DNA from: Trifolium pratense
Taxonomy: Eukaryota > Streptophyta > Magnoliopsida > Fabales > Fabaceae
Length of the DNA: 64,000 nucleotides
Reading direction: 5' to 3'
NCBI RefSeq assembly: GCF_020283565.1
Contig: NC_060061.1
Span: 19,009,362-19,073,361 of the forward strand
The notes beneath the pieces are model-generated. The model had not been told where the DNA came from. It ran no database searches and saw only the letters and a program-made list of their open reading frames with translations. The position numbers and the translations under genes were made by a program. Each line of letters opens with the position of its first letter. The stretch's first letter is position 1. This document shows positions 1-64,000 of this stretch, one piece after another.

Positions 1-1822
1 GTAATCCCCTCTATATAATATTGATTACCTTCACAATTTAATTTTTATTGTTCTGTTTTTTTTTTTTTTGTTTTAGTTTCATGATAGTCTTATGCCTACT
101 AGTATAATTTTTTACCAGTCTATGAACAAAAACATCTAGTTTCTGATTTATAATGAGGTTATTGCATCTTACTAGGACCTACTTATTTTGTACAAACTAA
201 TTTATAAGAAGTTTAGTTCTGTTCATATTAGCTAGAACTGATGTATATAAGAAGTTTGAAATACCTAATTCTTCATGGTCATCTAGTTTCTTTTAATGGT
301 CTTAATGCTATGAAACCTTAAGGTGCTTCTGCTTGTGTGCCCCAGATAGAATTCTTCTCTAGAGTTGTATTGAATATAAACTCAGAAAATTGTCCCGAAT
401 TGTGTTGTTTGGAACCTATTAATTTGAAAGAAAATAATTTACATTTTCCTATTACATTTGAAAAGGATGCTAAAGCTTCTTTGTACAAATCATGTTTGTC
501 AGTTATGGTTGTTCCTATGTAGTTTATAAATACCTATGTCAACGTTGTACTGTGCTGGGAGAGTATGTAAATCTGTTCAAAAAATTTAGTTCTATATGTC
601 CCTGCCAATCATGCATATCTTGATTATTCTTGCACTTATGTTTCTTTTCTGCATCTACAAGGGCTGGTGTTATTCTTTGCATTGAAAATGCAATAGCTAA
701 TTCTTGTGTTTCAAGGGAGGATTTGAACTAGATAAATGCACGTGCCACAACCACACCTGCTGAAGATCTTAAGGAGTACCACGCTTTGATTCATTGTTTT
801 GGCCAAAATCCTAAGGTAAACTTTCTTTCATGTGTATTAATATATAGTATGATTTGCAATTAGTTTGTGGTTTGTTCCATGGCATAAGTCTGCATAATTA
901 TGCAGCAATTTGATAATGCTTTGCAAGATATCTAAAACAAATGCACAAGTTAAATCACAGTGATTTTGTTTGGATAAATTGTGACATTCACAAGAACTTA
1001 ACAATTTTTTTTCCTTATAAATGCATCAGGAGATTCATCCAAGTGGTGAGGAAGGTCATGTAATGTTATTTTAGAAGGGACACATTTGGATTAGAATCTC
1101 AAGCTTCCACTGTCAAACAATCTTTGAAATCATGGCCTTCAATTTCTATTGACGTGGTATCTACAGATAAAGTTGCTGCTAAGGAGGCTAAGATTGAAGC
1201 ATTAACCGTTGATGGGTGATGAAGTTTAGCTTTAGTTGCTTTCTTTGAAGTATTTTTGTTAAATCAATTATATGTATTTTTGTGTAGTGGACAACTTTAA
1301 GTTTGATATTGTTTAGTGTCATAGTGGTGCACTTGATTGTTACTTTGTAAGAATGACATATATTTGGTGTGAATCCAAAATTGATTTTCTAATATTTTAG
1401 AATTATATAAATTACATAAAGTAAATAAAAATTAATATTTGAAAAATTGTATATGCATTTAATTGCTAAATAGACAAAAAAAAAAAAATAACTTATTAGA
1501 GACGGAAAATATGTTTTGTCTCTATGGGTAAATAGACAAAATTATTTGAATTTAGAGACGGGTAATTCTGTCTCCAATAGAGACGGATTTATTGTGTTTT
1601 GAATTCAATGTTTAGAGACAAATTTTTATTTGTTAGTGACAGATAAATTCGGTCTCCAATTAGAGACGGAATATAAAATCAGTCTCTGATAGTTTAGAGA
1701 CGAGGAAATTAACGACAGAATCAAATCTGTCTCTAATTCTGTCTCTAACATGCTTAGTGACGGAATATTTGCATTTTAGAGACAGATTTTGCCCGTCGGT
1801 ATTTAAGATTTTTCTAGTAGTG
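1..1822. mobile_element. End of a CACTA (En/Spm) DNA transposon with decayed interior
   Basis: The right end reads, on the minus strand from 1822 inward, CACTACTAGAAAAATC, the usual terminus of CACTA elements. Positions about 1495-1795 hold many direct and inverted copies of a short motif (agagacgga / gtctct), the subterminal repeats of this superfamily. Left of them are short coding-like stretches broken by stops (337-522, 720-815, 1030-1220), some with plausible splice sites such as the gt at 816; I do not recognise their product. The left terminus is not in the window, so this is a partial element. Sure of the terminus and subterminal repeats; unsure what the interior encoded. Confidence 0.7.
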
Positions 1823-2821
1823 TAAAGAAGCTTGTTTTTAATATGATGTGATGGATGTGAATTCGATTCTTGTGCTTGACAATTTTCCTTTTTAACACTA
1901 TTTTTAACAAAAGCTCTATTTGAGAAGACAAATAAGATAGCTTAAAGCTTTCTGATAGGAAATTTCACGATTTCAAGAGGGACGTGTAATGTAATTCTAA
2001 GTTTATATACTTTATATCTCTTTCAATCAAAGTTTCTTATAGGTCAATTGATATTTTTTTCCAATCAGCATGGCATCATTGATAAGATGCTAGTTTAGAT
2101 TAATTTAAACACAAGGACATGTTATTGACCAATATATAATTGTATTTTGTACAAGTTAAATTTTGTCTACTTTAGCTATAGGTTCAAGTGGTAATATATT
2201 TATGACTTCTTGTGTCTACGTACTTAAAAATTCCTGTTTTGGTGTTTCAGGTGAGTTCATGCTGCTGTAGTGAAGAGCACAATGAAGCGTACGTAGTATG
2301 TTATGTGAATTTTTTTTGTTGGGTAGTTTGTTTCCTATCTACTTCGCTAGACATATATCTTTTGTATTGACTCTAGGTACCTGTGTTTAGTTTCATAGAT
2401 TGGAATGTGATTTTCCTCATATTGTTGGGTAAGTAGTGAGAATTTATATATGTTAGCACTCATTATATTTTAGATTTCACTGCATGTGTTGATTTGCTTG
2501 GAACACAAGTAATAATGTCTTGAGTTTTGCATTACTTTTGCTTCAGAACTTTATGGTAATGCAAGAGTTATTTGATCATGGACAATATACAATTTGATAT
2601 ACTACTTGATTTTCTTGGTTATAGAATTTATTTGAATTGTGAATGGAGACTTATTTTTATTTATTATAGCAGTAAAAAAAGAAGAGAGATTTCACATCGA
2701 GGTATACGCAAAACCGAAGTGGAAACCCCGTTCATTTTTAATTTACGTTTCACGTCGGTTGAACCTAGGAACCGACGTGGAATCCCTATGACCGAAGTTG
2801 AATCCCTTTTCTGCACTAGTG
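1823..2821. mobile_element. Second CACTA-type terminus with subterminal repeats
   Basis: Read on the minus strand from about 2820 leftward the sequence begins CACTAGTGCAGAAAAGGG and continues with repeats of the form cgaagtgga / cgtcggtt (2690-2810), a common legume CACTA end. It points the same way as the end at 1822, so the first element may sit inside this one, or both are truncated. The stretch 1823-2560 has no gene I can support. Confidence 0.55.
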
Positions 2822-3171
2822 TGATTTTCTCACTGCTTCTGCAGTTGTTTGTCTTGTAGCAGGGGAGGTTTCTGATTTTTTTTTGGGCGTGTGTTTCCCT
2901 TTTAAATCGTAATTCAAAATTCAAAAGAAAAAAGTATTTTTTTTTAAAATTTATTATTAATAAAATATAAATCAATTTTAAAAATTCACAAAAATTAAAA
3001 TATGCAATAAAAATTAAATTATCCGAGCATATTGTTCATATCCAACATATTAAAACCATCAATAAAATTATCCAAAATATTACATACCACAAATAAAGTT
3101 GTCCGAATATTACTAACTACGCTACCACAAATAAAGTTGTTCAAATATTACAAACCATCAAATAACTACGC
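2822..3171. other. AT-rich stretch, no gene
   Basis: AT-rich sequence with short A/T runs and two copies of an 'accacaaataaagttgt' phrase (about 3088 and 3124). I see no gene or element boundary here. It lies just downstream, in minus-strand sense, of the repeated exon described next. Confidence 0.4.
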
Positions 3172-4800
3172 TTGTTCATCGTCCTCTTCATCTTCATCAT
3201 CGTCTTCCTCACCACCATAGATTCGATAGGAGGATCATCCTCAGAACCTGCTAAAAAATAGGCAGAAATGTTACATAGCTACAATCAGTGGCGATTCCAG
3301 GAATATTAGAGAGCCTAGGCAAAATTTTGGAGGGAATTTTATCAACCAAATTTCTGGATACAATAATATTTAAACCAGCAAAAACTTCTTCATCTCTGAA
3401 ATTAAATGATGCAAAATTAAGATATAAGCTTATAGCAAGGAAAAACACAGGACACCAAGGCCTGGCTAAAAACAAATAGAAATAGTAGCAGAAAAATAAA
3501 CCAACAGAGGACCGAAATTTGGATAAAGAAACATGAAAACAGCTTAACAGTCAAAACAACTTATTTATATAATCACTTAACAATCAAAACAGCTTAACAA
3601 ATTTTAAATTGGACATAAAAACAGCTTAACAATCAAAACAACTTATTTATATAATCACATAACAATCAAAAACAGCTTAAATTTTTTTAAATTGAACATA
3701 AAAACAGCTTAACAATCAAAACAACTTATTTATATAATCACTTAATAATCAAAACAGCTTAACAAATTTAAAATTCAATACAGATGTTTTAGTTTTAGGT
3801 TGCTTACCTCAAATCTAACGGACAAATAGAGCGACAAGAAACAAATTTAAAGGAAACAAACAAATAGAGCGACAAGACGACGAGGTTTTAGTTTTAGGTT
3901 GCTTACCTCAAATCTGCGAGAGGGAAAGAGAGAGTGAGTGAGAGCGATGGTGCGGCGGAATTGAAAACGGTTGGGAGATTGAACGGCGACGGCGAGTGAC
4001 AGAGAGAGAGCGGCGGCGGCGACGGCGACCGTAAGGGCTGAGAGAGAAATAGTAAGGTTAATGAACTTTTCTTTCTTCTGTTTCAATTTTAACGCAACTG
4101 AGTTTTTATTTCTTTTGTTTTTTTTTTGGTAGTTCTTTTGTTTTATTATAAAAAAAAAAAAAAAAATTAAAAATTGGCAGCCTAGGCACGTGCCTGACAT
4201 GCCTGGTGGTGAAATCGCCACTGGCTACAATGGATAGACCTGCCAAAAATATGGAATTGATGCAAAAACTAGCAATTTAACTTCAAAACTCTGCTTCTGC
4301 CCTTATAATAATCACACGAGCCTCACATCGTCCTCTTGTAATAATCACACGCTTGTTCATCGTCCTCTTCATCTTCATCATTGTCTTCCTCACCACCATA
4401 GATTCGATAGGAGGATCATCCTCAGAACCTGCTAAAAAATAGGCAGAAATGTTACATATAGCTACAATGGATAGACATGCCAAAAATATGGAATTGATGC
4501 AAAAACTAGCAATTTAACTTCAAAACTCTGCTTCTGCCCTTATAATAATCACACGAGCCTCACATCGTCCTCTTGTAATAATCACACGCTTGTTCATCGT
4601 CCTTTTCATCTTCATCATCGTCTTCCTCACCACCATAGATTCGATAGGAGGATCATCCTCAGAACCTGCTAAAAAATAGGCAGAAATGTTACATAGCTAC
4701 AATGGATAGACCTGCCAAAAATATGGAATTGATGCAAAAACTAGCAATTTAACTTCAAAACTCTGCTTCTGCCCTTATAATAATCACACGAGCGTCACAT
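3172..4800 (-). repeat. Tandem triplication (about 239-bp unit) of an exon-bearing segment
   Basis: Three near-identical units begin at about 3172, 4351 and 4590; the last two are 239 bp apart. The first is interrupted by the hAT element at 3286-4223; removing the element and one copy of its duplication leaves about 233 bp. On the minus strand each unit contains an acceptor-like ttttttagcag followed by a short reading frame rich in Asp and Glu (GGEEDDDEDEEDDEQ), resembling an acidic C-terminal tail. The first unit ends with a stop right after this tail; the other two read on a few codons. These look like repeated last exons of the relic gene at 4991-6384. Confidence 0.75.
3286..4223. mobile_element. 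Non-autonomous hAT element, 938 bp, with 8-bp TSD
   Basis: Terminal inverted repeats are CAGTGGCGATTC at 3286 and its near-complement ending in cgccactg at 4223. The 8-bp direct repeat gctacaat flanks it exactly (3278-3285 and 4224-4231). Inside are three copies of an about 83-bp unit (near 3535, 3618, 3701), a 98-bp duplicated segment (3787 and 3885) and a short CGG-rich tract (about 4010-4030). No transposase can be read, so it would need one supplied in trans. Terminal sequence and duplication length are those of the hAT superfamily. Confidence 0.9.
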
Positions 4801-5155
4801 ATAAATGGAGAAAAGTCCAACAAACCTTAAACACAATAAAGCTACCCCCTCCTTCAAATAAATCACTCCCTCACAAAAATGGGAGCCAATATTGCAGGCT
4901 TCCCCAGTGCCACTCGCCAATGGAGGGGGAGAAACCATCAATATATTTAACCTGGTCAATGGAGGGGGAGAAACCATCAATATATTTAACCTGGTCGGCC
5001 TCGGTCAGTTTTAAGTTTTAACCATGTTAGAGCCCTATTCTTTTTCAAACATCCTTCTTCACAAAAATGCTTTATAGCATCACGCACTTGAATAACAGAC
5101 ACACGGTTATTGTTGCAAAGATGACTCAGTTTCGTAGTAAACGCTCTCACCAGAT

Positions 5156-5390
5156 CTGAAAATATCCTTAGAAAGTAAGATAAGCTCTATCGAGAAATAA
5201 AAAGTAATGTATGACAAGTATCATTGTACACTGATGTAAGCTGCAAGCTCTTACCTGTTTTGTGATATCTTAGTCTCCTCCCCACACCTGAAAATATCCT
5301 TCGCAAGTAAGATAAGCATATAGAAATAAAAAATAATGTATGACAGGCATTCTTGTACAGTACACTGATGTAAGCTGCAAGTTGTTACCT
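5156..5390. repeat. Tandem duplication of about 130 bp in the relic's introns
   Basis: The phrase ctgaaaatatcctt followed by a shared 90-bp stretch ending in gatgtaagctgcaag occurs at about 5156-5250 and again at 5288-5380. The copies differ by a few substitutions and small indels. Each overlaps a splice acceptor of the relic gene, so the duplication may have added an exon. Confidence 0.7.
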
Positions 5391-5549
5391 GATGATTCTG
5401 AAGATCTCATTCTCTTGCCTAAACTTGGCCTTAACCTGCTCGTTACGCTAGGGGCAGTAGCGGAGACAGGGGTGGCCAGGCTGGGCCATGGCCCACCCCA
5501 AAATAAGTGAAAGATAATATATACTGGTATGCGCGAAATTAATCATAAT

Positions 5550-5700
5550 TGTATACATGGCCTAGTGGCTTTAGAGTGCCTCCTATGAAGAGAAAGGGCA
5601 TGGGTTCAAATCCTTGCCATCTTAATTTTTGCTCTTTTTCCTATTTTAAATTTTGCCTTTTTTTCCTGAATTTTACCTTTTTTTCCTGAATTTTTGTCAT
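5550..5700 (+). repeat. SINE-like piece inside hAT element
   Basis: A tRNA-like A box (tggcctagtggctttag, from about 5558) is followed about 35 bp later by a B box (gggttcaaatcc, about 5602). This is the pol III promoter layout of tRNA-derived SINEs. The 3' end is unclear. Confidence 0.5.
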
Positions 5701-5703
5701 CTT

Positions 5704-5830
5704 ATATGGGTCCCATAAAAGTTATATGGGTCCACATTTTTTTATGGGACTCATGTGAATTTCAACCAATAAAAGAGAGTGTGTTGGAGTGTGTTTATTA
5801 AAGAGTGTGTTGCTAGCATTATTCATTGAT
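5704..5830. repeat. Partial copy of palindromic MITE (family of 8469-8655)
   Basis: Shares with the hairpin MITE at 8469-8655 the string gtgaatttcaaccaataaaa and the ending gtgttgctagca. Only the right arm and a rearranged centre are present. Confidence 0.7.
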
Positions 5831-5890
5831 TTTTTTTCTCTTTTAATTTTTTAAATAAAATCAATTTTAACAAGTAGCATAAGGATTTAA

Positions 5891-6087
5891 GGCCCGTTTG
5901 TATTAACTTATTTTTAAGTTTATGCAAACAGTTTATACAAATTTTATGTATTATTATAAGTTTGTCAAGCTAGTTTATGCTAAAATAGCTTATAAAAATA
6001 CAATTTTCACTAGTGTGAACTTATAAAATAGCATAAAACCTAATTTTTATTGCATAAACTCAAAAATAAACTAATCCAAACGGACCC
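5891..6087. mobile_element. MITE, 197 bp, TTAA-flanked
   Basis: Ends ggcccgtttgtatt (5891) and ccaaacggaccc (6087) are inverted repeats, and ttaa flanks both sides (5887-5890, 6088-6091). Arms are rich in 'aagcttata/ttataag' type words. It is nested inside the 885-bp hAT element. Confidence 0.7.
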
Positions 6088-6399
6088 TTAAACAGGTAAT
6101 CTTGAGCGGCATAATAATACATCATACCATTAAACAAATACATGCCTTCTAAATTACTACAATTAAAAATTTGAATGTATCAATACACTTGATCTTTAAG
6201 GTATTTAATTAATTTTTTTATAATTAATTTTATACTTATTATAACTTAAATTTTTATATACAAAATAATTTTGTATTTAATTTATCTATTATTATTTTTT
6301 AGTGGCCCACCCGAATATCTATTCCTGGCTCCGCCACTGGCTAGGGGTGTCACTATTTTCACCGGCTTGTTCATGAACATTCATACCTTGTATTCAAAA

Positions 6400-6938
6400 A
6401 ATTAAAGAACAATTTGCAACAAAAGTTAAAGAACAATGCGGCCAATTTATCTATTAAAATGTGCATGTTCTATGTTTTTGTTGGCAAAATAAAACCATGT
6501 AATTGAAATAATAAGGCCTAAAAGCCATCAACCGTTGCTCCATAAATTGCCAATGTATTGCCATAACATAACACTAACTTTTTCAAAAATATCCGAATTT
6601 GCTAAATAGAGATGCCAAACTTAAACAACCATTCAGATTCATTCTGAGATCAAACAACACTTCAATGCTTTGTGTCAGAGCAGGTTTACTGCCCTAGGAG
6701 CTCAAATCAAATCAATCCATGGATTGGGATTGTGTCAATTTTAGGCGGGAACAGATATGTGTGCTAGTATTTGGGTTGTGTTTTACGGTATGTTTTTTAA
6801 AGAAATGTGGCTTAATCTAGAACGTACGATTGATCTGATGGATGTGGGTAGGCCAAAGTCAGCATGCCTTTCCCTTCCCAAAGTCATGTAATCCTAGAGT
6901 CTGGTGGGCAAGCTCAACAAACACGCCTACGGCACTTC
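6400..6938. other. Intergenic, nothing recognised
   Basis: No coding frame, RNA gene or repeat boundary could be supported here. Confidence 0.4.
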
Positions 6939-6940
6939 TC

Positions 6941-7247
6941 ATGTTTAATTAGTAAAATAGTCTCTTAAAGACACTTTTGGTTTCAGATTGGTCCCTTAAA
7001 AAAAAAATATTCGAATAGGTCCCTTAAAGAAAAAAAAAGGTTCGAAGAGGTTCCTTAAAGACATCTCCGTTAATCAGTTTGGTCCCTAAAAAAAAGGTCC
7101 GAATAGGACCAAACTGATTAACGGAGATGTCTTTAAGGGACCTATTCGGACCTTTTTTCTTTAAGGGACCTATTCATACCTTTTTTTTTTTAAGGGACCA
7201 ATGTGAAACCAAAAATGTCTTTAAGGAACTATTTTACTAATTAAGCC
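6941..7247. mobile_element. Foldback/MITE element, copy 1
   Basis: The two halves are inverted copies of each other (arms about 140 bp), centred near 7095 where gttaatcagtttggtcc faces ggaccaaactgattaac. Ends are ttaattagtaaaatag and ctattttactaattaa. The motif ggtcccttaaag recurs along each arm. Same family as 37005-37310; this copy is the more diverged at its left end. Confidence 0.8.
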
Positions 7248-7406
7248 GACTTATTATTATGTTGAAATAGCAATTAAGTCTTGGATAAAATAATATTTGC
7301 CTTCATAAAATGCACAATTTTCGATATAAAGTGACTACTATCTTTCTTTGTACACTAACAAGTGTCTTAAAGGCGCATGTTAGTTTTTCCCTAAATGAAA
7401 AGACTA

Positions 7407-7706
7407 TGTGTTTGGTTTTGCGGTGGACATAATTGATGTTGACAAAATTGAGTTTGACAGAATTGATTTTGATAGAATTGAGTTTGACAAAATTGATTTA
7501 TGTTTGAATAAATTCTTACAAAAGTGGGTTGAACAAAGAATTTGAGTGTAAAAATCAATTCTAGAATCAGAAGCTACGATTTCTAACTTCAAGTAGAATC
7601 AATTCTGGAGGCAAAATCAATTCTACTTTTGAGAAACCAAACAAGCCAGAATCAATTATACACGTTTAGAATCAATTCTGGCTGCTCCAGAATTGAAACC
7701 AAACCT
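7407..7706. repeat. Probable MITE with gtttggtt ends
   Basis: Starts gtttggttttgcgg and ends attgaaaccaaac, an imperfect inverted repeat. The interior repeats words such as gaattgagtttgaca and agaatcaattct. No coding content; a short minus-strand frame here is only the reading of these repeats. Confidence 0.5.
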
Positions 7707-8195
7707 ACACGTATCGAAATATTTATGTTGTGGATCATTGTTTGGCTTTGGCCAACAGAATGATATATTTTATTTTATTTTTTAAGAAGCTAATAAATGA
7801 TATATTCTAGTCTTTAAAATTCCTAATGTTGTATGGATTAGCTCTTTGCATAACAATGGCTCTAGGCAGAGGCTTTGTTTGGATGACGAAAGAAAGTGGG
7901 AGAAAAGAAAGTTAAAGAAAAGAATATTAAAAGAAAGAAAGTGAATGAAAATTGAATGGAACTAGTAAGATGATTTTTTAGTTGTTTGATATGAATGAAA
8001 ATGAGAAGAAAGTGAAAGAAAAGAAAGTAATAAATTTATTAAAAAACATAAAAGCTCTTATATTGTTAAAATATTAAAATTAAAATGAATATATATAAGG
8101 ATAGAACAATTATTTATTATATACATTACATCATCACGTAATTAAAAAAAAAATCATATACACACAAAAAGTGGCTGAATATATATTATTAAAAA

Positions 8196-8377
8196 GGACA
8201 AAACTTACATTTATTTCCATACATGCATTTCTTACTATTCCTCTCACAAAGAGGTAGTTTTTTTTATTAAAAAATAATTTTCTTTTATTTTTTCAAAATG
8301 AAAAAATACAAATAACCACCTCTTTGTGAGTGGAAAAGTAAGAAATGTATGTATGAAAATGCATGTAAATTTTGTCC
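8196..8377. mobile_element. Hairpin MITE, 182 bp, 9-bp TSD (Mutator-like)
   Basis: Ends ggacaaaacttacattt and aaattttgtcc are inverted. The arms pair through aagaggtggtta-type sequence around a central AT-rich loop. The perfect 9-bp direct repeat tattaaaaa flanks it at 8187-8195 and 8378-8386, the duplication length of Mutator-like elements. Confidence 0.75.
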
Positions 8378-8468
8378 TATTAAAAAATAACAATCACACT
8401 AGCTGAATATATTATGACATAGCCTTGAAGCCTTTTGACGTGAAAAGCAAATAAAATAAAATAAAATG

Positions 8469-8655
8469 AATAATGCTAGCAATACACTCTTTAACAAACA
8501 CACTCCAACACACTATCTTTTATTGGTTGAAATTCACATGGGTCCCATAAAAAAATATGGACCCATATAAATTTTATGGGACCCATGTGAATTTCAACCA
8601 ATAAAAGAGAGTGTGTTGGAATGTGTTTGTTAAAGAGTGTGTTGCTAGCACTCCT
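8469..8655. mobile_element. Nearly perfect palindromic MITE
   Basis: Left arm gctagcaatacactctttaac... is matched by right arm ...gttaaagagtgtgttgctagc, with tttattggttgaaattcac facing gtgaatttcaaccaataaa. The transcript of either strand would form a long hairpin. A half copy lies at 5704-5830. Confidence 0.8.
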
Positions 8656-8890
8656 CAAATAAAATAAAAAAAACTTCACAAAAGTGAGGGTATAATTTCT
8701 AGAATTGATAGTGCATTTCATGTTTTCCGTCCAAATATGGGGGGATGGGTTTTGAACATGGGACCCACCAAGATACCACTTTCTTTCCTTCCTTACATTG
8801 CAACCAAACAATGGAATTACAAATTTCAATAAACTTTTCATCCTTCCAACTTTCCATCCTTGCACTTTCCATGGAACCAAACAATGCGAG

Positions 8891-9669
8891 AGGGTATGGC
8901 AATTGTTGAATTCAAAATAATTATCACATTGATCTTGCTTGCCTACTTTTATCCTTTTATGAATAATAAGTCCTAGTGGAAGCTATTTTCGTTCCTATAA
9001 CTCTCACTAATGAGTGAACCTTAATTCCTTTGTTCTTTCACTTCCTCTATTTGTGTCCTATAAACAGGACTATTGTTATGATGTAAAGACATACAAGTGA
9101 TGAGTTGAATACAAAGTTCTCATTCTCTCTACCTCTATGCTTTGTTTCTTGAAGTTTATTTCTAACATATCCTTGATTTTTTAGTTTAATTGAAAAATAT
9201 AGTGTTTTTATCCTTGAAAATTTCAGTTAAGTATAACAGTCATACAATTTTCATCAAATTTCATGCGCACCAAATTCATGATAAATTACTTAAGCCAATA
9301 AGTTTTTGTAAGCAAGATTTTGCATAAGATTGAGTTTTATTCACATTGTTAGTCCCAACCCATTGAAGAACTTGTATATATATGGTCCATCCATGGTATT
9401 TAGACATTTGTATAGTAGATATGTGTGTATATTCCTCCTTTATTTGTCTAGTTTAACAAAATTTGAAATCCATCTGCTTCTTCTGTGTCTATAATTTGTT
9501 TCTTTTTAACAGGCTACTCTCAATGAGCATAATAATGAAATGTCGAGGATTCCTCCTTCTTGCAAACCTTGTTGATGAACATAATCATATATTTTTTGGT
9601 AAACCAAATGTATCCTCCGCGCGAAACTGCAGAGACTAATCCTCTCGAGGTAACTGATTTCTGTGGTTG

Positions 9670-9734
<65 letters not shown>

Positions 9735-11780
9735 GATTTGAACATAATCATGTAGTATTTACTTTATATGCTGATTCTCTTTTGACAGCTTCCCTAGCTA
9801 GATAAGCAGGGATTTGTTATCTGTCCCATAAGTGAGGTCCATTTCTTTCTGCATTGAGAATAGATTGAGCGTGGATTCTTGACTTGGTTAATTGGTCATG
9901 AACCCTACAAGAAGTAAGCTTGTGTGAGACTTTTGGTTCATCCTTGAGTGTTAGATGAACTCTACCATAGTGATTGAATTTGAAAGTTCTGTCGTTGATT
10001 GAGGGAAAAAGAAGTAAAGAAACAATTGTATTCCCTGTATTTTTCCTTGTGAGATAATTTAGTCTCATTCTTTTTCAGCTTATGGTTTATTCATTCATTT
10101 TGTTGAAAAAGATCATAGACAGAAAGATGAGATATTGCAGGTCAAAATTAGTCTGCAAAATATTGAATTTCTATAAAGCTAGAGAGGTAGGATAAAGTGC
10201 TAACTGAGCTAAAATCCACTTTGACCTGAAAAAATTGTCTATTTTTTTATGGTTGCACTTCGCTTCATGTATTGTTCACACAGTCACACAGGAAAAAACA
10301 CTATTGGAAAATATTTCACGGTGGTAAGATTTGCATGTTAAGAGTTATCTTCTGGTAGATAGGGATACATGGACGGATTCTGATCAATTTAAGAATGCCA
10401 GGAACAACCATTCTATTTTTCTTATCGATCTAATATTCCACCAATAAGTCAAGTTTGACTAGGTCACCTCAACATTTGTAAGCCATACTAACATATATCT
10501 ACATATGGATCAATTGTTAAATATTAATGATGATGTTTGTTTTGCAATTTGGAATGTAATAAAAAAAAGGAATTGTGTTTAACATTTCAAACTACTTGCA
10601 AGATTAACAAAGGGTTCCACTGACCAACGCAAGTTTTTTCAATGTGTTTTTATCTTCATTCACATGCAATTTGAAAACTTTCTAGGACATATTCCACTGT
10701 GTTCCAAATAAATCACGTAACTTAAAAATTCTTACAGTACATTATGAGCTCTTGAAAGAAAGATGCAACTTGTTTTAAATTAATAAATTAATAGGTGGTG
10801 TTAACCAATTCTTTCAAGTCATCATCTTCAATCATACATGAACAGCCTCTGAATCCTTAATTTATGTGTACTCAATAGTACATACATTCATGCATCCATT
10901 TCATTGAAAGTCTGCTAGGAGCCGCAAATTGACCGTACCTCATTCGGCAACAACACTCTTCATCCTCATCGGTTCTGAGTGGCTGGCACATGGCACTCTC
11001 CCTCGCCTATTGGTGCATTTAAATTTAATCGAAAAAATGAGCTAAGCTCACGGGACGCCCTATTTTATTTTATTTTATTTGCATCAGATTTGGAAATTTG
11101 CAACATAGCTGAAGTTAAATGGCTCATTTTTTAAGAATCAATTTAGCTTGGAATAGAAGATTCAAGTGCTTGTAGGTAGAAAATCAGTCTCAGCTTGTGT
11201 CATCAAACTATTGCAAGAAGAATGTGTCTTGAAGACTAGGTTTGATTATTTATTTAATAAAGTTCTTTTTCTTTGTTTATAGGTGGCAAATCAAAGTTGC
11301 TAATTCGTTGGTCAAATTTGATATGCCTTTTAGTATTCAGTTTATTATCAAGTTGTTAAATTTGTTCCATGCTATACCAATTATTAATACATTTAATTTA
11401 TTTTACAAGTACATCTACAAAACAAACTAGATAATGGTTAAATTCAAATGGTTAATAAGCTTCTGCTTAATTCAAATTGATCGAGAGTACCTGTTTGAAT
11501 CCTGGTTGAAACATCAAATTTTTCCTTACCTTTTTTACCGAAATCTATATTATAATGATCAAGACAAAAAAAAAAGGAAAAAAGGTGAATATTCCAATCA
11601 ACGCTTGTATCATACGCCATATTATCTGAATCTTGTATACTATGACTCTATGAGAAATTCTTAATGCATAATGAACCAACAAAGAGAAGCTATTATATGA
11701 CCAACATTTTATATAAAAAATCAATGTTTTCAATAGGTGAAAATACACAGACAAATTTATGGTGCCAATACACGAAACAT
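8891..11780. other. Intergenic region without a supported gene
   Basis: Apart from the (TA)n array at 9673-9733 I see no gene. Short frames at 9817-10068 (minus) and 11242-11664 (plus) are AT-rich, lack recognisable domains and have no splice context. A splice-acceptor-like tttttaacag at about 9505-9514 precedes a 60-bp open stretch, possibly an exon remnant. Confidence 0.4.
9673..9733. repeat. (TA)n microsatellite
   Basis: Uninterrupted alternating AT of about 60 bases. Confidence 0.95.
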
Positions 11781-12050
11781 CTCTTCATTAAATATTGAGG
11801 ATGATTAGAATAGGTACATTACATGTTACGATTATACATTTTTCACGTCAGGCACACCATTCTCGTTTTCATCAATCTCTTCTCCCCGCTTTCAATGGCA
11901 TTTTGTCTTTGTATATCACACAAACGAACAAACAAACAAATAACTTAACGGAGCAGGAAGGCGATCTTCCACCTTTTACTCCGAATTGATGCCTCTTTTT
12001 CAACACATTTTAAGGAAACAAAATAAACATTTCGGTATAAACAAAACATT
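11781..12050 (-). other. Likely 3' UTR and downstream flank of the PUB13-like gene
   Basis: Non-coding AT-rich sequence just past the stop codon at 12051 (minus sense). The extent of the transcript cannot be set from sequence alone. Confidence 0.4.
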
Positions 12051-15000
12051 TCAGGTGTCAATATCGAGGTTAATGATCAAAGGTGGTTGGATATCATCGT
12101 TTTGAGCTTGATGTTCGGTTTGCGTCTGAACTTCCTGCTGCTCCTGCTCGCGGATCCTGCTCATTCGCTCTATCAATTGTGTTGCCTTTCTTTTGCCTCT
12201 GTCGGTACCATTTTGTGCCAATTCCAACAATGGAGCCATCACCCCTAGCTCTTGTGCCTGTGATATATACTGTCGATCACCAGAACAAAGATGAACTAAA
12301 ACAGCAGCTGCGTTCTCTTTGTTCCTTGGTGATCCAGTCCCGATAAACTCTACCAAAACCGGCACTGCCTCGGCAGATCCAATGGCAGCCTTCCCTTCTG
12401 GATGACTAGACAAAATGGCTAAAATGGCCAATGCTTCATCCACCATTCCCCCGCCAGGTTCTGTCAGTAATCGCATCAGCGTGGGAATAACACCAGCCCT
12501 CACTGCCTTTCCCTTGTTTCCCTGGTAAATGCACAAATTGAAGAGTGCTGTTGCAGCGTCTTTCTTACCCCTTTGGGTACCTTCACTCAGCAGTGTCACT
12601 AGTGGTGATATGGCTCCTGAAGAACCAATTGTAACCTTATTTTCATCAATAACTGAAAGGCTGAAAAGTGTTGCTGCTGCGTTTTCCCGAGCTTCCATGC
12701 TTCCCCTCTTCAGCACATGAACTATGCCTGGAACTGCTCCTGAAGAAACAATGTTTCCTTTGTTACTCTCATATATGGAGAGATTCAGAAGCGCTGTAAC
12801 AGCATGCTCTTGAGTACGGGAGTCAGGCACGGAGAGGAGACCAACAAGGAGAGGTATTGCGCCAGCTTCAGCAATAGCTACACGGTTATCTGCATTGCGT
12901 TTTGCAAGAAGGCGGATCTCACCTGCAGCTGATCTCTGGTCTTCAGGACCACCAGATGTTAGCTTTTGGATAAGACTTTCAATCTTACTTCGCTCAGCTG
13001 GGGAGCAGGCTGATGCTGATTTACTAGGCTCAGAAGTGCTGGGTCGTTTTGGTGGCTCTATGCCATTGGCTTCACACCATTGTTCTATTAGACTTCGTAA
13101 GACATAGTTGGGTGTAAGAACAGTACTGGTGAGAGTCTGCTGTGTTTTAGGGCACGTCCCATGCCCGTCTTTCAACCACTTCTCGATACAGGAACGCTCA
13201 TATGTCTGCAGATGAGAACAAGATGTGTATGAGTGTGTGTAGAAATACACTGGAATCATCATGCAGCCTTCAGTTTTTATACAAACATTCAAAATTCAAC
13301 CAAAGTTGTGTTCCATAGAAATCCATCAATAAATAAAGCAATTGTACATTTTATAATGTGTCCAACCTGATCAAAGATCAATAGCCTTAGAGAAGAAATT
13401 TTAAAATCAAGTAGGGAAAACCGTTTTGCTTATGCTTCTTTCTTTCTCTCAACATGACCCGCTCTTGTTAATAAAACGAGAGAGTGATCATCCACTAAAT
13501 GGTGAAAAGGTTCATACCATTTCTGATACAAATCATTGAAAACTGAATAATATAGTGAAAACAGGGGAATTTTTTGTAATTATTAAGTGGAAACAGATTA
13601 TTTGAAGTTTTTTTGCAGCAATGTTCGATTCAAGCAGACATATATGGAAGATAAGAACTTTCGAATCTCAAAGTCAAGAATGATAATAAAATAACCAAAA
13701 CTCATTAGCTTTCAGAGGGTATCATAGAATGCACATACCTGTCCTGTTGAAACAATGACAGGATCCATCATCAATTCCAAGGAAATCGGACATTTAAAAT
13801 CACTAGGGATAGCAGGGACCGGATGATTCTTATCATTTTCCTCTAGTCCGTAAAATCCTGAAGAAACACCTTTTGCTACTGCGGTATCATCCTTGACTAG
13901 GTTTTCTATTTGCACATGATCCTTTATCTTCTTCAATAACATTGACATCTTCTCGATGCGTGCCCCTGGATCTCCACTACTTGCTGCCACCATCTCATGC
14001 AAAGCAAGTGATTCTTGTGTAAGATCGGCTATTCCCATCAACTGCAATTTGTCTGCTAATCGACTTAGAATAGCTGGATCTGTAGCTGTGTCACTGCTAT
14101 TGTTGTATAGGGATGACATATCTTCATACAACTTGGCATCTGGTTCATCAACTCTGCCTTTGGCTCTTCTGAACTGAGTAAGAACCAGTTCAACCTGAAA
14201 TGATAGGGCGAATTAGACAATATTATATGAATATAAAAAAGTGAAGATAAAGAAACTCCATAGTGTGGCAATAAATCGATATAATAGGAAACTCCATAGT
14301 ATTTATACCTGCTCTTTAACTTCATCGGATATGTCAAGCTTATCGTAGGAAATTCCATCCAGTGATTGTTCCAATCGAGCTGTCACCTCGTAGAAACTAT
14401 TCATAATCTGGTCCCTCTCAAGGATCTGTAAACATGAGTCAAGACAACTGAATCAACATCTACGGCAGCACGTGTCATTTTATTAGAATTAAGTTTTCAT
14501 AATGCTCTCTCTAAATATATTGTTTAACCCATAACTTTAAGAGTGAGATTCACATAGAAAATTGAGCTGTGACTGTAAGCATGGTAAGGTTCTCATATAG
14601 ATAAAAAGAAATATAATACTAACAATTATAAAAATAAACAAAATTATTTAGATCTCAAATAGTACAAATATCTTAAATTGTATTAAATTATTAATTGCTT
14701 AATTTTGCAGAAACCTGGATTAGTTTGACCATTTCAAAGTCCCTCAAGACATAATGAAATTGGTACTGTGGACACTATTAAAGGAAAATGCTCTTAGCTT
14801 ACCTCTACATTTTACCTTTCTCTGCAGAGCCCCACACAACAAAAACCAGAACCATCTAAATTAACAATGGTCCTAAGCATTTGGACCACACATGTGGACC
14901 ATTGTGGCAGAATCACCAAACAGCTATAATCATACCCAAGTTAAAAAAACAAGGTTTCGAAATCCCAGTGTACCTTTGATAAAAGAGGGTTTTGTCAAAT

Positions 15001-16590
15001 GAAGAGTACTGATCATGATCCATAACATATATATCATGGTAATTAAACATCAACTGTAAAATGCTTGGTATACTATAGGATGTGGATTCTGTTTAATCAC
15101 GCAGTCACGCAATTCGTGACCGTCTGATCAAGATCGGACGGTCCACAAAAATATAATATTTTGATTTTTCATAAAGCTAAAATAGCCAACTTTGAAATCT
15201 GGACCGTCCGATGATTATCAGATGGTCATAGATCTCTAACTATGTGACTGCACGAAGGCCGTGATTGCACATAATCCACATCTGTATAATAGATCAACGA
15301 ATAGTACCACCAGCTCCAAAAGGGAATGGCCATTTATGGTCATTCAACTGTGAAATTAACAGCATTCAGAAATCTCTGTTTGTCTCTCAAATGTTTATGT
15401 GTGCAATACTATATCTTCCGATTTTGGATCTGGAGTGAGGAAACTATGTCAACTCTTAGAAAAAGCATAAAAAAATATTTACTCAACTCCTCATCAAAAG
15501 CCTATTTAACAATAGAAATGAATGGGAGAGGATTCTTCTGTTGATATCCACGGTCCATGAGGTATCAGCTCACTGGTAAAATTTAGACCTAGTAACCTCA
15601 AGGGACGAAGTTCAAATCCCCTTGAAAATAATTGTAAAATGACCATTAGTGTCACTTTAATCGATAATAATTTTCCCCTTCCCCAAGAACACAACAAGAA
15701 AACTATTTGAAACTCGATAGTGTTACAAATTGTCCTAGATCTTCAACAATTGTAAGCTTAGCCTTGTAACTTCGGTGAATACCATCGAAAACGTTTGAAT
15801 ACCATACAAACTCATAATTCAGAAATTCCTTTTCTTTTCACTTCCTAAACACCATGCAATCTAATCCTTAAAGTAAAATTTAGCACAAAAATTCATAATT
15901 CTGAAGGTTACACTTCACCCACCATAAACAAATCTAATTATAAAAAACACAGAACTAGTAAACAGAAATCAGATCATAATCAGCAACACAAGTTTTACCA
16001 ACAATCATAATCCAAAACAGAAATCAATTACAAAAAATAAAAAACCAAAAACAAAATACCAATAATTCCATTGAATTATAAAAAAACAAACTAAGTCATT
16101 AAAAAATTCATTCCCACAAAACCAAGTAGTATAATTATATTAAAAAAAACAAAAAAACTATAATTATATTAAAAAAAACAAAAAAACTTTATGCTAAAGT
16201 TCAAAGATATAGGAATATATCATATATTACTAATTACTGATAAAAAAAAAAAAAAAAAAAAACTTTTGGTTGCATCTCTAAAAGCTATCTACAAAAAGCA
16301 AAAAAACATTAACAATAAAATTAACAAACCATGTAAATCTTGCTTCCTTCACTTCCAAATCTGAGAAGTTCTCTAGCTGATTCAAGAGCTTCTTTGAACA
16401 AAACCACAGCTTTTGAAGTATCAATCGGAATTGAATCTTTCGTATCCCTAATCTCTTCAAATAAAGGGATCAACAGCTTCAACCTTCGTGCTAAATTACA
16501 ATACTGTTTCTTGACCATAGGTCTGAAATCTGAGATATTAGCTATCTCATTCACTAGGTCAATTATTGAGTTTACTTTCTCAATTTCCAT
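12051..16590 (-). CDS. PUB13: PUB13-type U-box/ARM-repeat E3 ubiquitin ligase
   Basis: Four coding exons with GT/AG borders, all in phase 0: 16590-16330, 14425-14309, 14194-13739, 13205-12051; product 662 aa, close to Arabidopsis PUB13. Residues 1-240 form the U-box N-terminal (UND) region. The U-box spans about 255-328 ([20 protein letters not shown], then [21 protein letters not shown]), and exon 3/4 splits it after that Gln. About 345-640 are ARM repeats ([54 protein letters not shown]). Such proteins bring E2-ubiquitin to targets; PUB12/13 and rice SPL11 act on immune receptors and cell death. The 1.9-kb first intron carries a MITE and a SINE. No break seen. Confidence 0.95.
15079..15282. 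mobile_element. MITE in PUB13-like intron 1
   Basis: Ends ggatgtggatt... and ...aatccacatc are inverted, and the arms also pair through gaccgtctgatc / gatgattatcagatggtc and cacgcagtcac / gtgactgcacg. Length about 204 bp. Confidence 0.65.
15558..15705 (+). repeat. SINE-like repeat in PUB13-like intron 1
   Basis: A-box-like tatcagctcactggtaa (about 15562) and B-box-like gaagttcaaatcccc (about 15607) are spaced as in tRNA-derived SINEs. The 3' part contains gtgtcactttaatcgat and no clear A-tail. Confidence 0.55.
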
Positions 16591-16754
16591 AGTGATTAGT
16601 AGTAATTAATCACAGTTTTGTTTTTCAGATCGATCGGTTTAAATGGTGTGGTTTAGAAGAAGAAGAAAGATTGTTGCCGGAGATTGTGGTTTCCGGTCAT
16701 GTTCTTCGTCAACGTCAGGAAATTTACAGAGACTGAGATAGAGAGAGATAGTAT

Positions 16755-16758
<4 letters not shown>

Positions 16759-16798
<40 letters not shown>
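16759..16798 (-). promoter_or_regulatory. (GA/CT)n tract in 5' leader region of PUB13-like gene
   Basis: About 20 GA units, i.e. a CT-rich stretch on the coding strand about 170 bp upstream of the start codon. CT-rich leaders are common near plant transcription starts; GA repeats can bind BPC proteins. Role here is inferred. Confidence 0.5.
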
Positions 16799-16799
<1 letters not shown>

Positions 16800-17029
16800 G
16801 CGTGATGTTTTTTTGAAGTAGTAGCTGATTTTGTGGCGCGGCTTAAGATAAGTAGTAATTGAAAACTGAAAAGGGTGTGAAGTTTGTGGCGGCTCGGCTT
16901 GGGTTGGATTTGGTTTGGCTTGTGTGGCGGCGGTTGAGGTTAAGGTCGGTTAATTCGGTTTAACTAACCATAGTAAATACTATCAGCGATGCTATATAGT
17001 GCGAATCTTTGAGAACAAGTAAGTCTCCA
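16800..17029 (-). other. Upstream flank of PUB13-like gene
   Basis: GC-richer than its surroundings (tggcgcggct, ggcggcggttg). Likely promoter; no clear TATA box. Confidence 0.35.
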
Positions 17030-18500
17030 ATGGCTACGGAGAAAATCTTTGAGGAATGGGACTGTCAATTTTGTGGCTTGGAGAAAGACAAAATTCTTTT
17101 GACTTCAATGGAAGATGTTTTTCGTTATTATTATTATAAAAAATAAAGTGATTTGATTAAACAAAAAAAGTAAGTTTTTTTGGGTTTAAAATTTTTAATA
17201 TATGAAAAGAAAATAACCATTATAATTAGACACGAAAATGAAAAGTTGGAGTTCGAACTCATCACAATGTTTGACTTGAAAATTTTGATATTTTTTGTGG
17301 GTTGAAGCTGTAAAAAATTTTGATGATGATTCGACCTTAATTGTTGAGGCACAGTTGAAGGCTTTGGCAGAATCTAGAGGAAATAATGAGGTTGATAACG
17401 CTATTCTTGAAACGGTGGAGTCAGAATAAAAGAACGCAATGTTTAATGATGTTTCCTCATGTGATATACCTAAAACGCAATTTGATGTTATGATAATGAT
17501 GAAGTGTCGAAGCATATGTTCAAGTTATTAAACATACTTGGTAGGAGAGAAATCTTTCAGCTCTTATATTACTAAAAATCAAAAGAAGAATAACAAAAGA
17601 ATGGCTGGAAATGAACATTTGCTTCCACTATTAGAGCAATGTGGTTTCGATGAAGTCGTAAAATTCAGACAATATATAGGCTAAACGAAAATCTAATAAC
17701 TGTTTTAGTAGAACGGTGAGGCCCGAAACCCACACATTTTCAACGGGTGAATGTTGGAAGTTGTAAACATGATGCTTGGTTTACCTGTTGACAGTAAGGT
17801 GGTAATTGGTGCCTCAAAATGGTTTTATAGTGACAATGAGAATTTTCAACTATTGTTGGGAAAAGTTCGTGTAGGATATGAAAAAAGGGGTAAACAAGAT
17901 AAACTTAAATGGTTAAAAGATAGTTTTTCATATTTGACCGCCTAATCGTCAAATTGAATGAAACAACAATATTGTAGGGCATATATTCTTTTAATTAATA
18001 ATATGCAGTGTCTGAATGCTTGATATTGCTGGCAACATTGTACATTGTAAATGTCTTGTACCGTCGAGGGATTTAAGTGTTACCGGATAATATATTTGGG
18101 GTTCGGCGTGTTTATTGTGCCTATACAAGAATATGTGTGAAGCATCAATAGACGGAGCAAAATATATTGGTGGATGCTTGATCCTTCCGCGAGATATTCT
18201 ATGAGAACCAAAGTGCGTGATAGATTACCACAAAATGAGCTTGTAGAAACAAGGTGGACACTTCGTGGGCAAGGAAATGGCCTGTTGAGATTGAAGAGTG
18301 GAACCATCGACACGAGCGCGTGTGACATGACGCAATCCTTTTTGACGTTAAAGTTAAACAATATTACAATTATATAGTTCTTCTACTGCACAATCTATGA
18401 GATGTACTCAGAACGAAGATGATGAAGAAGATCAAGAAGAAAACAAGAACAATCAGTTGAACAAGTGTAACCACGACACCTCAATCGAATTCGTAAACCT
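17030..18500 (+). pseudogene. Decayed plant mobile domain (MAIN-like/PMD) relic
   Basis: Fragments of one plus-strand coding sequence are separated by stops and shifts. LLPLLEQCGFDEVVKF is read at about 17619-17667. A conserved RPETHTF core follows at about 17717, then MLGLPVDSKVVIG-like residues near 17770, the hallmark of the plant mobile domain. Further pieces (WMLDPSARYSM near 18170; TRWTLRGQGN near 18250) match the later part of such proteins. The PMD occurs in Arabidopsis MAIN and MAIL proteins, in PP7-type phosphatases and in many transposons. At least three frame changes make this non-functional. A host gene relic or a transposon-borne copy cannot be told apart here. Confidence 0.75.
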
Positions 18501-19498
18501 CCACCATGTGGCACTTAGATATATCCGTGCAATGTAGTTGTTTTAGTCTTTTTTTGTTGTGCTTATTATTAATATTTGAATATTATTTTCTAAATTATTA
18601 TTTATGTAATTTAGGTCTATTTTTTTACCAATATTTTATTTTTTTTGGGTTTATTAATTATTTTTTTCAGTTTTTTTATAATTTTTAAATATTATAATTT
18701 TTAATTAATTTTTTTAGAATTTTTTAAAGATATTTTATATTTGGAGTTCAAGGTTAGGGTTAAGGGTTCAGTTTACGACGACATTTCAAGTGGCATAAAT
18801 GTGTTAAAAGTGAAAATTTATATTTCACTTATGTTAGAATTGATTCCTGAGTCAGATTAAACTGGTAGTACAAACAAAAGAAAATTTCCATTTCATCACA
18901 TTTAAGCCATTTCAAATGGAGTAAATATATATGATTTCTCAAAAGGTGACAACTTGGTACATTATTTGCTATTATTTTTCTAAAGAGTGGGCAATTTAGA
19001 AAGAAAAAAATCCACATAAATAAATTTATTAATCAATTAATAAATATGTTTTTTGTTTAAAATAAATTAGTAGATGGATCATGGATCAGATAAATATCCA
19101 TCCATTTAATATATAATAATTGATAGATTGAATGGATCATATGTTTACTGGATTAATTTATTTTAATAAAATTTTGATAGATTATTATAATGGATTAATA
19201 AATTATTTTGATTATCATAAAATAAACAAAAGAAAGAAAGTAAACCAAACCAAAGCAAGTTTGCCGGGAGTAGGATAGCTGAACTGTGTGGTACCATGGG
19301 AAACTAAAGACTGGTGTCTCTATATTAACCATGGAGATGTATAAAAAGTCAAACGCCTTCAATGAACAACGATAGCCATATCCATATGCATAAGGTGGGC
19401 CTACACGTCCTTGGACACGGCTACTCGACGGCGGAGATGAAGGGTGGCTTCACAGAAGATGTGGACATCTCACCAATCACCATTCATGAAACATCTAG
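18501..19498. other. AT-rich intergenic, nothing recognised
   Basis: Long T-rich stretch (18535-18730) and AT-rich words such as gatggatcatgg; no gene or element ends found. Confidence 0.4.
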
Positions 19499-19655
19499 GG
19501 TGCGTTTGATCTGCTAAAAAATAAGGGATTTGTTTGAACAATTCTTGTTGTACCATGTTTGATTTGAAACTGATTATGAGACTGGACTGTTGGAAAAATA
19601 TTAGACATAAAATTATTATCAAATAAAGAAATAAGAGAAAATTATTAGTACAGAT

Positions 19656-19701
19656 AAATAAACTCATAATGCTTCAAAAAAAAAAAAAATAAACTCATAA
19701 T
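19656..19701 (+). repeat. Micro-retroposon, 16-bp insert with 15-bp TSD
   Basis: The direct repeat aaataaactcataat (19656-19670, 19687-19701) flanks gcttc plus an A-run. The repeat's own A's make the exact edge uncertain by a few bases. Confidence 0.6.
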
Positions 19702-19712
19702 AAAATATAGAA

Positions 19713-20762
19713 GGCAGAATTACACAGATAGTCATTTATCTTATTTATTTGTAACACTTTAGTCCTCTATATTTTTTTTTTGTAACATATAGGTCCTTTA
19801 TCTATCAAAATATGCACAAATTAGTCCTTTTGTCCATTTTTTCTATTAAAAAACACTACAATAATACTTTTGTTAATAATTTTAATTTTAAAAACCCAGA
19901 AATTCGTCATTAGCTCTTCATCTTCATCATTAACTTCATACAATCCCAAAAATTCATCTTCATTTTCATATAATCCCAACACACACACAAAAATTAACAT
20001 AAACCCAAAAAAAGAAAAAGAAAAAAAACATTATGGAAACTTGGTTCCACTCGAAGATCTAAGTTAATAATATATATGATTGTAGTTTCCCGTTGCATAT
20101 CTAACTTAACAATCATACAATGGTTTTGCTCGGAAACAATAATTTGAACTTTGAAGGATAGATGGAAATTTGCTAATTTCCTTTCACTATTAAGCCCTAT
20201 TTCTTTCAATTGAATTTGGGGATTTTAAATTTTGATTTTAGAAGAAGATATGCAAGCAATTTGGATGAGCATTTTCTTTTTTAATTTAAGGAATAAGGAT
20301 GAACATGAGGATGAAGATGATGAACATTAGGAAAGATGTTCATAAAATTTATGGCTTTATGCATTTATGGGTTTTTAATTAAAGGAAAATGCTAAACAGT
20401 GCCCCCGGGGCACTGGTTAAGCATGTTAAAATAGAAATTTTGTCTCGAAATGCGTGCATTCAATGCCTCAAAAGTGCAAAAAGTTGTCTTTTCAATATAA
20501 ATTTTATTTTTTATTTCCTTTTTAGGTATACTTAACAAGTGCCCCCGGGGCACTGTTTAGCATGACCCTTAATTAAAATAGGTTTTAAAAATTAAAGTTA
20601 TTAATAAAAGTATTATTTTAGTGTTTTTTAATAGAAAAGACTAACAAAAGGACTAATTTGTGCATATTTTGATAGATAAAGAACCTATATGTTACGAAAA
20701 AAGGATAAATGACTAAAGTGTTACAAATAAATAAGATAAAAGACTATCAGTGTAATTCTGCC
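19713..20762. mobile_element. Mutator-like element, 1,050 bp, long TIRs, 9-bp TSD
   Basis: The element begins ggcagaattacac and ends gtgtaattctgcc. The inverted arms extend about 170 bp (gtaacactttagtcc facing gactaaagtgttac; atgcacaaattagtcc facing ggactaatttgtgcat). The perfect 9-bp repeat aatatagaa flanks it (19704-19712, 20763-20771). Long TIRs plus 9-bp duplication indicate a TIR-MULE. The interior (19890-20360) has CT-rich, UTR-like sequence and no intact frame; a MITE is nested at about 20380-20572. Confidence 0.9.
20380..20572. mobile_element. Palindromic MITE with GGGGC core ends (family member 1)
   Basis: Left end aatgctaaacagtgcccccg and right end gcactgtttagcat are inverted; both contain agtgcccccggggcact, itself a palindrome, and both are flanked by ttaattaa. 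It lies within the Mutator-like element. Related, more decayed copies: 22506-22620, 40310-40520, 51175-51350. Confidence 0.75.
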
Positions 20763-22354
20763 AATATAGAACTAGAAGAACTTATCGAAATTTGACTGAG
20801 GCGTGCAATGCACTGAGCTTAAGAGTATTTCGCCACCACATGTAAATTATCTGGTGCGGTTGGTCTAATAACTAATACCCTCCATGATACAAGAGTCACT
20901 TCTTACTAGCATTGCACGTGAATTAGCAAGGTCTCGACGAACTACTTTTAGATGCTGATGAGAATTTAGTTTATATATAATTCACTCATAATTTTTCTTC
21001 ATGTTTCTCACATTCTCAAACCCATGTATATAAGTCATACCTAGGATCCCCCTCATATGTTAACGTTGCAATATCCTAATATTCAAGCCAAATCATGATT
21101 CCTCTTTATTAGGACTGTAACCGATGGTAGTATAACAACTAGCAACCATTTAATTATACATGTACATAATGAAGGCGGCGTCTACGGTGCATAAGTCACT
21201 CATATCTTGCACCATGGAAGACCTATTTCCTCCGTTGGATCAAAATAGTTCACATGATATTATCATGTGCTGTATGTATTAAATATATTAATTAATTATT
21301 TGTTTCCACCGAAAAACAGTTCTCTATCCTCTCTCATTACAGAATTCATTCCACCATGACCGTCGGCATCCACCTTTGAGCTTCTCATCAGTCTCATTAC
21401 TTATTTAGCCATGAAATCAGCAATACTTAAATTTATCTCTTCCTCCTCTACGAAACCACTCAAATAAATTTCAGATTACACAGATTTAAAAAAACCCAAC
21501 CGCTGCTGTCTCTTATTTTCCGGCCACCGTTGGCCACATATGGAGAAACCAGACTGGCAGTTTTCTACCCCTTGATATCCGTAACGAAACCCCTAAATAT
21601 ATTTTATGATCGGAGAACTTTTAGCGGCAACCACCATGTTAAAAATCAGTTCCAAAATCGCCGGAATTCGGAGAACTATTTTCATCGTTTTCTCTCCCTA
21701 TGTCTATGAACACTCATTTAAGTTTCAACACTTATGGCCAAAAACAAAAAATGAAGTTAATTAATTAAGTAAAAGCATTGAGATTTTGATAAATGAAATT
21801 AATGAGAAATGAAAAGGACATATGCAAGTAGAATAAGAGTTGGTGAAGCATCGCACAGTGATTATGGAAGATGGAGACTTCTCCTGTGGCCTGTGGGTTG
21901 AGGCTTGAGACGATTGAGAAAGAAAAGGGAAAAAATCAAGTGTTGATGACCTACAATAAGATTTGGTGTGTCTGTAAATCTAACTGTTAAAATATTGTTG
22001 TGCACCATGAAAGACATCCCTTGCTATTTCATATTAGAAAAAGCTCATAATGAATAATAATGTTAATAATAATTATATACAAATTACCTTTAAAATAAAT
22101 TATTATCCTACATGGACAAATTATGCAGCAAGAGACAGGACAAAAACAAGATTTTTTGTCCTTGAACCACATGACAATTATAAAAAATACGAAAATACTC
22201 ATTTTATTTTCGAATATAAAAATATTATCGCCCTATATCTCTTCGGTACAGTTTTGTCCTGTCCTGTATTATCTTGTTCTGTCGTGTACTGTTCTGTCCA
22301 GTTCTTGTTGTTTTACGAATCAAACGCACCCCTAGACTCACAACAACTTCAACT

Positions 22355-22460
22355 AGTATATTTTTTTTTCAAAGTATTTTAAGATGAATAAGTGGAATAA
22401 TCAGAGTTCGAACCGCAAACCTACTATAATGTAATATCCCTGCGTATATAATTATTTTAC
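22355..22460 (-). repeat. Truncated SINE-like piece
   Basis: Minus-strand layout: tRNA-like B box as gagttcgaacc on plus at about 22405 and a T-run on plus at about 22363-22371. The same word set (agatgaataagtgga) recurs at 43200. Confidence 0.5.
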
Positions 22461-22499
22461 AATGGGTGCTTATAACAAGAGATGCAGAGAGTAATATTT

Positions 22500-22620
22500 A
22501 AGGGTATGCTAAACAGTATCTCGGGTCATTTGGTAAGCATATTAAAAAAAAAATTAAAGATAAATTATTGCAAGAAAGATTTTTTTTATGTTTTCAAGCT
22601 ATAATACACAAATTTCAAAA
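22500..22620. repeat. Decayed fragment of the ggggc-MITE family
   Basis: Starts gggtatgctaaacagt and shares the following word order with 20391-20440. The right end is not found. Confidence 0.5.
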
Positions 22621-23216
22621 TAAATCTTTCATATTATGTTCAACTAGTATATTTTTGTATAATTAATCCGTCTTAAATATTTTACCTTCTTATTTTTTCC
22701 AATGTCGATTTTCTTTTTTCAAATGGGAAATACGGTATTTTATGTCTAATTCTTTTGAGAGCAACAATTATCTTTATATTTTGTTGGCAAGTGCTAACTA
22801 GTGTTAAGAGTATAAATTTAAAAGAAAAATAAAAAATTGAAAATTGCATTGTTAAAATTCTAAATTATGATTTTTTTTTTTCAATAGATTTTTTTCTTTT
22901 ATTTCTCTTTTTATCTTTTTTAAAGTCAGCAAGACCCTGTTTTTTTTTTTTTCATAGATGTTTCATATTCTTTTGGTTCTTCGAAAACAGAACCATGAGA
23001 ATGGCCAAAGGTCTTTCCAAATTCCTAGAATGCCATTCTCTAGCATTTACTATCATTTAAATCAATACCAATTCCAATGCTAACAATCACCAGAACCCAA
23101 ATCGACAATTTCAAAACCACATTACTCTTCAAAACACAAAATTCTTGGTTTTCTCTTCATATACTCCATTTCATGCAGTAAACAATTCCTCAAGAAAAGA
23201 AAAAAATTGTTAGGAT
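22621..23216 (+). other. Upstream flank and probable leader of RBR gene
   Basis: AT-rich; CT/CA-rich from about 23080 as in plant 5' leaders. No clear TATA box picked. Confidence 0.35.
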
Positions 23217-24614
23217 ATGGAGGGAACTTCTTCATCCTCTACAAAACATGATGATGATGATGATGATGCTGTAGAAATATTTCCAATATCTGATGATGAT
23301 GAGAAATATGCAGAGGAAATACAATTACAAGAAGCATTAACATTTTCCTCTGCTATTTCAAATACTAACAAAGAAATCCAAGTTATTGATCTTGAAATTG
23401 ATAATGTCAATGACACCCATTTGAGAAAACTCAAACTAAAAGAGAAAGAGACTTTTAAAGGTGAATCTTCTTCTTCTTCATCTCGGTTGAAACAAATTTC
23501 CTACTGTGGAATTTGTATGGAAGCTAAATCTAACGAAGAAATGTTCGAAAACCGAAACTGTTCTCACTCATTTTGTGAAGATTGTGTTGGACTATATCTA
23601 GCTGCAAAAATTCAAGAGAATATATCAATGGTAAAATGTCCTGATCCGAAATGCAATGGTATTTTGGAGCCACATAATTGTATTTCAATTATACCAAAAG
23701 ATGTGTTTGATAGATGGGGAAATGCACTTTGTGAGAATATGGTGATAGGTTCACAGAAATTTTATTGTCCTTTCAATGATTGTTCAGCTATGTTGATGAA
23801 TGATGAAGTGGAAGCTGTGACTGTTGCGGAATGTCCACATTGTCATAGATTGTTCTGTGCACAATGTAAGGTTTCGTGGCACGCCGGTGTTGATTGTAGA
23901 GAGTTTCAAAGCTTGAAAGATGGCGAGCGAGGAAGGGAAGATTTAATGGCTATGGAACTTGCTAAGAATAAGAGATGGAAAAGATGTCCAAAATGTAGCT
24001 ACTATGTTGAAAAAAGTGACGGATGTACTCGCATTTCATGCAGGTATAGACAGTTATGTTTTGTTTAAGTGTTATAATTTTTTAGATATTTTAAGTGTTA
24101 TAATCTTTTTTAGATTAGATGGTAAATAGTTTATATTGGAAAACAGATTGCATATGCTGATAACCGCGTTAACGCAGTTATAAACAAATGGTCATGATCA
24201 TTTTGACCTATATGTATTATAACTCTCTGATGTGAAATCAGTGGACAAGATTGTTTACTGCATGTTACTGTCTTATTTATTAACCACTGCAAATCTTGGT
24301 CCGTTTATATTGTAAGAAAATAAAATTTCATGCTATTAAAATGCATAAATAACATTAAAACTGTAAATGTCCTCATGAGCTTAGCTCAATTGGTAGGGAT
24401 ATCAGCATTTTATATGCATTAGAAAAATGCTAATAAGTGTTCAAACTTGTAGTAAATATAATAAAATTATTTTGAAAGTTATTATGTAGCAAATCTCTTA
24501 AAAATGTATTTAGTAATTGTGATTAAACTTATCTGCAGGTGTGGTAATCAATTTTGCTATGGCTGTGGATCCACATGGAATGGTGAGTCCCATTATTCAT
24601 GTGCAACTAGATAG
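23217..24614 (+). CDS. RBR (RING1-IBR-RING2) E3 ubiquitin ligase, 300 aa
   Basis: Exon 1 is 23217-24043 and exon 2 is 24539-24614; the splice joins AG+G to code Arg276, and the stop is at 24612. Acidic, Ser-rich N terminus (1-90). RING1 covers about 97-146 (CGICMEAK..., CSHSFCEDC, CPDPKC); IBR about 184-227 (CPFNDC, CPHCHRLFCAQC). RING2 starts at 257 (CPKCSYYVEKSDGCTRISC) and continues in exon 2 with CGNQFCYGCG; Cys270 in DGCT fits the catalytic Cys that takes ubiquitin from E2. RBR ligases work by a RING/HECT-like hybrid mechanism. Resembles the plant RNF144/ARI-like group; the target is unknown. Residues 55-63 (QVIDLEID) look like a SUMO-interacting motif. Ends 15 residues after RING2, with no transmembrane tail. 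Confidence 0.9.
24375..24470 (+). repeat. SINE-like piece in RBR intron
   Basis: A box gagcttagctcaattggta at about 24378; the B box is decayed (gtgttcaaacttg). It lies within the 495-bp intron. Confidence 0.55.
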
Positions 24615-25190
24615 TAAACTTGTATGGCCGAGTGAAATTGCAAAGCTCAATGTTACAACAATAATTGACTGATGATTGTGATGTAACTTTGAGTAAGGAG
24701 TTTTATTTATTTTCTTGATTTATGGTGAACAACAAAACTCTCTTTCATATTAGTCTTTTCAATATTTTTAGTTTTGTGTGGCTGCTGTATTCACGTAGTT
24801 TATAGCTTTTGGTTATGTCATGTTCTAGAGAATTAAGTTCTTGTGGTCATGGGAGGCAAATTTATCTCACCCCCTTTTTCTTTTCCAATTTTGTTTTCTT
24901 CACCAAATTAGTAATTGTGGTTGATGTATTGTATGGTGACATGGTGGTTATTGTCAAGTGTCAACATAGTTATGATGTTTTTTTCTATTATGTGATGCTT
25001 TTGTATTCTAGTTTTATTTTTTCTTTATAAAAATGTTGGCATGGAGTAAAATTAATTTCCTTTCCCTCCTTTTCTCTGAGTTAGATTTTGAGTTATTTTA
25101 TGTAACTCTCACAACACTCTAGTTTAATTTGTTTTCAAATAAACTACTAAAAAAAAATGAGTGTTTTTAAAAAAATCTAAAAATTAATTT
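24615..25190. other. RBR 3' flank
   Basis: AT-rich, presumably 3' UTR then intergenic; the frame at 24809-25030 has no known domain. Confidence 0.4.
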
Positions 25191-25194
25191 CTAC

Positions 25195-25255
25195 GTTATT
25201 AAGTATCAAATTTTTATTTATTTATTTTTTGGTGACTGTTATTAAGTATCAAATT
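25195..25255 (-). repeat. Micro-retroposon, 25-bp insert with 18-bp TSD
   Basis: gttattaagtatcaaatt occurs at 25195-25212 and 25238-25255. Between them is a T-rich 25-mer that reads agtcacc followed by an A-rich tail on the minus strand. Confidence 0.65.
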
Positions 25256-25355
25256 ATTTTATCATAATTGATGATAAACTGTGCAGAAAAAAAAAGCCAG
25301 AATTGAAATTAAGCATTGTGTACTGACTATCTATGATTAAGTGGATAAGATATTA

Positions 25356-25396
25356 ATATTTGAGTTCTTTTGTCAAAAAAATATATTTGAGTTCTT
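25356..25396 (+). repeat. Micro-retroposon, 13-bp insert with 14-bp TSD
   Basis: atatttgagttctt at 25356-25369 and 25383-25396 flanks ttgtcaaaaaaat. Confidence 0.6.
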
Positions 25397-25461
25397 CAAA
25401 TAAGTGGTTAGAGGTTTTGTCACTGTGGTGAAATATTAATGTTAAAATAATAGAATGTGGC

Positions 25462-25570
25462 ACAAAGCGTCCGGTGAGTTTAACTCAATTGACATGACAT
25501 TGCACTGTATATAAGGGTCAGTGTTCAAATTCCGGTCATTTTACTTATTCATTTAAGGATGATATTTATA
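25462..25570 (+). repeat. SINE-like repeat
   Basis: A-box-like gtgagtttaactcaattg at about 25473 and B-box-like gtgttcaaattcc at about 25522. Same family as 24375 and 59222. Confidence 0.5.
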
Positions 25571-25639
25571 ACCACTTGATTACTTGACAACAAAAACTGC
25601 GGCGCAAAGCATGCAGTAGTATAAAGTAGGAATAATTTT

Positions 25640-26250
25640 TATCTGGTCATGGCATTTTTTTTAATAACAAATGAATATATTAATGAAGATAAACAATACA
25701 CACTTGTTGGGCTATGAAACTATGTTTGTCCACAATCCACACAGAGTTGGGCCTTTCTAAGGACTATTTGCCCAAGCTATGAGCCGCTTATTACCTTGAG
25801 AGTTTTTTGGTCGCCCTATGAATTTGTGGTGCGTCCTATTTTTATTTATCCGTTACTTAAATAGTAGATGAGTAAAAATGAGAAATTTAAGGAAAAGTGT
25901 CACCCGCTACTTAAGTAGGGAATGGTGTTTGAAAAAATAGTAGGATAGTAAAAGAAACTCTATTCCCTCCGCATCTCATGTGCCTAAAGACAATTCTTTG
26001 GAAAAAGTTATCTCATCAACTAAACTGGCCCACATACGACTTGAGCTGAGCTCTATCCCTTCCCTAAGAACCTTAATCAGCTCAGCACAATCAAATTCAT
26101 CAACTCTCAGAAAACAACAATTTTTCACAAATAACATTGTTTTTCGGAGTTGTAGTCTCTACCACTGAGGGATCCTTGAAACCATTTGAGGACCAAGTCG
26201 CAAGCAATTGCACACAAACCCTTCTTCGTCTCAAATCAGTCAACTATATG
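25640..26250 (-). pseudogene. Possible LINE/RNase H-type remnant
   Basis: A T-run at about 25648 (A-tail on minus) is followed to the right by minus-strand open pieces containing residues like RVDEFDCAELIKVLREGIELSS (broken by stops), faintly resembling the C-terminal RNase H region of plant LINE ORF2. Weak. Confidence 0.3.
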
Positions 26251-26384
26251 AGACACCCTCATGAGAAATGTTTGCATTAGAATTGGCTTTTAAAATACCC
26301 ATATTTTGCTTGATCCACAAGATTTTACTATTTTAGACACTCCATTTACACACAAATAAATATAGAAAATAATTAAGTAATATG

Positions 26385-26515
26385 TTTTTTTAGTAGTCTG
26401 GTGGTTAGAAATTTCACTCTTAGAAACATAAATTGGGTGTTCGGGGTTCGAACCCCCAACCGTACATATATAATGTGATATCCCTATCAACTGAACTAAA
26501 TTTATGAGAACAAGT
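26385..26515 (-). repeat. SINE-like repeat
   Basis: On the minus strand, an A-box-like phrase derived from atcaactgaactaaattt (about 26482) precedes an intact B box gggttcgaacccc (about 26444), and a short A-run follows. Confidence 0.55.
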
Positions 26516-27518
26516 AATATGTACTTTTAAAACCATTAAATATATTTCATCTGATCTTTAATATAAGAAAAAGTTCACTTTTTAACTGCATTAAAAAAGA
26601 TTAATATATGTAAACATTAAATTTACGATAACATATAATTGTAGTAAGAATGTGTGAATTATTCACCAAGTAATAAACTGTCATAGTCTCAAAGAAAAAG
26701 TAAACGGTCAATATGTGTATAGTAATAATAATCACAGTATATATGAGCAGTATACAATAAGTACTTTTGGCGAACCAATATGAAATCGAAATGAATAAAG
26801 AAATTTTTCTTATTGATTTGTGCAAAAGCAGATTAAAATGACTTTGTCTAAGGGAGACATAGTCACCATCCATGAGGAAAGGTAACTGTTTTGACAAGAA
26901 TCAGAATATATAGCCCTCAACTCACGTCTTACCAAACACTTTTCCTAACAAAAATATATTGAAGGACCAATTAGTTGCATCAAATTAGGGAGTCCACATT
27001 GCCTAATTGGAAACCCAAGAAGCCAGCTTACATAGGTCTCTCTCTTTTTGACTAGTATTATACGATTTACGAGTCAATAATCAATCGTTAGTTAATTTAA
27101 GAGTGATTGACGTTACATTTGATAGAGAGAATCAAAGTTCAATCCTTAATAACTACGATCAGAAAGAGCTAAAACCACTTTTGATATCAGAACTTATCTC
27201 TGAAGCATATTAGACGGTCCGGTGGACCACTGATGGTGAAAAAAAAACATAAAAATTACAAGTCAATAAAATAGATTTGTCATTCAAATTTCAACTGTAT
27301 ACATAAATAATACGACACAACTCGATAACGAGTGTGTTTTCACTTTATTATTATTTTTTTAAAAAAACTATCAGTTGTGATGGAAAGAAATAAATAATCT
27401 TAGTTAAAGATGAAATTTTCTTAAAAATAATAAATGTAATATTTTGAGATTTTCAATGTTTCTTAAAAATGCACACAACCGTTCACTTCAAGAGTCTACT
27501 ATCTTTTTGTTAGTAAGT
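26516..27518. other. Intergenic, mostly nothing
   Basis: AT-rich. 27110-27245 contains a decayed SINE-like segment (gttcaatcc B box at about 27138; ends in an A-run at 27240). Confidence 0.4.
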
Positions 27519-27582
27519 AAAATTAAAACTGATTTGGGCCTCGGCCCTCTTTCTCTACCAAAAAAAAAATTAAAACTGATTT
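27519..27582 (+). repeat. Micro-retroposon, 30-bp insert with 17-bp TSD
   Basis: aaaattaaaactgattt at 27519-27535 and 27566-27582 flanks a 30-mer that starts gggcctcggccctc and ends ctaccaaaaaa. The tail is like that of the LINE relic at 57.6 kb. Confidence 0.7.
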
Positions 27583-27630
27583 TAGAAAATAAAAATAGAA
27601 AACATTTTTCACAAAATAAATGGTGTCTTA

Positions 27631-28635
27631 TGTTGTGGCAAATGTGAGTTAACTCCCACGTTGCTTAGAAAAATGAAGGCTGAACACTTTATAAGTGATA
27701 AGACTCATAAACCTAACACCTTTAAGTAGGCATGGCAATAAAACCCAAACCCGCGGGTACCCACTCAAACCATACCCGCTTTGACGGGGAAAACCCGAGT
27801 TGACTGGGTTTGGGTTTGGGTTTTCCCCGATTTCAAAAGATGGGTTTTGGGCGGGTAATGGGTACATTGATACCCACCCGAACCCGTCACCGAACCCACC
27901 CCACTTATACTAAAAATTAGATTTCACCTCTTTTAAATTAGAAATGTTTAAACAATCTCTTAAATTACGTTCATATATTTATTTTTTATTTTAATTTGAG
28001 TATTAAACAATCCATTTTCTCTATTTTTTTCCCTTTATTTAAACAAATATTGTTGAGAGAAAATAATTTTGGACATTTAACTTCTTTTTTTAATAAAAAA
28101 ATACTAAAATATAATCTAAATTCATGTGGAAAGAGGCGTAATGGGGATACCCGAAACCCGATGGGGATACTCGAACCCCGTTGGGTATGGGTTTGAGGTT
28201 ATCATTTTTATCCCCGCTCGAATTTGGGATGGGTTTGGGGAAACCCAAACTTTATCGGTTTGGGTTTGGGGAGGGCAAAACCCGTCCCCGCCCCGCCCCA
28301 TTGCCATGCCTACCTTTAAGGTTTTGGGTTAAAATGTGGTGTCTAACTCGCTTTGCAGAGTTGTTCTTGAGCCCAATGTGGATGATCCACCGACTGCCCT
28401 CTCGTGATGACCCAACAGTGGTATCAGAGCCGGTGGTTCGACGAAGGGTTCGACCAGCTCCTTGTATCGAAAGTCTTCCTGACAAAGGTGGTCAGACGAC
28501 GTCAAGCGGAAGCATAATGAATGGTTGGACTCACACTTAAGGGGGAGATTGATGTGGCAAGTGTGAGTTAAGTCTCACATTGCTTTAAAAAGTGGAGGCA
28601 AAATACTTTATAAGTAAGAAAACCCATAAATTGGA
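27631..28635 (+). mobile_element. TRIM (small LTR retrotransposon) carrying a hAT insertion
   Basis: The 5' LTR runs 27631-28417 (tgttgtggcaa... to ...cccaaca); without the nested element it is about 193 bp. A primer-binding site tggtatcagagc at 28419 is the usual initiator-tRNA-Met complement. After about 120 bp without any gene comes a polypurine tract aagggggagat, then the 3' LTR at 28550 (tgatgtggcaagtgtgag), which matches the 5' LTR for about 85 bp and is cut at about 28635. No gag or pol, so it is non-autonomous. Confidence 0.85.
27727..28312. mobile_element. Non-autonomous hAT-like element, 586 bp, 8-bp TSD
   Basis: Ends taggcatggcaat and attgccatgccta are perfect inverted repeats. 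cctttaag flanks at 27719-27726 and 28313-28320. Subterminal regions are packed with aaaccc / gggttt words (27740-27900 and 28140-28300). Overlapping frames on both strands in the right half come from these repeats, not a gene. A degraded relative lies at about 39815-39960. Confidence 0.88.
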
Positions 28636-29640
28636 TAATTTGATCGGAAGCTGCTTTATAAATGTCAAGAATATTCTTCACGACTTATACTTCACTGAAA
28701 TTTGTTTGAAAGAATAGAAAACAATCATATGCAAAAAGAATGTGAAATATATAATAGGGGGATTCCATCAAACTTTAATACCATGAATGTCGCCTCTATT
28801 TCGGCTTGTTTGATAAGTGTCGAGAGCCATTTTGCACAAATAATAAAAATATATGATAATAACATGTCTCCTTGACGAATGCATATACCCGATACAATAT
28901 GTTTTGTCCTATGACCAATAGTTCATTTTTTCAGATTTATTGAACATAAGCAAAAATGACACTACTTTGATCATAATTATAAACAAAAGTTCATTTTTTT
29001 CCAATAGATCAAATAAGACCAAATATACCAACTATTCAATAAATCTGAAAAATGATGATTTTTTTTGTTTATAATTGTGGCTAAATGGAGTACTCCTTTG
29101 AGCCTTATATATAAGCAATTTTTCATATTTAGATGAATGTATGATTTTTTATTTTACTTTTTGTGCTTTCACCACTAGTTTAATTTGTTTCAGGGGTCAG
29201 TTCTGACATCAAGTAATTTCAACCTCCTCTCGATTGTAGTTGCGGGTGATCAAACTGTGTGATCCTTCCTACCAAATTTAATGTCAATCACCACTGAATC
29301 AACTACTCCCTTCTATCCTTATTTGAACCGGAGAATCTAAATTCTATTTTTGGTTATTTTATTATTGGGGGATTATTTATACATGAATCTTATGCCATAA
29401 GCTGAGACATTTTTCTACCACAGTAATTTGGTGCAACAAAAGGTAGATTTATAAAATTAGTGGTGAGTTTTGAGGATAATGGAGCCTACCCTATATTGGA
29501 ATCTGATTGATGCCATGCCACAGCCAAGTTAGTCTGAATAACTGCTCATCACTGACACATTCAGCTACCTATGTGACTATGTCCCTCCTTTTCTCTCTCT
29601 AATACCTTCCCTACACTTTCAAACTCAATAATAAATGGGG
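28636..29640. other. XBAT31-like upstream region
   Basis: 28900-29070 contains inverted words (ttgaacataa / caaaaatgac facing ttcaataaatctgaaaaatg). 29185-29320 holds a minus-strand SINE-like piece (cagttctgacatcaag, tgatcaaactg). From 29580 the sequence is CT-rich, a probable 5' leader. Confidence 0.45.
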
Positions 29641-29670
29641 AAACTTTGAATTGAAAACGTGGCAACCAAA

Positions 29671-29694
29671 CTTAGTAGTAGTAGTAGTAGTAGA
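29671..29694 (+). repeat. (GTA)n microsatellite in 5' leader of XBAT31-like gene
   Basis: About seven GTA units between an upstream in-frame ATG (29651) and the likely start (29711); they would encode a run of Val if translated. Confidence 0.8.
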
Positions 29695-29710
29695 ACAAGA
29701 ACCAAGCATC

Positions 29711-32700
29711 ATGGGTCAAGGTCTTAGTTGCAGAGGTAGTCATGAACATGGTCTCTTTCGTGCTGTCCAACATGGTGACCTTCAAACTGTTTCTACTTTG
29801 TTAAAGACACATCCTTCTCTTATTCATCGTACTACTGTTTATGACCACCATTCTCCTCTTCATATTGCTGCTGCCAATGGTCAGATCCAGGTTCAAGATT
29901 TTCTCTTTTTCATTTTTCTTCTTCTTGCTCAATTGGGTTTTTCTTTTCATTTCCATTTTCATTTCTGGGTCTCAATAAAGATTGTGTTTTTGTTTTCAAA
30001 ATTGTGTTTTTTTTATTTTGGTGATTTGGCAGGTTTTATCTAGACTTTTAGATGGATCTGCAAATCCAGATGTGTTGAATCGCCAAAAGCAGGTAACTTG
30101 TTAATTTTGATTTTGATGGAATGAATTGAAAAATTGAATGTGCTTGTTGAGAGGGAATAATTTTCTTTTATCTTTTTGTGTTTTGACTTATCTTTAACTT
30201 ATCTTTAATTGCATTTTTGGAATATTCAGACTCCACTTATGTTGGCAGCAATGCATGGGAAAATTGATTGTGTGGAAAAGCTACTTGAAGCTGGTGCTAA
30301 TGTATGTTACATTTCCCTCCATGTTCATTTCAATTTCATGATTTTTTTTAATAATTATTATTTTATTAAAAGAAATAATTATGAAATATTTTTAGGTATT
30401 GATGTTTGATGTGTGTCATGGAAGAACCTGTTTGCATTATGCTGCTTATTATGGTCATTCTTCTTGTCTTAAAGCAATACTTTCTGCTGCTCAATCTAGT
30501 CCTGTGGCTGCTTCTTGGTTCGTCGTTTTTGGTTTCGGCATTAATTTCTTCGTCAATTGATTCATGTGGTTGATCTATTTTGATGAATTTAAAATATTTA
30601 ACAAAGATGAGAATTCAATTTATTGCAGGGGGTTTTCACGGTTTGTGAATATTAGAGATGGTAGGGGCGCTACACCGTTGCATTTGGCAGCTCGTCAAAG
30701 ACGATCTGAATGCGTGCATACTTTGTTGTGTAGTGGAGCTCTTGTTTGTGCTTCAACTAGCAGATATGGGTAATGAATGATCTTTCAAAGTTCTGATGAT
30801 GAGTGTGAACGGCTTGGATTTGACGTGTTTGTTTTGTTTTGTTGGCTAATATGTTGCTATATCTGCAGCTGTCCCGGGAGCACTCCTCTTCATCTAGCTG
30901 CTAAAGGAGGTTCTCTAGATTGTATCCGTGAACTATTGGCATGGGGTGCAGATCGTCTTCAACGTGATGCATCTGGGTACATTCTAGTTTCTAAATGTGA
31001 ATTCTTACAACATGGATAAGATCTCATAAATGATGATTGATACATCATACATATATGCATATACATTTCGTTTTTGGTCGAAAATAATGTAGCTCATTCT
31101 TGATGATTTTGCTTAATATGGCATTCATTGTAGTAGTAAAATGTATGTAAGTTTCTTATCATCATTAATTATAGTGGCACTGATAACCATAATACAACAA
31201 CTGTCTCTGAGGGAATTTGAACTATGTTTCTTGAGGTTACATTACAAGACCAAACTCTTACCACTGAGCTTACACCTCATGAACGTATCGACTCTCTTAG
31301 GAAAACCTTTAATTTGACAAATATTATCACTTGTTTTGTTAGGCCTTCCTCTTCTTTTTCTTGTTTCCGTTTTTCAATTTTGGATTTGTCTTATCCCATG
31401 TAACATTGTTGTGATTCATAACTCGAAAAAAAAAGTTCTTAAAACTTACTAGACCTGTTTTATTAAACTTCTTAGTCTAACAATTTCCTAAATTGTATTC
31501 AAACTGTATGTCGTGTTTATGCAGTCGGATACCGTATGTGGTTGCTCTGAAACACAAACACGGAGCATGTGCAGCACTGTTAAATATTGCATCTGCACAA
31601 CCTCTTGTGTGGCCATCAGCTTTGAAGATAATCAGTGAGCTTAATCCGGAGGCCAAATTATTATTAGAACAGGCCTTGATGGACGCGAATAAGGAAAGGG
31701 AGAAAAATATATTGAAAGGCAGTCCTTACTCTCTTCCATCTCCAGCACACTCTGATCAGATGGATGACAATATCTCTGAGGTAATTTGACACCCTTTGTC
31801 TTCATACCAACTATTGGAGTTTAATACGTTTGTTATACATTCTATTGAGTTGAATTATGGCAATATAGTTTCTGAGAATTTGTTAAAATACAATAGGAAT
31901 TAGGAAGTCTAACTGTTTGGATTTTTTTGAAAATGCAGCAAGTCAACAGTTTATTTAGTTTTTCCCTTTCTAATTTTGATCAATTTAACCTGTTGAATCA
32001 TGCATAAACTTTGAGATATTTGTCTTTGACTCTGCTGTCTCAACCGAGTGACAACTTATGTAATGTTTGTTTTCACTATAGAGATGCTTTAAACGCTCGG
32101 TCACCCACCTCTAAGAATTTTAGGTTCTCACAAAACTTCAGATCGGGACGTGAGATTTCAAAAGTCATTGTGCACACAAACATGTACATCGTAGAGCTCC
32201 TTTAACCTTTTAGGCTTAGAGCTCAGTGGCTGTGTGCCATCCCGACAAGCTACTGCCGAAAATTATCCTTTTAAGGTCCATTGAATATTCATTTTAGGGT
32301 CAACTTTGAAATACCTCTCTCTCCCTAATGTGTAATCTATGTTTTCCCTTTGCATTTGCATAACACACTTGTGAGAGTGAAATGTCTTCACTTTTAGCGT
32401 ACAACAACTGTATACTTATTGCGGGATCTAATATAATTTTCAGGTTAGTGAGACGGAATTATGCTGCATCTGCTTCGAGCAGGTGTGTACAATTGAAGTC
32501 CAGGACTGTGGCCACCAAATGTGTGCACAATGCACACTAACACTCTGTTGTCACAACAAGCCAAACACATCAACTTCTCATCCTACCCCACCCGTTTGTC
32601 CATTCTGTCGAAGCACCATATCTAAACTGATGGTTATCAAGATAGAAACTCACGAAGACATCTATCAAGACGGTACCACCGATACCACTTGTTTTAAGCC

Positions 32701-32851
32701 AAGCAAGTCAAGAAAATTCCGTAACATGAACGAGGGTAGCAGCAGCAGTTTCAAGGGACTATCTAATGTAAATTCATTCGGAAAAATGAGCGGCCGTAGT
32801 TCCGGTATGATTGCTTCCGAAAATGAATGTATTGATGATAAGCCACAATGA
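29711..32851 (+). CDS. XBAT31: XBAT31-type ankyrin-repeat RING E3 ubiquitin ligase
   Basis: Eight exons with GT/AG borders: 29711-29890, 30033-30092, 30230-30301, 30396-30517, 30629-30769, 30869-30976, 31525-31780, 32444-32851; product 448 aa (Arabidopsis XBAT31 is about 456). Ankyrin repeats fill about 10-270 (SPLHIAAANGQIQ, TPLMLAAMHGKIDCVEKLLEAGAN, ATPLHLAARQRRSECV, STPLHLAAKGGSLDCIRELL). A C3HC4 RING is at 320-368 (C320, C323, C335, H337, C340, C343, C365, C368). The N terminus MGQGLSC fits N-myristoylation at Gly2 with a possible acyl-Cys7. A 60-bp in-frame extension upstream (ATG at 29651) would hide Gly2; 29711 is chosen because family members begin MGQ. XBAT proteins act in hormone and growth responses; the target here is unknown. 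Confidence 0.95.
31140..31290 (-). repeat. SINE-like repeat in XBAT31-like intron 6
   Basis: On the minus strand: gtaagctcagtggtaag (A box, about 31274) then agttcaaattccctc (B box, about 31215). No clear duplication. Confidence 0.55.
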
Positions 32852-35310
32852 TGATGCTGTCTGTTACTTGGTGAAGTGTTTTTGCTGATGAGTGAATGAT
32901 AATTGCTTGATAAGCAAGGTAAAATGAAAATATAAAAAAGAAGAATTCAATGTGCAATATTGAGAACTAAGCAAAGTGTGCATCATCATGATGACATATT
33001 GTAAATTGTAATGTCATTGATGGTATACTAAGTCCATTAAAATTGAGAAAATTCTTTTTTCTCATTAAGGTCTAAAAAAGACCATAAAGAAAATGTATTG
33101 TGTATTATTTATTTGCTTCTGAATGTAACAACAAAATGAGCAATAAAATATGAAAGGGAAAGACATGGCCTATTGGTTGGTGTCATGTGATTATGTCTAC
33201 ATTGGTATAATAATTTGTGCACTACCTACCCGTACTGAAGGAAACTCACGATTAATATAACAGAAATAGGACAACTTCATGTGTCAGTATCAATGGGGGC
33301 TCACTATGTTACGGATAACTAGTTGACAAAGTAGAATTAGCATCATTGTTACAAAATCTGTGAATAATGACTAGTGACTATATTTAAGTCTTGTGGCTGG
33401 TCCAATAATTTTATTATAAGGATGACGATACTTTATGTGCTCTTGTCAAAAATATGTATTATAGTAAGCTGTACCTTACATTAAATCATTTGGTTGAGCT
33501 CAACTATTGTTACAAAGTTTCAATTCAGCTGTGAGATAACCTGAAGGTAAATGAGGGTAATTTTCATCTTACAAGTTGATTTTGTAAAGTTGAGTTAGAC
33601 TCAACTCTCATTTCTAAGATGATATCACCATGATCTGTTGGACCATTTACATTTAGGTTTCTGATTAGGTCACTCACCATTTATATTCGTGCACCAGTCA
33701 ATTTTTTAAATTTAGAACAAATTGTTCACTGAAATAATTTTTAACTAGATTTTACTTACCTCTTGATTTGAATGATCTATAAATTATTAGAATTTCTTTC
33801 TCAAGGAAATTGGATGGTCAAGTCCAAAAGATATGTTAGTGATATTACTTACGTTGTTTATGATATTTTAGAAAAGATAAACATAATGTACTATATTGTT
33901 GTATTATATTCTATTTATTTTAATGCATTGCACAATAATTTTGTATTGTCAAAATCATAGTTTAACTTTTGTCACTGACTTTTTCTTAAAAAAATTTACT
34001 TTTAAACAAAAATGATACATCTATTAAAAATAATATTATTGCGCACTCTGATCAAGATATTTGCATTGCCTTTTAAATTGTACACCAAATTATATTAAAG
34101 AAAAAAAATACAGTAATATCTTAATTAAAGATTATGTCCTAATTCACGACCATATGGGCCCTGGCCACATAGAAAACAAGCTTAAGTAATTAAAAAACTT
34201 GTAACCATCCCATTTGAATCCAAAACAAAGTGGTTTCTGATTCATGTATTCACATGAATCAGAATGGGAACGTGCAAGGTACGATAAATAATTCAATTCA
34301 TCTGCAATCTGCATGATGTACTTTTGTTTTCGTTTTCAAAGGAAATAATAATAATCTGAGAGAATAATTGTTTTCATTACCTACTTTACATGAACCAAAG
34401 GTCTTTCATGCTTTTCATATTTCAGTGTTAGAATCTTATCCAACAATCTCTACCTCAAGTGCGAATAAACGAGAACTTTTCATCTTATATGCACTTATAT
34501 GTTCAAAAAAGAAATAATACATGCACCATTATTAGCATCACATCAACAGAACGCGCCACATATTTCAACAAGCCTGAGTGGTTCGCTATTGTAATGTCAC
34601 AATTTTTGGATGGGGGTGATTACCTCAAAGATCAAGGATCAAATGGAAAAAAAATTAATACTTGAATGGACTCGAGAGTTTTTTCTTTCTTCTACGTGTA
34701 ATCGTAGAGATTAATCCTTTAAATTTTGTGAGATTTAAATGGGTAATAAATTCTTCCTAAGAGTTTTAATACTGCAGCATGCTTAAGCTTGAAGTCGAAC
34801 CCATGACCTTAATTAAGCTAGAAGAGACCTGCACTATATCATCTAAATACTCTTAGGGCCAAAGCTTGTTAAAGAATTTTAACCATGGCCTATAGGGCCA
34901 CGCATGAATTCAAAACACGTATATAAAACTAACAAGCCAAACAAAAAAATTTCTTTGCTCTTCATGTGCTCTGTTTTCCCTGTCTCAGTGTTTTCTGCCT
35001 TGAACTGATGGATCAACAACAAGTAATGGTGAGACTGAGACCATCCATCCACGATTCCATGAATAATGTAACTGTTTCAGAGCAAGGAATTGACCAAGGG
35101 GTGAAAAATAATGTTTTCTGCATCAGCTGTAATTTTATTACTCCTTCAGCATTTGACAGAAAAACTGAGAGATGAAATTAAACTTCTTGCCCTTTTTTCT
35201 CTTCGAGATTTCTTATTTTTTACTTTTTCTTTTAATGTTAAAAAACATGTACAAGAATATTTGTTTTTTTTAACCATTAAACCGAATCATCGGAATTACT
35301 CTTCTCTTAC
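32852..35310. other. Intergenic, no supported gene
   Basis: Begins with the 3' flank of the XBAT31-like gene. 33590-33680 contains a SINE-like tail (gatatcaccatgatctg). 34770-34860 has a B-box-like gaagtcgaaccc in a tRNA-like context. Small frames (33772-33960, 34459-34665, 34966-35175) have no recognisable domain. Confidence 0.4.
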
Positions 35311-35314
35311 CAAT

Positions 35315-35460
35315 CGTAAGTTGGTTCAGTGGTGGTCACACTAAATTTAATTAGTATGAAGAACTACGGTTCGATCCCCTGCAACTACGATCGAAAAGGG
35401 GCTCGAACCACTTGAACCTAGAACTGATCCCGAACCAGATTAAAACGGTGGTAAAAATTT
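35315..35460 (+). repeat. SINE (tRNA-derived), plus strand
   Basis: A box taagttggttcagtggtgg (about 35319), B box cggttcgatcccc (about 35368), then a body with ctcgaaccacttg and gaactgatcccgaacc. Related minus-strand copies: 29185-29320 and 50390-50500. Confidence 0.65.
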
Positions 35461-35775
35461 ACTCTTCCCTTCAAGATTTCTAAAACAACTACCCAAAAAC
35501 ACATAAAACTCCCAATTGTGATTTTACATTGTAGGGTTAAATAAGGTTTTACATTAACATTTGATTTTCTTGAAATTAAAATAAGGTATTTTGATTATAT
35601 TTAGTGTGAAAATGTGAAGAAAAATATACCACATATAAACACCAATTAGGTAATCGTTTAATTCGTAAATCATACATTTTTATTTCTTAAAAATAGTTGA
35701 TAATTATTAGAATTTATGATAATTTTTTGACATTGGACCACCTATTCATATGGTCCATATTTGACTTGACTTAAA

Positions 35776-36165
35776 GGTGTGCACAAGTCCCTCAAGTTTT
35801 GCATCATGCACAAGTCCCCGAAAACACTATAAAGAATACAAATTTTATAAAATTTATCGTTTGATTGAAAGTTTATATCGTATACATCATCTATAAATTC
35901 TTTTAGAAAAATTGAAAATCATTTGATAAGTTATTGAGACCCATCAAAATTAACGGTTTATGGATTTTTGTGGAACACCCTTAATCCTGATGAGTTTCAA
36001 TAACATATCAAATGATTTTCAAAAAAATTTAAAAAATTTATGGATGATCTAAACGATATAAACTTTTCATCCAACGGTGAATTTTGTAAAATTCGTATTC
36101 ATTATAAAAATATCGAAGACTTGTGCACCATGCACCATCTAATCAAGTGGTGCACGTTACACAAA
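35776..36165. mobile_element. MITE with gtgcacaagtcc ends (copy 1)
   Basis: The arms pair: tcgtttgattgaaagtttatatcgt facing acgatataaacttttcatccaac, and gttattgagacccatcaa facing tgatgagtttcaataac. The outer phrase gcacaagtc occurs at the left end and its complement near 36118. The second copy is 58700-59005. Confidence 0.7.
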
Positions 36166-36449
36166 GCCTATATTTAAACTTTACTAAAAGTAGCATATGA
36201 AGAAACACTATAAATTTTGGTAAAAAAAATACTATAAGGTGGTGAAAGAGTGATCATCAGCAAGTGACTCTACTTTGTATTTGTTTACCATATGTTCCAC
36301 CCATATAGTCATGGTCATGGGTTCAATACAATACAATATGGTATATTAACTATTATTTAGGGACTAGGTAAAAATGTAGTAGATTTAGCTAAACTATGAA
36401 CAACTTCATTTTTTTGTCGTTTAATAAACTCAACACTAGAGTTACTATA

Positions 36450-36720
36450 ATAGTTAGAAAATAGACTCTTACAATGGGGAGATTATAACACCAAATTCAA
36501 TAGCATCATGTGTATGTACATCGAACATGTCAACGATTTTCTTTGAATCGAGATCAAAATCTACCGGTCCCAAATTCAATTCATGAACCCCAAGCAAGAG
36601 TCAAAAGTAGACCAAAAGCTTCACCAATGTGAATCGCACATACTGAAATAAATCGGTCATACCTAGCCAACACAAACGCATCAAACTCGTCTCTAATACA
36701 GATGTTAATTCCCACTTTAT
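36450..36720 (-). pseudogene. RNase H-like (RVT_3) relic from a retroelement
   Basis: Minus-strand translation in shifting frames gives DEFDAFVLARYDRFISVCAI, then IHIGEAFGLLLTLAWG, then VDFDLDSKKIVDMF. This order (A-R...HIGEA-GL...AL-W...D-DSK) is that of the RNase H-type domain at the 3' end of plant LINE ORF2 and related genes. Several stops make it dead. Confidence 0.7.
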
Positions 36721-37004
36721 TATTTTGAGATGATAATGAAGAATCTATATTGCGCTTAACACGTCCAATGGCTGGTCAAGTCCATTTTATTACTTGTGCA
36801 TCATACATTCATACTGACTTGCAGAGGCATTGTCTGTAGCTGATCACGAACCAATTGCCATTCATGTAGTAAATTTATGGCAGACATATATACAAAGTTT
36901 TGAACATCAATGGTATGAAATTTCTCTCACTCGAATCTTATTCACATTATTATAAGAGTTCAATCTTTTCTGCAAGATCCAACATTATTATATGATAAAA
37001 AATA

Positions 37005-37310
37005 GGCTTAATTAGTAAAATGGTCCCTTAAAGACATTTTTGGTTTAAGATTGGTCCCTTAAAGAAAAAAATGTCCAAATAGGTCACTTAAAGAAGAAAA
37101 ATGTCCGAATAGGTCCCTTAAAGACATATCCGTTAATCAGTTTGGTCCCTAAAAAAAGGTCTGAATAGGACCAAACTGATTAACGAAGATGTCTTTAAGG
37201 GACCTATTCAGACATTTTTTTCTTTAAGGGACCTATTTGGACCTTTTTTTCTTTAAGGGACCAATTTGAAACCAAAAATATCTTTAAGGGACCATTTTAC
37301 TAATTAAGCC
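37005..37310. mobile_element. Foldback/MITE element, copy 2, TA-flanked
   Basis: 306 bp. Ends ggcttaattagtaaaatggt and ccattttactaattaagcc are inverted, with TA on both sides. The arms are nearly complementary along their length. Same family as 6941-7247 but better preserved. Confidence 0.85.
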
Positions 37311-37331
37311 TAAAAAATATTCATTGTAAGC

Positions 37332-37949
37332 TGTTGGAGTTTGTCTTCAAAATGATGCAGAAAACAGAGTCCTGCCCCTGTGCCCAGCGCCATGCGCAGG
37401 AGGGGCTACGCCATGCGCAATTGTTGTTTCAAGAATTGGTTTCTTGATCTGTTGGATGCGCCATGCGCAGGTGACCTGATATATATATTTTCTGCTGCGT
37501 TTTGCAGCCGCAAGAGGAGAAAAAAATTAGGGTTTTGCGATTGGTTCTTCACCAACATCAATCTAGGGTCAAAAGGGGATTCTTTTGGGTATACTCTAGG
37601 GTTGGGATAATCATTGTAACACCGGGAAACACTTGTTGATTGAAATCTTTTAGTCACGGGAAGAGATTTGAGAAAATGGTATAATTAGGGTTGAAGTCTA
37701 ATTCTTTGCAACTCTTGTATTGAATCTTGTTGTAATCAAGTTTTTCTATCGATAGTGGAACAGAGAGTCTCTCTCCCCCAGAGTAGGTCGATTTTGACTG
37801 AACTAGGTAAACACTTGCTTTATGTTCTTTACAGTTTTATCGCTTATCTTTTGTTTGTGATTATTATTGTTATTTCCATGTTTTGATTGCTTATTTGATT
37901 TGCTCCACACATCAAGGTTATTGGTGTGATTTTAATCGAATTCACAACA
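37332..37949 (+). mobile_element. Probable solo copia-type LTR, 618 bp
   Basis: Runs from tgttggag to ...cacaaca with imperfect 5-bp flanks taagc / taaac. The internal phrases agagagtctctctccc, gtaggtcgattttgac and gaactaggtaaac resemble the R/U5 part of legume Ty1-copia LTRs. Three copies of gccatgcgca lie at 37389, 37411 and 37459. No primer-binding site follows. Confidence 0.65.
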
Positions 37950-38111
37950 TAAACTTATGGCATGACCTTGGCAAATTATGCCTAAATCTGACTCTCTTTT
38001 TTGTTAGACTTCAATGAAACTCTAATTTTAATATAGGACTAAAATCCCATTTTTTATGTAGGACAAAAATGTACTTAACTACTCAATTTCAGCTTATATA
38101 TATTTAGTGCG

Positions 38112-38290
38112 TGAATTTAGCCGGACGGATTTGAATCCTCTCCAATTTTTCGTTATGTTTTTTCTCCCTTTTCTTCATTCAAGGGTTTGTTTTTTCTCTT
38201 TTTTATTCTTTGTAATTTACAAACCCTTAGATTTAAAAAAATGCAAGAAAATATGAGAAAAATTGGAGAGGATCCAAATCCGAATTTAAC
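38112..38290. mobile_element. MITE with ggatcctctcc-type arms
   Basis: gaatcctctccaatttttc (about 38133) faces gaaaaattggagaggatcc (about 38257), and cggatttg faces caaatccg outside it. A related pair (gggatcctctccattt / aaatggagag) spans about 39962-40135. Confidence 0.65.
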
Positions 38291-38972
38291 CATTAAATTA
38301 TTAAAAAAGTTTTGCCTATTATACGAATAAATTTACCAAACACGACAGATCAACGAATAAATTTAGACTAATTTTCGTGCTTTTATTTCTTTCCTCTTTC
38401 TTTCTCTCAAACCAAACATACCCTAGCAACATTCGCAAGCTCTTTTTTATCATTTAATCAACTAGTTTAATTTTTACGTCTTATTATTTAGGTTTAAAAC
38501 TTATCTCACGTACTACACAATAAAATTAAAATAAAGAAGAAAGCTCATAGGTATATTCTGTTCGAATGGTATCAGTAATTCACATGACTCTCTGAGGAAC
38601 TGCTACGGAGGCGGAAACAGGCTCGTTGGTGGCTACAGGTGTACAGATATATATATGTATCAGTACTGAACCAAAAATAAATTATTAAAAAAGTGATAAT
38701 GTTAGTACTTCCTTTTTACTCACATGTGTGTCTAAATTTGACGAGGAATTTTTAAGAATATATAGTTCATTTTAAATTAAAAGATTTTTTCGTCCGATAA
38801 ATATTTTCAATTTTAATCTTTTAAATTTTCTTAATAAGTTTTATCTTCAAATACTTTTTATTATATATTATTATGAAACTATGGTAGACGATGAGGGTCT
38901 TTGGGCGTGCCTTAATTGATATTCTTAAAGTTTCTTTGATACTTGCTATTCTCTTAACTTATAAAAAAAAAA

Positions 38973-39152
38973 GTTTAATTGATATGCACCGACGGTATAA
39001 AATGGTTTTACACGATCGTCCAATAAACAACCATCATTTTTCCATGTCATATCAAGAAAGTGGGGTGAAGTGGAGTGATATGGCGGAAAACATGGTTGAT
39101 ATTGGTTGACAGTGTAAAATTATTTTACACCGTCGGTGCATATCAATTAAAT
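38973..39152. mobile_element. MITE with tgcaccgacgg ends
   Basis: gtttaattgatatgcaccga at the left faces tcggtgcatatcaattaaa at the right. A second family member is at 45840-46022. Confidence 0.75.
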
Positions 39153-40222
39153 CCAAAAAAAAAAAACTTTTTATTATAAATTGATATATTAAATTCAATT
39201 GGTCAACGAATTTCACTAAATGAATTCAAGTTCAATTTTTAAATAGAATAATATTTTTTTATCAAACTTTATTTAACTTGTGATCGAATTTTAAATTACC
39301 AGATCTTCTTTCTTTAGGAATTTGAGAGGCTAAAACAAAAAAAAAGGCGGTTAATTTTTCTTTCTTGATTTTAAATTAATTCATGTGTACTCGTTATATT
39401 TTTGAATAATTTTTTGTATCAATATTTATCATATTACAAGAATCTCTCCCACAAAAAATTAATTCTTTAAAAAAACAAGATGAATAAATAATAATTTTTA
39501 AATGTCTAAATCTTAAAAATTCATCTCTTGTTAAACATTTCTAAATTTTTGAAAGAGAAATTTCTATAATGTAGCAAAAATTGTTCAAAATTCAGAAGGA
39601 TAGTCGAGAGTCGACTTAAAAGTAGATACAAAAAGTCGTGACAACAAATATTTAAGAATAAAACTTGCTAAAAAATCTTAAATGACATTTTTTTTTGTTT
39701 ACAATAGAGCTGATGATCGAACCTTGAACACCAAATCTAATGGTTTTAAATGACGTTGTATTGGGCTTTTACTTTTGGTTTTAATGAAAAAGTACAAAAA
39801 TACAATATAAGTTCATGCAGGTATTTGACGGGATACCCAAACCCGATCAGTTATGGGTTGGCTCATTGGGATTGAGGCGAGTATGAGGAATATACCTCCT
39901 GAACCCTATCAGGTTTGGAGACGGGGAGGCAAAAGTCGTTCCCACTCTACCTGTTGTCAGAGTTGGGATCCTCTCCATTTCCTATTATTTCAATTTCTTT
40001 CATTACCAAAGTTTTTTAATATTATGGGGTGTATAAAAGATTTTTGGACCCATTTAATGTCACGTTTTTGCATTTATATTCCTAAAATTATATAATAATG
40101 AAAGAAATGAAAAGAATTAGAAATGGAGAGATCTAACTCCTGTTGACATCCTAATCTCATCGACTAATTTGCAACTTCATTAATTAATAAAATAAGAATT
40201 ATTAACTACATATTTTATATTT

Positions 40223-40263
<41 letters not shown>

Positions 40264-42750
40264 AAAAAAATTATGTAAAATAAGTGGTTAATGATTTATA
40301 TATTTTTTTTAGGAAAATGTTAAGTTGTGCCCTTAAGGCACATGTGTACTTAGAGGATACATGTTAACAAGATAAATGTGAAAAAAATTTATTGAACTTG
40401 TGCTGTACAGTATTCAATTATCTAAATATTAAATTTTTTGTATCATTAAATACTATATTTTTATTTTTAAATAATTTAATATGCGTCATTAGAGTACAAG
40501 TTAACATAATTTTTTTTATAGTAAAAGTAAGTAAATTATATCCTAGCTAGAAACTACACCCTTTTTCTCAATTTTTTTAGAGATAACATGAGACAGAGGG
40601 TGCAGATTTAAATTTTGTTGGCTACTTGGCTTCCATCCCAATCCTAGCATTCAGTGGCTGTGGGCAGGTCAGCCGTCAGCCTTATAGCATGAAAATAGAA
40701 CAGAGAGAAGAAACTAATGATTTATGCATATTGATCAGAGAAAACGATATGACGATGAAATGTAACCCCACAATCTTAACAATTATGAGAAAAAAACAGA
40801 CCCACCATTTAAAAATCAGTGAGGAAAATTTATGAATTATAATTATTAATAGTATTATATCACTTGAGGTGAAAATTCTAAAAGTGAATAATTGTTAGTC
40901 AAAAGAGTAGTACCTTAGCTGGCTGTTGAGTTCAATATGGGGTACCTTTGATGTCAGATTCTATTGCAGAGTCGTCATTTTCCCTTCGTTTTGTGCTTTG
41001 CACTGCAGTAAATAAAAAGGGTAAGTAATTTTCATGGATAGATCACAGTACCCAGGTTAGAGACCCGCTGACCTTATCTTGCCAACTTTCATACCATATG
41101 CTTTGTTTGGATTAAGAAGGAAAGAAAGAGAGGAAATATGCTTAAAGAAAAGAAATGAGTATAAAGGAATACTTCATTCATTCGGTTAGAATTATAAGCA
41201 AAAAATAATTTTTTAGTTTCATTAAAAACAATGTATATGTTCTATATTATTGACTACATGCATACATCAGTTTTCAATAAACTTCACAATAATCACCATC
41301 ATCTTACATGTTAGGATTCGAACCTGCGTCAAGCAGGTCATATTCTTATAAACATTAACCATACCGATCAAGTGAAACAGTTTTCAATAAACTTAAAAAG
41401 TGTTTTTTCCTTATAATATACTGCCCGGAGGGAGTATGATTTTCAGGTTGTTTGGTAAATGTGAAAGTAAGAGGAAAAAAATGTTATATTTAATAAATGC
41501 AGAAGACCTAAGTAAAGTAAGGACATTATATGTTTCAAAATTTTGGATTAATAAAAGGTCCAAAGAAATAAAATTTAGTTATAAATACATACTATAGTAA
41601 AATATTAATAAGAGTTTAGCTAGCATATTTAGTTAAAATGAGTTCTCATCTTCTAAGAGTTAGGTTCAAATTTCATATATATTCACCAAAACGTAACTTA
41701 ACAAGTTTAATATTGAGTATTATTCTTTTGAAGGGGCTCATTATAATTGTGTAAAAGGCATTATAAAAGAATATATTTGTCAATGAGCATTTTTTTTACA
41801 TCATACATATGTAAGATAATATATTATCTGCTGTTAAATAATGAATTTATTCAACATTATCTCATCATAATCTTAACATTCAAAATATTTGTCGGGGTTA
41901 ATATGATATGATGGATTTAGTAATATGTGTGTACAGTTAAATGATTTACAAATTTTGATTATTCAAGAATGTTCTTATGAATGTTATGTTTATTGTATGA
42001 TTTACCCATCAATTCTACCTTATTCTTTTTGTATCATCTAAAGAAGTAGCTTATGTTTATACTTTTCTCAAACTTAATTAAATATAATTATCAATGTTGT
42101 GTGTTCTTCTTGTATTTATGATTATGACTTGCAAGCTACACATGAAATTGAAACTTTCAAATTGTTTGAAATTATCTGTTTATTAATTATTATTATTTTT
42201 GAAAAAAATTGTATATATATATATATGTTATACATTTTAAAATTTATTTTTCTTTATTAAATTATACTATTAAATTTTATCCCCTAAATTGAATTCCTAG
42301 CTCCATACTTGTAGTGGGTGGAATATGTCTTGGACTCTCTATTAGCAAGTCCTTTAGTTAGACATTTATGTCATTAGACCCCCCACTAGGCCACTACAGT
42401 ACTACACTATGCCTGTACTAGAGGTAAAACATTTTTTCAAGTACTTAGTTACTGCATATCGCCTCTGTGACTCCAACTCATTATCATTAATATATTGAGG
42501 TATCTTTGTAGGTATCTCTATTGCACCAAAGTTTAGACTTTGGAGAACCAAATCGACAAGAAAACAAACAAAATGAGTGCCAAAGCTTATCTTTGTATAA
42601 GAGAAAATGTTGGCATTTATTTGGACCCCTTGTACATGAGATAGAGAAGCACAACAATTAGTGTCTTTGTTTTCTTTTGTTGGTATTTTTTCTTTCTTTG
42701 TTTTCTTTGCTGGTATAAATAGTAGTGTCAATGAATCTTCAAGTTATATC
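39153..42750. other. Repeat-derived intergenic stretch without genes
   Basis: Contains a degraded relative of the 586-bp hAT (39815-39960, gggatacccaaacccgatc), a ggatcctctcc-type MITE (39962-40135), a (TA)n array (40227-40260), a decayed ggggc-family MITE (from about 40312) and a minus-strand SINE-like piece (41280-41385, gattcgaacctgc). The frames at 40626-40835 and 42402-42731 show no known domain. Confidence 0.45.
40227..40260. repeat. (TA)n microsatellite
   Basis: About 17 AT units. Confidence 0.9.
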
Positions 42751-42755
42751 TATAT

Positions 42756-42991
42756 TACTTCCTCCGGTTTCATTTATAAGCAAAAGTTAACAATTTTTTT
42801 TGACATTAAATAAGCAAAAGTAATCAAATTCAACTCCATTTAATGTTATTGTCCCAAAAATACTCCTCATTAATTATTCTACTTTTTAAAATGATTGTAT
42901 AATTTCAACGTAAATTTAATGTATTGTAAATGATATTTTAGTAAATGTGAAACAACGCATTTTATCTTATAAATAAGGTCGGACGGAATAA
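42756..42991. mobile_element. Stowaway-like MITE
   Basis: Left end cttcctccggtttcatttat and right end ataaggtcggacggaa are inverted and adjoin TA. The arms contain cataaat / atttataag complements. This is the common plant 'ctccctccg' MITE type. Confidence 0.7.
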
Positions 42992-43149
42992 TATAAAATA
43001 GTTTTTTTTTTTTTACCAAATAACTCCTAAATAGTTGTGCTTTTGATTAAATTAATCCTAATTTATTTAAATCGGTGAAAATTTTCTATCTAGCCACATC
43101 ACACTTAGATCCAATTATATCACTCTAGAATACAAGTCATTTCAATATA

Positions 43150-43295
43150 GTATTTTTTTTTGGTCAAATAGTTTAATTAGTGGTTAGATATTCTATCATT
43201 AAGATGAATAAGTGGAGTGTCTGAGGTTCGAACGTCAGCTCCTATATAGATATAATGTGATGTTCATATCAACTGAGTTAAACTTTCGAGAGAAT
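43150..43295 (-). repeat. SINE-like repeat
   Basis: On minus: A box from atcaactgagttaaact (about 43269) and B box from gaggttcgaac (about 43222); a T-run on plus at about 43154. Confidence 0.55.
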
Positions 43296-43480
43296 ATGCC
43301 ACATTTATACATTATATTTATATATATGATTTTATAGCATTTATATGTCTACTATATATGAATGTACATTTCCCACTCATCATGTGAATTTTGTTCTACA
43401 AGTCATTCAATCATTTGTATGTTTTTGAAATGGATGTACATGCTTTGCAAATTGCTCTTTTATAACAATCGTTGAAAAGT

Positions 43481-43523
43481 ACATTGGGCCTTGATGTTTT
43501 TTTTTTTTATAATGACATTGGGC
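43481..43523 (-). repeat. Micro-retroposon, 25-bp insert with 9-bp TSD
   Basis: acattgggc at 43481-43489 and 43515-43523 flanks a 25-mer consisting mainly of a T-run, reading cattataaaa on the minus strand. Confidence 0.45.
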
Positions 43524-44158
43524 TTAATTCAGAAGAGGACATGCATTTTAATGCAATGCAATGCAATTTTATTTTTTTTGGATTATTGCAATGAACTTAA
43601 GTATATGACATATTATACCGAATTCTATATAAATTATGTAAGTTTCTATCTTTGTGTGTGTATTTTATTATTTTAGGTTAAAAATAGTTAGTGATTTTGT
43701 TAATCTTTTGTACAATTTTTGTGTATTAATAAGTGTCAAAAAATGGTAATTTTACATATATATTTTAGGTATTTATTGACTTGAGCCCAAATCTAAGCCC
43801 AAAATATGATGTTCGATACTATTCCCAGTGATTAGGCCCATGATAATATCTGAGCCTAGTCCGTATGTCTTGCTGTGAGCATGGAGGGGACTTTGTTTTC
43901 CAATTACATTTTATTGAATAAAATATATAAACATCACTATTTGGATCCTAAAATAAATCTTTTATGCGCCCAATAATGGAGGGTGTGGTAAGTTAATCAG
44001 CTTTTAGTATTAAAATCTCAAGATTTTGTCTTTGTAAATTTAACTCAGTTGATAATTTATTTTTAAACTTTTAAGATTTGCCAAGTTGTCTATTATCTTG
44101 CCAAGCTCTAATTCTTGATTTTATTATTTCATCTCGGCGGCTCTTGCCTTGCGACCTC
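43524..44158. other. Intergenic, nothing recognised
   Basis: AT-rich; no gene or clear element end. Confidence 0.4.
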
Positions 44159-44249
44159 CATTCCTCGCCATGTTTTTTTTTTTTTTTTTTATAAAATATT
44201 AGCGTGCATAGGCATCACATGATAATTATGACATCTCATTCCTCGCCAT
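44159..44249 (-). repeat. Small retroposon, 65-bp insert with 13-bp TSD
   Basis: cattcctcgccat at 44159-44171 and 44237-44249 flanks a 65-bp insert. On the minus strand the insert starts agatgtcataattatc and ends in an uninterrupted A-run of about 18 preceded by attttat. Confidence 0.75.
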
Positions 44250-44611
44250 ACGATGAAGGTAAAAATCAACAATTTTAAGGGGCAATTGAATAATCCATGA
44301 GCTTCTTTATGCTAAACTCAAGTAAATTGCACTATAATGATTGTAAAATGAACTAATTTCTAACAATTAATTAATTATGAGAGATTGAAAGACTATAAAT
44401 TACTATAACTCAACATATGATGAACATGGCCTACCCTAACCAAGTCAAGTATGACTTTCATGTTGAGAGCTTTGTAATAAGATTCTAGGATTGTTAAGCA
44501 CAATGTAAACACTCTGAGTAGGTATGAATCATAGGTAAGGGATATTCAACCTTTCTCTCGTGAATTGTAGAGTGAAAATCATTGAGCTTTAAGAGAAAAG
44601 GGTAAAGGTAG
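44250..44611. other. Intergenic, nothing recognised
   Basis: AT-rich; no gene or repeat boundary found. Confidence 0.4.
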
Positions 44612-44658
44612 ATATTAGGGTATGTTTGCCATTAAAAAAAAACATATTAGGGTATGTT
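44612..44658 (+). repeat. Micro-retroposon, 17-bp insert with 15-bp TSD
   Basis: atattagggtatgtt at 44612-44626 and 44644-44658 flanks tgccatt plus an A-run. Confidence 0.65.
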
Positions 44659-45183
44659 CATTTTAAATGTTAGGGGCTAATTTTTTTTTTTAACATTTTA
44701 TATATCTTGTAAACACTCATTGATACTATATATAAATCGTAGAGCCGCACTCTCCCATAAATGCAGCGTTACTTTTTTACTATCTTTATCTTTGGTTATA
44801 ATTGTATGATCGTTTTAGATTGAATATTTATTTGATTGGACCGTTTAATCGTGATTGCTATTTTGATTTGTTCCACTTTATTATTTTTTTGAATGGCAAA
44901 TTTTTTTTTTCTGAACCTCCAACCCCTTAACCCTTAGCTCAACTAGTTCCACTTTGTTTTGTTGAATTCACATTGATGTCTCCAAGGTTAAACAAGACGA
45001 AATCAATCAATATTGTATCCAATATATAATATAAAACATTGGTTAAGACATGCATATGAACATCTCATGTTGACATGGAACCAACCGATTATTATTGTGT
45101 ATTTTTAGGGGGTAGTGATCCAATACAGTTGAGTTTGTACAATATAAGTATTTCAAGACAACCAAAACTCCGATAACAATTAT

Positions 45184-45405
45184 GGTCCGTTTGAATTTGA
45201 CTTACTTTTTAGCTTATAAAAATAATTTATGTAAATAAATAAACTTTTGTGTTAATTTATAAGTTTTCACCGACAAAAATTGTATCTTTATAAGCTGTTT
45301 TTTTTTCTTCATAAATTACCTTAAAAAACTTAAAATAATATATAAAAACTTATTTATTTACATAAGTTGTTTTGCATAAACTCACAAAAATAAGCCAATT
45401 TAGTC
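45184..45405. mobile_element. MITE with cttataaa arms (family of 5891-6087)
   Basis: Left ggtccgtttgaattt; the arms contain aataatttatgtaaataaat facing atttatttacataagtt. The right boundary is approximate. Confidence 0.55.
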
Positions 45406-47160
45406 AAGCAAAGTAAGAACTCAAAACAAAACCCTCGAATAAGAAAAAGAAGAGATGATTGAGGTTGTGTGCAAAACACAATCCATTTGTACATAAACAT
45501 CAAACAAGATAAAAGTTGTGGGAAGTGAAGTTAGTGACATGTTGCTTTTATTATTTGGTGTTATTGAAGGGTGTGTGTCCCATACCCCGCATGAGTTTGC
45601 GCACTAATTAAACAAAGCAAAGATTTAATAGATTATGAGAGCAGAATATGTCTCTCTTGAGAAAGTCAATGATATCTATTCCCATTTTCGAATGATTTTA
45701 GTTTCTTTTAAAAAGTCAATTCAATGATGCCATCGGATCCAACAAAGAAAGGGAATGAAACAATGAGAAGAATATAACTGTCCCGGTAACCCTACCATAT
45801 ATCATCCAAATCATTCATTAGTTTCGGTATTAATTGAAAGAGTTTAATTGCTGTGCATCGTCAGTGTAACATTTTTTTACACATGCATCCAATAATACGT
45901 TGCCACATCATTTAATGAATGTGACACATCATGTGTTTTTAATTACCATACATGATGTGTCGGTATATTATTGGATGCATGTGCAAAATAACTTTACACC
46001 GACGGTGCATATAAATTAAATTCTAATTGAAAATTTGAAAATCATGTTTTCCATAGATTTTACCTTTCATCTTCCGGTCCCTTCGGAGACATCCGATAAA
46101 ATTGGAACGGTACATTTGATCTTCAAACCAACAAAATGCAGTAAGATTAATATAAGCAAACATGTGTGTTGTTTATGTAAATTCAATTCATAAACTCAAC
46201 TCGTAAAATCTATCTCATATTACAATTTTATTAAAAATCATTATACCTACTTATATACTAACCATTAGTGCATAAATAATTCAAAATTTCTATTAAATTA
46301 TGAATAAAAGAAGCAAAATAACTAAGGGAAGAAATTGAATCAAATGTGAAAATAGCGATAAAAAAGATAAAAAAACTTTGTAAAAAAGTTCTGCGAGTTT
46401 ATTGAGTTCGTACTATGAGTCTAGTCGAGTAAACTCGATTTCATTTATAAGTTTACTAAAATTGGAGTTTACAACTGAGCTAACTCGAAGTTGATCATCG
46501 AAACTCTCGTGGAATCTAGTTAACAATTTTAACAATCTTGAGATACATATACATCTTCAATCTTCATTATATATTTTTTGTTATAGTCATCTAATTCAAT
46601 TCATAAGAAAAGAAGTCGGTTCTAGTAATTTGAAATTTGGCCGAGAGATAGGTAAAGGTAGACCTATGATTATTTAAGTAAGTAACTCAGATTATCTCAA
46701 AAGATTCATCTTTTAGCTCCTGACTCATAATTAACCACCTCAATCACTTCTTGATTATCTATTTCCTCATATATATAACAAATAAATTAGTTAGGATAAT
46801 GAAAATGTTATAATTAAAATTACACAAACAAAGACATACCAAGATGAGCATATATATATCAATCTCCATACAAAAAAAAAAAGACATATATAAGATATAA
46901 AGTATATATCATTTATAGGCGTTAGTTAAAGGATGTAAATCCAAGCATCCAAATGAAAGGAAATTTCTACAAACCTAACACATGAAAACTAGATAGGTAC
47001 GTAACATTAACATATACTACTAGTTAATTAATTATTAATGATCCAATTAATAAAAAGATATGTCATGGCTAGCTAGATCAACTCAACCACTCCACATGCA
47101 TATTGCTTTGCAATTGTGGTCACTCACTCACTCACTACATACATGATTAATTATTATGAT
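45406..47160. other. Intergenic, 3' side of SMR gene
   Basis: Apart from the MITE at 45840-46022 there is no gene. 46605-46760 is SINE-like (gtcggttctagt, ccgagagatagg). A candidate 9-bp duplication aaagacata (46830-46838, 46880-46888) around an A-tailed 41-mer is weak. Confidence 0.4.
45840..46022. mobile_element. MITE with tgcaccgacgg ends, second copy
   Basis: Left tttaattgctgtgcatcgtc and right gacggtgcatataaattaaa are inverted; inner arms acatgcatccaataatac facing tattattggatgcatgt. Confidence 0.75.
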
Positions 47161-47167
47161 CAATTTG

Positions 47168-47563
47168 TTAAAAAAGTTTCACCTTCTTATGATTCTTACC
47201 ACTAGTGCCAAGATCCAAATCTAAAGGATTCATGGAAAACAAGGATTCAATCTCTTGAGATAGATCAAGTATAACTTGAGGTCGATGAAAACAACCTTTT
47301 CTTTTTGTAGATGAACGAAGTACTTGTTTTGCCTTTCTAGGTGGAGGTGGTGGAAGGGTCACTTGAATTTTGTGTTCCATTTTTGTTGGAGTCTTGAAAC
47401 CATCGTTTAACGAATCATCATCTTCATCTTGATCTTTCTTTTCGTCGTACGTTGGAATGTTGATCTTCAAATAATCGAAAGGAACATTGGTCTGTTGTTT
47501 CTCTTGATCATTTTGTTGCACTTGATTTTGCTTAGGTTGGAAGTCTTGATCATGAAGTTCCAT
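47168..47563 (-). CDS. SIAMESE-RELATED (SMR) cyclin-dependent kinase inhibitor, 131 aa
   Basis: Single-exon gene. The diagnostic SMR motif is at residues 55-80: DGFKTPTKMEHKIQV followed by PPPPPRKAK, matching the family pattern TPTS.[DE]HKIP...PP.PRKPK. It is preceded by an acidic run (44-50) and by FDYLKINIPT, like the N-terminal motif of SIM/SMR1. The last five residues are KVKLF, a K.LF form of the cyclin-docking [RK].L motif. SMR proteins bind CDK-cyclin complexes, stop mitosis and promote endoreduplication or stress arrest. ATG 47563 is chosen because it gives the family's usual length; the frame stays open upstream to 47914, probably a leader. The nearest-looking relative is SMR1-like; I cannot fix which of the paralogues this is. 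Confidence 0.9.
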   Translation of the reverse strand: MELHDQDFQPKQNQVQQNDQEKQQTNVPFDYLKINIPTYDEKKDQDEDDDSLNDGFKTPTKMEHKIQVTLPPPPPRKAKQVLRSSTKRKGCFHRPQVILDLSQEIESLFSMNPLDLDLGTSGKNHKKVKLF

Positions 47564-47740
47564 ATGATGAATGAATAGATTAATAATAAGTATGTTGGTT
47601 ATATAAGATGAAGAAGTAGTAGTTATAATTAAAATGAAGTGGTTGATGAGAATCCAAGAAAGAACGGAGAGGATAGAAATTTCATGGGATTCTAGTACTA
47701 TAGGTGGTGGAGTGATGATGGGGGAAGGTAAGAAGTTAGA

Positions 47741-47767
47741 ATTGGAGAGGAGAGAGAGAGAGAGAAG
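47741..47767 (-). repeat. GA-rich tract in SMR leader
   Basis: CT-rich on the coding strand, about 190 bp upstream of the start codon. Confidence 0.6.
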
Positions 47768-47830
47768 GTTTGAAACATCCACTTTTGAGGCGAAGAATCC
47801 TATGCAAAGAAAAAATGTTGTCACTTTCAA

Positions 47831-47840
47831 TCTATATAAG
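47831..47840 (-). promoter_or_regulatory. Candidate TATA box of SMR gene
   Basis: Reads CTTATATAGA on the coding strand, about 270 bp upstream of the chosen ATG. Transcription would then start near 47800, giving a leader of about 240 nt. Confidence 0.5.
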
Positions 47841-47999
47841 GGAATGATACTATCTTTGCTTAATTTTAAGTTATAGCTTTTTCCTCTTCTCAAATTCTGT
47901 GAACTTTGATGCATATGTGTATACGTGGCTGTGTATTTTACCGGATAACCATAACGTGCATGCTACTTCTAGCCGTATTATGAGGGAATGGATTTAACG

Positions 48000-48198
48000 C
48001 CTAGTAAGTAACTACTGCTGACCGTCCGATTAAAACTAAACGGTTGTAATTAAAATTGTAAAAAATCAATATATAAAATTAGATTAATTAGAATTGTTTG
48101 ATATATTTAAATGGTCGAGATTGTCTACCTCGTGAAACTGTGTGAAAACAGTACGGTAGACAATCAGTATGATGAATACTTGCATAAACACAACACTA
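48000..48198. other. SMR upstream region
   Basis: Contains gaccgtccgatt and gattgtctacc / ggtagacaatc inverted words, a possible small MITE. Confidence 0.4.
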
Positions 48199-48604
48199 AC
48201 ACTATGTTTGGATGTCAAAGAGATAGGGAAGAGAGAAATAGTGAAGAGAGAAATAAGAGAGAAGAGAGATAGAAGAGAAATTAGATAGAAATTTTATATG
48301 GTTTGGATGAATAGAAAAGTGAGAAGAGAGAAATTAATAAAAATGAGAAAATAACAAATTTACCCTTTTCTACAAGAAAATAAATTAGTTGAATGAGGGT
48401 ATTGTTGTAAAATTGTTTATTTCACTTCTTGTCACACAAATCTCTCCTAATATGGAGAAATTTATTTTTGGCAGTTATTAATCATTATATTTCTCTCTTT
48501 TCTTATTTCTCTCCTAATTCAAACCATTAAAATAGCTAATTTCTTTTCTATCTCTCTCTTTCTTATTTCTCTTTTTAGTAAATCTACCTAAACAAACACA
48601 ATGT
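48199..48604. mobile_element. MITE with GA/CT-rich arms
   Basis: Left acactatgtttggatg and right caaacacaatgt are inverted. The left arm is GA-rich (gaagagagaaataag) and the right arm CT-rich (cttatttctctc), so the whole can fold. Confidence 0.65.
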
Positions 48605-48950
48605 AAATAAAATATATTTAAGTACACATAACTAACTTTAAAAAATTAAAAGATAAAAAAATTAATTAATATTAAGTTGTGTCTAAATGTAGTTTATTTG
48701 AGATTGTGTCCATTTGAAATATATCACATTTTATACTAGTACCGGTGAATTTATTAACCATTGAGAAATTTGGAATAGCTAATGTAATCGGCTTTATAAT
48801 AATGATCAAATAAATTAGTATTTAGAAAGTAAATTTTATTTATAATTAACAATCGGAGGGACTATATCATACCACAATCAGTTGATAATAGTTAAAATGA
48901 TGAATGAATATGTGTGGAAATATGATATTTTACCAATCATGTTTTAGCTA

Positions 48951-48992
48951 ACTATACACGAGACTGCGTCAAAAAAAAACTATACACGAGAC
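48951..48992 (+). repeat. Micro-retroposon, 14-bp insert with 14-bp TSD
   Basis: actatacacgagac at 48951-48964 and 48979-48992 flanks tgcgtc plus an A-run. Confidence 0.65.
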
Positions 48993-49092
48993 GAGATATT
49001 TGGTGGCTATTATTTATAAAGTGTTGCTTACTTCCACGTGTGTTTATTTGACCAAATAATTCTACTTCTACGTGTTATTCTTGTATTTTAAT

Positions 49093-49125
49093 GTGAGATT
49101 TTGTACCAAAAAAAAAAGTGAGATT
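49093..49125 (+). repeat. Micro-retroposon, 17-bp insert with 8-bp TSD
   Basis: gtgagatt at 49093-49100 and 49118-49125 flanks ttgtacc plus ten A. The same ttgtacc-A(n) is the 3' end of the LINE relic at 57.6 kb (minus strand). Confidence 0.6.
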
Positions 49126-49245
49126 ATTTATAAACTATTGCTTGTATTTTTGGTAAGGAACTTTGTTGGTTAATTTAATACATAAAATACTAACAAATTA
49201 AATTTGACACTAAATATATTTGTTGGCATATATTTAAAAATTATA

Positions 49246-49563
49246 CTCCATCTGTTTCAAATTACTTGACTTTTTAGAAAAAAAATAAGAAATTAAGAAA
49301 GTGTATTTTTACACCTTATTTTTCTATTATACTCTTATTTCAATTCACCAATATTTTTTTTTGCACACACTTTCTCTTTCCAATAAATTTAATATATTAT
49401 GTATCAATATTTTTTTTAAAATTATACAAAGAAGATTAGTAAAAAAATACAATAAAAAGATTTAAAATAAGGAGGGTATAATAGACAAAATATAACATAA
49501 ATTATTAAAAAGACAAGTAATTTGAAAAAAATAAAATTTTCTAAAAATAAAAAAGGGATGGAG
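49246..49563. mobile_element. Stowaway-like MITE, TA-flanked
   Basis: ctccatctgtttcaaatt at the left and the complementary aaagggatggag at the right, each next to TA; cttgacttttt faces aaaaagacaag inside. Confidence 0.75.
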
Positions 49564-49707
49564 TATATACAACAGTTTCATCACACATTCATATATATCA
49601 AAAATCAAAATGATTATTTGTCTTAAAAAAGATATAAATGTCGACTCTCCATCGTTTTTAATAAAACAATAGAATTTGTAAATATCATAAAAGGGGAAAG
49701 GAGATAA

Positions 49708-50090
49708 AGGGTCTGTTTGGTAAAAATAAGCTATAAGCTAGCTGATAGCTGAAAATCTAGCTTATAGCTGATAGCTGAAAAGCTAGCTTATTGAAATTAA
49801 AGTGTTTGGTAAAATTAGCTTTTAAAGTGGTTATTAAATATAAAATTACATAATTGATAGTGGGTAGTTTATTTTTTAGAGTGGGTAGTTATTAAATTAA
49901 AGGGTAAAAATGGAATAAAGTGTAAAAAGCTATAAGCTATAAGCTCAAATGCTACTTGAAATAGCATCTGAAAAAAAGCTATAAGCTAGTACAAAAAACT
50001 TGTTACCAAACGCCTCTAATTTTTTGAAACAAGCTTATAAGCTCATATAATAAGCTATAAGCTAGCTTATTTGTGTTACCAAACAGAGCC
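49708..50090. mobile_element. MITE with gtttggtaa ends
   Basis: Left gggtctgtttggtaaa and right ttaccaaacagagcc are inverted. Many copies of agctataagctagct lie in both arms. Length about 383 bp. Confidence 0.75.
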
Positions 50091-51170
50091 AAAACCAAAT
50101 TATATTTAAAAAAAAATGCATATATCTAATTTAAACCTTTTTTGTATGTCTAAATTAGATAAAACCAAATTAGATACACCCATTTATCTCTCTCTTGAAA
50201 AATTATTGTGTCGTATTATAACGACAAATCAACTAAATTTTCACTTTCCAAGCTAAACGACAAATCACTACTATTAATTAAAATTATCAATTGTGGTGTT
50301 TGCACATTTGTCCATCCATATATACTATTTCTTTCTATAATTATGATCCTCTTTTTATTTTATTTTTTGTTCTTCATCACCACTAGTATCACCGTCCAAT
50401 CTGATTCGGGAGTCGGTTCTGATATCAAGTGATTCAAGTCATTCCAATCACAATTGTGGGGAATCGAATCGTGATCATTCCTATAAAATCCAGCTTAATT
50501 ATCATTTGACCAATTAACGTATGATCACTTTAATGGTTAAATAGAAAACTAAACTTAATTTTTTAGAAAAGTAACTAAAATATACATACACATCTCAAAC
50601 AAAACAGTACTAGCACATCAAATGTAAGCATGCTTTGGCTATAAGGAAGTGGAATTTCACAAATAGGTCCTACTGCCCGTAGTACTTGATGTTGTTTTTT
50701 TGTTGCAAAGGTAATATACACTTGTTGTTGAACTTAGGATTCCCTTATTTGAAAATGATCAATAAGGAAAGTTACGGCCTTACGGGAATAGGTAAGTTTC
50801 GTTTTTTGGGGGATATATATATCAATGGAAATAGAGTTAAAATTAATTAATCCGATAAAAGGACTTAGTTCCAGTTAATTGGACAAGCTGCATGCATTGT
50901 GTTTTGTAATATAGCTAGTTGACACTTTGCTAATAATATATTCACTAATACTGAATTGACATATTAACTATAAAAGTGGAGGACATGGAATTCACCACAT
51001 ATTCTAACATGATATTTTCTATTTGATATATATATCTTTAATAGTGAAGATTCTATTTAGTTGATCACAATTTTTGACAAGTCAATTTTAATCTCTAATA
51101 AAATGTGAAACTCAAATTACTATTAGTCATTGATATTTGTATATTGAAAATAAATTAAATTTAATCTCTA
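50091..51170. other. Intergenic, no supported gene
   Basis: 50390-50500 is a minus-strand copy of the SINE tail at 35315 (gtcggttctgatatcaag). Otherwise nothing recognised. Confidence 0.45.
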
Positions 51171-51174
51171 ATAA

Positions 51175-51350
51175 AATGTTAAATAGTGTACCCGGTGCAC
51201 TAGTTAAACACATAAATAAGGAAATTTTTTCTTGAAACTCGTGCATTCAATGTATTGAAAGTGTAAAAAATTATTTTTATCAACATTAACTTTATGTTTT
51301 ATTTCTATTTTTGGTATGATTAACAAGTGCAACTGGTGCGCTATTTAAAT
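51175..51350. repeat. Decayed member of the ggggc-MITE family
   Basis: aaaatgttaaatagtg at the left and gctatttaaata at the right mirror the ends of 20380-20572, and the interior shares cgtgcattcaatg. Confidence 0.6.
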
Positions 51351-52498
51351 ATATATCAGTTGTAATATAGCAGAGGAAATATTACTTAATTTTGCCGCTT
51401 GTTTCCATTCGGGTAGCTTGATAGTAGTACTAGGCAAAGCCAAAGTCAATGAGATAATAATGAGTTACGTACAGCCAACATGATGGTATATGAAGAAAAG
51501 CATATCCAACCGGAAAGGAGTCCATGTTTATATAGTTTCTTCATTCAATTGCAGTAGCTAGCTAGTACGATCTACATTTTGCCATATTTTGAAGATTTTT
51601 AATCAAATTACTTATAATATGGCATGAAATGTTAGATTCTTGGACAAAAATTAATCATAGACTAAGTTGGTATGTATTTCGCATAAGAGCGTTGCTAAAT
51701 GGTGCGAATAAATACCATGTGAAATTTCACGAATATGTCCCCAACGTTAAACTGTTGCTTAGCGTTTTGATTTTTTTCAATCAATAAATTACTATAATCT
51801 CAACTAAACCAGAGGAAGTTAATTACAACTGGTTAACTCATCGGCAACTCATTAATTGCAACCACCGTCACTATTCTCTCATCATGCAAAAAAGCTTTAT
51901 CATGTTGTAGACCTTGTTCTTAACAATTGCTCCTCTCTGCAAGCAGCAGGAAACAACAACAAATGTGTACTCCACAGCTCACCACAAACTTCGTCGAGAT
52001 CGTTCCGCCATTAGAGAATTTCAGCCCCGCCGTGATATTGAAGCAGAACCACAAAATTAGAGTCGAAGAGGTGCGTCCGACGGTGATGGTGGGTTCACTT
52101 TTCTGTTGAAAGTGTCTGCCATGGTGGGTTCACTTTTCAATTCCGATGGAGTAGTCATCATGTGAACATATTTAGACCATGAAAGTAGTTGTCGGTGTGT
52201 GTTGAATTCAATAGAGATCAATTTTACTTGGAACTACAACATGTGATTATATGAAATGTGATTCGTGAATTTTCGCATGGTTTTCCTTCGCACTATTAAT
52301 CATTTTTCTTTCGCATAAATAACATGATTATAAAAAATTGATACGAAAAGTGGCATGACAATGTAGGGTCTAGCATGGGACATATCATATATATATGGAA
52401 AAGAAAACAAAGCAACACATCATGAATAACATATGCAGTTTCTTAGCATTCCACGCCGCGCTCATGCTTAATGATTTTGTAACCCATCAGAGGTCATC
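51351..52498. other. Intergenic with one small unassigned frame
   Basis: 51927-52109 is open for 60 codons (TNFVEIVPPLENFSPAVILK in its middle) with unusually mixed codons for this AT-rich region. I do not recognise it; it may be a gene fragment. Confidence 0.3.
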
Positions 52499-52555
52499 AT
52501 GTTCCCCTATCATATTTGCTTATCAAAAAAAAAAAAAAATGTTCCCCTATCATAT
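52499..52555 (+). repeat. Micro-retroposon, 21-bp insert with 18-bp TSD
   Basis: atgttcccctatcatatt at 52499-52516 and 52538-52555 flanks tgcttatc plus an A-run of 13. Confidence 0.75.
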
Positions 52556-54559
52556 TACATTACAATCATGGACTATATCTCGCATATATTTCAGATTTTC
52601 AACCCACTCAACCCTTGCCTTCTGCCCTACTATGTTTTAGGATGAAAAAATAATTTATCTATTCACCTTTTTTTTTATAATTAAGATTCACAAGATTTGA
52701 ACAATTAGTCTCGCCAATTACGTGGGGAGGATTTTAAATTTACACCTAAATAACCACAAAATTAAACACAATGTCAAACTGTTCGTAATAGAACTCAGAA
52801 TTATCCAAAAAGGATATAAAAGAAGGGTAGCTAGAGAACTCACGGTGGTGGATCAGTGGAAGGATGCTCCGAGTTGGAGGTCGGAATCCGACTATTTGAG
52901 ATAATCGACGATAGAAAAGGTGTACCTGCAGAAAATAATTAGACGCCCAAGTCAGTATAAGCTTGAGATAAATGTGAGGTTAAACTAATGCATACATTGT
53001 GAGATTATAGTGTGGTGGTTATATATGCCAAGGATTGTGACATTGGACCGATGAATATGGCATTGAGTTTGACCCGACCCAAAAGTCCAATCCATAACAC
53101 AAAAAATCACAATCTTCGTAAAAAGAACAATTTCTATGCTAGCAGTAGCCGGTGTTCATGGCTTTCAGATTTGAGATTAATTTCTATGCATTGAGAGGGT
53201 AATTTTTTGGTATACATGCATTCAATCAAATCATACTAATATTTCTAAAGATATTTGAAAAACTAACTTAAAAAAGTGACATCATGGAATAATTTAAATG
53301 GATGAACGTGCAAAAAAGTTTTACACTACTAATATATAAAAATTAAATCATTCAAATTTATGCCTTTAAATTTTTAATATTTACTTTTATCTTTTAAGTT
53401 GGGTTTCATTTGCGTTGGCAATTTGTAATTTAGTCTTTATTATAAACAAATAAAAATGCGTGTAAGTATAAGTTGAAAATCAAAATTGTTTTCAGTAATT
53501 TTCCATCGTCAAATATTGAATCTGGTTATTTGGAGAATCTTGGTCTATCGAATCAAGAGGTGATAGTAAAAGTGAAATTGCATAAGGTCTATGAAAAAAC
53601 ACAATCCTTCATGTTTCCTTATTTCTAACATCTCTTTCATCATAAATCTTGAAAATAATTTCAAGCACTCTGATTTCGACGGTAACTTCATCACTATTTT
53701 CGTTCCCATCAAAACTTTGACATCCCCACATGCCACCGTTGACTTCACCAAAGATGAAGAGCTTTTTTGATGAGAGAACAAAATCATATCCTCTCTACTT
53801 TTTGTTCAGTTTTGGGCTAGGCCCATTTCCTGTCAAAACTCAGGACTCAGCTGGACTCATTAATTTTTTTTGAGATTTTTTTTCTGGCGCCTCCTAGAAG
53901 TACTTGTTTGCGGTTTGCCCTCAAAAATTTCAAAAATACTCCTCGCTACTTAAGTAGCGAACTCAGGGGGCGCCAAATCTGGAAAAAATAGGGGGTAAAG
54001 GAAGGGGAAAGATACAAAAATATTAGATTTTATAAGATTCGCATTCTATAATACGAACTGAGTTTGGATTCTAGGATTCGAACTGTTTAGTAAAACATTA
54101 TTGATCGATAATTAAGCTTAAAGTTATCCTGAAAGAGATTCACGGGTATCTCTATTGCATATAGTTTGTATAAATGTTGCTGAAAGAATTTTTTACCAAG
54201 GTGAACCTAGATATACTTTGAACCTTATAAAACATGAATTGCTCAAAATGAAATAGTGAAATGTCAGCAAAAACTTTTAATCTATTCTCCAGAACTTGCT
54301 GAAAACCTTTTCCACTTGCATATATGTAAGACAGTCCTTACACAGTAAATATAAAGGTATACATACCAAATCCGATTCTAGGGTCGGATACTGAGTTTTG
54401 AAAAAAAAAAAAATCTATTTTCATAGATAAGCCAAAAAAGAAAAAGAACTGTGACCATTGAAGAGAGGTTCTTCCAGAAACATAATGATAAACCAGATAC
54501 ATGATTACATGTACAATATTTGAAAATAACTTATTGAGTTAACTTAAATCTAAATTGCT
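52556..54559. other. Intergenic; contains a repeat shared with 25.8-25.95 kb
   Basis: 53880-53985 holds a palindrome cgctacttaagtagcg bounded by ggcgcc on both sides; a relative is at 25800-25950. 54375-54412 ends ggtcggatactgagttttg plus an A-run, a SINE tail. The minus frame 53545-53787 has no known domain. Confidence 0.45.
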
Positions 54560-56468
54560 TCAACAACCTTGTAGTATTCCATCTCTGGCAGAAAGCAAGG
54601 AAGCAGTACTATGTTTTCCTGTTGTTGAATTAAAAGGGTGATCATCTTCTATTTTAAACCTCATAAGCCTAGAAGAATCATCTTCTCCACAATCCAATAA
54701 TGATTCTGATTCTCCATCCATGTTCCATTCATCCTTCCAAGGTTCCATGTTTTCTTTAGAACTTGATTCAGATTTCTGAATCAATTGATTGTTGGCAATA
54801 TCATCATCTTGATATATCATTGTTTTCTTGCTGTCCAAGGTTGAGAAAGAGGGCTTATTTTCCTGATCTTCATAGTTGTTTGAATCTGAATCACATCTAC
54901 GAATTGTGGTCGGCAATGATTTTTCGCGTAATATGGTTTGTGTTGAAGTTGATCTTTGTTGGAAACTTCCAAAACCTTGAATACCTCTTGATAATCTTCT
55001 ACATTGGTTTCTTTCTTCCTTGAGAAGTGTTCCTTCTTCCAACAGTTTCATTACTCTCTCTGATTTCTTTCTAACAGTTAGGCCCCAATTGAACCTGCAA
55101 ATTATCAATACAATTTGCATATTACTTATATATAAATTTTCTCTTATCTATGGCTTTCATCAAGAATATAGGCTTAAGGGTCTATTTAGATTGGTTTTTT
55201 GAGCTTTTCTCCTGATATAAACACTTGTGAGACTGTTCAGGAGATGTCTATAAGTTGTTTTCAGCTTATTTCTATAAGCTCGCCAAGATAACTTAAGAAA
55301 ACAGCTAATCATCTTTTATTTTAAAAATAACTTATACATAAACACTTATACGATAAGTGTTTATACTATAAGTGCTTAATTATGTTGTTTATCCAAACAG
55401 GACCTAAATAGTCAACAAAAACAACTAACTAGGGTAACTAACTTTTACATCTAACGGATTAGTCGGTCCGGCCGGATACCGAGTTTTCAAAAATAACTTT
55501 TACATCTAACGGCGCTAGTGTCAAGAGAAAGAAAATCAATGACCAAGTTTTAATATTAAAATTGAAAGGAAAAGAATAAAAGGCATACCCTTGTTGATCA
55601 ATATACTGAAAACCTTTAAGCTGGTTAATAACATCTTTATCACTCTGAAACTCCTCTGCTACACTTTCTGGTCCATGAGTCAACAAATGCTCAAGCACAA
55701 TCAAGGAATTGTAAGAGATCCTCCAATTCTTCTTTTCAAATTTAGCCAATCTGTTTTACAATTGTACCATTTGTTCATCCATCATGATTCATTTATTAAC
55801 AAAGAATAACAAGGTTTTAAATAAAAGTCCGCAATCCCAATCTGGGCCATAATAACATAACAGTTTTTGATATTGCATTAAACCACATTACAATTGCGTA
55901 AATGTTTGGTAGCACGGTCAATACGTCAGAATCATGGTATTCACCGTGATTTTCCAAAAGTTACACTTAGTGGCTTATGCAGATCACGGACCCACTGTGA
56001 TAGCAAACATATGCTGCAATTGAGACCACATCCCGAAATATTAAGAAATCACGACCGCTATTTAAAACTTTGGATGTATCAAGCTAAACATACCTTTTAT
56101 GTAGAATCTCTATAATCCTCCAATAATCATCTAGCTCAAAAGCAGCTTTTGAAATTGATCTAAGTGTTACAGTGTTTGGTGCCCATGGATTTTCATTAGT
56201 TGCCTCTTCTATCATTCTGCAAAGAGTAAACAAACACATACAAAGGGAAATAAGCATATACAATATATTAGAAATCCTATAGTTTTGGATATATGAAATA
56301 ATTTGAAGTGTATATAATTAAGATAAAAAACAAATCAATGATATCATAAAAGTAATAAGCTCACAATTCTGCAGGGGTGACATCAGTTAGAGCTAATCTA
56401 GCAGTTTTGATTTTCTCTTTGAGGAAGAAAGAAGCTTGTTTTTTGAATTCATTGAAAGGAGTACCCAT
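54560..56468 (-). CDS. Epsin-like ENTH-domain protein, 307 aa
   Basis: Four exons with GT/AG borders: 56468-56365, 56216-56094, 55750-55589, 55094-54560; stop at 54560. The ENTH domain covers about residues 15-150: FKKQASFFLKEKIK, then NPWAPNTVTLRSISKAAF, YWRIIEILHKR, WRISYNSLIVLEHLLTHGPE and GLTVRKKSERVMKLL, the usual helix order ending in the conserved VRKKS. The C-terminal half (155-307) is Ser/Asp-rich and looks disordered, with a weak clathrin-box-like ESLLDCGED and no DPW or NPF motif. ENTH proteins bind phosphoinositides and help clathrin vesicle budding. The length matches a small Arabidopsis ENTH/VHS protein group. Intron 3 (55095-55588) carries a MITE and a micro-retroposon; splicing looks unaffected. 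Confidence 0.92.
55178..55404. mobile_element. MITE in ENTH intron 3
   Basis: gggtctatttagattgg at the left and atccaaacaggacct at the right are inverted; the arms carry cttatacataaacactta-type words. About 227 bp. Confidence 0.6.
55439..55512 (+). repeat. Micro-retroposon, 36-bp insert with 19-bp TSD, ENTH intron 3
   Basis: taacttttacatctaacgg at 55439-55457 and 55494-55512 flanks a 36-mer ending ggataccgagttttc plus A's. Its last part matches the SINE tail at 54382-54412. Confidence 0.8.
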
Positions 56469-57590
56469 TTTGTTGTATTTTTGGTTCAAGAGTGTGCTTA
56501 TTTTCTTCCTTTAGGATAGAAAAAAATAGAGAGAGATGAATGAAAATAGAAAATTAGATTTAGGTATGGTTGAATTGGTAAAATATGGTGAGGTCAGAAA
56601 TTTCAACTAATCCATTAATCTGATCAAGATCTAGATTGTAATTATCAAATGTAACGACCCTTTGGCACGATTGATTGTCAATGTTTGAAAACAACAATTA
56701 ATTCAATATAGGAATGACATATGTGATGTTTTTATATTTTTAATTAACTGTCTGGTTTCCCGTGAAAGAGTTCGGTGGTAAGACAAGTAAGGAAAGAAGT
56801 CTGGTAACTTAGAATTCGATTGTCAGATAAACAAAGTTCGATAAAAAATTGTTTTTACTAAAAATTAAACTCGGATTCTCCTGACGTTCGATTTGAAGGA
56901 ACCACTTAAACTCAATGTTTTAGTTTGTGATTTTTTTTTATTTTTTTGGGTGAACCTGTTCATGACATATGTGATGCTTGGACTTTGATATAGAGAATTT
57001 AATTTAATTTGTATGTGACGTTTTTATTAAATGCCATTTTATGTTTTATTCATTATTTTTCTTGTTTCCTAGTGTTTATATTAACTTGTAAACACGTATG
57101 TGAAGTCGTCACTAGGGACTGTGGGCGGTTGATTTTTGAATTTTGAATATTATTTCAAAGTTTTTTTAGGGTAGGCATAGGCATTTAATTGTGTATGTGA
57201 GGGGAGCCAAACTATAATAATCTAGAAGCTCTTGCATGAACCACGAGATATCTATGTTGTTCTTGTTGATAATTATTTATAATTATGCATGCTTGTTGTT
57301 TCGGTCCATAGTAATCTTTATAACATGAGCTCAAGTCCATGATCAAAGTCTAGTTCTTTAACCTAAGAGGACTTGGATGAAATGGTAAGAGACCTTGGAT
57401 GAGATGGTGGATATATTTTTTAATTTAATAAGAGATTTTGGTTCAAATTTAGTTCTAAGATTAGTTTCTACAATTACATACAAATGATACTAGCATGGCT
57501 TAAACTTAAGAACTTTTAGATTTAAAATCTGTTTTTTTATAACTAGATCAAACCATTGGAGTTTTGATTGGTGTGTAGATTCATTGAGTT
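56469..57590. other. ENTH upstream region and intergenic
   Basis: 56760-56930 contains a SINE-like segment (gttcggtggtaag as an A box; aagttcgataaaaaattg) also seen at 59580-59700. No gene. Confidence 0.4.
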
Positions 57591-58150
57591 GTTTTTTTTT
57601 TGGTACAAGTAGGAGAGAAAAAAAACACAAAAGCAAACAAAGACCAAACTATCTAGAAAAGAAAGTCTCATTAGCATCGGCTAACAGGAGGAGACTCATT
57701 TCATCTGGGGGGTCAGCTAGAGGAGAATAAGTCTCAGGATGAGAAGCCCCAAACTTGGCAAGGTAGTCGGCGCAAGCATTGCCCTCTCGGCAAGTGTGAA
57801 CTATATGGATACGCCAATCTCTAGGGAGAAGCTCCTTAATATTGTGTATAATCGCTGCATAGTGTGTCAAGCGTTGACAGTTTCTGAGATCAACTTAATT
57901 GTAGACTTAGAATCTAAGTAACACCACAACTCCGTGAATCCAAAGCCCCACGCTAATACTAAGCCATAATAGATAGTCAATAGCTCCGCATGAAGGATGT
58001 TAGAGAAGCCTATGTTTCCAACAAAACCATGAATCCAAAAACCTGGGATACCAGGATTTCCAAGACTGCTCCCATCGACATTCAAAATCATACCAGTACC
58101 TCTGTGAGCATTCCACCGAACCTACTGAGTATCCGGATTCGAAGCTTGTT
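57591..58150 (-). pseudogene. 3' end of a LINE with RNase H domain, frameshifted
   Basis: Reading leftward, frame one (58091-57867) gives MILNVDGSSLGNPGIPGFWI, FSNILHAELLTIYYGL and ELWCYLDSKSTIKLI. After a frame change near 57868 comes HYAAIIHNIKELLPRDWRI, then HTCREGNACADYLAKFGA. D-GS, E-L, DS and H-REGN-CAD-LA-G are the active-site and core motifs of the RNase H domain at the end of plant LINE ORF2. The 3' tail reads ttgtacc plus A-run at 57592-57605. The element is 5'-truncated at about 58150-58260 and dead. Confidence 0.88.
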
Positions 58151-58260
58151 TAAAGAAGCATGTAAACAACAAATGCGCATAATTATCCGTCCACATCCTA
58201 AGCGTAGTCAGTGAAACCGACTCGTTTGCTAAGCACAAAAGAAGATTCATCTACTAAGTT

Positions 58261-58699
58261 CATATATCAAATTGGCATGAGATATAATTATCAAAATCAC
58301 ATGTTTAATTTTGACAAAAATTATATTTTATAGCTTCAATAAAATTAAAGTAGCATATGAATTTGTCAAACTTGCAACTGATCCTCCAAAAGTCCAAACA
58401 ATCACTAACTAATCCATTGAGCTTATTTTTTTTAATGAGCGATTAATGATCAAACCAAGCTTACTATGTCCAAAAAAGCATACTTCATGGGACTTGAGTA
58501 TTTTGGACAAAGCAGTCCAAGTGAGCAAGTCACAATCAACCAAATTTACTTACGTTCATGACAACCCATCAAACCATTGGAAATTTCGCCCAGCTAGAAC
58601 AATGAATCAATGACCATAGTATGTCACGTCCCTTTTAAATTTAGTCAAAAAAAAAAAAAAAAAAAACCGACGCAAATTATTCATCAAATTTTAACAAGA
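58261..58699. other. Intergenic, nothing recognised
   Basis: Contains an A-run of about 20 at 58647-58667. Confidence 0.4.
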
Positions 58700-59005
58700 A
58701 TGTCCACCATGAACAATTGATTAGTATTATTATAACGAATACGAATTTTACAAAATTTACCGTTAAATTGAAAGTTTATATCCTATAAATCATTCATAAA
58801 AAAAATTAGAAAAATTGAAAATTATTTGAGATGTTATTGAGACATATCAAGATTAACGGTATTCAAGAAAAACAAACAAACCGTTAATCTTAGTGAATCT
58901 CAATAACATATCAAATGATTTTTAATTATTCTAAATTTTTTAATGAATGATCTATATGATATAAATTTTCGGTTGATATTAGAATTTGCATGATAGATGT
59001 ATAAC
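58700..59005. mobile_element. MITE (copy 2 of the 35776-36165 family)
   Basis: Shares aaattgaaagtttatatc, gttattgagaca and its mirror caataacatatcaaatgat with copy 1, and folds at gattaacggt / accgttaatc. Confidence 0.7.
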
Positions 59006-59009
59006 TTGA

Positions 59010-59103
59010 AAGGTAGGTAGGAGCACATCATGAACTAAGTCAATAACCAAGAGGATTTTTTTTTATAATCAACCAAGAGGTAGGTAGGAGCACATCATGA
59101 ATT
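59010..59103. repeat. Local duplication enclosing a T-run micro-insert
   Basis: ggtaggtaggagcacatcat occurs at about 59012 and 59082. Inside, aaccaagagg (59045-59054, 59071-59080) flanks a 16-bp T-rich insert that reads gattat plus A's on minus. Confidence 0.6.
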
Positions 59104-59221
59104 CAATTCCAAGTATCGGCCCACTTTACCGAGTGAATGTTTTTGGGCTGATGAATTATAGCCTATGCTGGTCCAGCCAAAACCTATACCAATATCACAT
59201 AGAATTATTATGGTCCAAATT

Positions 59222-59350
59222 CTCGTGAGTTTAACTTAATTGGTAGAGACATCGTATTTTATACGTAGAATTCAGAGTTTGAATCTCAAAACTCCACTTA
59301 TTTACTTTAAAGATGAAATTCTAGTTACTATACTATCTGACAATAACAAA
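59222..59350 (+). repeat. SINE-like repeat
   Basis: ctcgtgagtttaacttaattggtag (A box region, shortened) from 59222; B box gagtttgaatctc at about 59274. Confidence 0.55.
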
Positions 59351-60469
59351 AAACTTTTAAGGTGTTTAATATATTACAAAATAAAAGTGATTGAACATGA
59401 TAACTTTAATTGTACCGTGTGTGATTTTAAAATACTTTCTAGAACCGGGCAAATTAGGAACCAAGAGAATGGGCAAATACTAAAAAAAAAAATTGTCTCT
59501 CACTAAATCACATAACAACTTTTATTGTTTTGGTGTTAACCTTCTGGTCCATAAGAGAAAGGGAGCCCAATAATTCAGTGTTCGGCCGCGAGATAAATAA
59601 AGTCTGATAAAAAATTATTTTCATCGGGAATCGAACTCGGGTTCTCACAAACAATTTGTCTTAGTGTGAGCCCATTAACTATTTGAACTCAATCTCTTGA
59701 TTTACATAACAATTTTTTATCTCTTATAAAAGTTGTTTAAAATACCAAAATAAAATTGTTCTGGATACACCAAAATAGTCTCACATCGCTTGGTAATCGA
59801 GGTTAAGGAGTGTTTATATACAACACCCACACCTTTCAAATCACCGAGACGATTTTTCTACAAAGGACAAAATCATAACGGGTTAACCCCAAAACGAACA
59901 ACCTCTCGAAAATATGGACTTGACGTAACATCGTAACAAGAATGTTGTCTACTAAACATATACAAAACAAAAAATCATTTAAACAGAGCTTACTTTTTAC
60001 ATATCAAAGAGTTTAAATAAAGTCAAAGAAAATAGTGAATGAATGAATTGATATATCATGTCGACATGGCAAAGGAGAGGTGAACCACAACATTTAATGG
60101 AGATAGATTGCATTGCATCATCAAATCTGTGATGGGTTGTGATTTGTGATATATAGTAGATCAAAAGAGCATGAAGAGGAAAACAGGACTTAATAAGCAT
60201 TTACTGGCTTCGAATTTAATGAATTGATGGTAGTGACGGATATTTATTTGATGTGTCTGAATATCTGATGCTCGCCCCCCAGCCGTTGATGTGCATTCAA
60301 TTCTCACTAAGGGGTAGTAATCCTTCCATTTTTTTTATTTATTAAATAAAAGTAAAATAATCTAACATTAATTGAAAATTATATTTAAATTTAAAAATAT
60401 GTACCTTTTATGAAAAAATAGACGTCGGTGTAAAATTAATTTACATCGACTAGTGGGAGATATGCTTAT
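59351..60469. other. Intergenic, no supported gene
   Basis: 59580-59700 is SINE-like (cgggaatcgaactcgggttc). 59770-59830 (tctcacatcgcttgg) recalls legume LTR starts. 60416-60455 carries a remnant of the tgcaccgacgg MITE family. No gene. Confidence 0.4.

Positions 60470-60511
<42 letters not shown>
60470..60511 (+). repeat. Poly-G homopolymer, 42 bases
   Basis: 42 consecutive G. It is preceded by tatgcttat and followed shortly by ttatgcttatgagat, so a short phrase is repeated on both sides. Confidence 0.95.
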
Positions 60512-60830
60512 CTCTATTTCAGGTGATTGTTATGCTTATGAGATCTTGACGCGTCTAGTTAAATTTTATCGGATTGGTGTCAATGTTCCTGTATGAATAC
60601 AAGAGTTAGTTTTGTAAATTCCAATACTATGATCTCCACACTTTCTTCTTGTACGTCTGTTCTTTAATTAAGGGAACGTACATGCAAAGACACATTGGTG
60701 TCAAAGTCAGGCAGGCTGCAAGCAGATGATAAGTGATTGTAATTGAAGATTTACCCCTATTTAACACAAATGAATATTTGTGCTCTCTTATTTGTTATTA
60801 TTTCTCCTTATGTGACCATTGGGGGGCTCC
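60512..60830. other. No gene recognised
   Basis: Could be the internal 3' end of the LTR element that follows, but no coding frame supports this. Confidence 0.35.
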
Positions 60831-61247
60831 TGTTCTGGGCCGAGCACAGATGCTCGAGCACCGAAGGATCGCGAGCAGATATATCCCGAGCTAGCCTATC
60901 GCGAGGACCTCACGAGCCTTGCTCGATTCACCAACGGTCTGATACTTCCACGTATCGTAACGACCGTAAACCAGAATGATGAGCATTTACTGCACATCAA
61001 GGCCTCATGGCCGTTTTCCGACAGCCACTTGATGGCCATTAATGCCATCAAGGGTCTTGGCCCAGCGCTAGATATACGCAACTCTTTGACATTTGCAAGG
61101 TACATAACATTTTAGCACAGAAAACCTACACTTCACCTCACTGACTTGAGCGTCGGAGTGCCTGCAGGTACACAACCCCCTCCGTTTCAACAGGGGCTTC
61201 ACCAACTCAAGCGCTGGCGCGGTCGCACTTCTGGTCGGGTAAGATCA
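60831..61247 (+). mobile_element. GC-rich Ty3-gypsy-type LTR (Tat/Ogre-like), approximate ends
   Basis: A G-rich tract (ggggggctcc) precedes tgttctgggccgagcac. The LTR body contains the phrases ctgacttgagcgtcggagtg, gcaggtacacaacccc and the ending ggtaagatca, typical of plant Tat-lineage LTRs. GC content is far above the surrounding DNA. Neither a primer-binding site nor pol is seen, so only an LTR (and perhaps the polypurine tract) remains. The three overlapping frames here are artefacts of high GC. Confidence 0.7.
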
Positions 61248-61493
61248 GTGCCTGTATGTTTGATAACCTAGATAGGAACAAGACTCATCTCTAAGTCTAA
61301 TTGAATTTCGTGACATGTGGAACAGTAGAGGCACACACCAAACCTTCTAGAACTTTACCTTCTAATGTGTTTATTTGTTGGGATGATGTTGGGGTAACCT
61401 TTTTGCTATGTCACCCCCTTTATTTGACGTTTCTATGTCGGGCTTTTCTCTTATTGGGCTAAGCAGTTTAGCCTATTTTATTCATTCGATGCA

Positions 61494-62404
61494 GAAGTTT
61501 TCTCTCCCGACCCCCCTCATTTCTTTTCTACCCCCCAAAAATCTCATTTTGCTCCTTGCGGTATGAAAATTTTTTGCCAACAAACTTCGGTTTATATAAA
61601 CCGAAGTTTTTAAACATGGAAAAAAAATTCGGTTTATATAAACCGAAATAACATATACCCCCCAAAAAGAAGGAAAATTTATGTGAAAATTCGTGTAGAG
61701 CTACCTGTGGTAAATTTATCATATCTCTCTGAATATAGGTCGTATGCTAATGATTTTTAATCCAGTGTAAAGAAGACAAAATTTACTACAAGATTGACAC
61801 CGGAATTATTAAATTTCATTAAGTATAGTATGAGAAAATCTACCTACAAGTTTGAGAAAAGTTTCTGCAAAAATGTTGTAGAGATACCTGTGGTAAATTT
61901 ATCATAGCTCTCTGAATATAAGTCGTATGCTAATAATGTTTTATCCAGTGTAAAGAAGACAAAATTTACTACAAGATTGACACCGGAATTGTTAAATTTC
62001 ATTAAGTATAGTATGAGAAAATCTACCTACAAGTTTGAGAAAAGTTTATGCTCTGTTTCTGTACCAGTACCAATTATTTCGTCAAACTGAACCAATTGGA
62101 TAGTTAACCCTCAAAACAAAAATTATATTTGTATTCTTGACACCCTAAGCTTTCCAACGAGTGGTCATTTACTCAAATCGGACATCGTTTAGTATTTCAA
62201 ATAAATTGTGGAAGTTGAGGGTCTCATGCAGAATTTATGCAGGAAAGCTGGAAAAAAATTTGGAACACAATACTTCGGTTTATATAAACCGAAATTTTTT
62301 AGCATGACAAAAAAATTCGGTTCGTATAAACCGAAGTACCCCCCAAGGGCAAAAACGGAAATTCAGGGGGTAGATAAGAAATGAGGGGGGTTGGGAGAGA
62401 AACC
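61494..62404. mobile_element. Mutator-like element, 911 bp, 9-bp TSD, hairpin motifs
   Basis: Left gttttctctcccgacccccc and right ttgggagagaaacc are inverted, continued by ctcatttcttttctacccc facing ggggtagataagaaatgag. ttcgatgca flanks it at 61485-61493 and 62405-62413. Four palindromes of the type cggtttatataaaccg lie near the ends (61589, 61631, 62277, 62319). The middle is a 183-bp tandem duplication. No transposase. Confidence 0.8.
61694..62050. repeat. Tandem duplication, 183-bp period
   Basis: The segment starting tgtagagctacctgtgg at 61694 recurs at 61877, with few differences, to tttgagaaaagttt. Confidence 0.85.
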
Positions 62405-62650
62405 TTCGATGCATATCTCCATGGTGCTTGATCCCGTCATTATTTGGGTTAAAATCCATAACATTACATTTAGTATGATTTAGATTTAGAACTCCCACTA
62501 GTAGAGATGACTTTACCAATTGCTAGTGGTCTTTACTTCTAATGCTAATGTAATTATTCATATACTTATAAATTAAACGTCTTAAGACTCGTTTGCGACG
62601 GCCGACGTAAAGCTAATATTTAAACGACATAATGTAAAGTTGACATTTAA

Positions 62651-63193
62651 GAGCATCCATAATGGAGCACTCCATTTTTGAGTACTTAAATGGTCCCACA
62701 TAAACACATCATCAATTTATTATTTTCTTAATAATAGTACCTAATAGGTACTCAACCCCTCCAATGGAGCATTTCATAAAAAGTTCTAAAATGGGTCCCA
62801 TCAATAACTCCACATCATTAAAATTTGAAATTTAATTTAAAATAATATTGCCAAATTAAATTTTTTAAAATATATTAAATAAAGTGGGTTCCATAAAAAG
62901 AAGAGAGAGAGAGTTCTTATATTAGAAGTGATACCTATTAGGTACTAAAATGTGTTGTGCTCCAATGGTAGTACCTTTTTTTTTTTTTATCAAAAGTTGA
63001 TGGTTTATAAGTACCACCAACTTATTTACAAAGAAAATACTATAATTGCTGCTGCCAAGGATCGAACCCCTGACCAACAGCCTACACCCGCTCAGTCAGC
63101 AAGTGCCAACTGAGCTACCCCACCCACCCCGCAATGGTAGTACCTAATAAGTACCATGAGTACTTAATATGTACTACACCATTGAAGATGGTC
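62651..63193. mobile_element. Tourist-like (PIF/Harbinger) MITE hosting a SINE
   Basis: Left gagcatccataatggagc and right ccattgaagatggtc are inverted; taa flanks both sides (62648-62650, 63194-63196). Inner arms contain gagtacttaaatgg and gagtacttaatatg. Without the SINE it is about 370 bp. Confidence 0.75.
62977..63131 (-). repeat. SINE with intact pol III boxes and 14-bp TSD
   Basis: The perfect direct repeat caatggtagtacct at 62963-62976 and 63132-63145 flanks a 155-bp insert. On the minus strand it begins with a tRNA-like head holding an A box (ggtagctcagttggcac, about 63115-63099) and a B box (ggggttcgatcc, about 63070-63059), and ends in an A-run at 62977-62988. Boxes and duplication are undecayed, so the insertion is young. 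Confidence 0.9.
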
Positions 63194-63389
63194 TAACAAC
63201 ATAATGCAATATTATCTTCTTTCATCCTATATCATTTTTTTGTCACCTTTCTTATATCATATATTCATACTTTTATTTTAGACGTTTATTTTATAGTAAT
63301 AACATATCATTTTTTATTATTAGTATATAGATAAAACAACAAATTATTAAAAACTCTCATACATAAAGTAAAAAGATCGATGGTTTAAC

Positions 63390-64000
<611 letters not shown>

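What the first reader, a model, noticed from the sequence alone, without database searches (positions are those of the whole stretch)
19656..59080. A swarm of micro-retroposons: 13-65 bp A-tailed inserts with 8-19 bp target duplications
Seen at 19656, 25195, 25356, 27519, 43481, 44159, 44612, 48951, 49093, 52499, 55439 and 59045: a perfect direct repeat of 8-19 bp encloses a tiny insert whose one end is an A-run (or T-run on the other strand). This is the product expected from target-primed reverse transcription that stopped almost at once. Several tails agree with longer elements in the same window (ttgtacc-A(n) of the LINE at 57.6 kb; gagttttc-A(n) of a SINE). Such inserts fall below repeat-masking length limits, so their number in plant genomes may be greatly underestimated.
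Basis: partly seen in the sequence, partly recalled or inferred. Interest (0 to 1): 0.75.

Follow-up and report, generated by a model that had tools for sequence, protein, structure and literature searches.

The report
Seven-base stubs of aborted jumping genes
This plant genome appears to carry tens of thousands of tiny scars left when the copying machinery of LINE jumping genes gave up, usually about seven bases after leaving the poly(A) tail, which points to a hidden checkpoint in how these elements insert.

Summary
All 12 sites hold the stated repeats; at 43481 the A-run is not terminal. An independent 190 kb of the same 413.6 Mb genome gives 23 inserts in the expected polarity against 3 in the mirrored control and none in 20 shuffles, for duplications of 12 bp or more. 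An empty site lies in the window: 48313-48329 holds once a 17-bp target that L128 and L129 carry twice around ATGTACC-A(14-15). Recurrent tails match ends of longer LINE and SINE-like elements, though most cores remain unassigned.

The new point is length. 19 of 24 cores of 15 nt or less, found without tail patterns, are 5-8 nt and none is 0-2 nt (14 of 19 outside the window). Of 56 targeted inserts 47 are 5-8 nt, mode 7. GCTTATC inserts stop at 7 nt in 15 of 16 while A-tails vary from 8 to 23. Best reading: endonuclease-started, target-primed reverse transcription that aborts about 7 nt past the poly(A). TPRT origin is near certain; why it stops there is inferred. Density suggests about 34,000 copies, with wide error.

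The parts
19656..19701 (+). micro-insert: TSD 15 bp, core GCTTC (5 nt), A-tail
   Evidence: GCTTC-A9 has no clear genome-wide excess
25195..25255 (-). micro-insert: TSD 18 bp, core AGTCACC (7 nt), tail A6TAAATAAATAAA
   Evidence: missed by the scans because the tail is interrupted
25356..25396 (+). micro-insert: TSD 14 bp, core TTGTC (5 nt), A7, one extra T
   Evidence: TTTGTC-A ends 5 of 20 LINE ends read
27519..27582 (+). insert with 24-nt core GGGCCTCGGCCCTCTTTCTCTACC; starts at the first base of a GGGCC/GGCCC hairpin like those of family-A LINE 3' ends; TSD 17 bp
43481..43523 (-). probable old micro-insert: exact repeat 9 bp, core CATTAT (6 nt) if a decayed TSD is allowed
   Evidence: weakest of the twelve
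44159..44249 (-). 65-bp A-tailed insert (46-nt core, A18, one extra C), TSD 13 bp; not of the 5-8 nt class
44612..44658 (+). micro-insert: TSD 15 bp, core TGCCATT (7 nt), A9, one extra C
48950..48992 (+). micro-insert: TSD 15 bp, core TGCGTC (6 nt), A-tail
49093..49125 (+). micro-insert: TSD 8 bp, core TTGTACC (7 nt), A10
   Evidence: TTGTACC-A8 occurs 1190 times genome-wide vs 30 for the reversed pattern
52499..52556 (+). micro-insert: TSD 18 bp, core TGCTTATC (8 nt), A-tail; matches the end of LINE family C
55439..55512 (+). 31-nt truncated end (ATTAGTCGG...GAGTTTTC) of a SINE-like element + A5, TSD 19 bp
   Evidence: longer copy in L016, 88% over 45 bp
59045..59080 (-). micro-insert: TSD 10 bp, core GATTAT (6 nt), A9, one extra T
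48313..48329 (+). EMPTY SITE: single copy of the 17-bp target AGAAAAGTGAGAAGAGA that is duplicated around ATGTACC-A(14-15) in L128 and L129
57592..57608 (-). 3' end TTGTACC-A(n) of a longer LINE (body at higher coordinates; the RNase H-like reading is mine, not a family hit)

Best explanation
The inserts are footprints of abortive LINE-driven retrotransposition. (1) A plant L1-type endonuclease nicks one strand at a Y|AA site. (2) The freed T-rich end primes on the poly(A) of an RNA: LINE or SINE for the tails that could be traced, possibly mRNA for others. (3) The reverse transcriptase copies a variable stretch of A and then about 7 nt of the body. (4) It stops there, at a place set on the RNA relative to the start of the poly(A), not after a fixed amount of cDNA. 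(5) The gap is closed, leaving TSD - 5 to 8 nt - A(n) - TSD. Steps 1-3 are shown by sequence anatomy and one empty site; the preferred stop in step 4 is shown statistically. Its cause is inferred: a weak point at the switch from initiation on poly(A) to processive copying. Either the rA:dT hybrid leaves the RT cleft after about 7 bp, or a folded or protein-bound 3' UTR still tethered to the enzyme limits template slack, as a template boundary does in telomerase (analogy from recall).
For: Polarity: 23 right vs 3 wrong in 190 kb; 21 vs 0 for A>=8 in 254 kb. Empty site with 17-bp target. TSD mean 15.7 bp in 56 inserts; +1 is A in 46, +2 is A in 42, -1 is T or C in 44. Recurrent tails match longer elements: TTTGTC ends 5 of 20 LINE ends downstream of RNase H; GCTTATC ends an element whose 598-aa open stretch hits PF13966 zf-RVT. 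Preferred length: 19 of 24 pattern-free cores of 15 nt or less are 5-8 nt, none 0-2, against 5.1 expected under a geometric law; targeted cores 5:8, 6:11, 7:25, 8:3, other 9, of 56. GCTTATC: 15 of 16 inserts at 7 nt, one at 6, with A-tails of 8-23; the other 4 of 20 sites are longer elements, none between. No shorter GCTTATC forms: TTATC-A9 1788 vs 1333 reversed, and 31 of the first 100 TTATC places are GCTTATC (hand count over), leaving about 1234. Core and A length uncorrelated, rho 0.11, P 0.40.
Against: Lower bounds in the targeted sets are partly set by the patterns searched (>=5 or >=7 nt). In the TTGTC and GTACC sets the stop spreads over 5-8 nt, so it is a preferred zone, not one exact base. 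The TTGTC micro-inserts do not fit the family-B LINE ends beyond 6 nt: the 5 TTTGTC LINE ends read GTTTGTC, while no strict TTGTC insert does (TTTTGTC and TGTTGTC occur), so their exact source is unknown (by eye). By eye only about 7 of 24 pattern-free cores match a traced tail. The excess of the traced patterns, about 3200 TTGTC, 2100 GTACC and 800 GCTTATC at A8-A9, is well under the estimated 34,000. GCTTC-A9 shows no clear excess (564 vs 459) though GCTTC occurs three times in the catalogue. 32 of 88 targeted sites did not pass the strict micro-insert filter. A-tails can change by slippage after insertion. Several 5-nt cores follow a TSD ending in T, so microhomology blurs their start. In 12 of 17 folded LINE/SINE ends the predicted pairs run to within 1 nt of the poly(A), so no common hairpin was shown. 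Nothing here shows the enzyme stopping.
Confidence: 0.75

Rival explanations
1. Ordinary 5' truncation: the RT falls off at random, and micro-inserts are simply the short end of a broad length distribution.
For: A-tailed, TSD-flanked inserts with longer bodies exist in the same DNA (24, 31 and 46 nt in the window; a 114-nt insert in L012), and 5' truncation is well known for LINEs (recall).
Against: Pattern-free cores pile up at 5-8 nt with none at 0-2. Of 20 GCTTATC sites 16 are micro and 4 long, none between. A>=8, repeat >=12: gap 4-40, 21 vs 0; 41-120, 6 vs 1; 121-400, 3 vs 0; 401-1200, 0 vs 0.
Confidence: 0.12
2. The template is a pre-cut RNA: nuclease trimming or small-RNA slicing leaves a 3' fragment of about 7 nt plus poly(A), which is then copied in full.
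For: The boundary sits on the RNA, not on total cDNA length, and is sharp in GCTTATC.
Against: Three different tail groups (GTACC, GCTTATC, TTGTC) all stop near 5-8 nt, so a sequence-specific cut is unlikely; a 5'-3' exonuclease halted by a protein on the poly(A) remains possible.
Confidence: 0.15
3. Host mRNAs rather than LINE/SINE RNAs are the main templates (micro processed pseudogenes); the 5-8 nt are plant mRNA cleavage-site sequence. This concerns the template and is compatible with the same stop.
For: By eye about 17 of 24 pattern-free cores match no traced element tail. Many cores end in C or T before A, like plant poly(A) sites (recall). The traced patterns sum to far less than the estimated total.
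Against: Some tails recur far above control: TTGTC-A9 3568 vs 348, GTACC-A9 2313 vs 172, GCTTATC-A8 816 vs 11, and GCTTATC and ATGTACC match longer elements.
Confidence: 0.2
4. Double-strand-break repair with filler DNA or patch-mediated tandem duplication, or replication slippage at A-runs; no retrotransposition.
For: Repeat-derived false positives exist in the window (3668-3712, 16130-16179, 61586-62335).
Against: Strand polarity of the A-run relative to the duplication, recurrent tails shared with longer elements and Y|AA target bias are not expected from repair or slippage.
Confidence: 0.02

Closest known systems
5'-truncated L1-clade LINE and SINE insertions made by target-primed reverse transcription in flowering plants
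   Same: A-tail at the 3' end, TSD of about 16 bp, AA-starting target; recurrent tails equal to 3' ends of longer elements
   Different: The body is only 5-8 nt, its length is clustered rather than spread, and in the sampled DNA inserts with gap <=40 outnumber those of 41-400 bp (21 vs 9 before control)
Simple poly(A)/poly(T) insertions at L1 endonuclease sites in human disease genes, e.g. the poly(T) insertion in NF1 exon 25 (PMC3219598, passages read)
   Same: A near-bodiless retroposition product, read there as a possibly severely truncated Alu, L1 or processed pseudogene
   Different: That insert is about 120 bp of T in one patient; here the A-runs are short, a 5-8 nt body is present, and copies run to an estimated tens of thousands
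Plant L1 lineage with a 3' stem-loop (stringent recognition), reviewed in PMC3747384 (passages and section 4.3 read)
   Same: 5 of 20 LINE ends here (family A) carry a GGC-type hairpin about 12-13 nt before the poly(A) (by eye)
   Different: The CGAG flank described there was not seen in the LINE ends printed (by eye); whether a hairpin sets the stop is untested
Telomerase template boundary (recall)
   Same: Works like it: copying stops at a fixed template position a few nt long
   Different: No relationship claimed; analogy only

Membership tests
TPRT product of a LINE (L1-type) machinery | target-site duplication flanking the insert | tested here: met
   57 of 88 targeted sites pass the strict filter vs 21 of 1760 mispaired-flank trials
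TPRT product of a LINE (L1-type) machinery | A-tail at the 3' end, polarity fixed relative to the TSD | tested here: met
   mirrored control: 23 vs 3, 21 vs 0
TPRT product of a LINE (L1-type) machinery | L1-type endonuclease target (TT|AAAA-like) | tested here: met
   +1 A in 46 of 56, +2 A in 42 of 56, -1 T or C in 44 of 56; the maximal-repeat convention inflates leading A somewhat
TPRT product of a LINE (L1-type) machinery | inserted body equals the 3' end of a known element | tested here: inconclusive
   met for GCTTATC, TTGTACC and ATGTACC; TTGTC only to 6 nt; most pattern-free cores unassigned
TPRT product of a LINE (L1-type) machinery | empty pre-insertion site | tested here: met
   for one insert (L128/L129); paralogous copies, not another accession
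TPRT product of a LINE (L1-type) machinery | activity of the enzyme in cells or in vitro | not testable with these tools
   needs experiment
Random 5' truncation | broad, monotone body-length distribution | tested here: not met
   19 of 24 in 5-8 nt, geometric expectation 5.1; 24 cores only (19 of 26 if two dropped repeat hits are put back)
Stringent-type LINE with 3' stem-loop as the cause of the stop | conserved hairpin at constant distance from the stop in every family | tested here: inconclusive
   last predicted pair 12-15 nt before poly(A) in 5 of 17 folded ends; in the other 12 the predicted pairs reach within 1 nt of it; no covariation test run

The most novel reading that the evidence does not exclude
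Plant LINE reverse transcriptase has a built-in early checkpoint: most TPRT attempts end about 7 nt after the enzyme leaves the poly(A), whatever the RNA, and each failure is fixed in the genome as a 7-nt + A(n) scar with a full TSD. Failed attempts would then outnumber successful long insertions and be a major unannotated source of small insertions and A-runs.
Probability: 0.5. Interest if true: 0.85.

Novelty: new variant of a known kind. Interest (0 to 1): 0.72.

Why it matters
Aborted target-primed reverse transcription is normally invisible; here the failures appear to be written in the genome with a sharp length signature, so the initiation-to-elongation step of non-LTR retrotransposition could be read from sequence and tested in vitro. 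In the sampled DNA such inserts are more frequent than A-tailed, TSD-flanked inserts of 41-400 bp and would pass under repeat-annotation length limits, so LINE activity, small-indel spectra and A-run birth in this kind of genome may be misjudged. The inserts could also serve as phylogenetic markers: short, polar, with TSDs.

Tried and rejected
Tried without result. (a) L089 as an empty-site test: its TTGTACC-A9 sits in a repeat of which all 40 scored copies match over the full query. This family makes up 4 of the 28 TTGTACC sites read, and L005/L006 are one duplicated locus, so the count of 1190 is inflated. (b) Pattern for an empty SINE-like tail next to L076: 0 matches. (c) A softer mirrored scan looked weak, 75 vs 57, because with 10 nt of slack the mirrored sequence re-finds the real inserts; with slack 2 and an identity filter it is 30 vs 13 overall, 19 vs 3 for cores of 5-8 nt and 0 vs 4 for cores of 0-2 nt. 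(d) GCTTC-A9: no clear excess; its reversed control may be raised by a CTTCGG repeat seen at 61586 (inference). (e) Rfam scan of the window: 0 matches at gathering score. (f) ARAGORN on the window: 0 genes. (g) Gaps of 401-1200 show no polarity excess in any of the four settings (7 vs 13, 2 vs 5, 1 vs 3, 0 vs 0).

Considered and rejected: a tiny element proliferating as GCTTATC-A(n) itself (no room for a promoter, and its tail matches a LINE); excision relics of long LINEs (no mechanism known to me leaves the last 7 nt and both TSDs).

Limits: no other plant genome or accession is held, so nothing is shown outside this genome; the species (probably red clover, from 7 chromosomes and 413.6 Mb) is recall. 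Microhomology was read by eye, not modelled.

Literature: ten searches were answered; none of the papers listed was, by title and start of abstract, a report of a 5-8 nt micro-insert class. Lists were capped and the library is open access only, so this is weak evidence of absence. Papers seen: PMC3747384 passages and section 4.3; PMC5135761 outline, abstract and passages; PMC3219598 and PMC4859970 passages; the rest only as search listings.
Full report
Setting. The window is C3:19009362-19073361 of a 413.6 Mb genome with seven large chromosomes (53.6, 74.5, 54.4, 60.5, 57.9, 46.1 and 59.2 Mb). Size and chromosome number fit red clover, Trifolium pratense; this is recall and was not tested. The window is AT-rich (32% GC).

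The observation. All twelve sites were re-derived: 12 of 12 have exact direct repeats of 8-19 bp around inserts of 13-65 bp. In 11 of 12 an A-run lies at or within one base of one end of the insert; at 43481 the A-run is followed by seven other bases and the site works only with a decayed duplication. Read on the strand with the A-tail, the non-A cores are 5, 7, 5, 24, 6, 46, 7, 6, 7, 8, 31 and 6 nt, so 9 of 12 lie in 5-8 nt (hand reading).

More than chance. The best control is mirrored sequence (read backwards, or complemented without reversing): it keeps composition and A-runs but reverses the polarity that target-primed reverse transcription demands. In the window the scan gave 19 expected vs 8 mirrored, 6 of the 8 from one repeat unit, and a mean of 0.25 in 40 dinucleotide shuffles. 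The independent test is 19 stretches of 10 kb at preset round coordinates on C1-C7 (19 of 20 asked for; 500 N): repeat >=10, 31 vs 4; >=12, 23 vs 3; >=14, 16 vs 3; >=16, 8 vs 0; shuffles at >=12, 0 in 20. Window and sample together, A-run >=8 and repeat >=12: gap 4-40, 21 vs 0; 41-120, 6 vs 1; 121-400, 3 vs 0; 401-1200, 0 vs 0. Density in the 190 kb for repeat >=12, A>=7, gap <=40 is 17 vs 1, a net 84 per Mb (bootstrap over loci 32-153), or about 34,000 in 406 Mb. The inserts cluster: L017 and L009 have 4 each, while 11 of 19 loci have none.

Where the tails come from. Downstream of RNase H (PF13456) matches (150 scored of 5602 first-look candidates) I read 20 ends chosen across the list. By eye, 5 of 20 (family A) have a GGC-type hairpin, a U-rich spacer and ...CTACC or another short end before A(n); 8 of 20 (family B) end TTTGTC (5), TCGTC (2) or GTGTC (1) before A(n); the other 7 end otherwise or show no A-run of 7. 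Family C...AATTATTTGCTTATC-A(n), was found through its tail; one copy has a 598-aa open stretch with a zf-RVT domain (PF13966, 1.3e-17). Two copies ending ...ATCTATGTACC-A(n) (L131, L138) are my reading of a SINE. The LINE in the window ends ...CCTACTTGTACC-A(n), and a longer copy of the body of site 55439 is in L016 (88% over 45 bp). Genome-wide pattern counts against the same pattern reversed: TTGTACC-A8 1190 vs 30, TTGTC-A9 3568 vs 348, GCTTATC-A8 816 vs 11, GTACC-A9 2313 vs 172, TTATC-A9 1788 vs 1333, GCTTC-A9 564 vs 459. The last shows no clear excess. The TTGTACC count is inflated by a young repeat that carries it (4 of the 28 sites read). The traced patterns together are far fewer than the estimated 34,000, and by eye only about 7 of 24 pattern-free cores match a traced tail. 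The source of most cores is therefore open, and mRNA tails are a live possibility.

What these tails look like at their sites. I read the first 20 listed places for TTGTC (L028-L047), the first 20 for GCTTATC (L068-L087), the first 28 for TTGTACC (L001-L008, L088-L107) and the first 20 GTACC places not in the TTGTACC list (L128-L147). Under a strict alignment filter (score >=9, low-complexity TSDs removed) a TSD is found at 12 of 20, 16 of 20, 15 of 28 and 14 of 20; comparing flanks of different sites gives 21 of 1760. Rows dropped by the low-complexity filter include L128, L129, L145, L093, L094 and L096, which look duplicated by eye. Of the 57 that pass, 56 have cores of 15 nt or less: 3:1, 5:8, 6:11, 7:25, 8:3, 9:3, 10:2, 11:2, 13:1; TSD mean 15.7 bp; A-tails 8-26. 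The one long core is L029 (56 nt). L034 of the TTGTC set is the end of a LINE (it lies 87 bp past an RNase H match). The strict TTGTC inserts read TTTTGTC, TGTTGTC or shorter before the tail, whereas the five TTTGTC LINE ends read GTTTGTC; the match holds for 6 nt only.

The preferred stop. Of 20 GCTTATC sites, 16 are micro-inserts. In softer alignment 15 begin exactly at G, 7 nt before the A-run, and one reads 6; the strict filter gives 13 of 16 at 7 and three displaced by a TSD mismatch or indel. Their A-tails run from 8 to 23. Of the other four, three share upstream sequence with each other and the fourth (L085) with other loci; nothing lies between. The pattern itself forbids shorter forms, so I counted TTATC-A9: 31 of the first 100 places are GCTTATC (hand count over), which leaves about 1234 of 1788, no more than the reversed control of 1333. 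The pattern-free catalogue avoids this bias: 24 cores of 15 nt or less, after removing window hits that are tandem or palindromic repeats (two of the three removed had cores of 14 and 15), are 3, 4x2, 5x8, 6x4, 7x5, 8x2, 9, 13. So 19 of 24 lie in 5-8 nt against 5.1 for a geometric law and 6.0 for a uniform one; 14 of 19 without the window. In mirrored sequence only 3 cores of 5-8 nt occur, against 19. Core and A length are uncorrelated (rho 0.11, P 0.40). The stop therefore looks set by position on the RNA relative to the poly(A), not by how much cDNA has been made. In the TTGTC and GTACC sets it spreads over 5-8 nt, and some 5-nt cores follow TSDs ending in T, which would make them 6-7 nt if those bases belong to the insert.

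Empty site. The repeat at window 48195-48460 aligns with L128 and L129 on both sides. The window has AGAAAAGTGAGAAGAGA once (48313-48329); L128 and L129 have it twice, around ATGTACC-A14 or A15 and one G. A genome search with the window copy scored 40 of 190 candidates; all 40 (the window's own included) span the site in 207-222 bases of genome for a query of 221, i.e. without the roughly 39-base insert and duplication. The scored ones are those most like the query, so this does not measure how common filled copies are; L128 and L129 are not among them. L128 and L129 lie 57 kb apart and differ in the aligned part only by one A, so this is probably one insertion later copied (inference).

Mechanism. 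Shown: polarity, TSD, Y|AA target, recurrent tails shared with longer elements, one empty site, preferred stop near 7 nt. Inferred: that the RT itself aborts. Two forms fit. (i) Hybrid exit: the RT cleft holds about 7 bp of hybrid (recall), and when the last rA:dT pairs leave, the complex is weakest. (ii) Tether: a 3' UTR structure still held by the enzyme limits slack. For (ii), the last predicted pair lies 12-15 nt before the poly(A) in 5 of 17 folded ends (L050, L055, L057, L064, and L082 after correcting for two A in its slice), but in the other 12 predicted pairs run to within 1 nt of it, and no covariation test was run. The similar stop over different tails slightly favours (i). A pre-cut RNA template is the main mechanistic rival. 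Site 27519, whose 24-nt body starts at the first base of a family-A-like hairpin, hints that structure can also set a stop.

Known or new. Severe truncation is known: human NF1 carries a simple poly(T) insertion at an L1 endonuclease site, which its authors say may be a severely truncated Alu, L1 or processed pseudogene (PMC3219598, passages). Plant L1 lineages and a 3' stem-loop in one of them are reviewed in PMC3747384 (passages and section 4.3), and conserved 3' UTR stem-loops are proposed for human L1 and Alu (PMC5135761, abstract and passages). My ten answered searches listed no paper whose title or abstract start reports an abundant class with a 5-8 nt body. The products are members of a known kind (TPRT insertions); the clustered length and abundance make them a new variant.

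Noticed in passing
window 48195-48460: Copy of a high-copy repeat; 40 scored copies at 95-100% identity, about 220 bp aligned, with a weaker inverted match nearby in many of them (MITE-like).
   Followed up: partly
L089 (C1:1946472-1946772), also L001, L090, L097: Young repeat family (40 scored copies at 99-100%) with internal tandem units that carries TTGTACC-A9; possibly a micro-insert hitchhiking in a DNA transposon.
   Followed up: partly
window 61586-62335: Paired TTCGGTTTATATAAACCGAA units, a palindromic repeat also present in L027; a false positive of the TSD scan.
   Followed up: partly
L017 (C3:2000001-2010000) and L009 (C1:2000001-2010000): Four micro-inserts each in 10 kb while 11 of 19 loci have none: clustering, perhaps in gene-rich arms.
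   Followed up: no
window 27519-27582: Insert body starts at the 5' base of a GGGCC/GGCCC hairpin like those of LINE 3' ends, suggesting structure-dependent stopping as well.
   Followed up: no
window 55439-55512: The SINE-like body contains CGAG shortly before its tail, the flank named for a stringent plant L1/SINE 3' end in PMC3747384 section 4.3; relation not tested.
   Followed up: no
L108 about 3251-3291: A GCTTAT-A run lies about 40 bases upstream of the open stretch of a family-C LINE copy; the 5' end of that copy was not mapped, so one element may lie beside or inside another.
   Followed up: no
window 12051-14131 (-) and 23217-24068 (+): Open frames that read like a U-box/armadillo E3 ligase and an RBR-type RING protein (names from recall, no family search run).
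   Followed up: no
window 20393-20559 and 51180-51347: Pairs of palindromic GTGCCCCCGGGGCAC-like repeats about 140 bp apart, two sets 31 kb apart (repeat finder D11), MITE-like.
   Followed up: no
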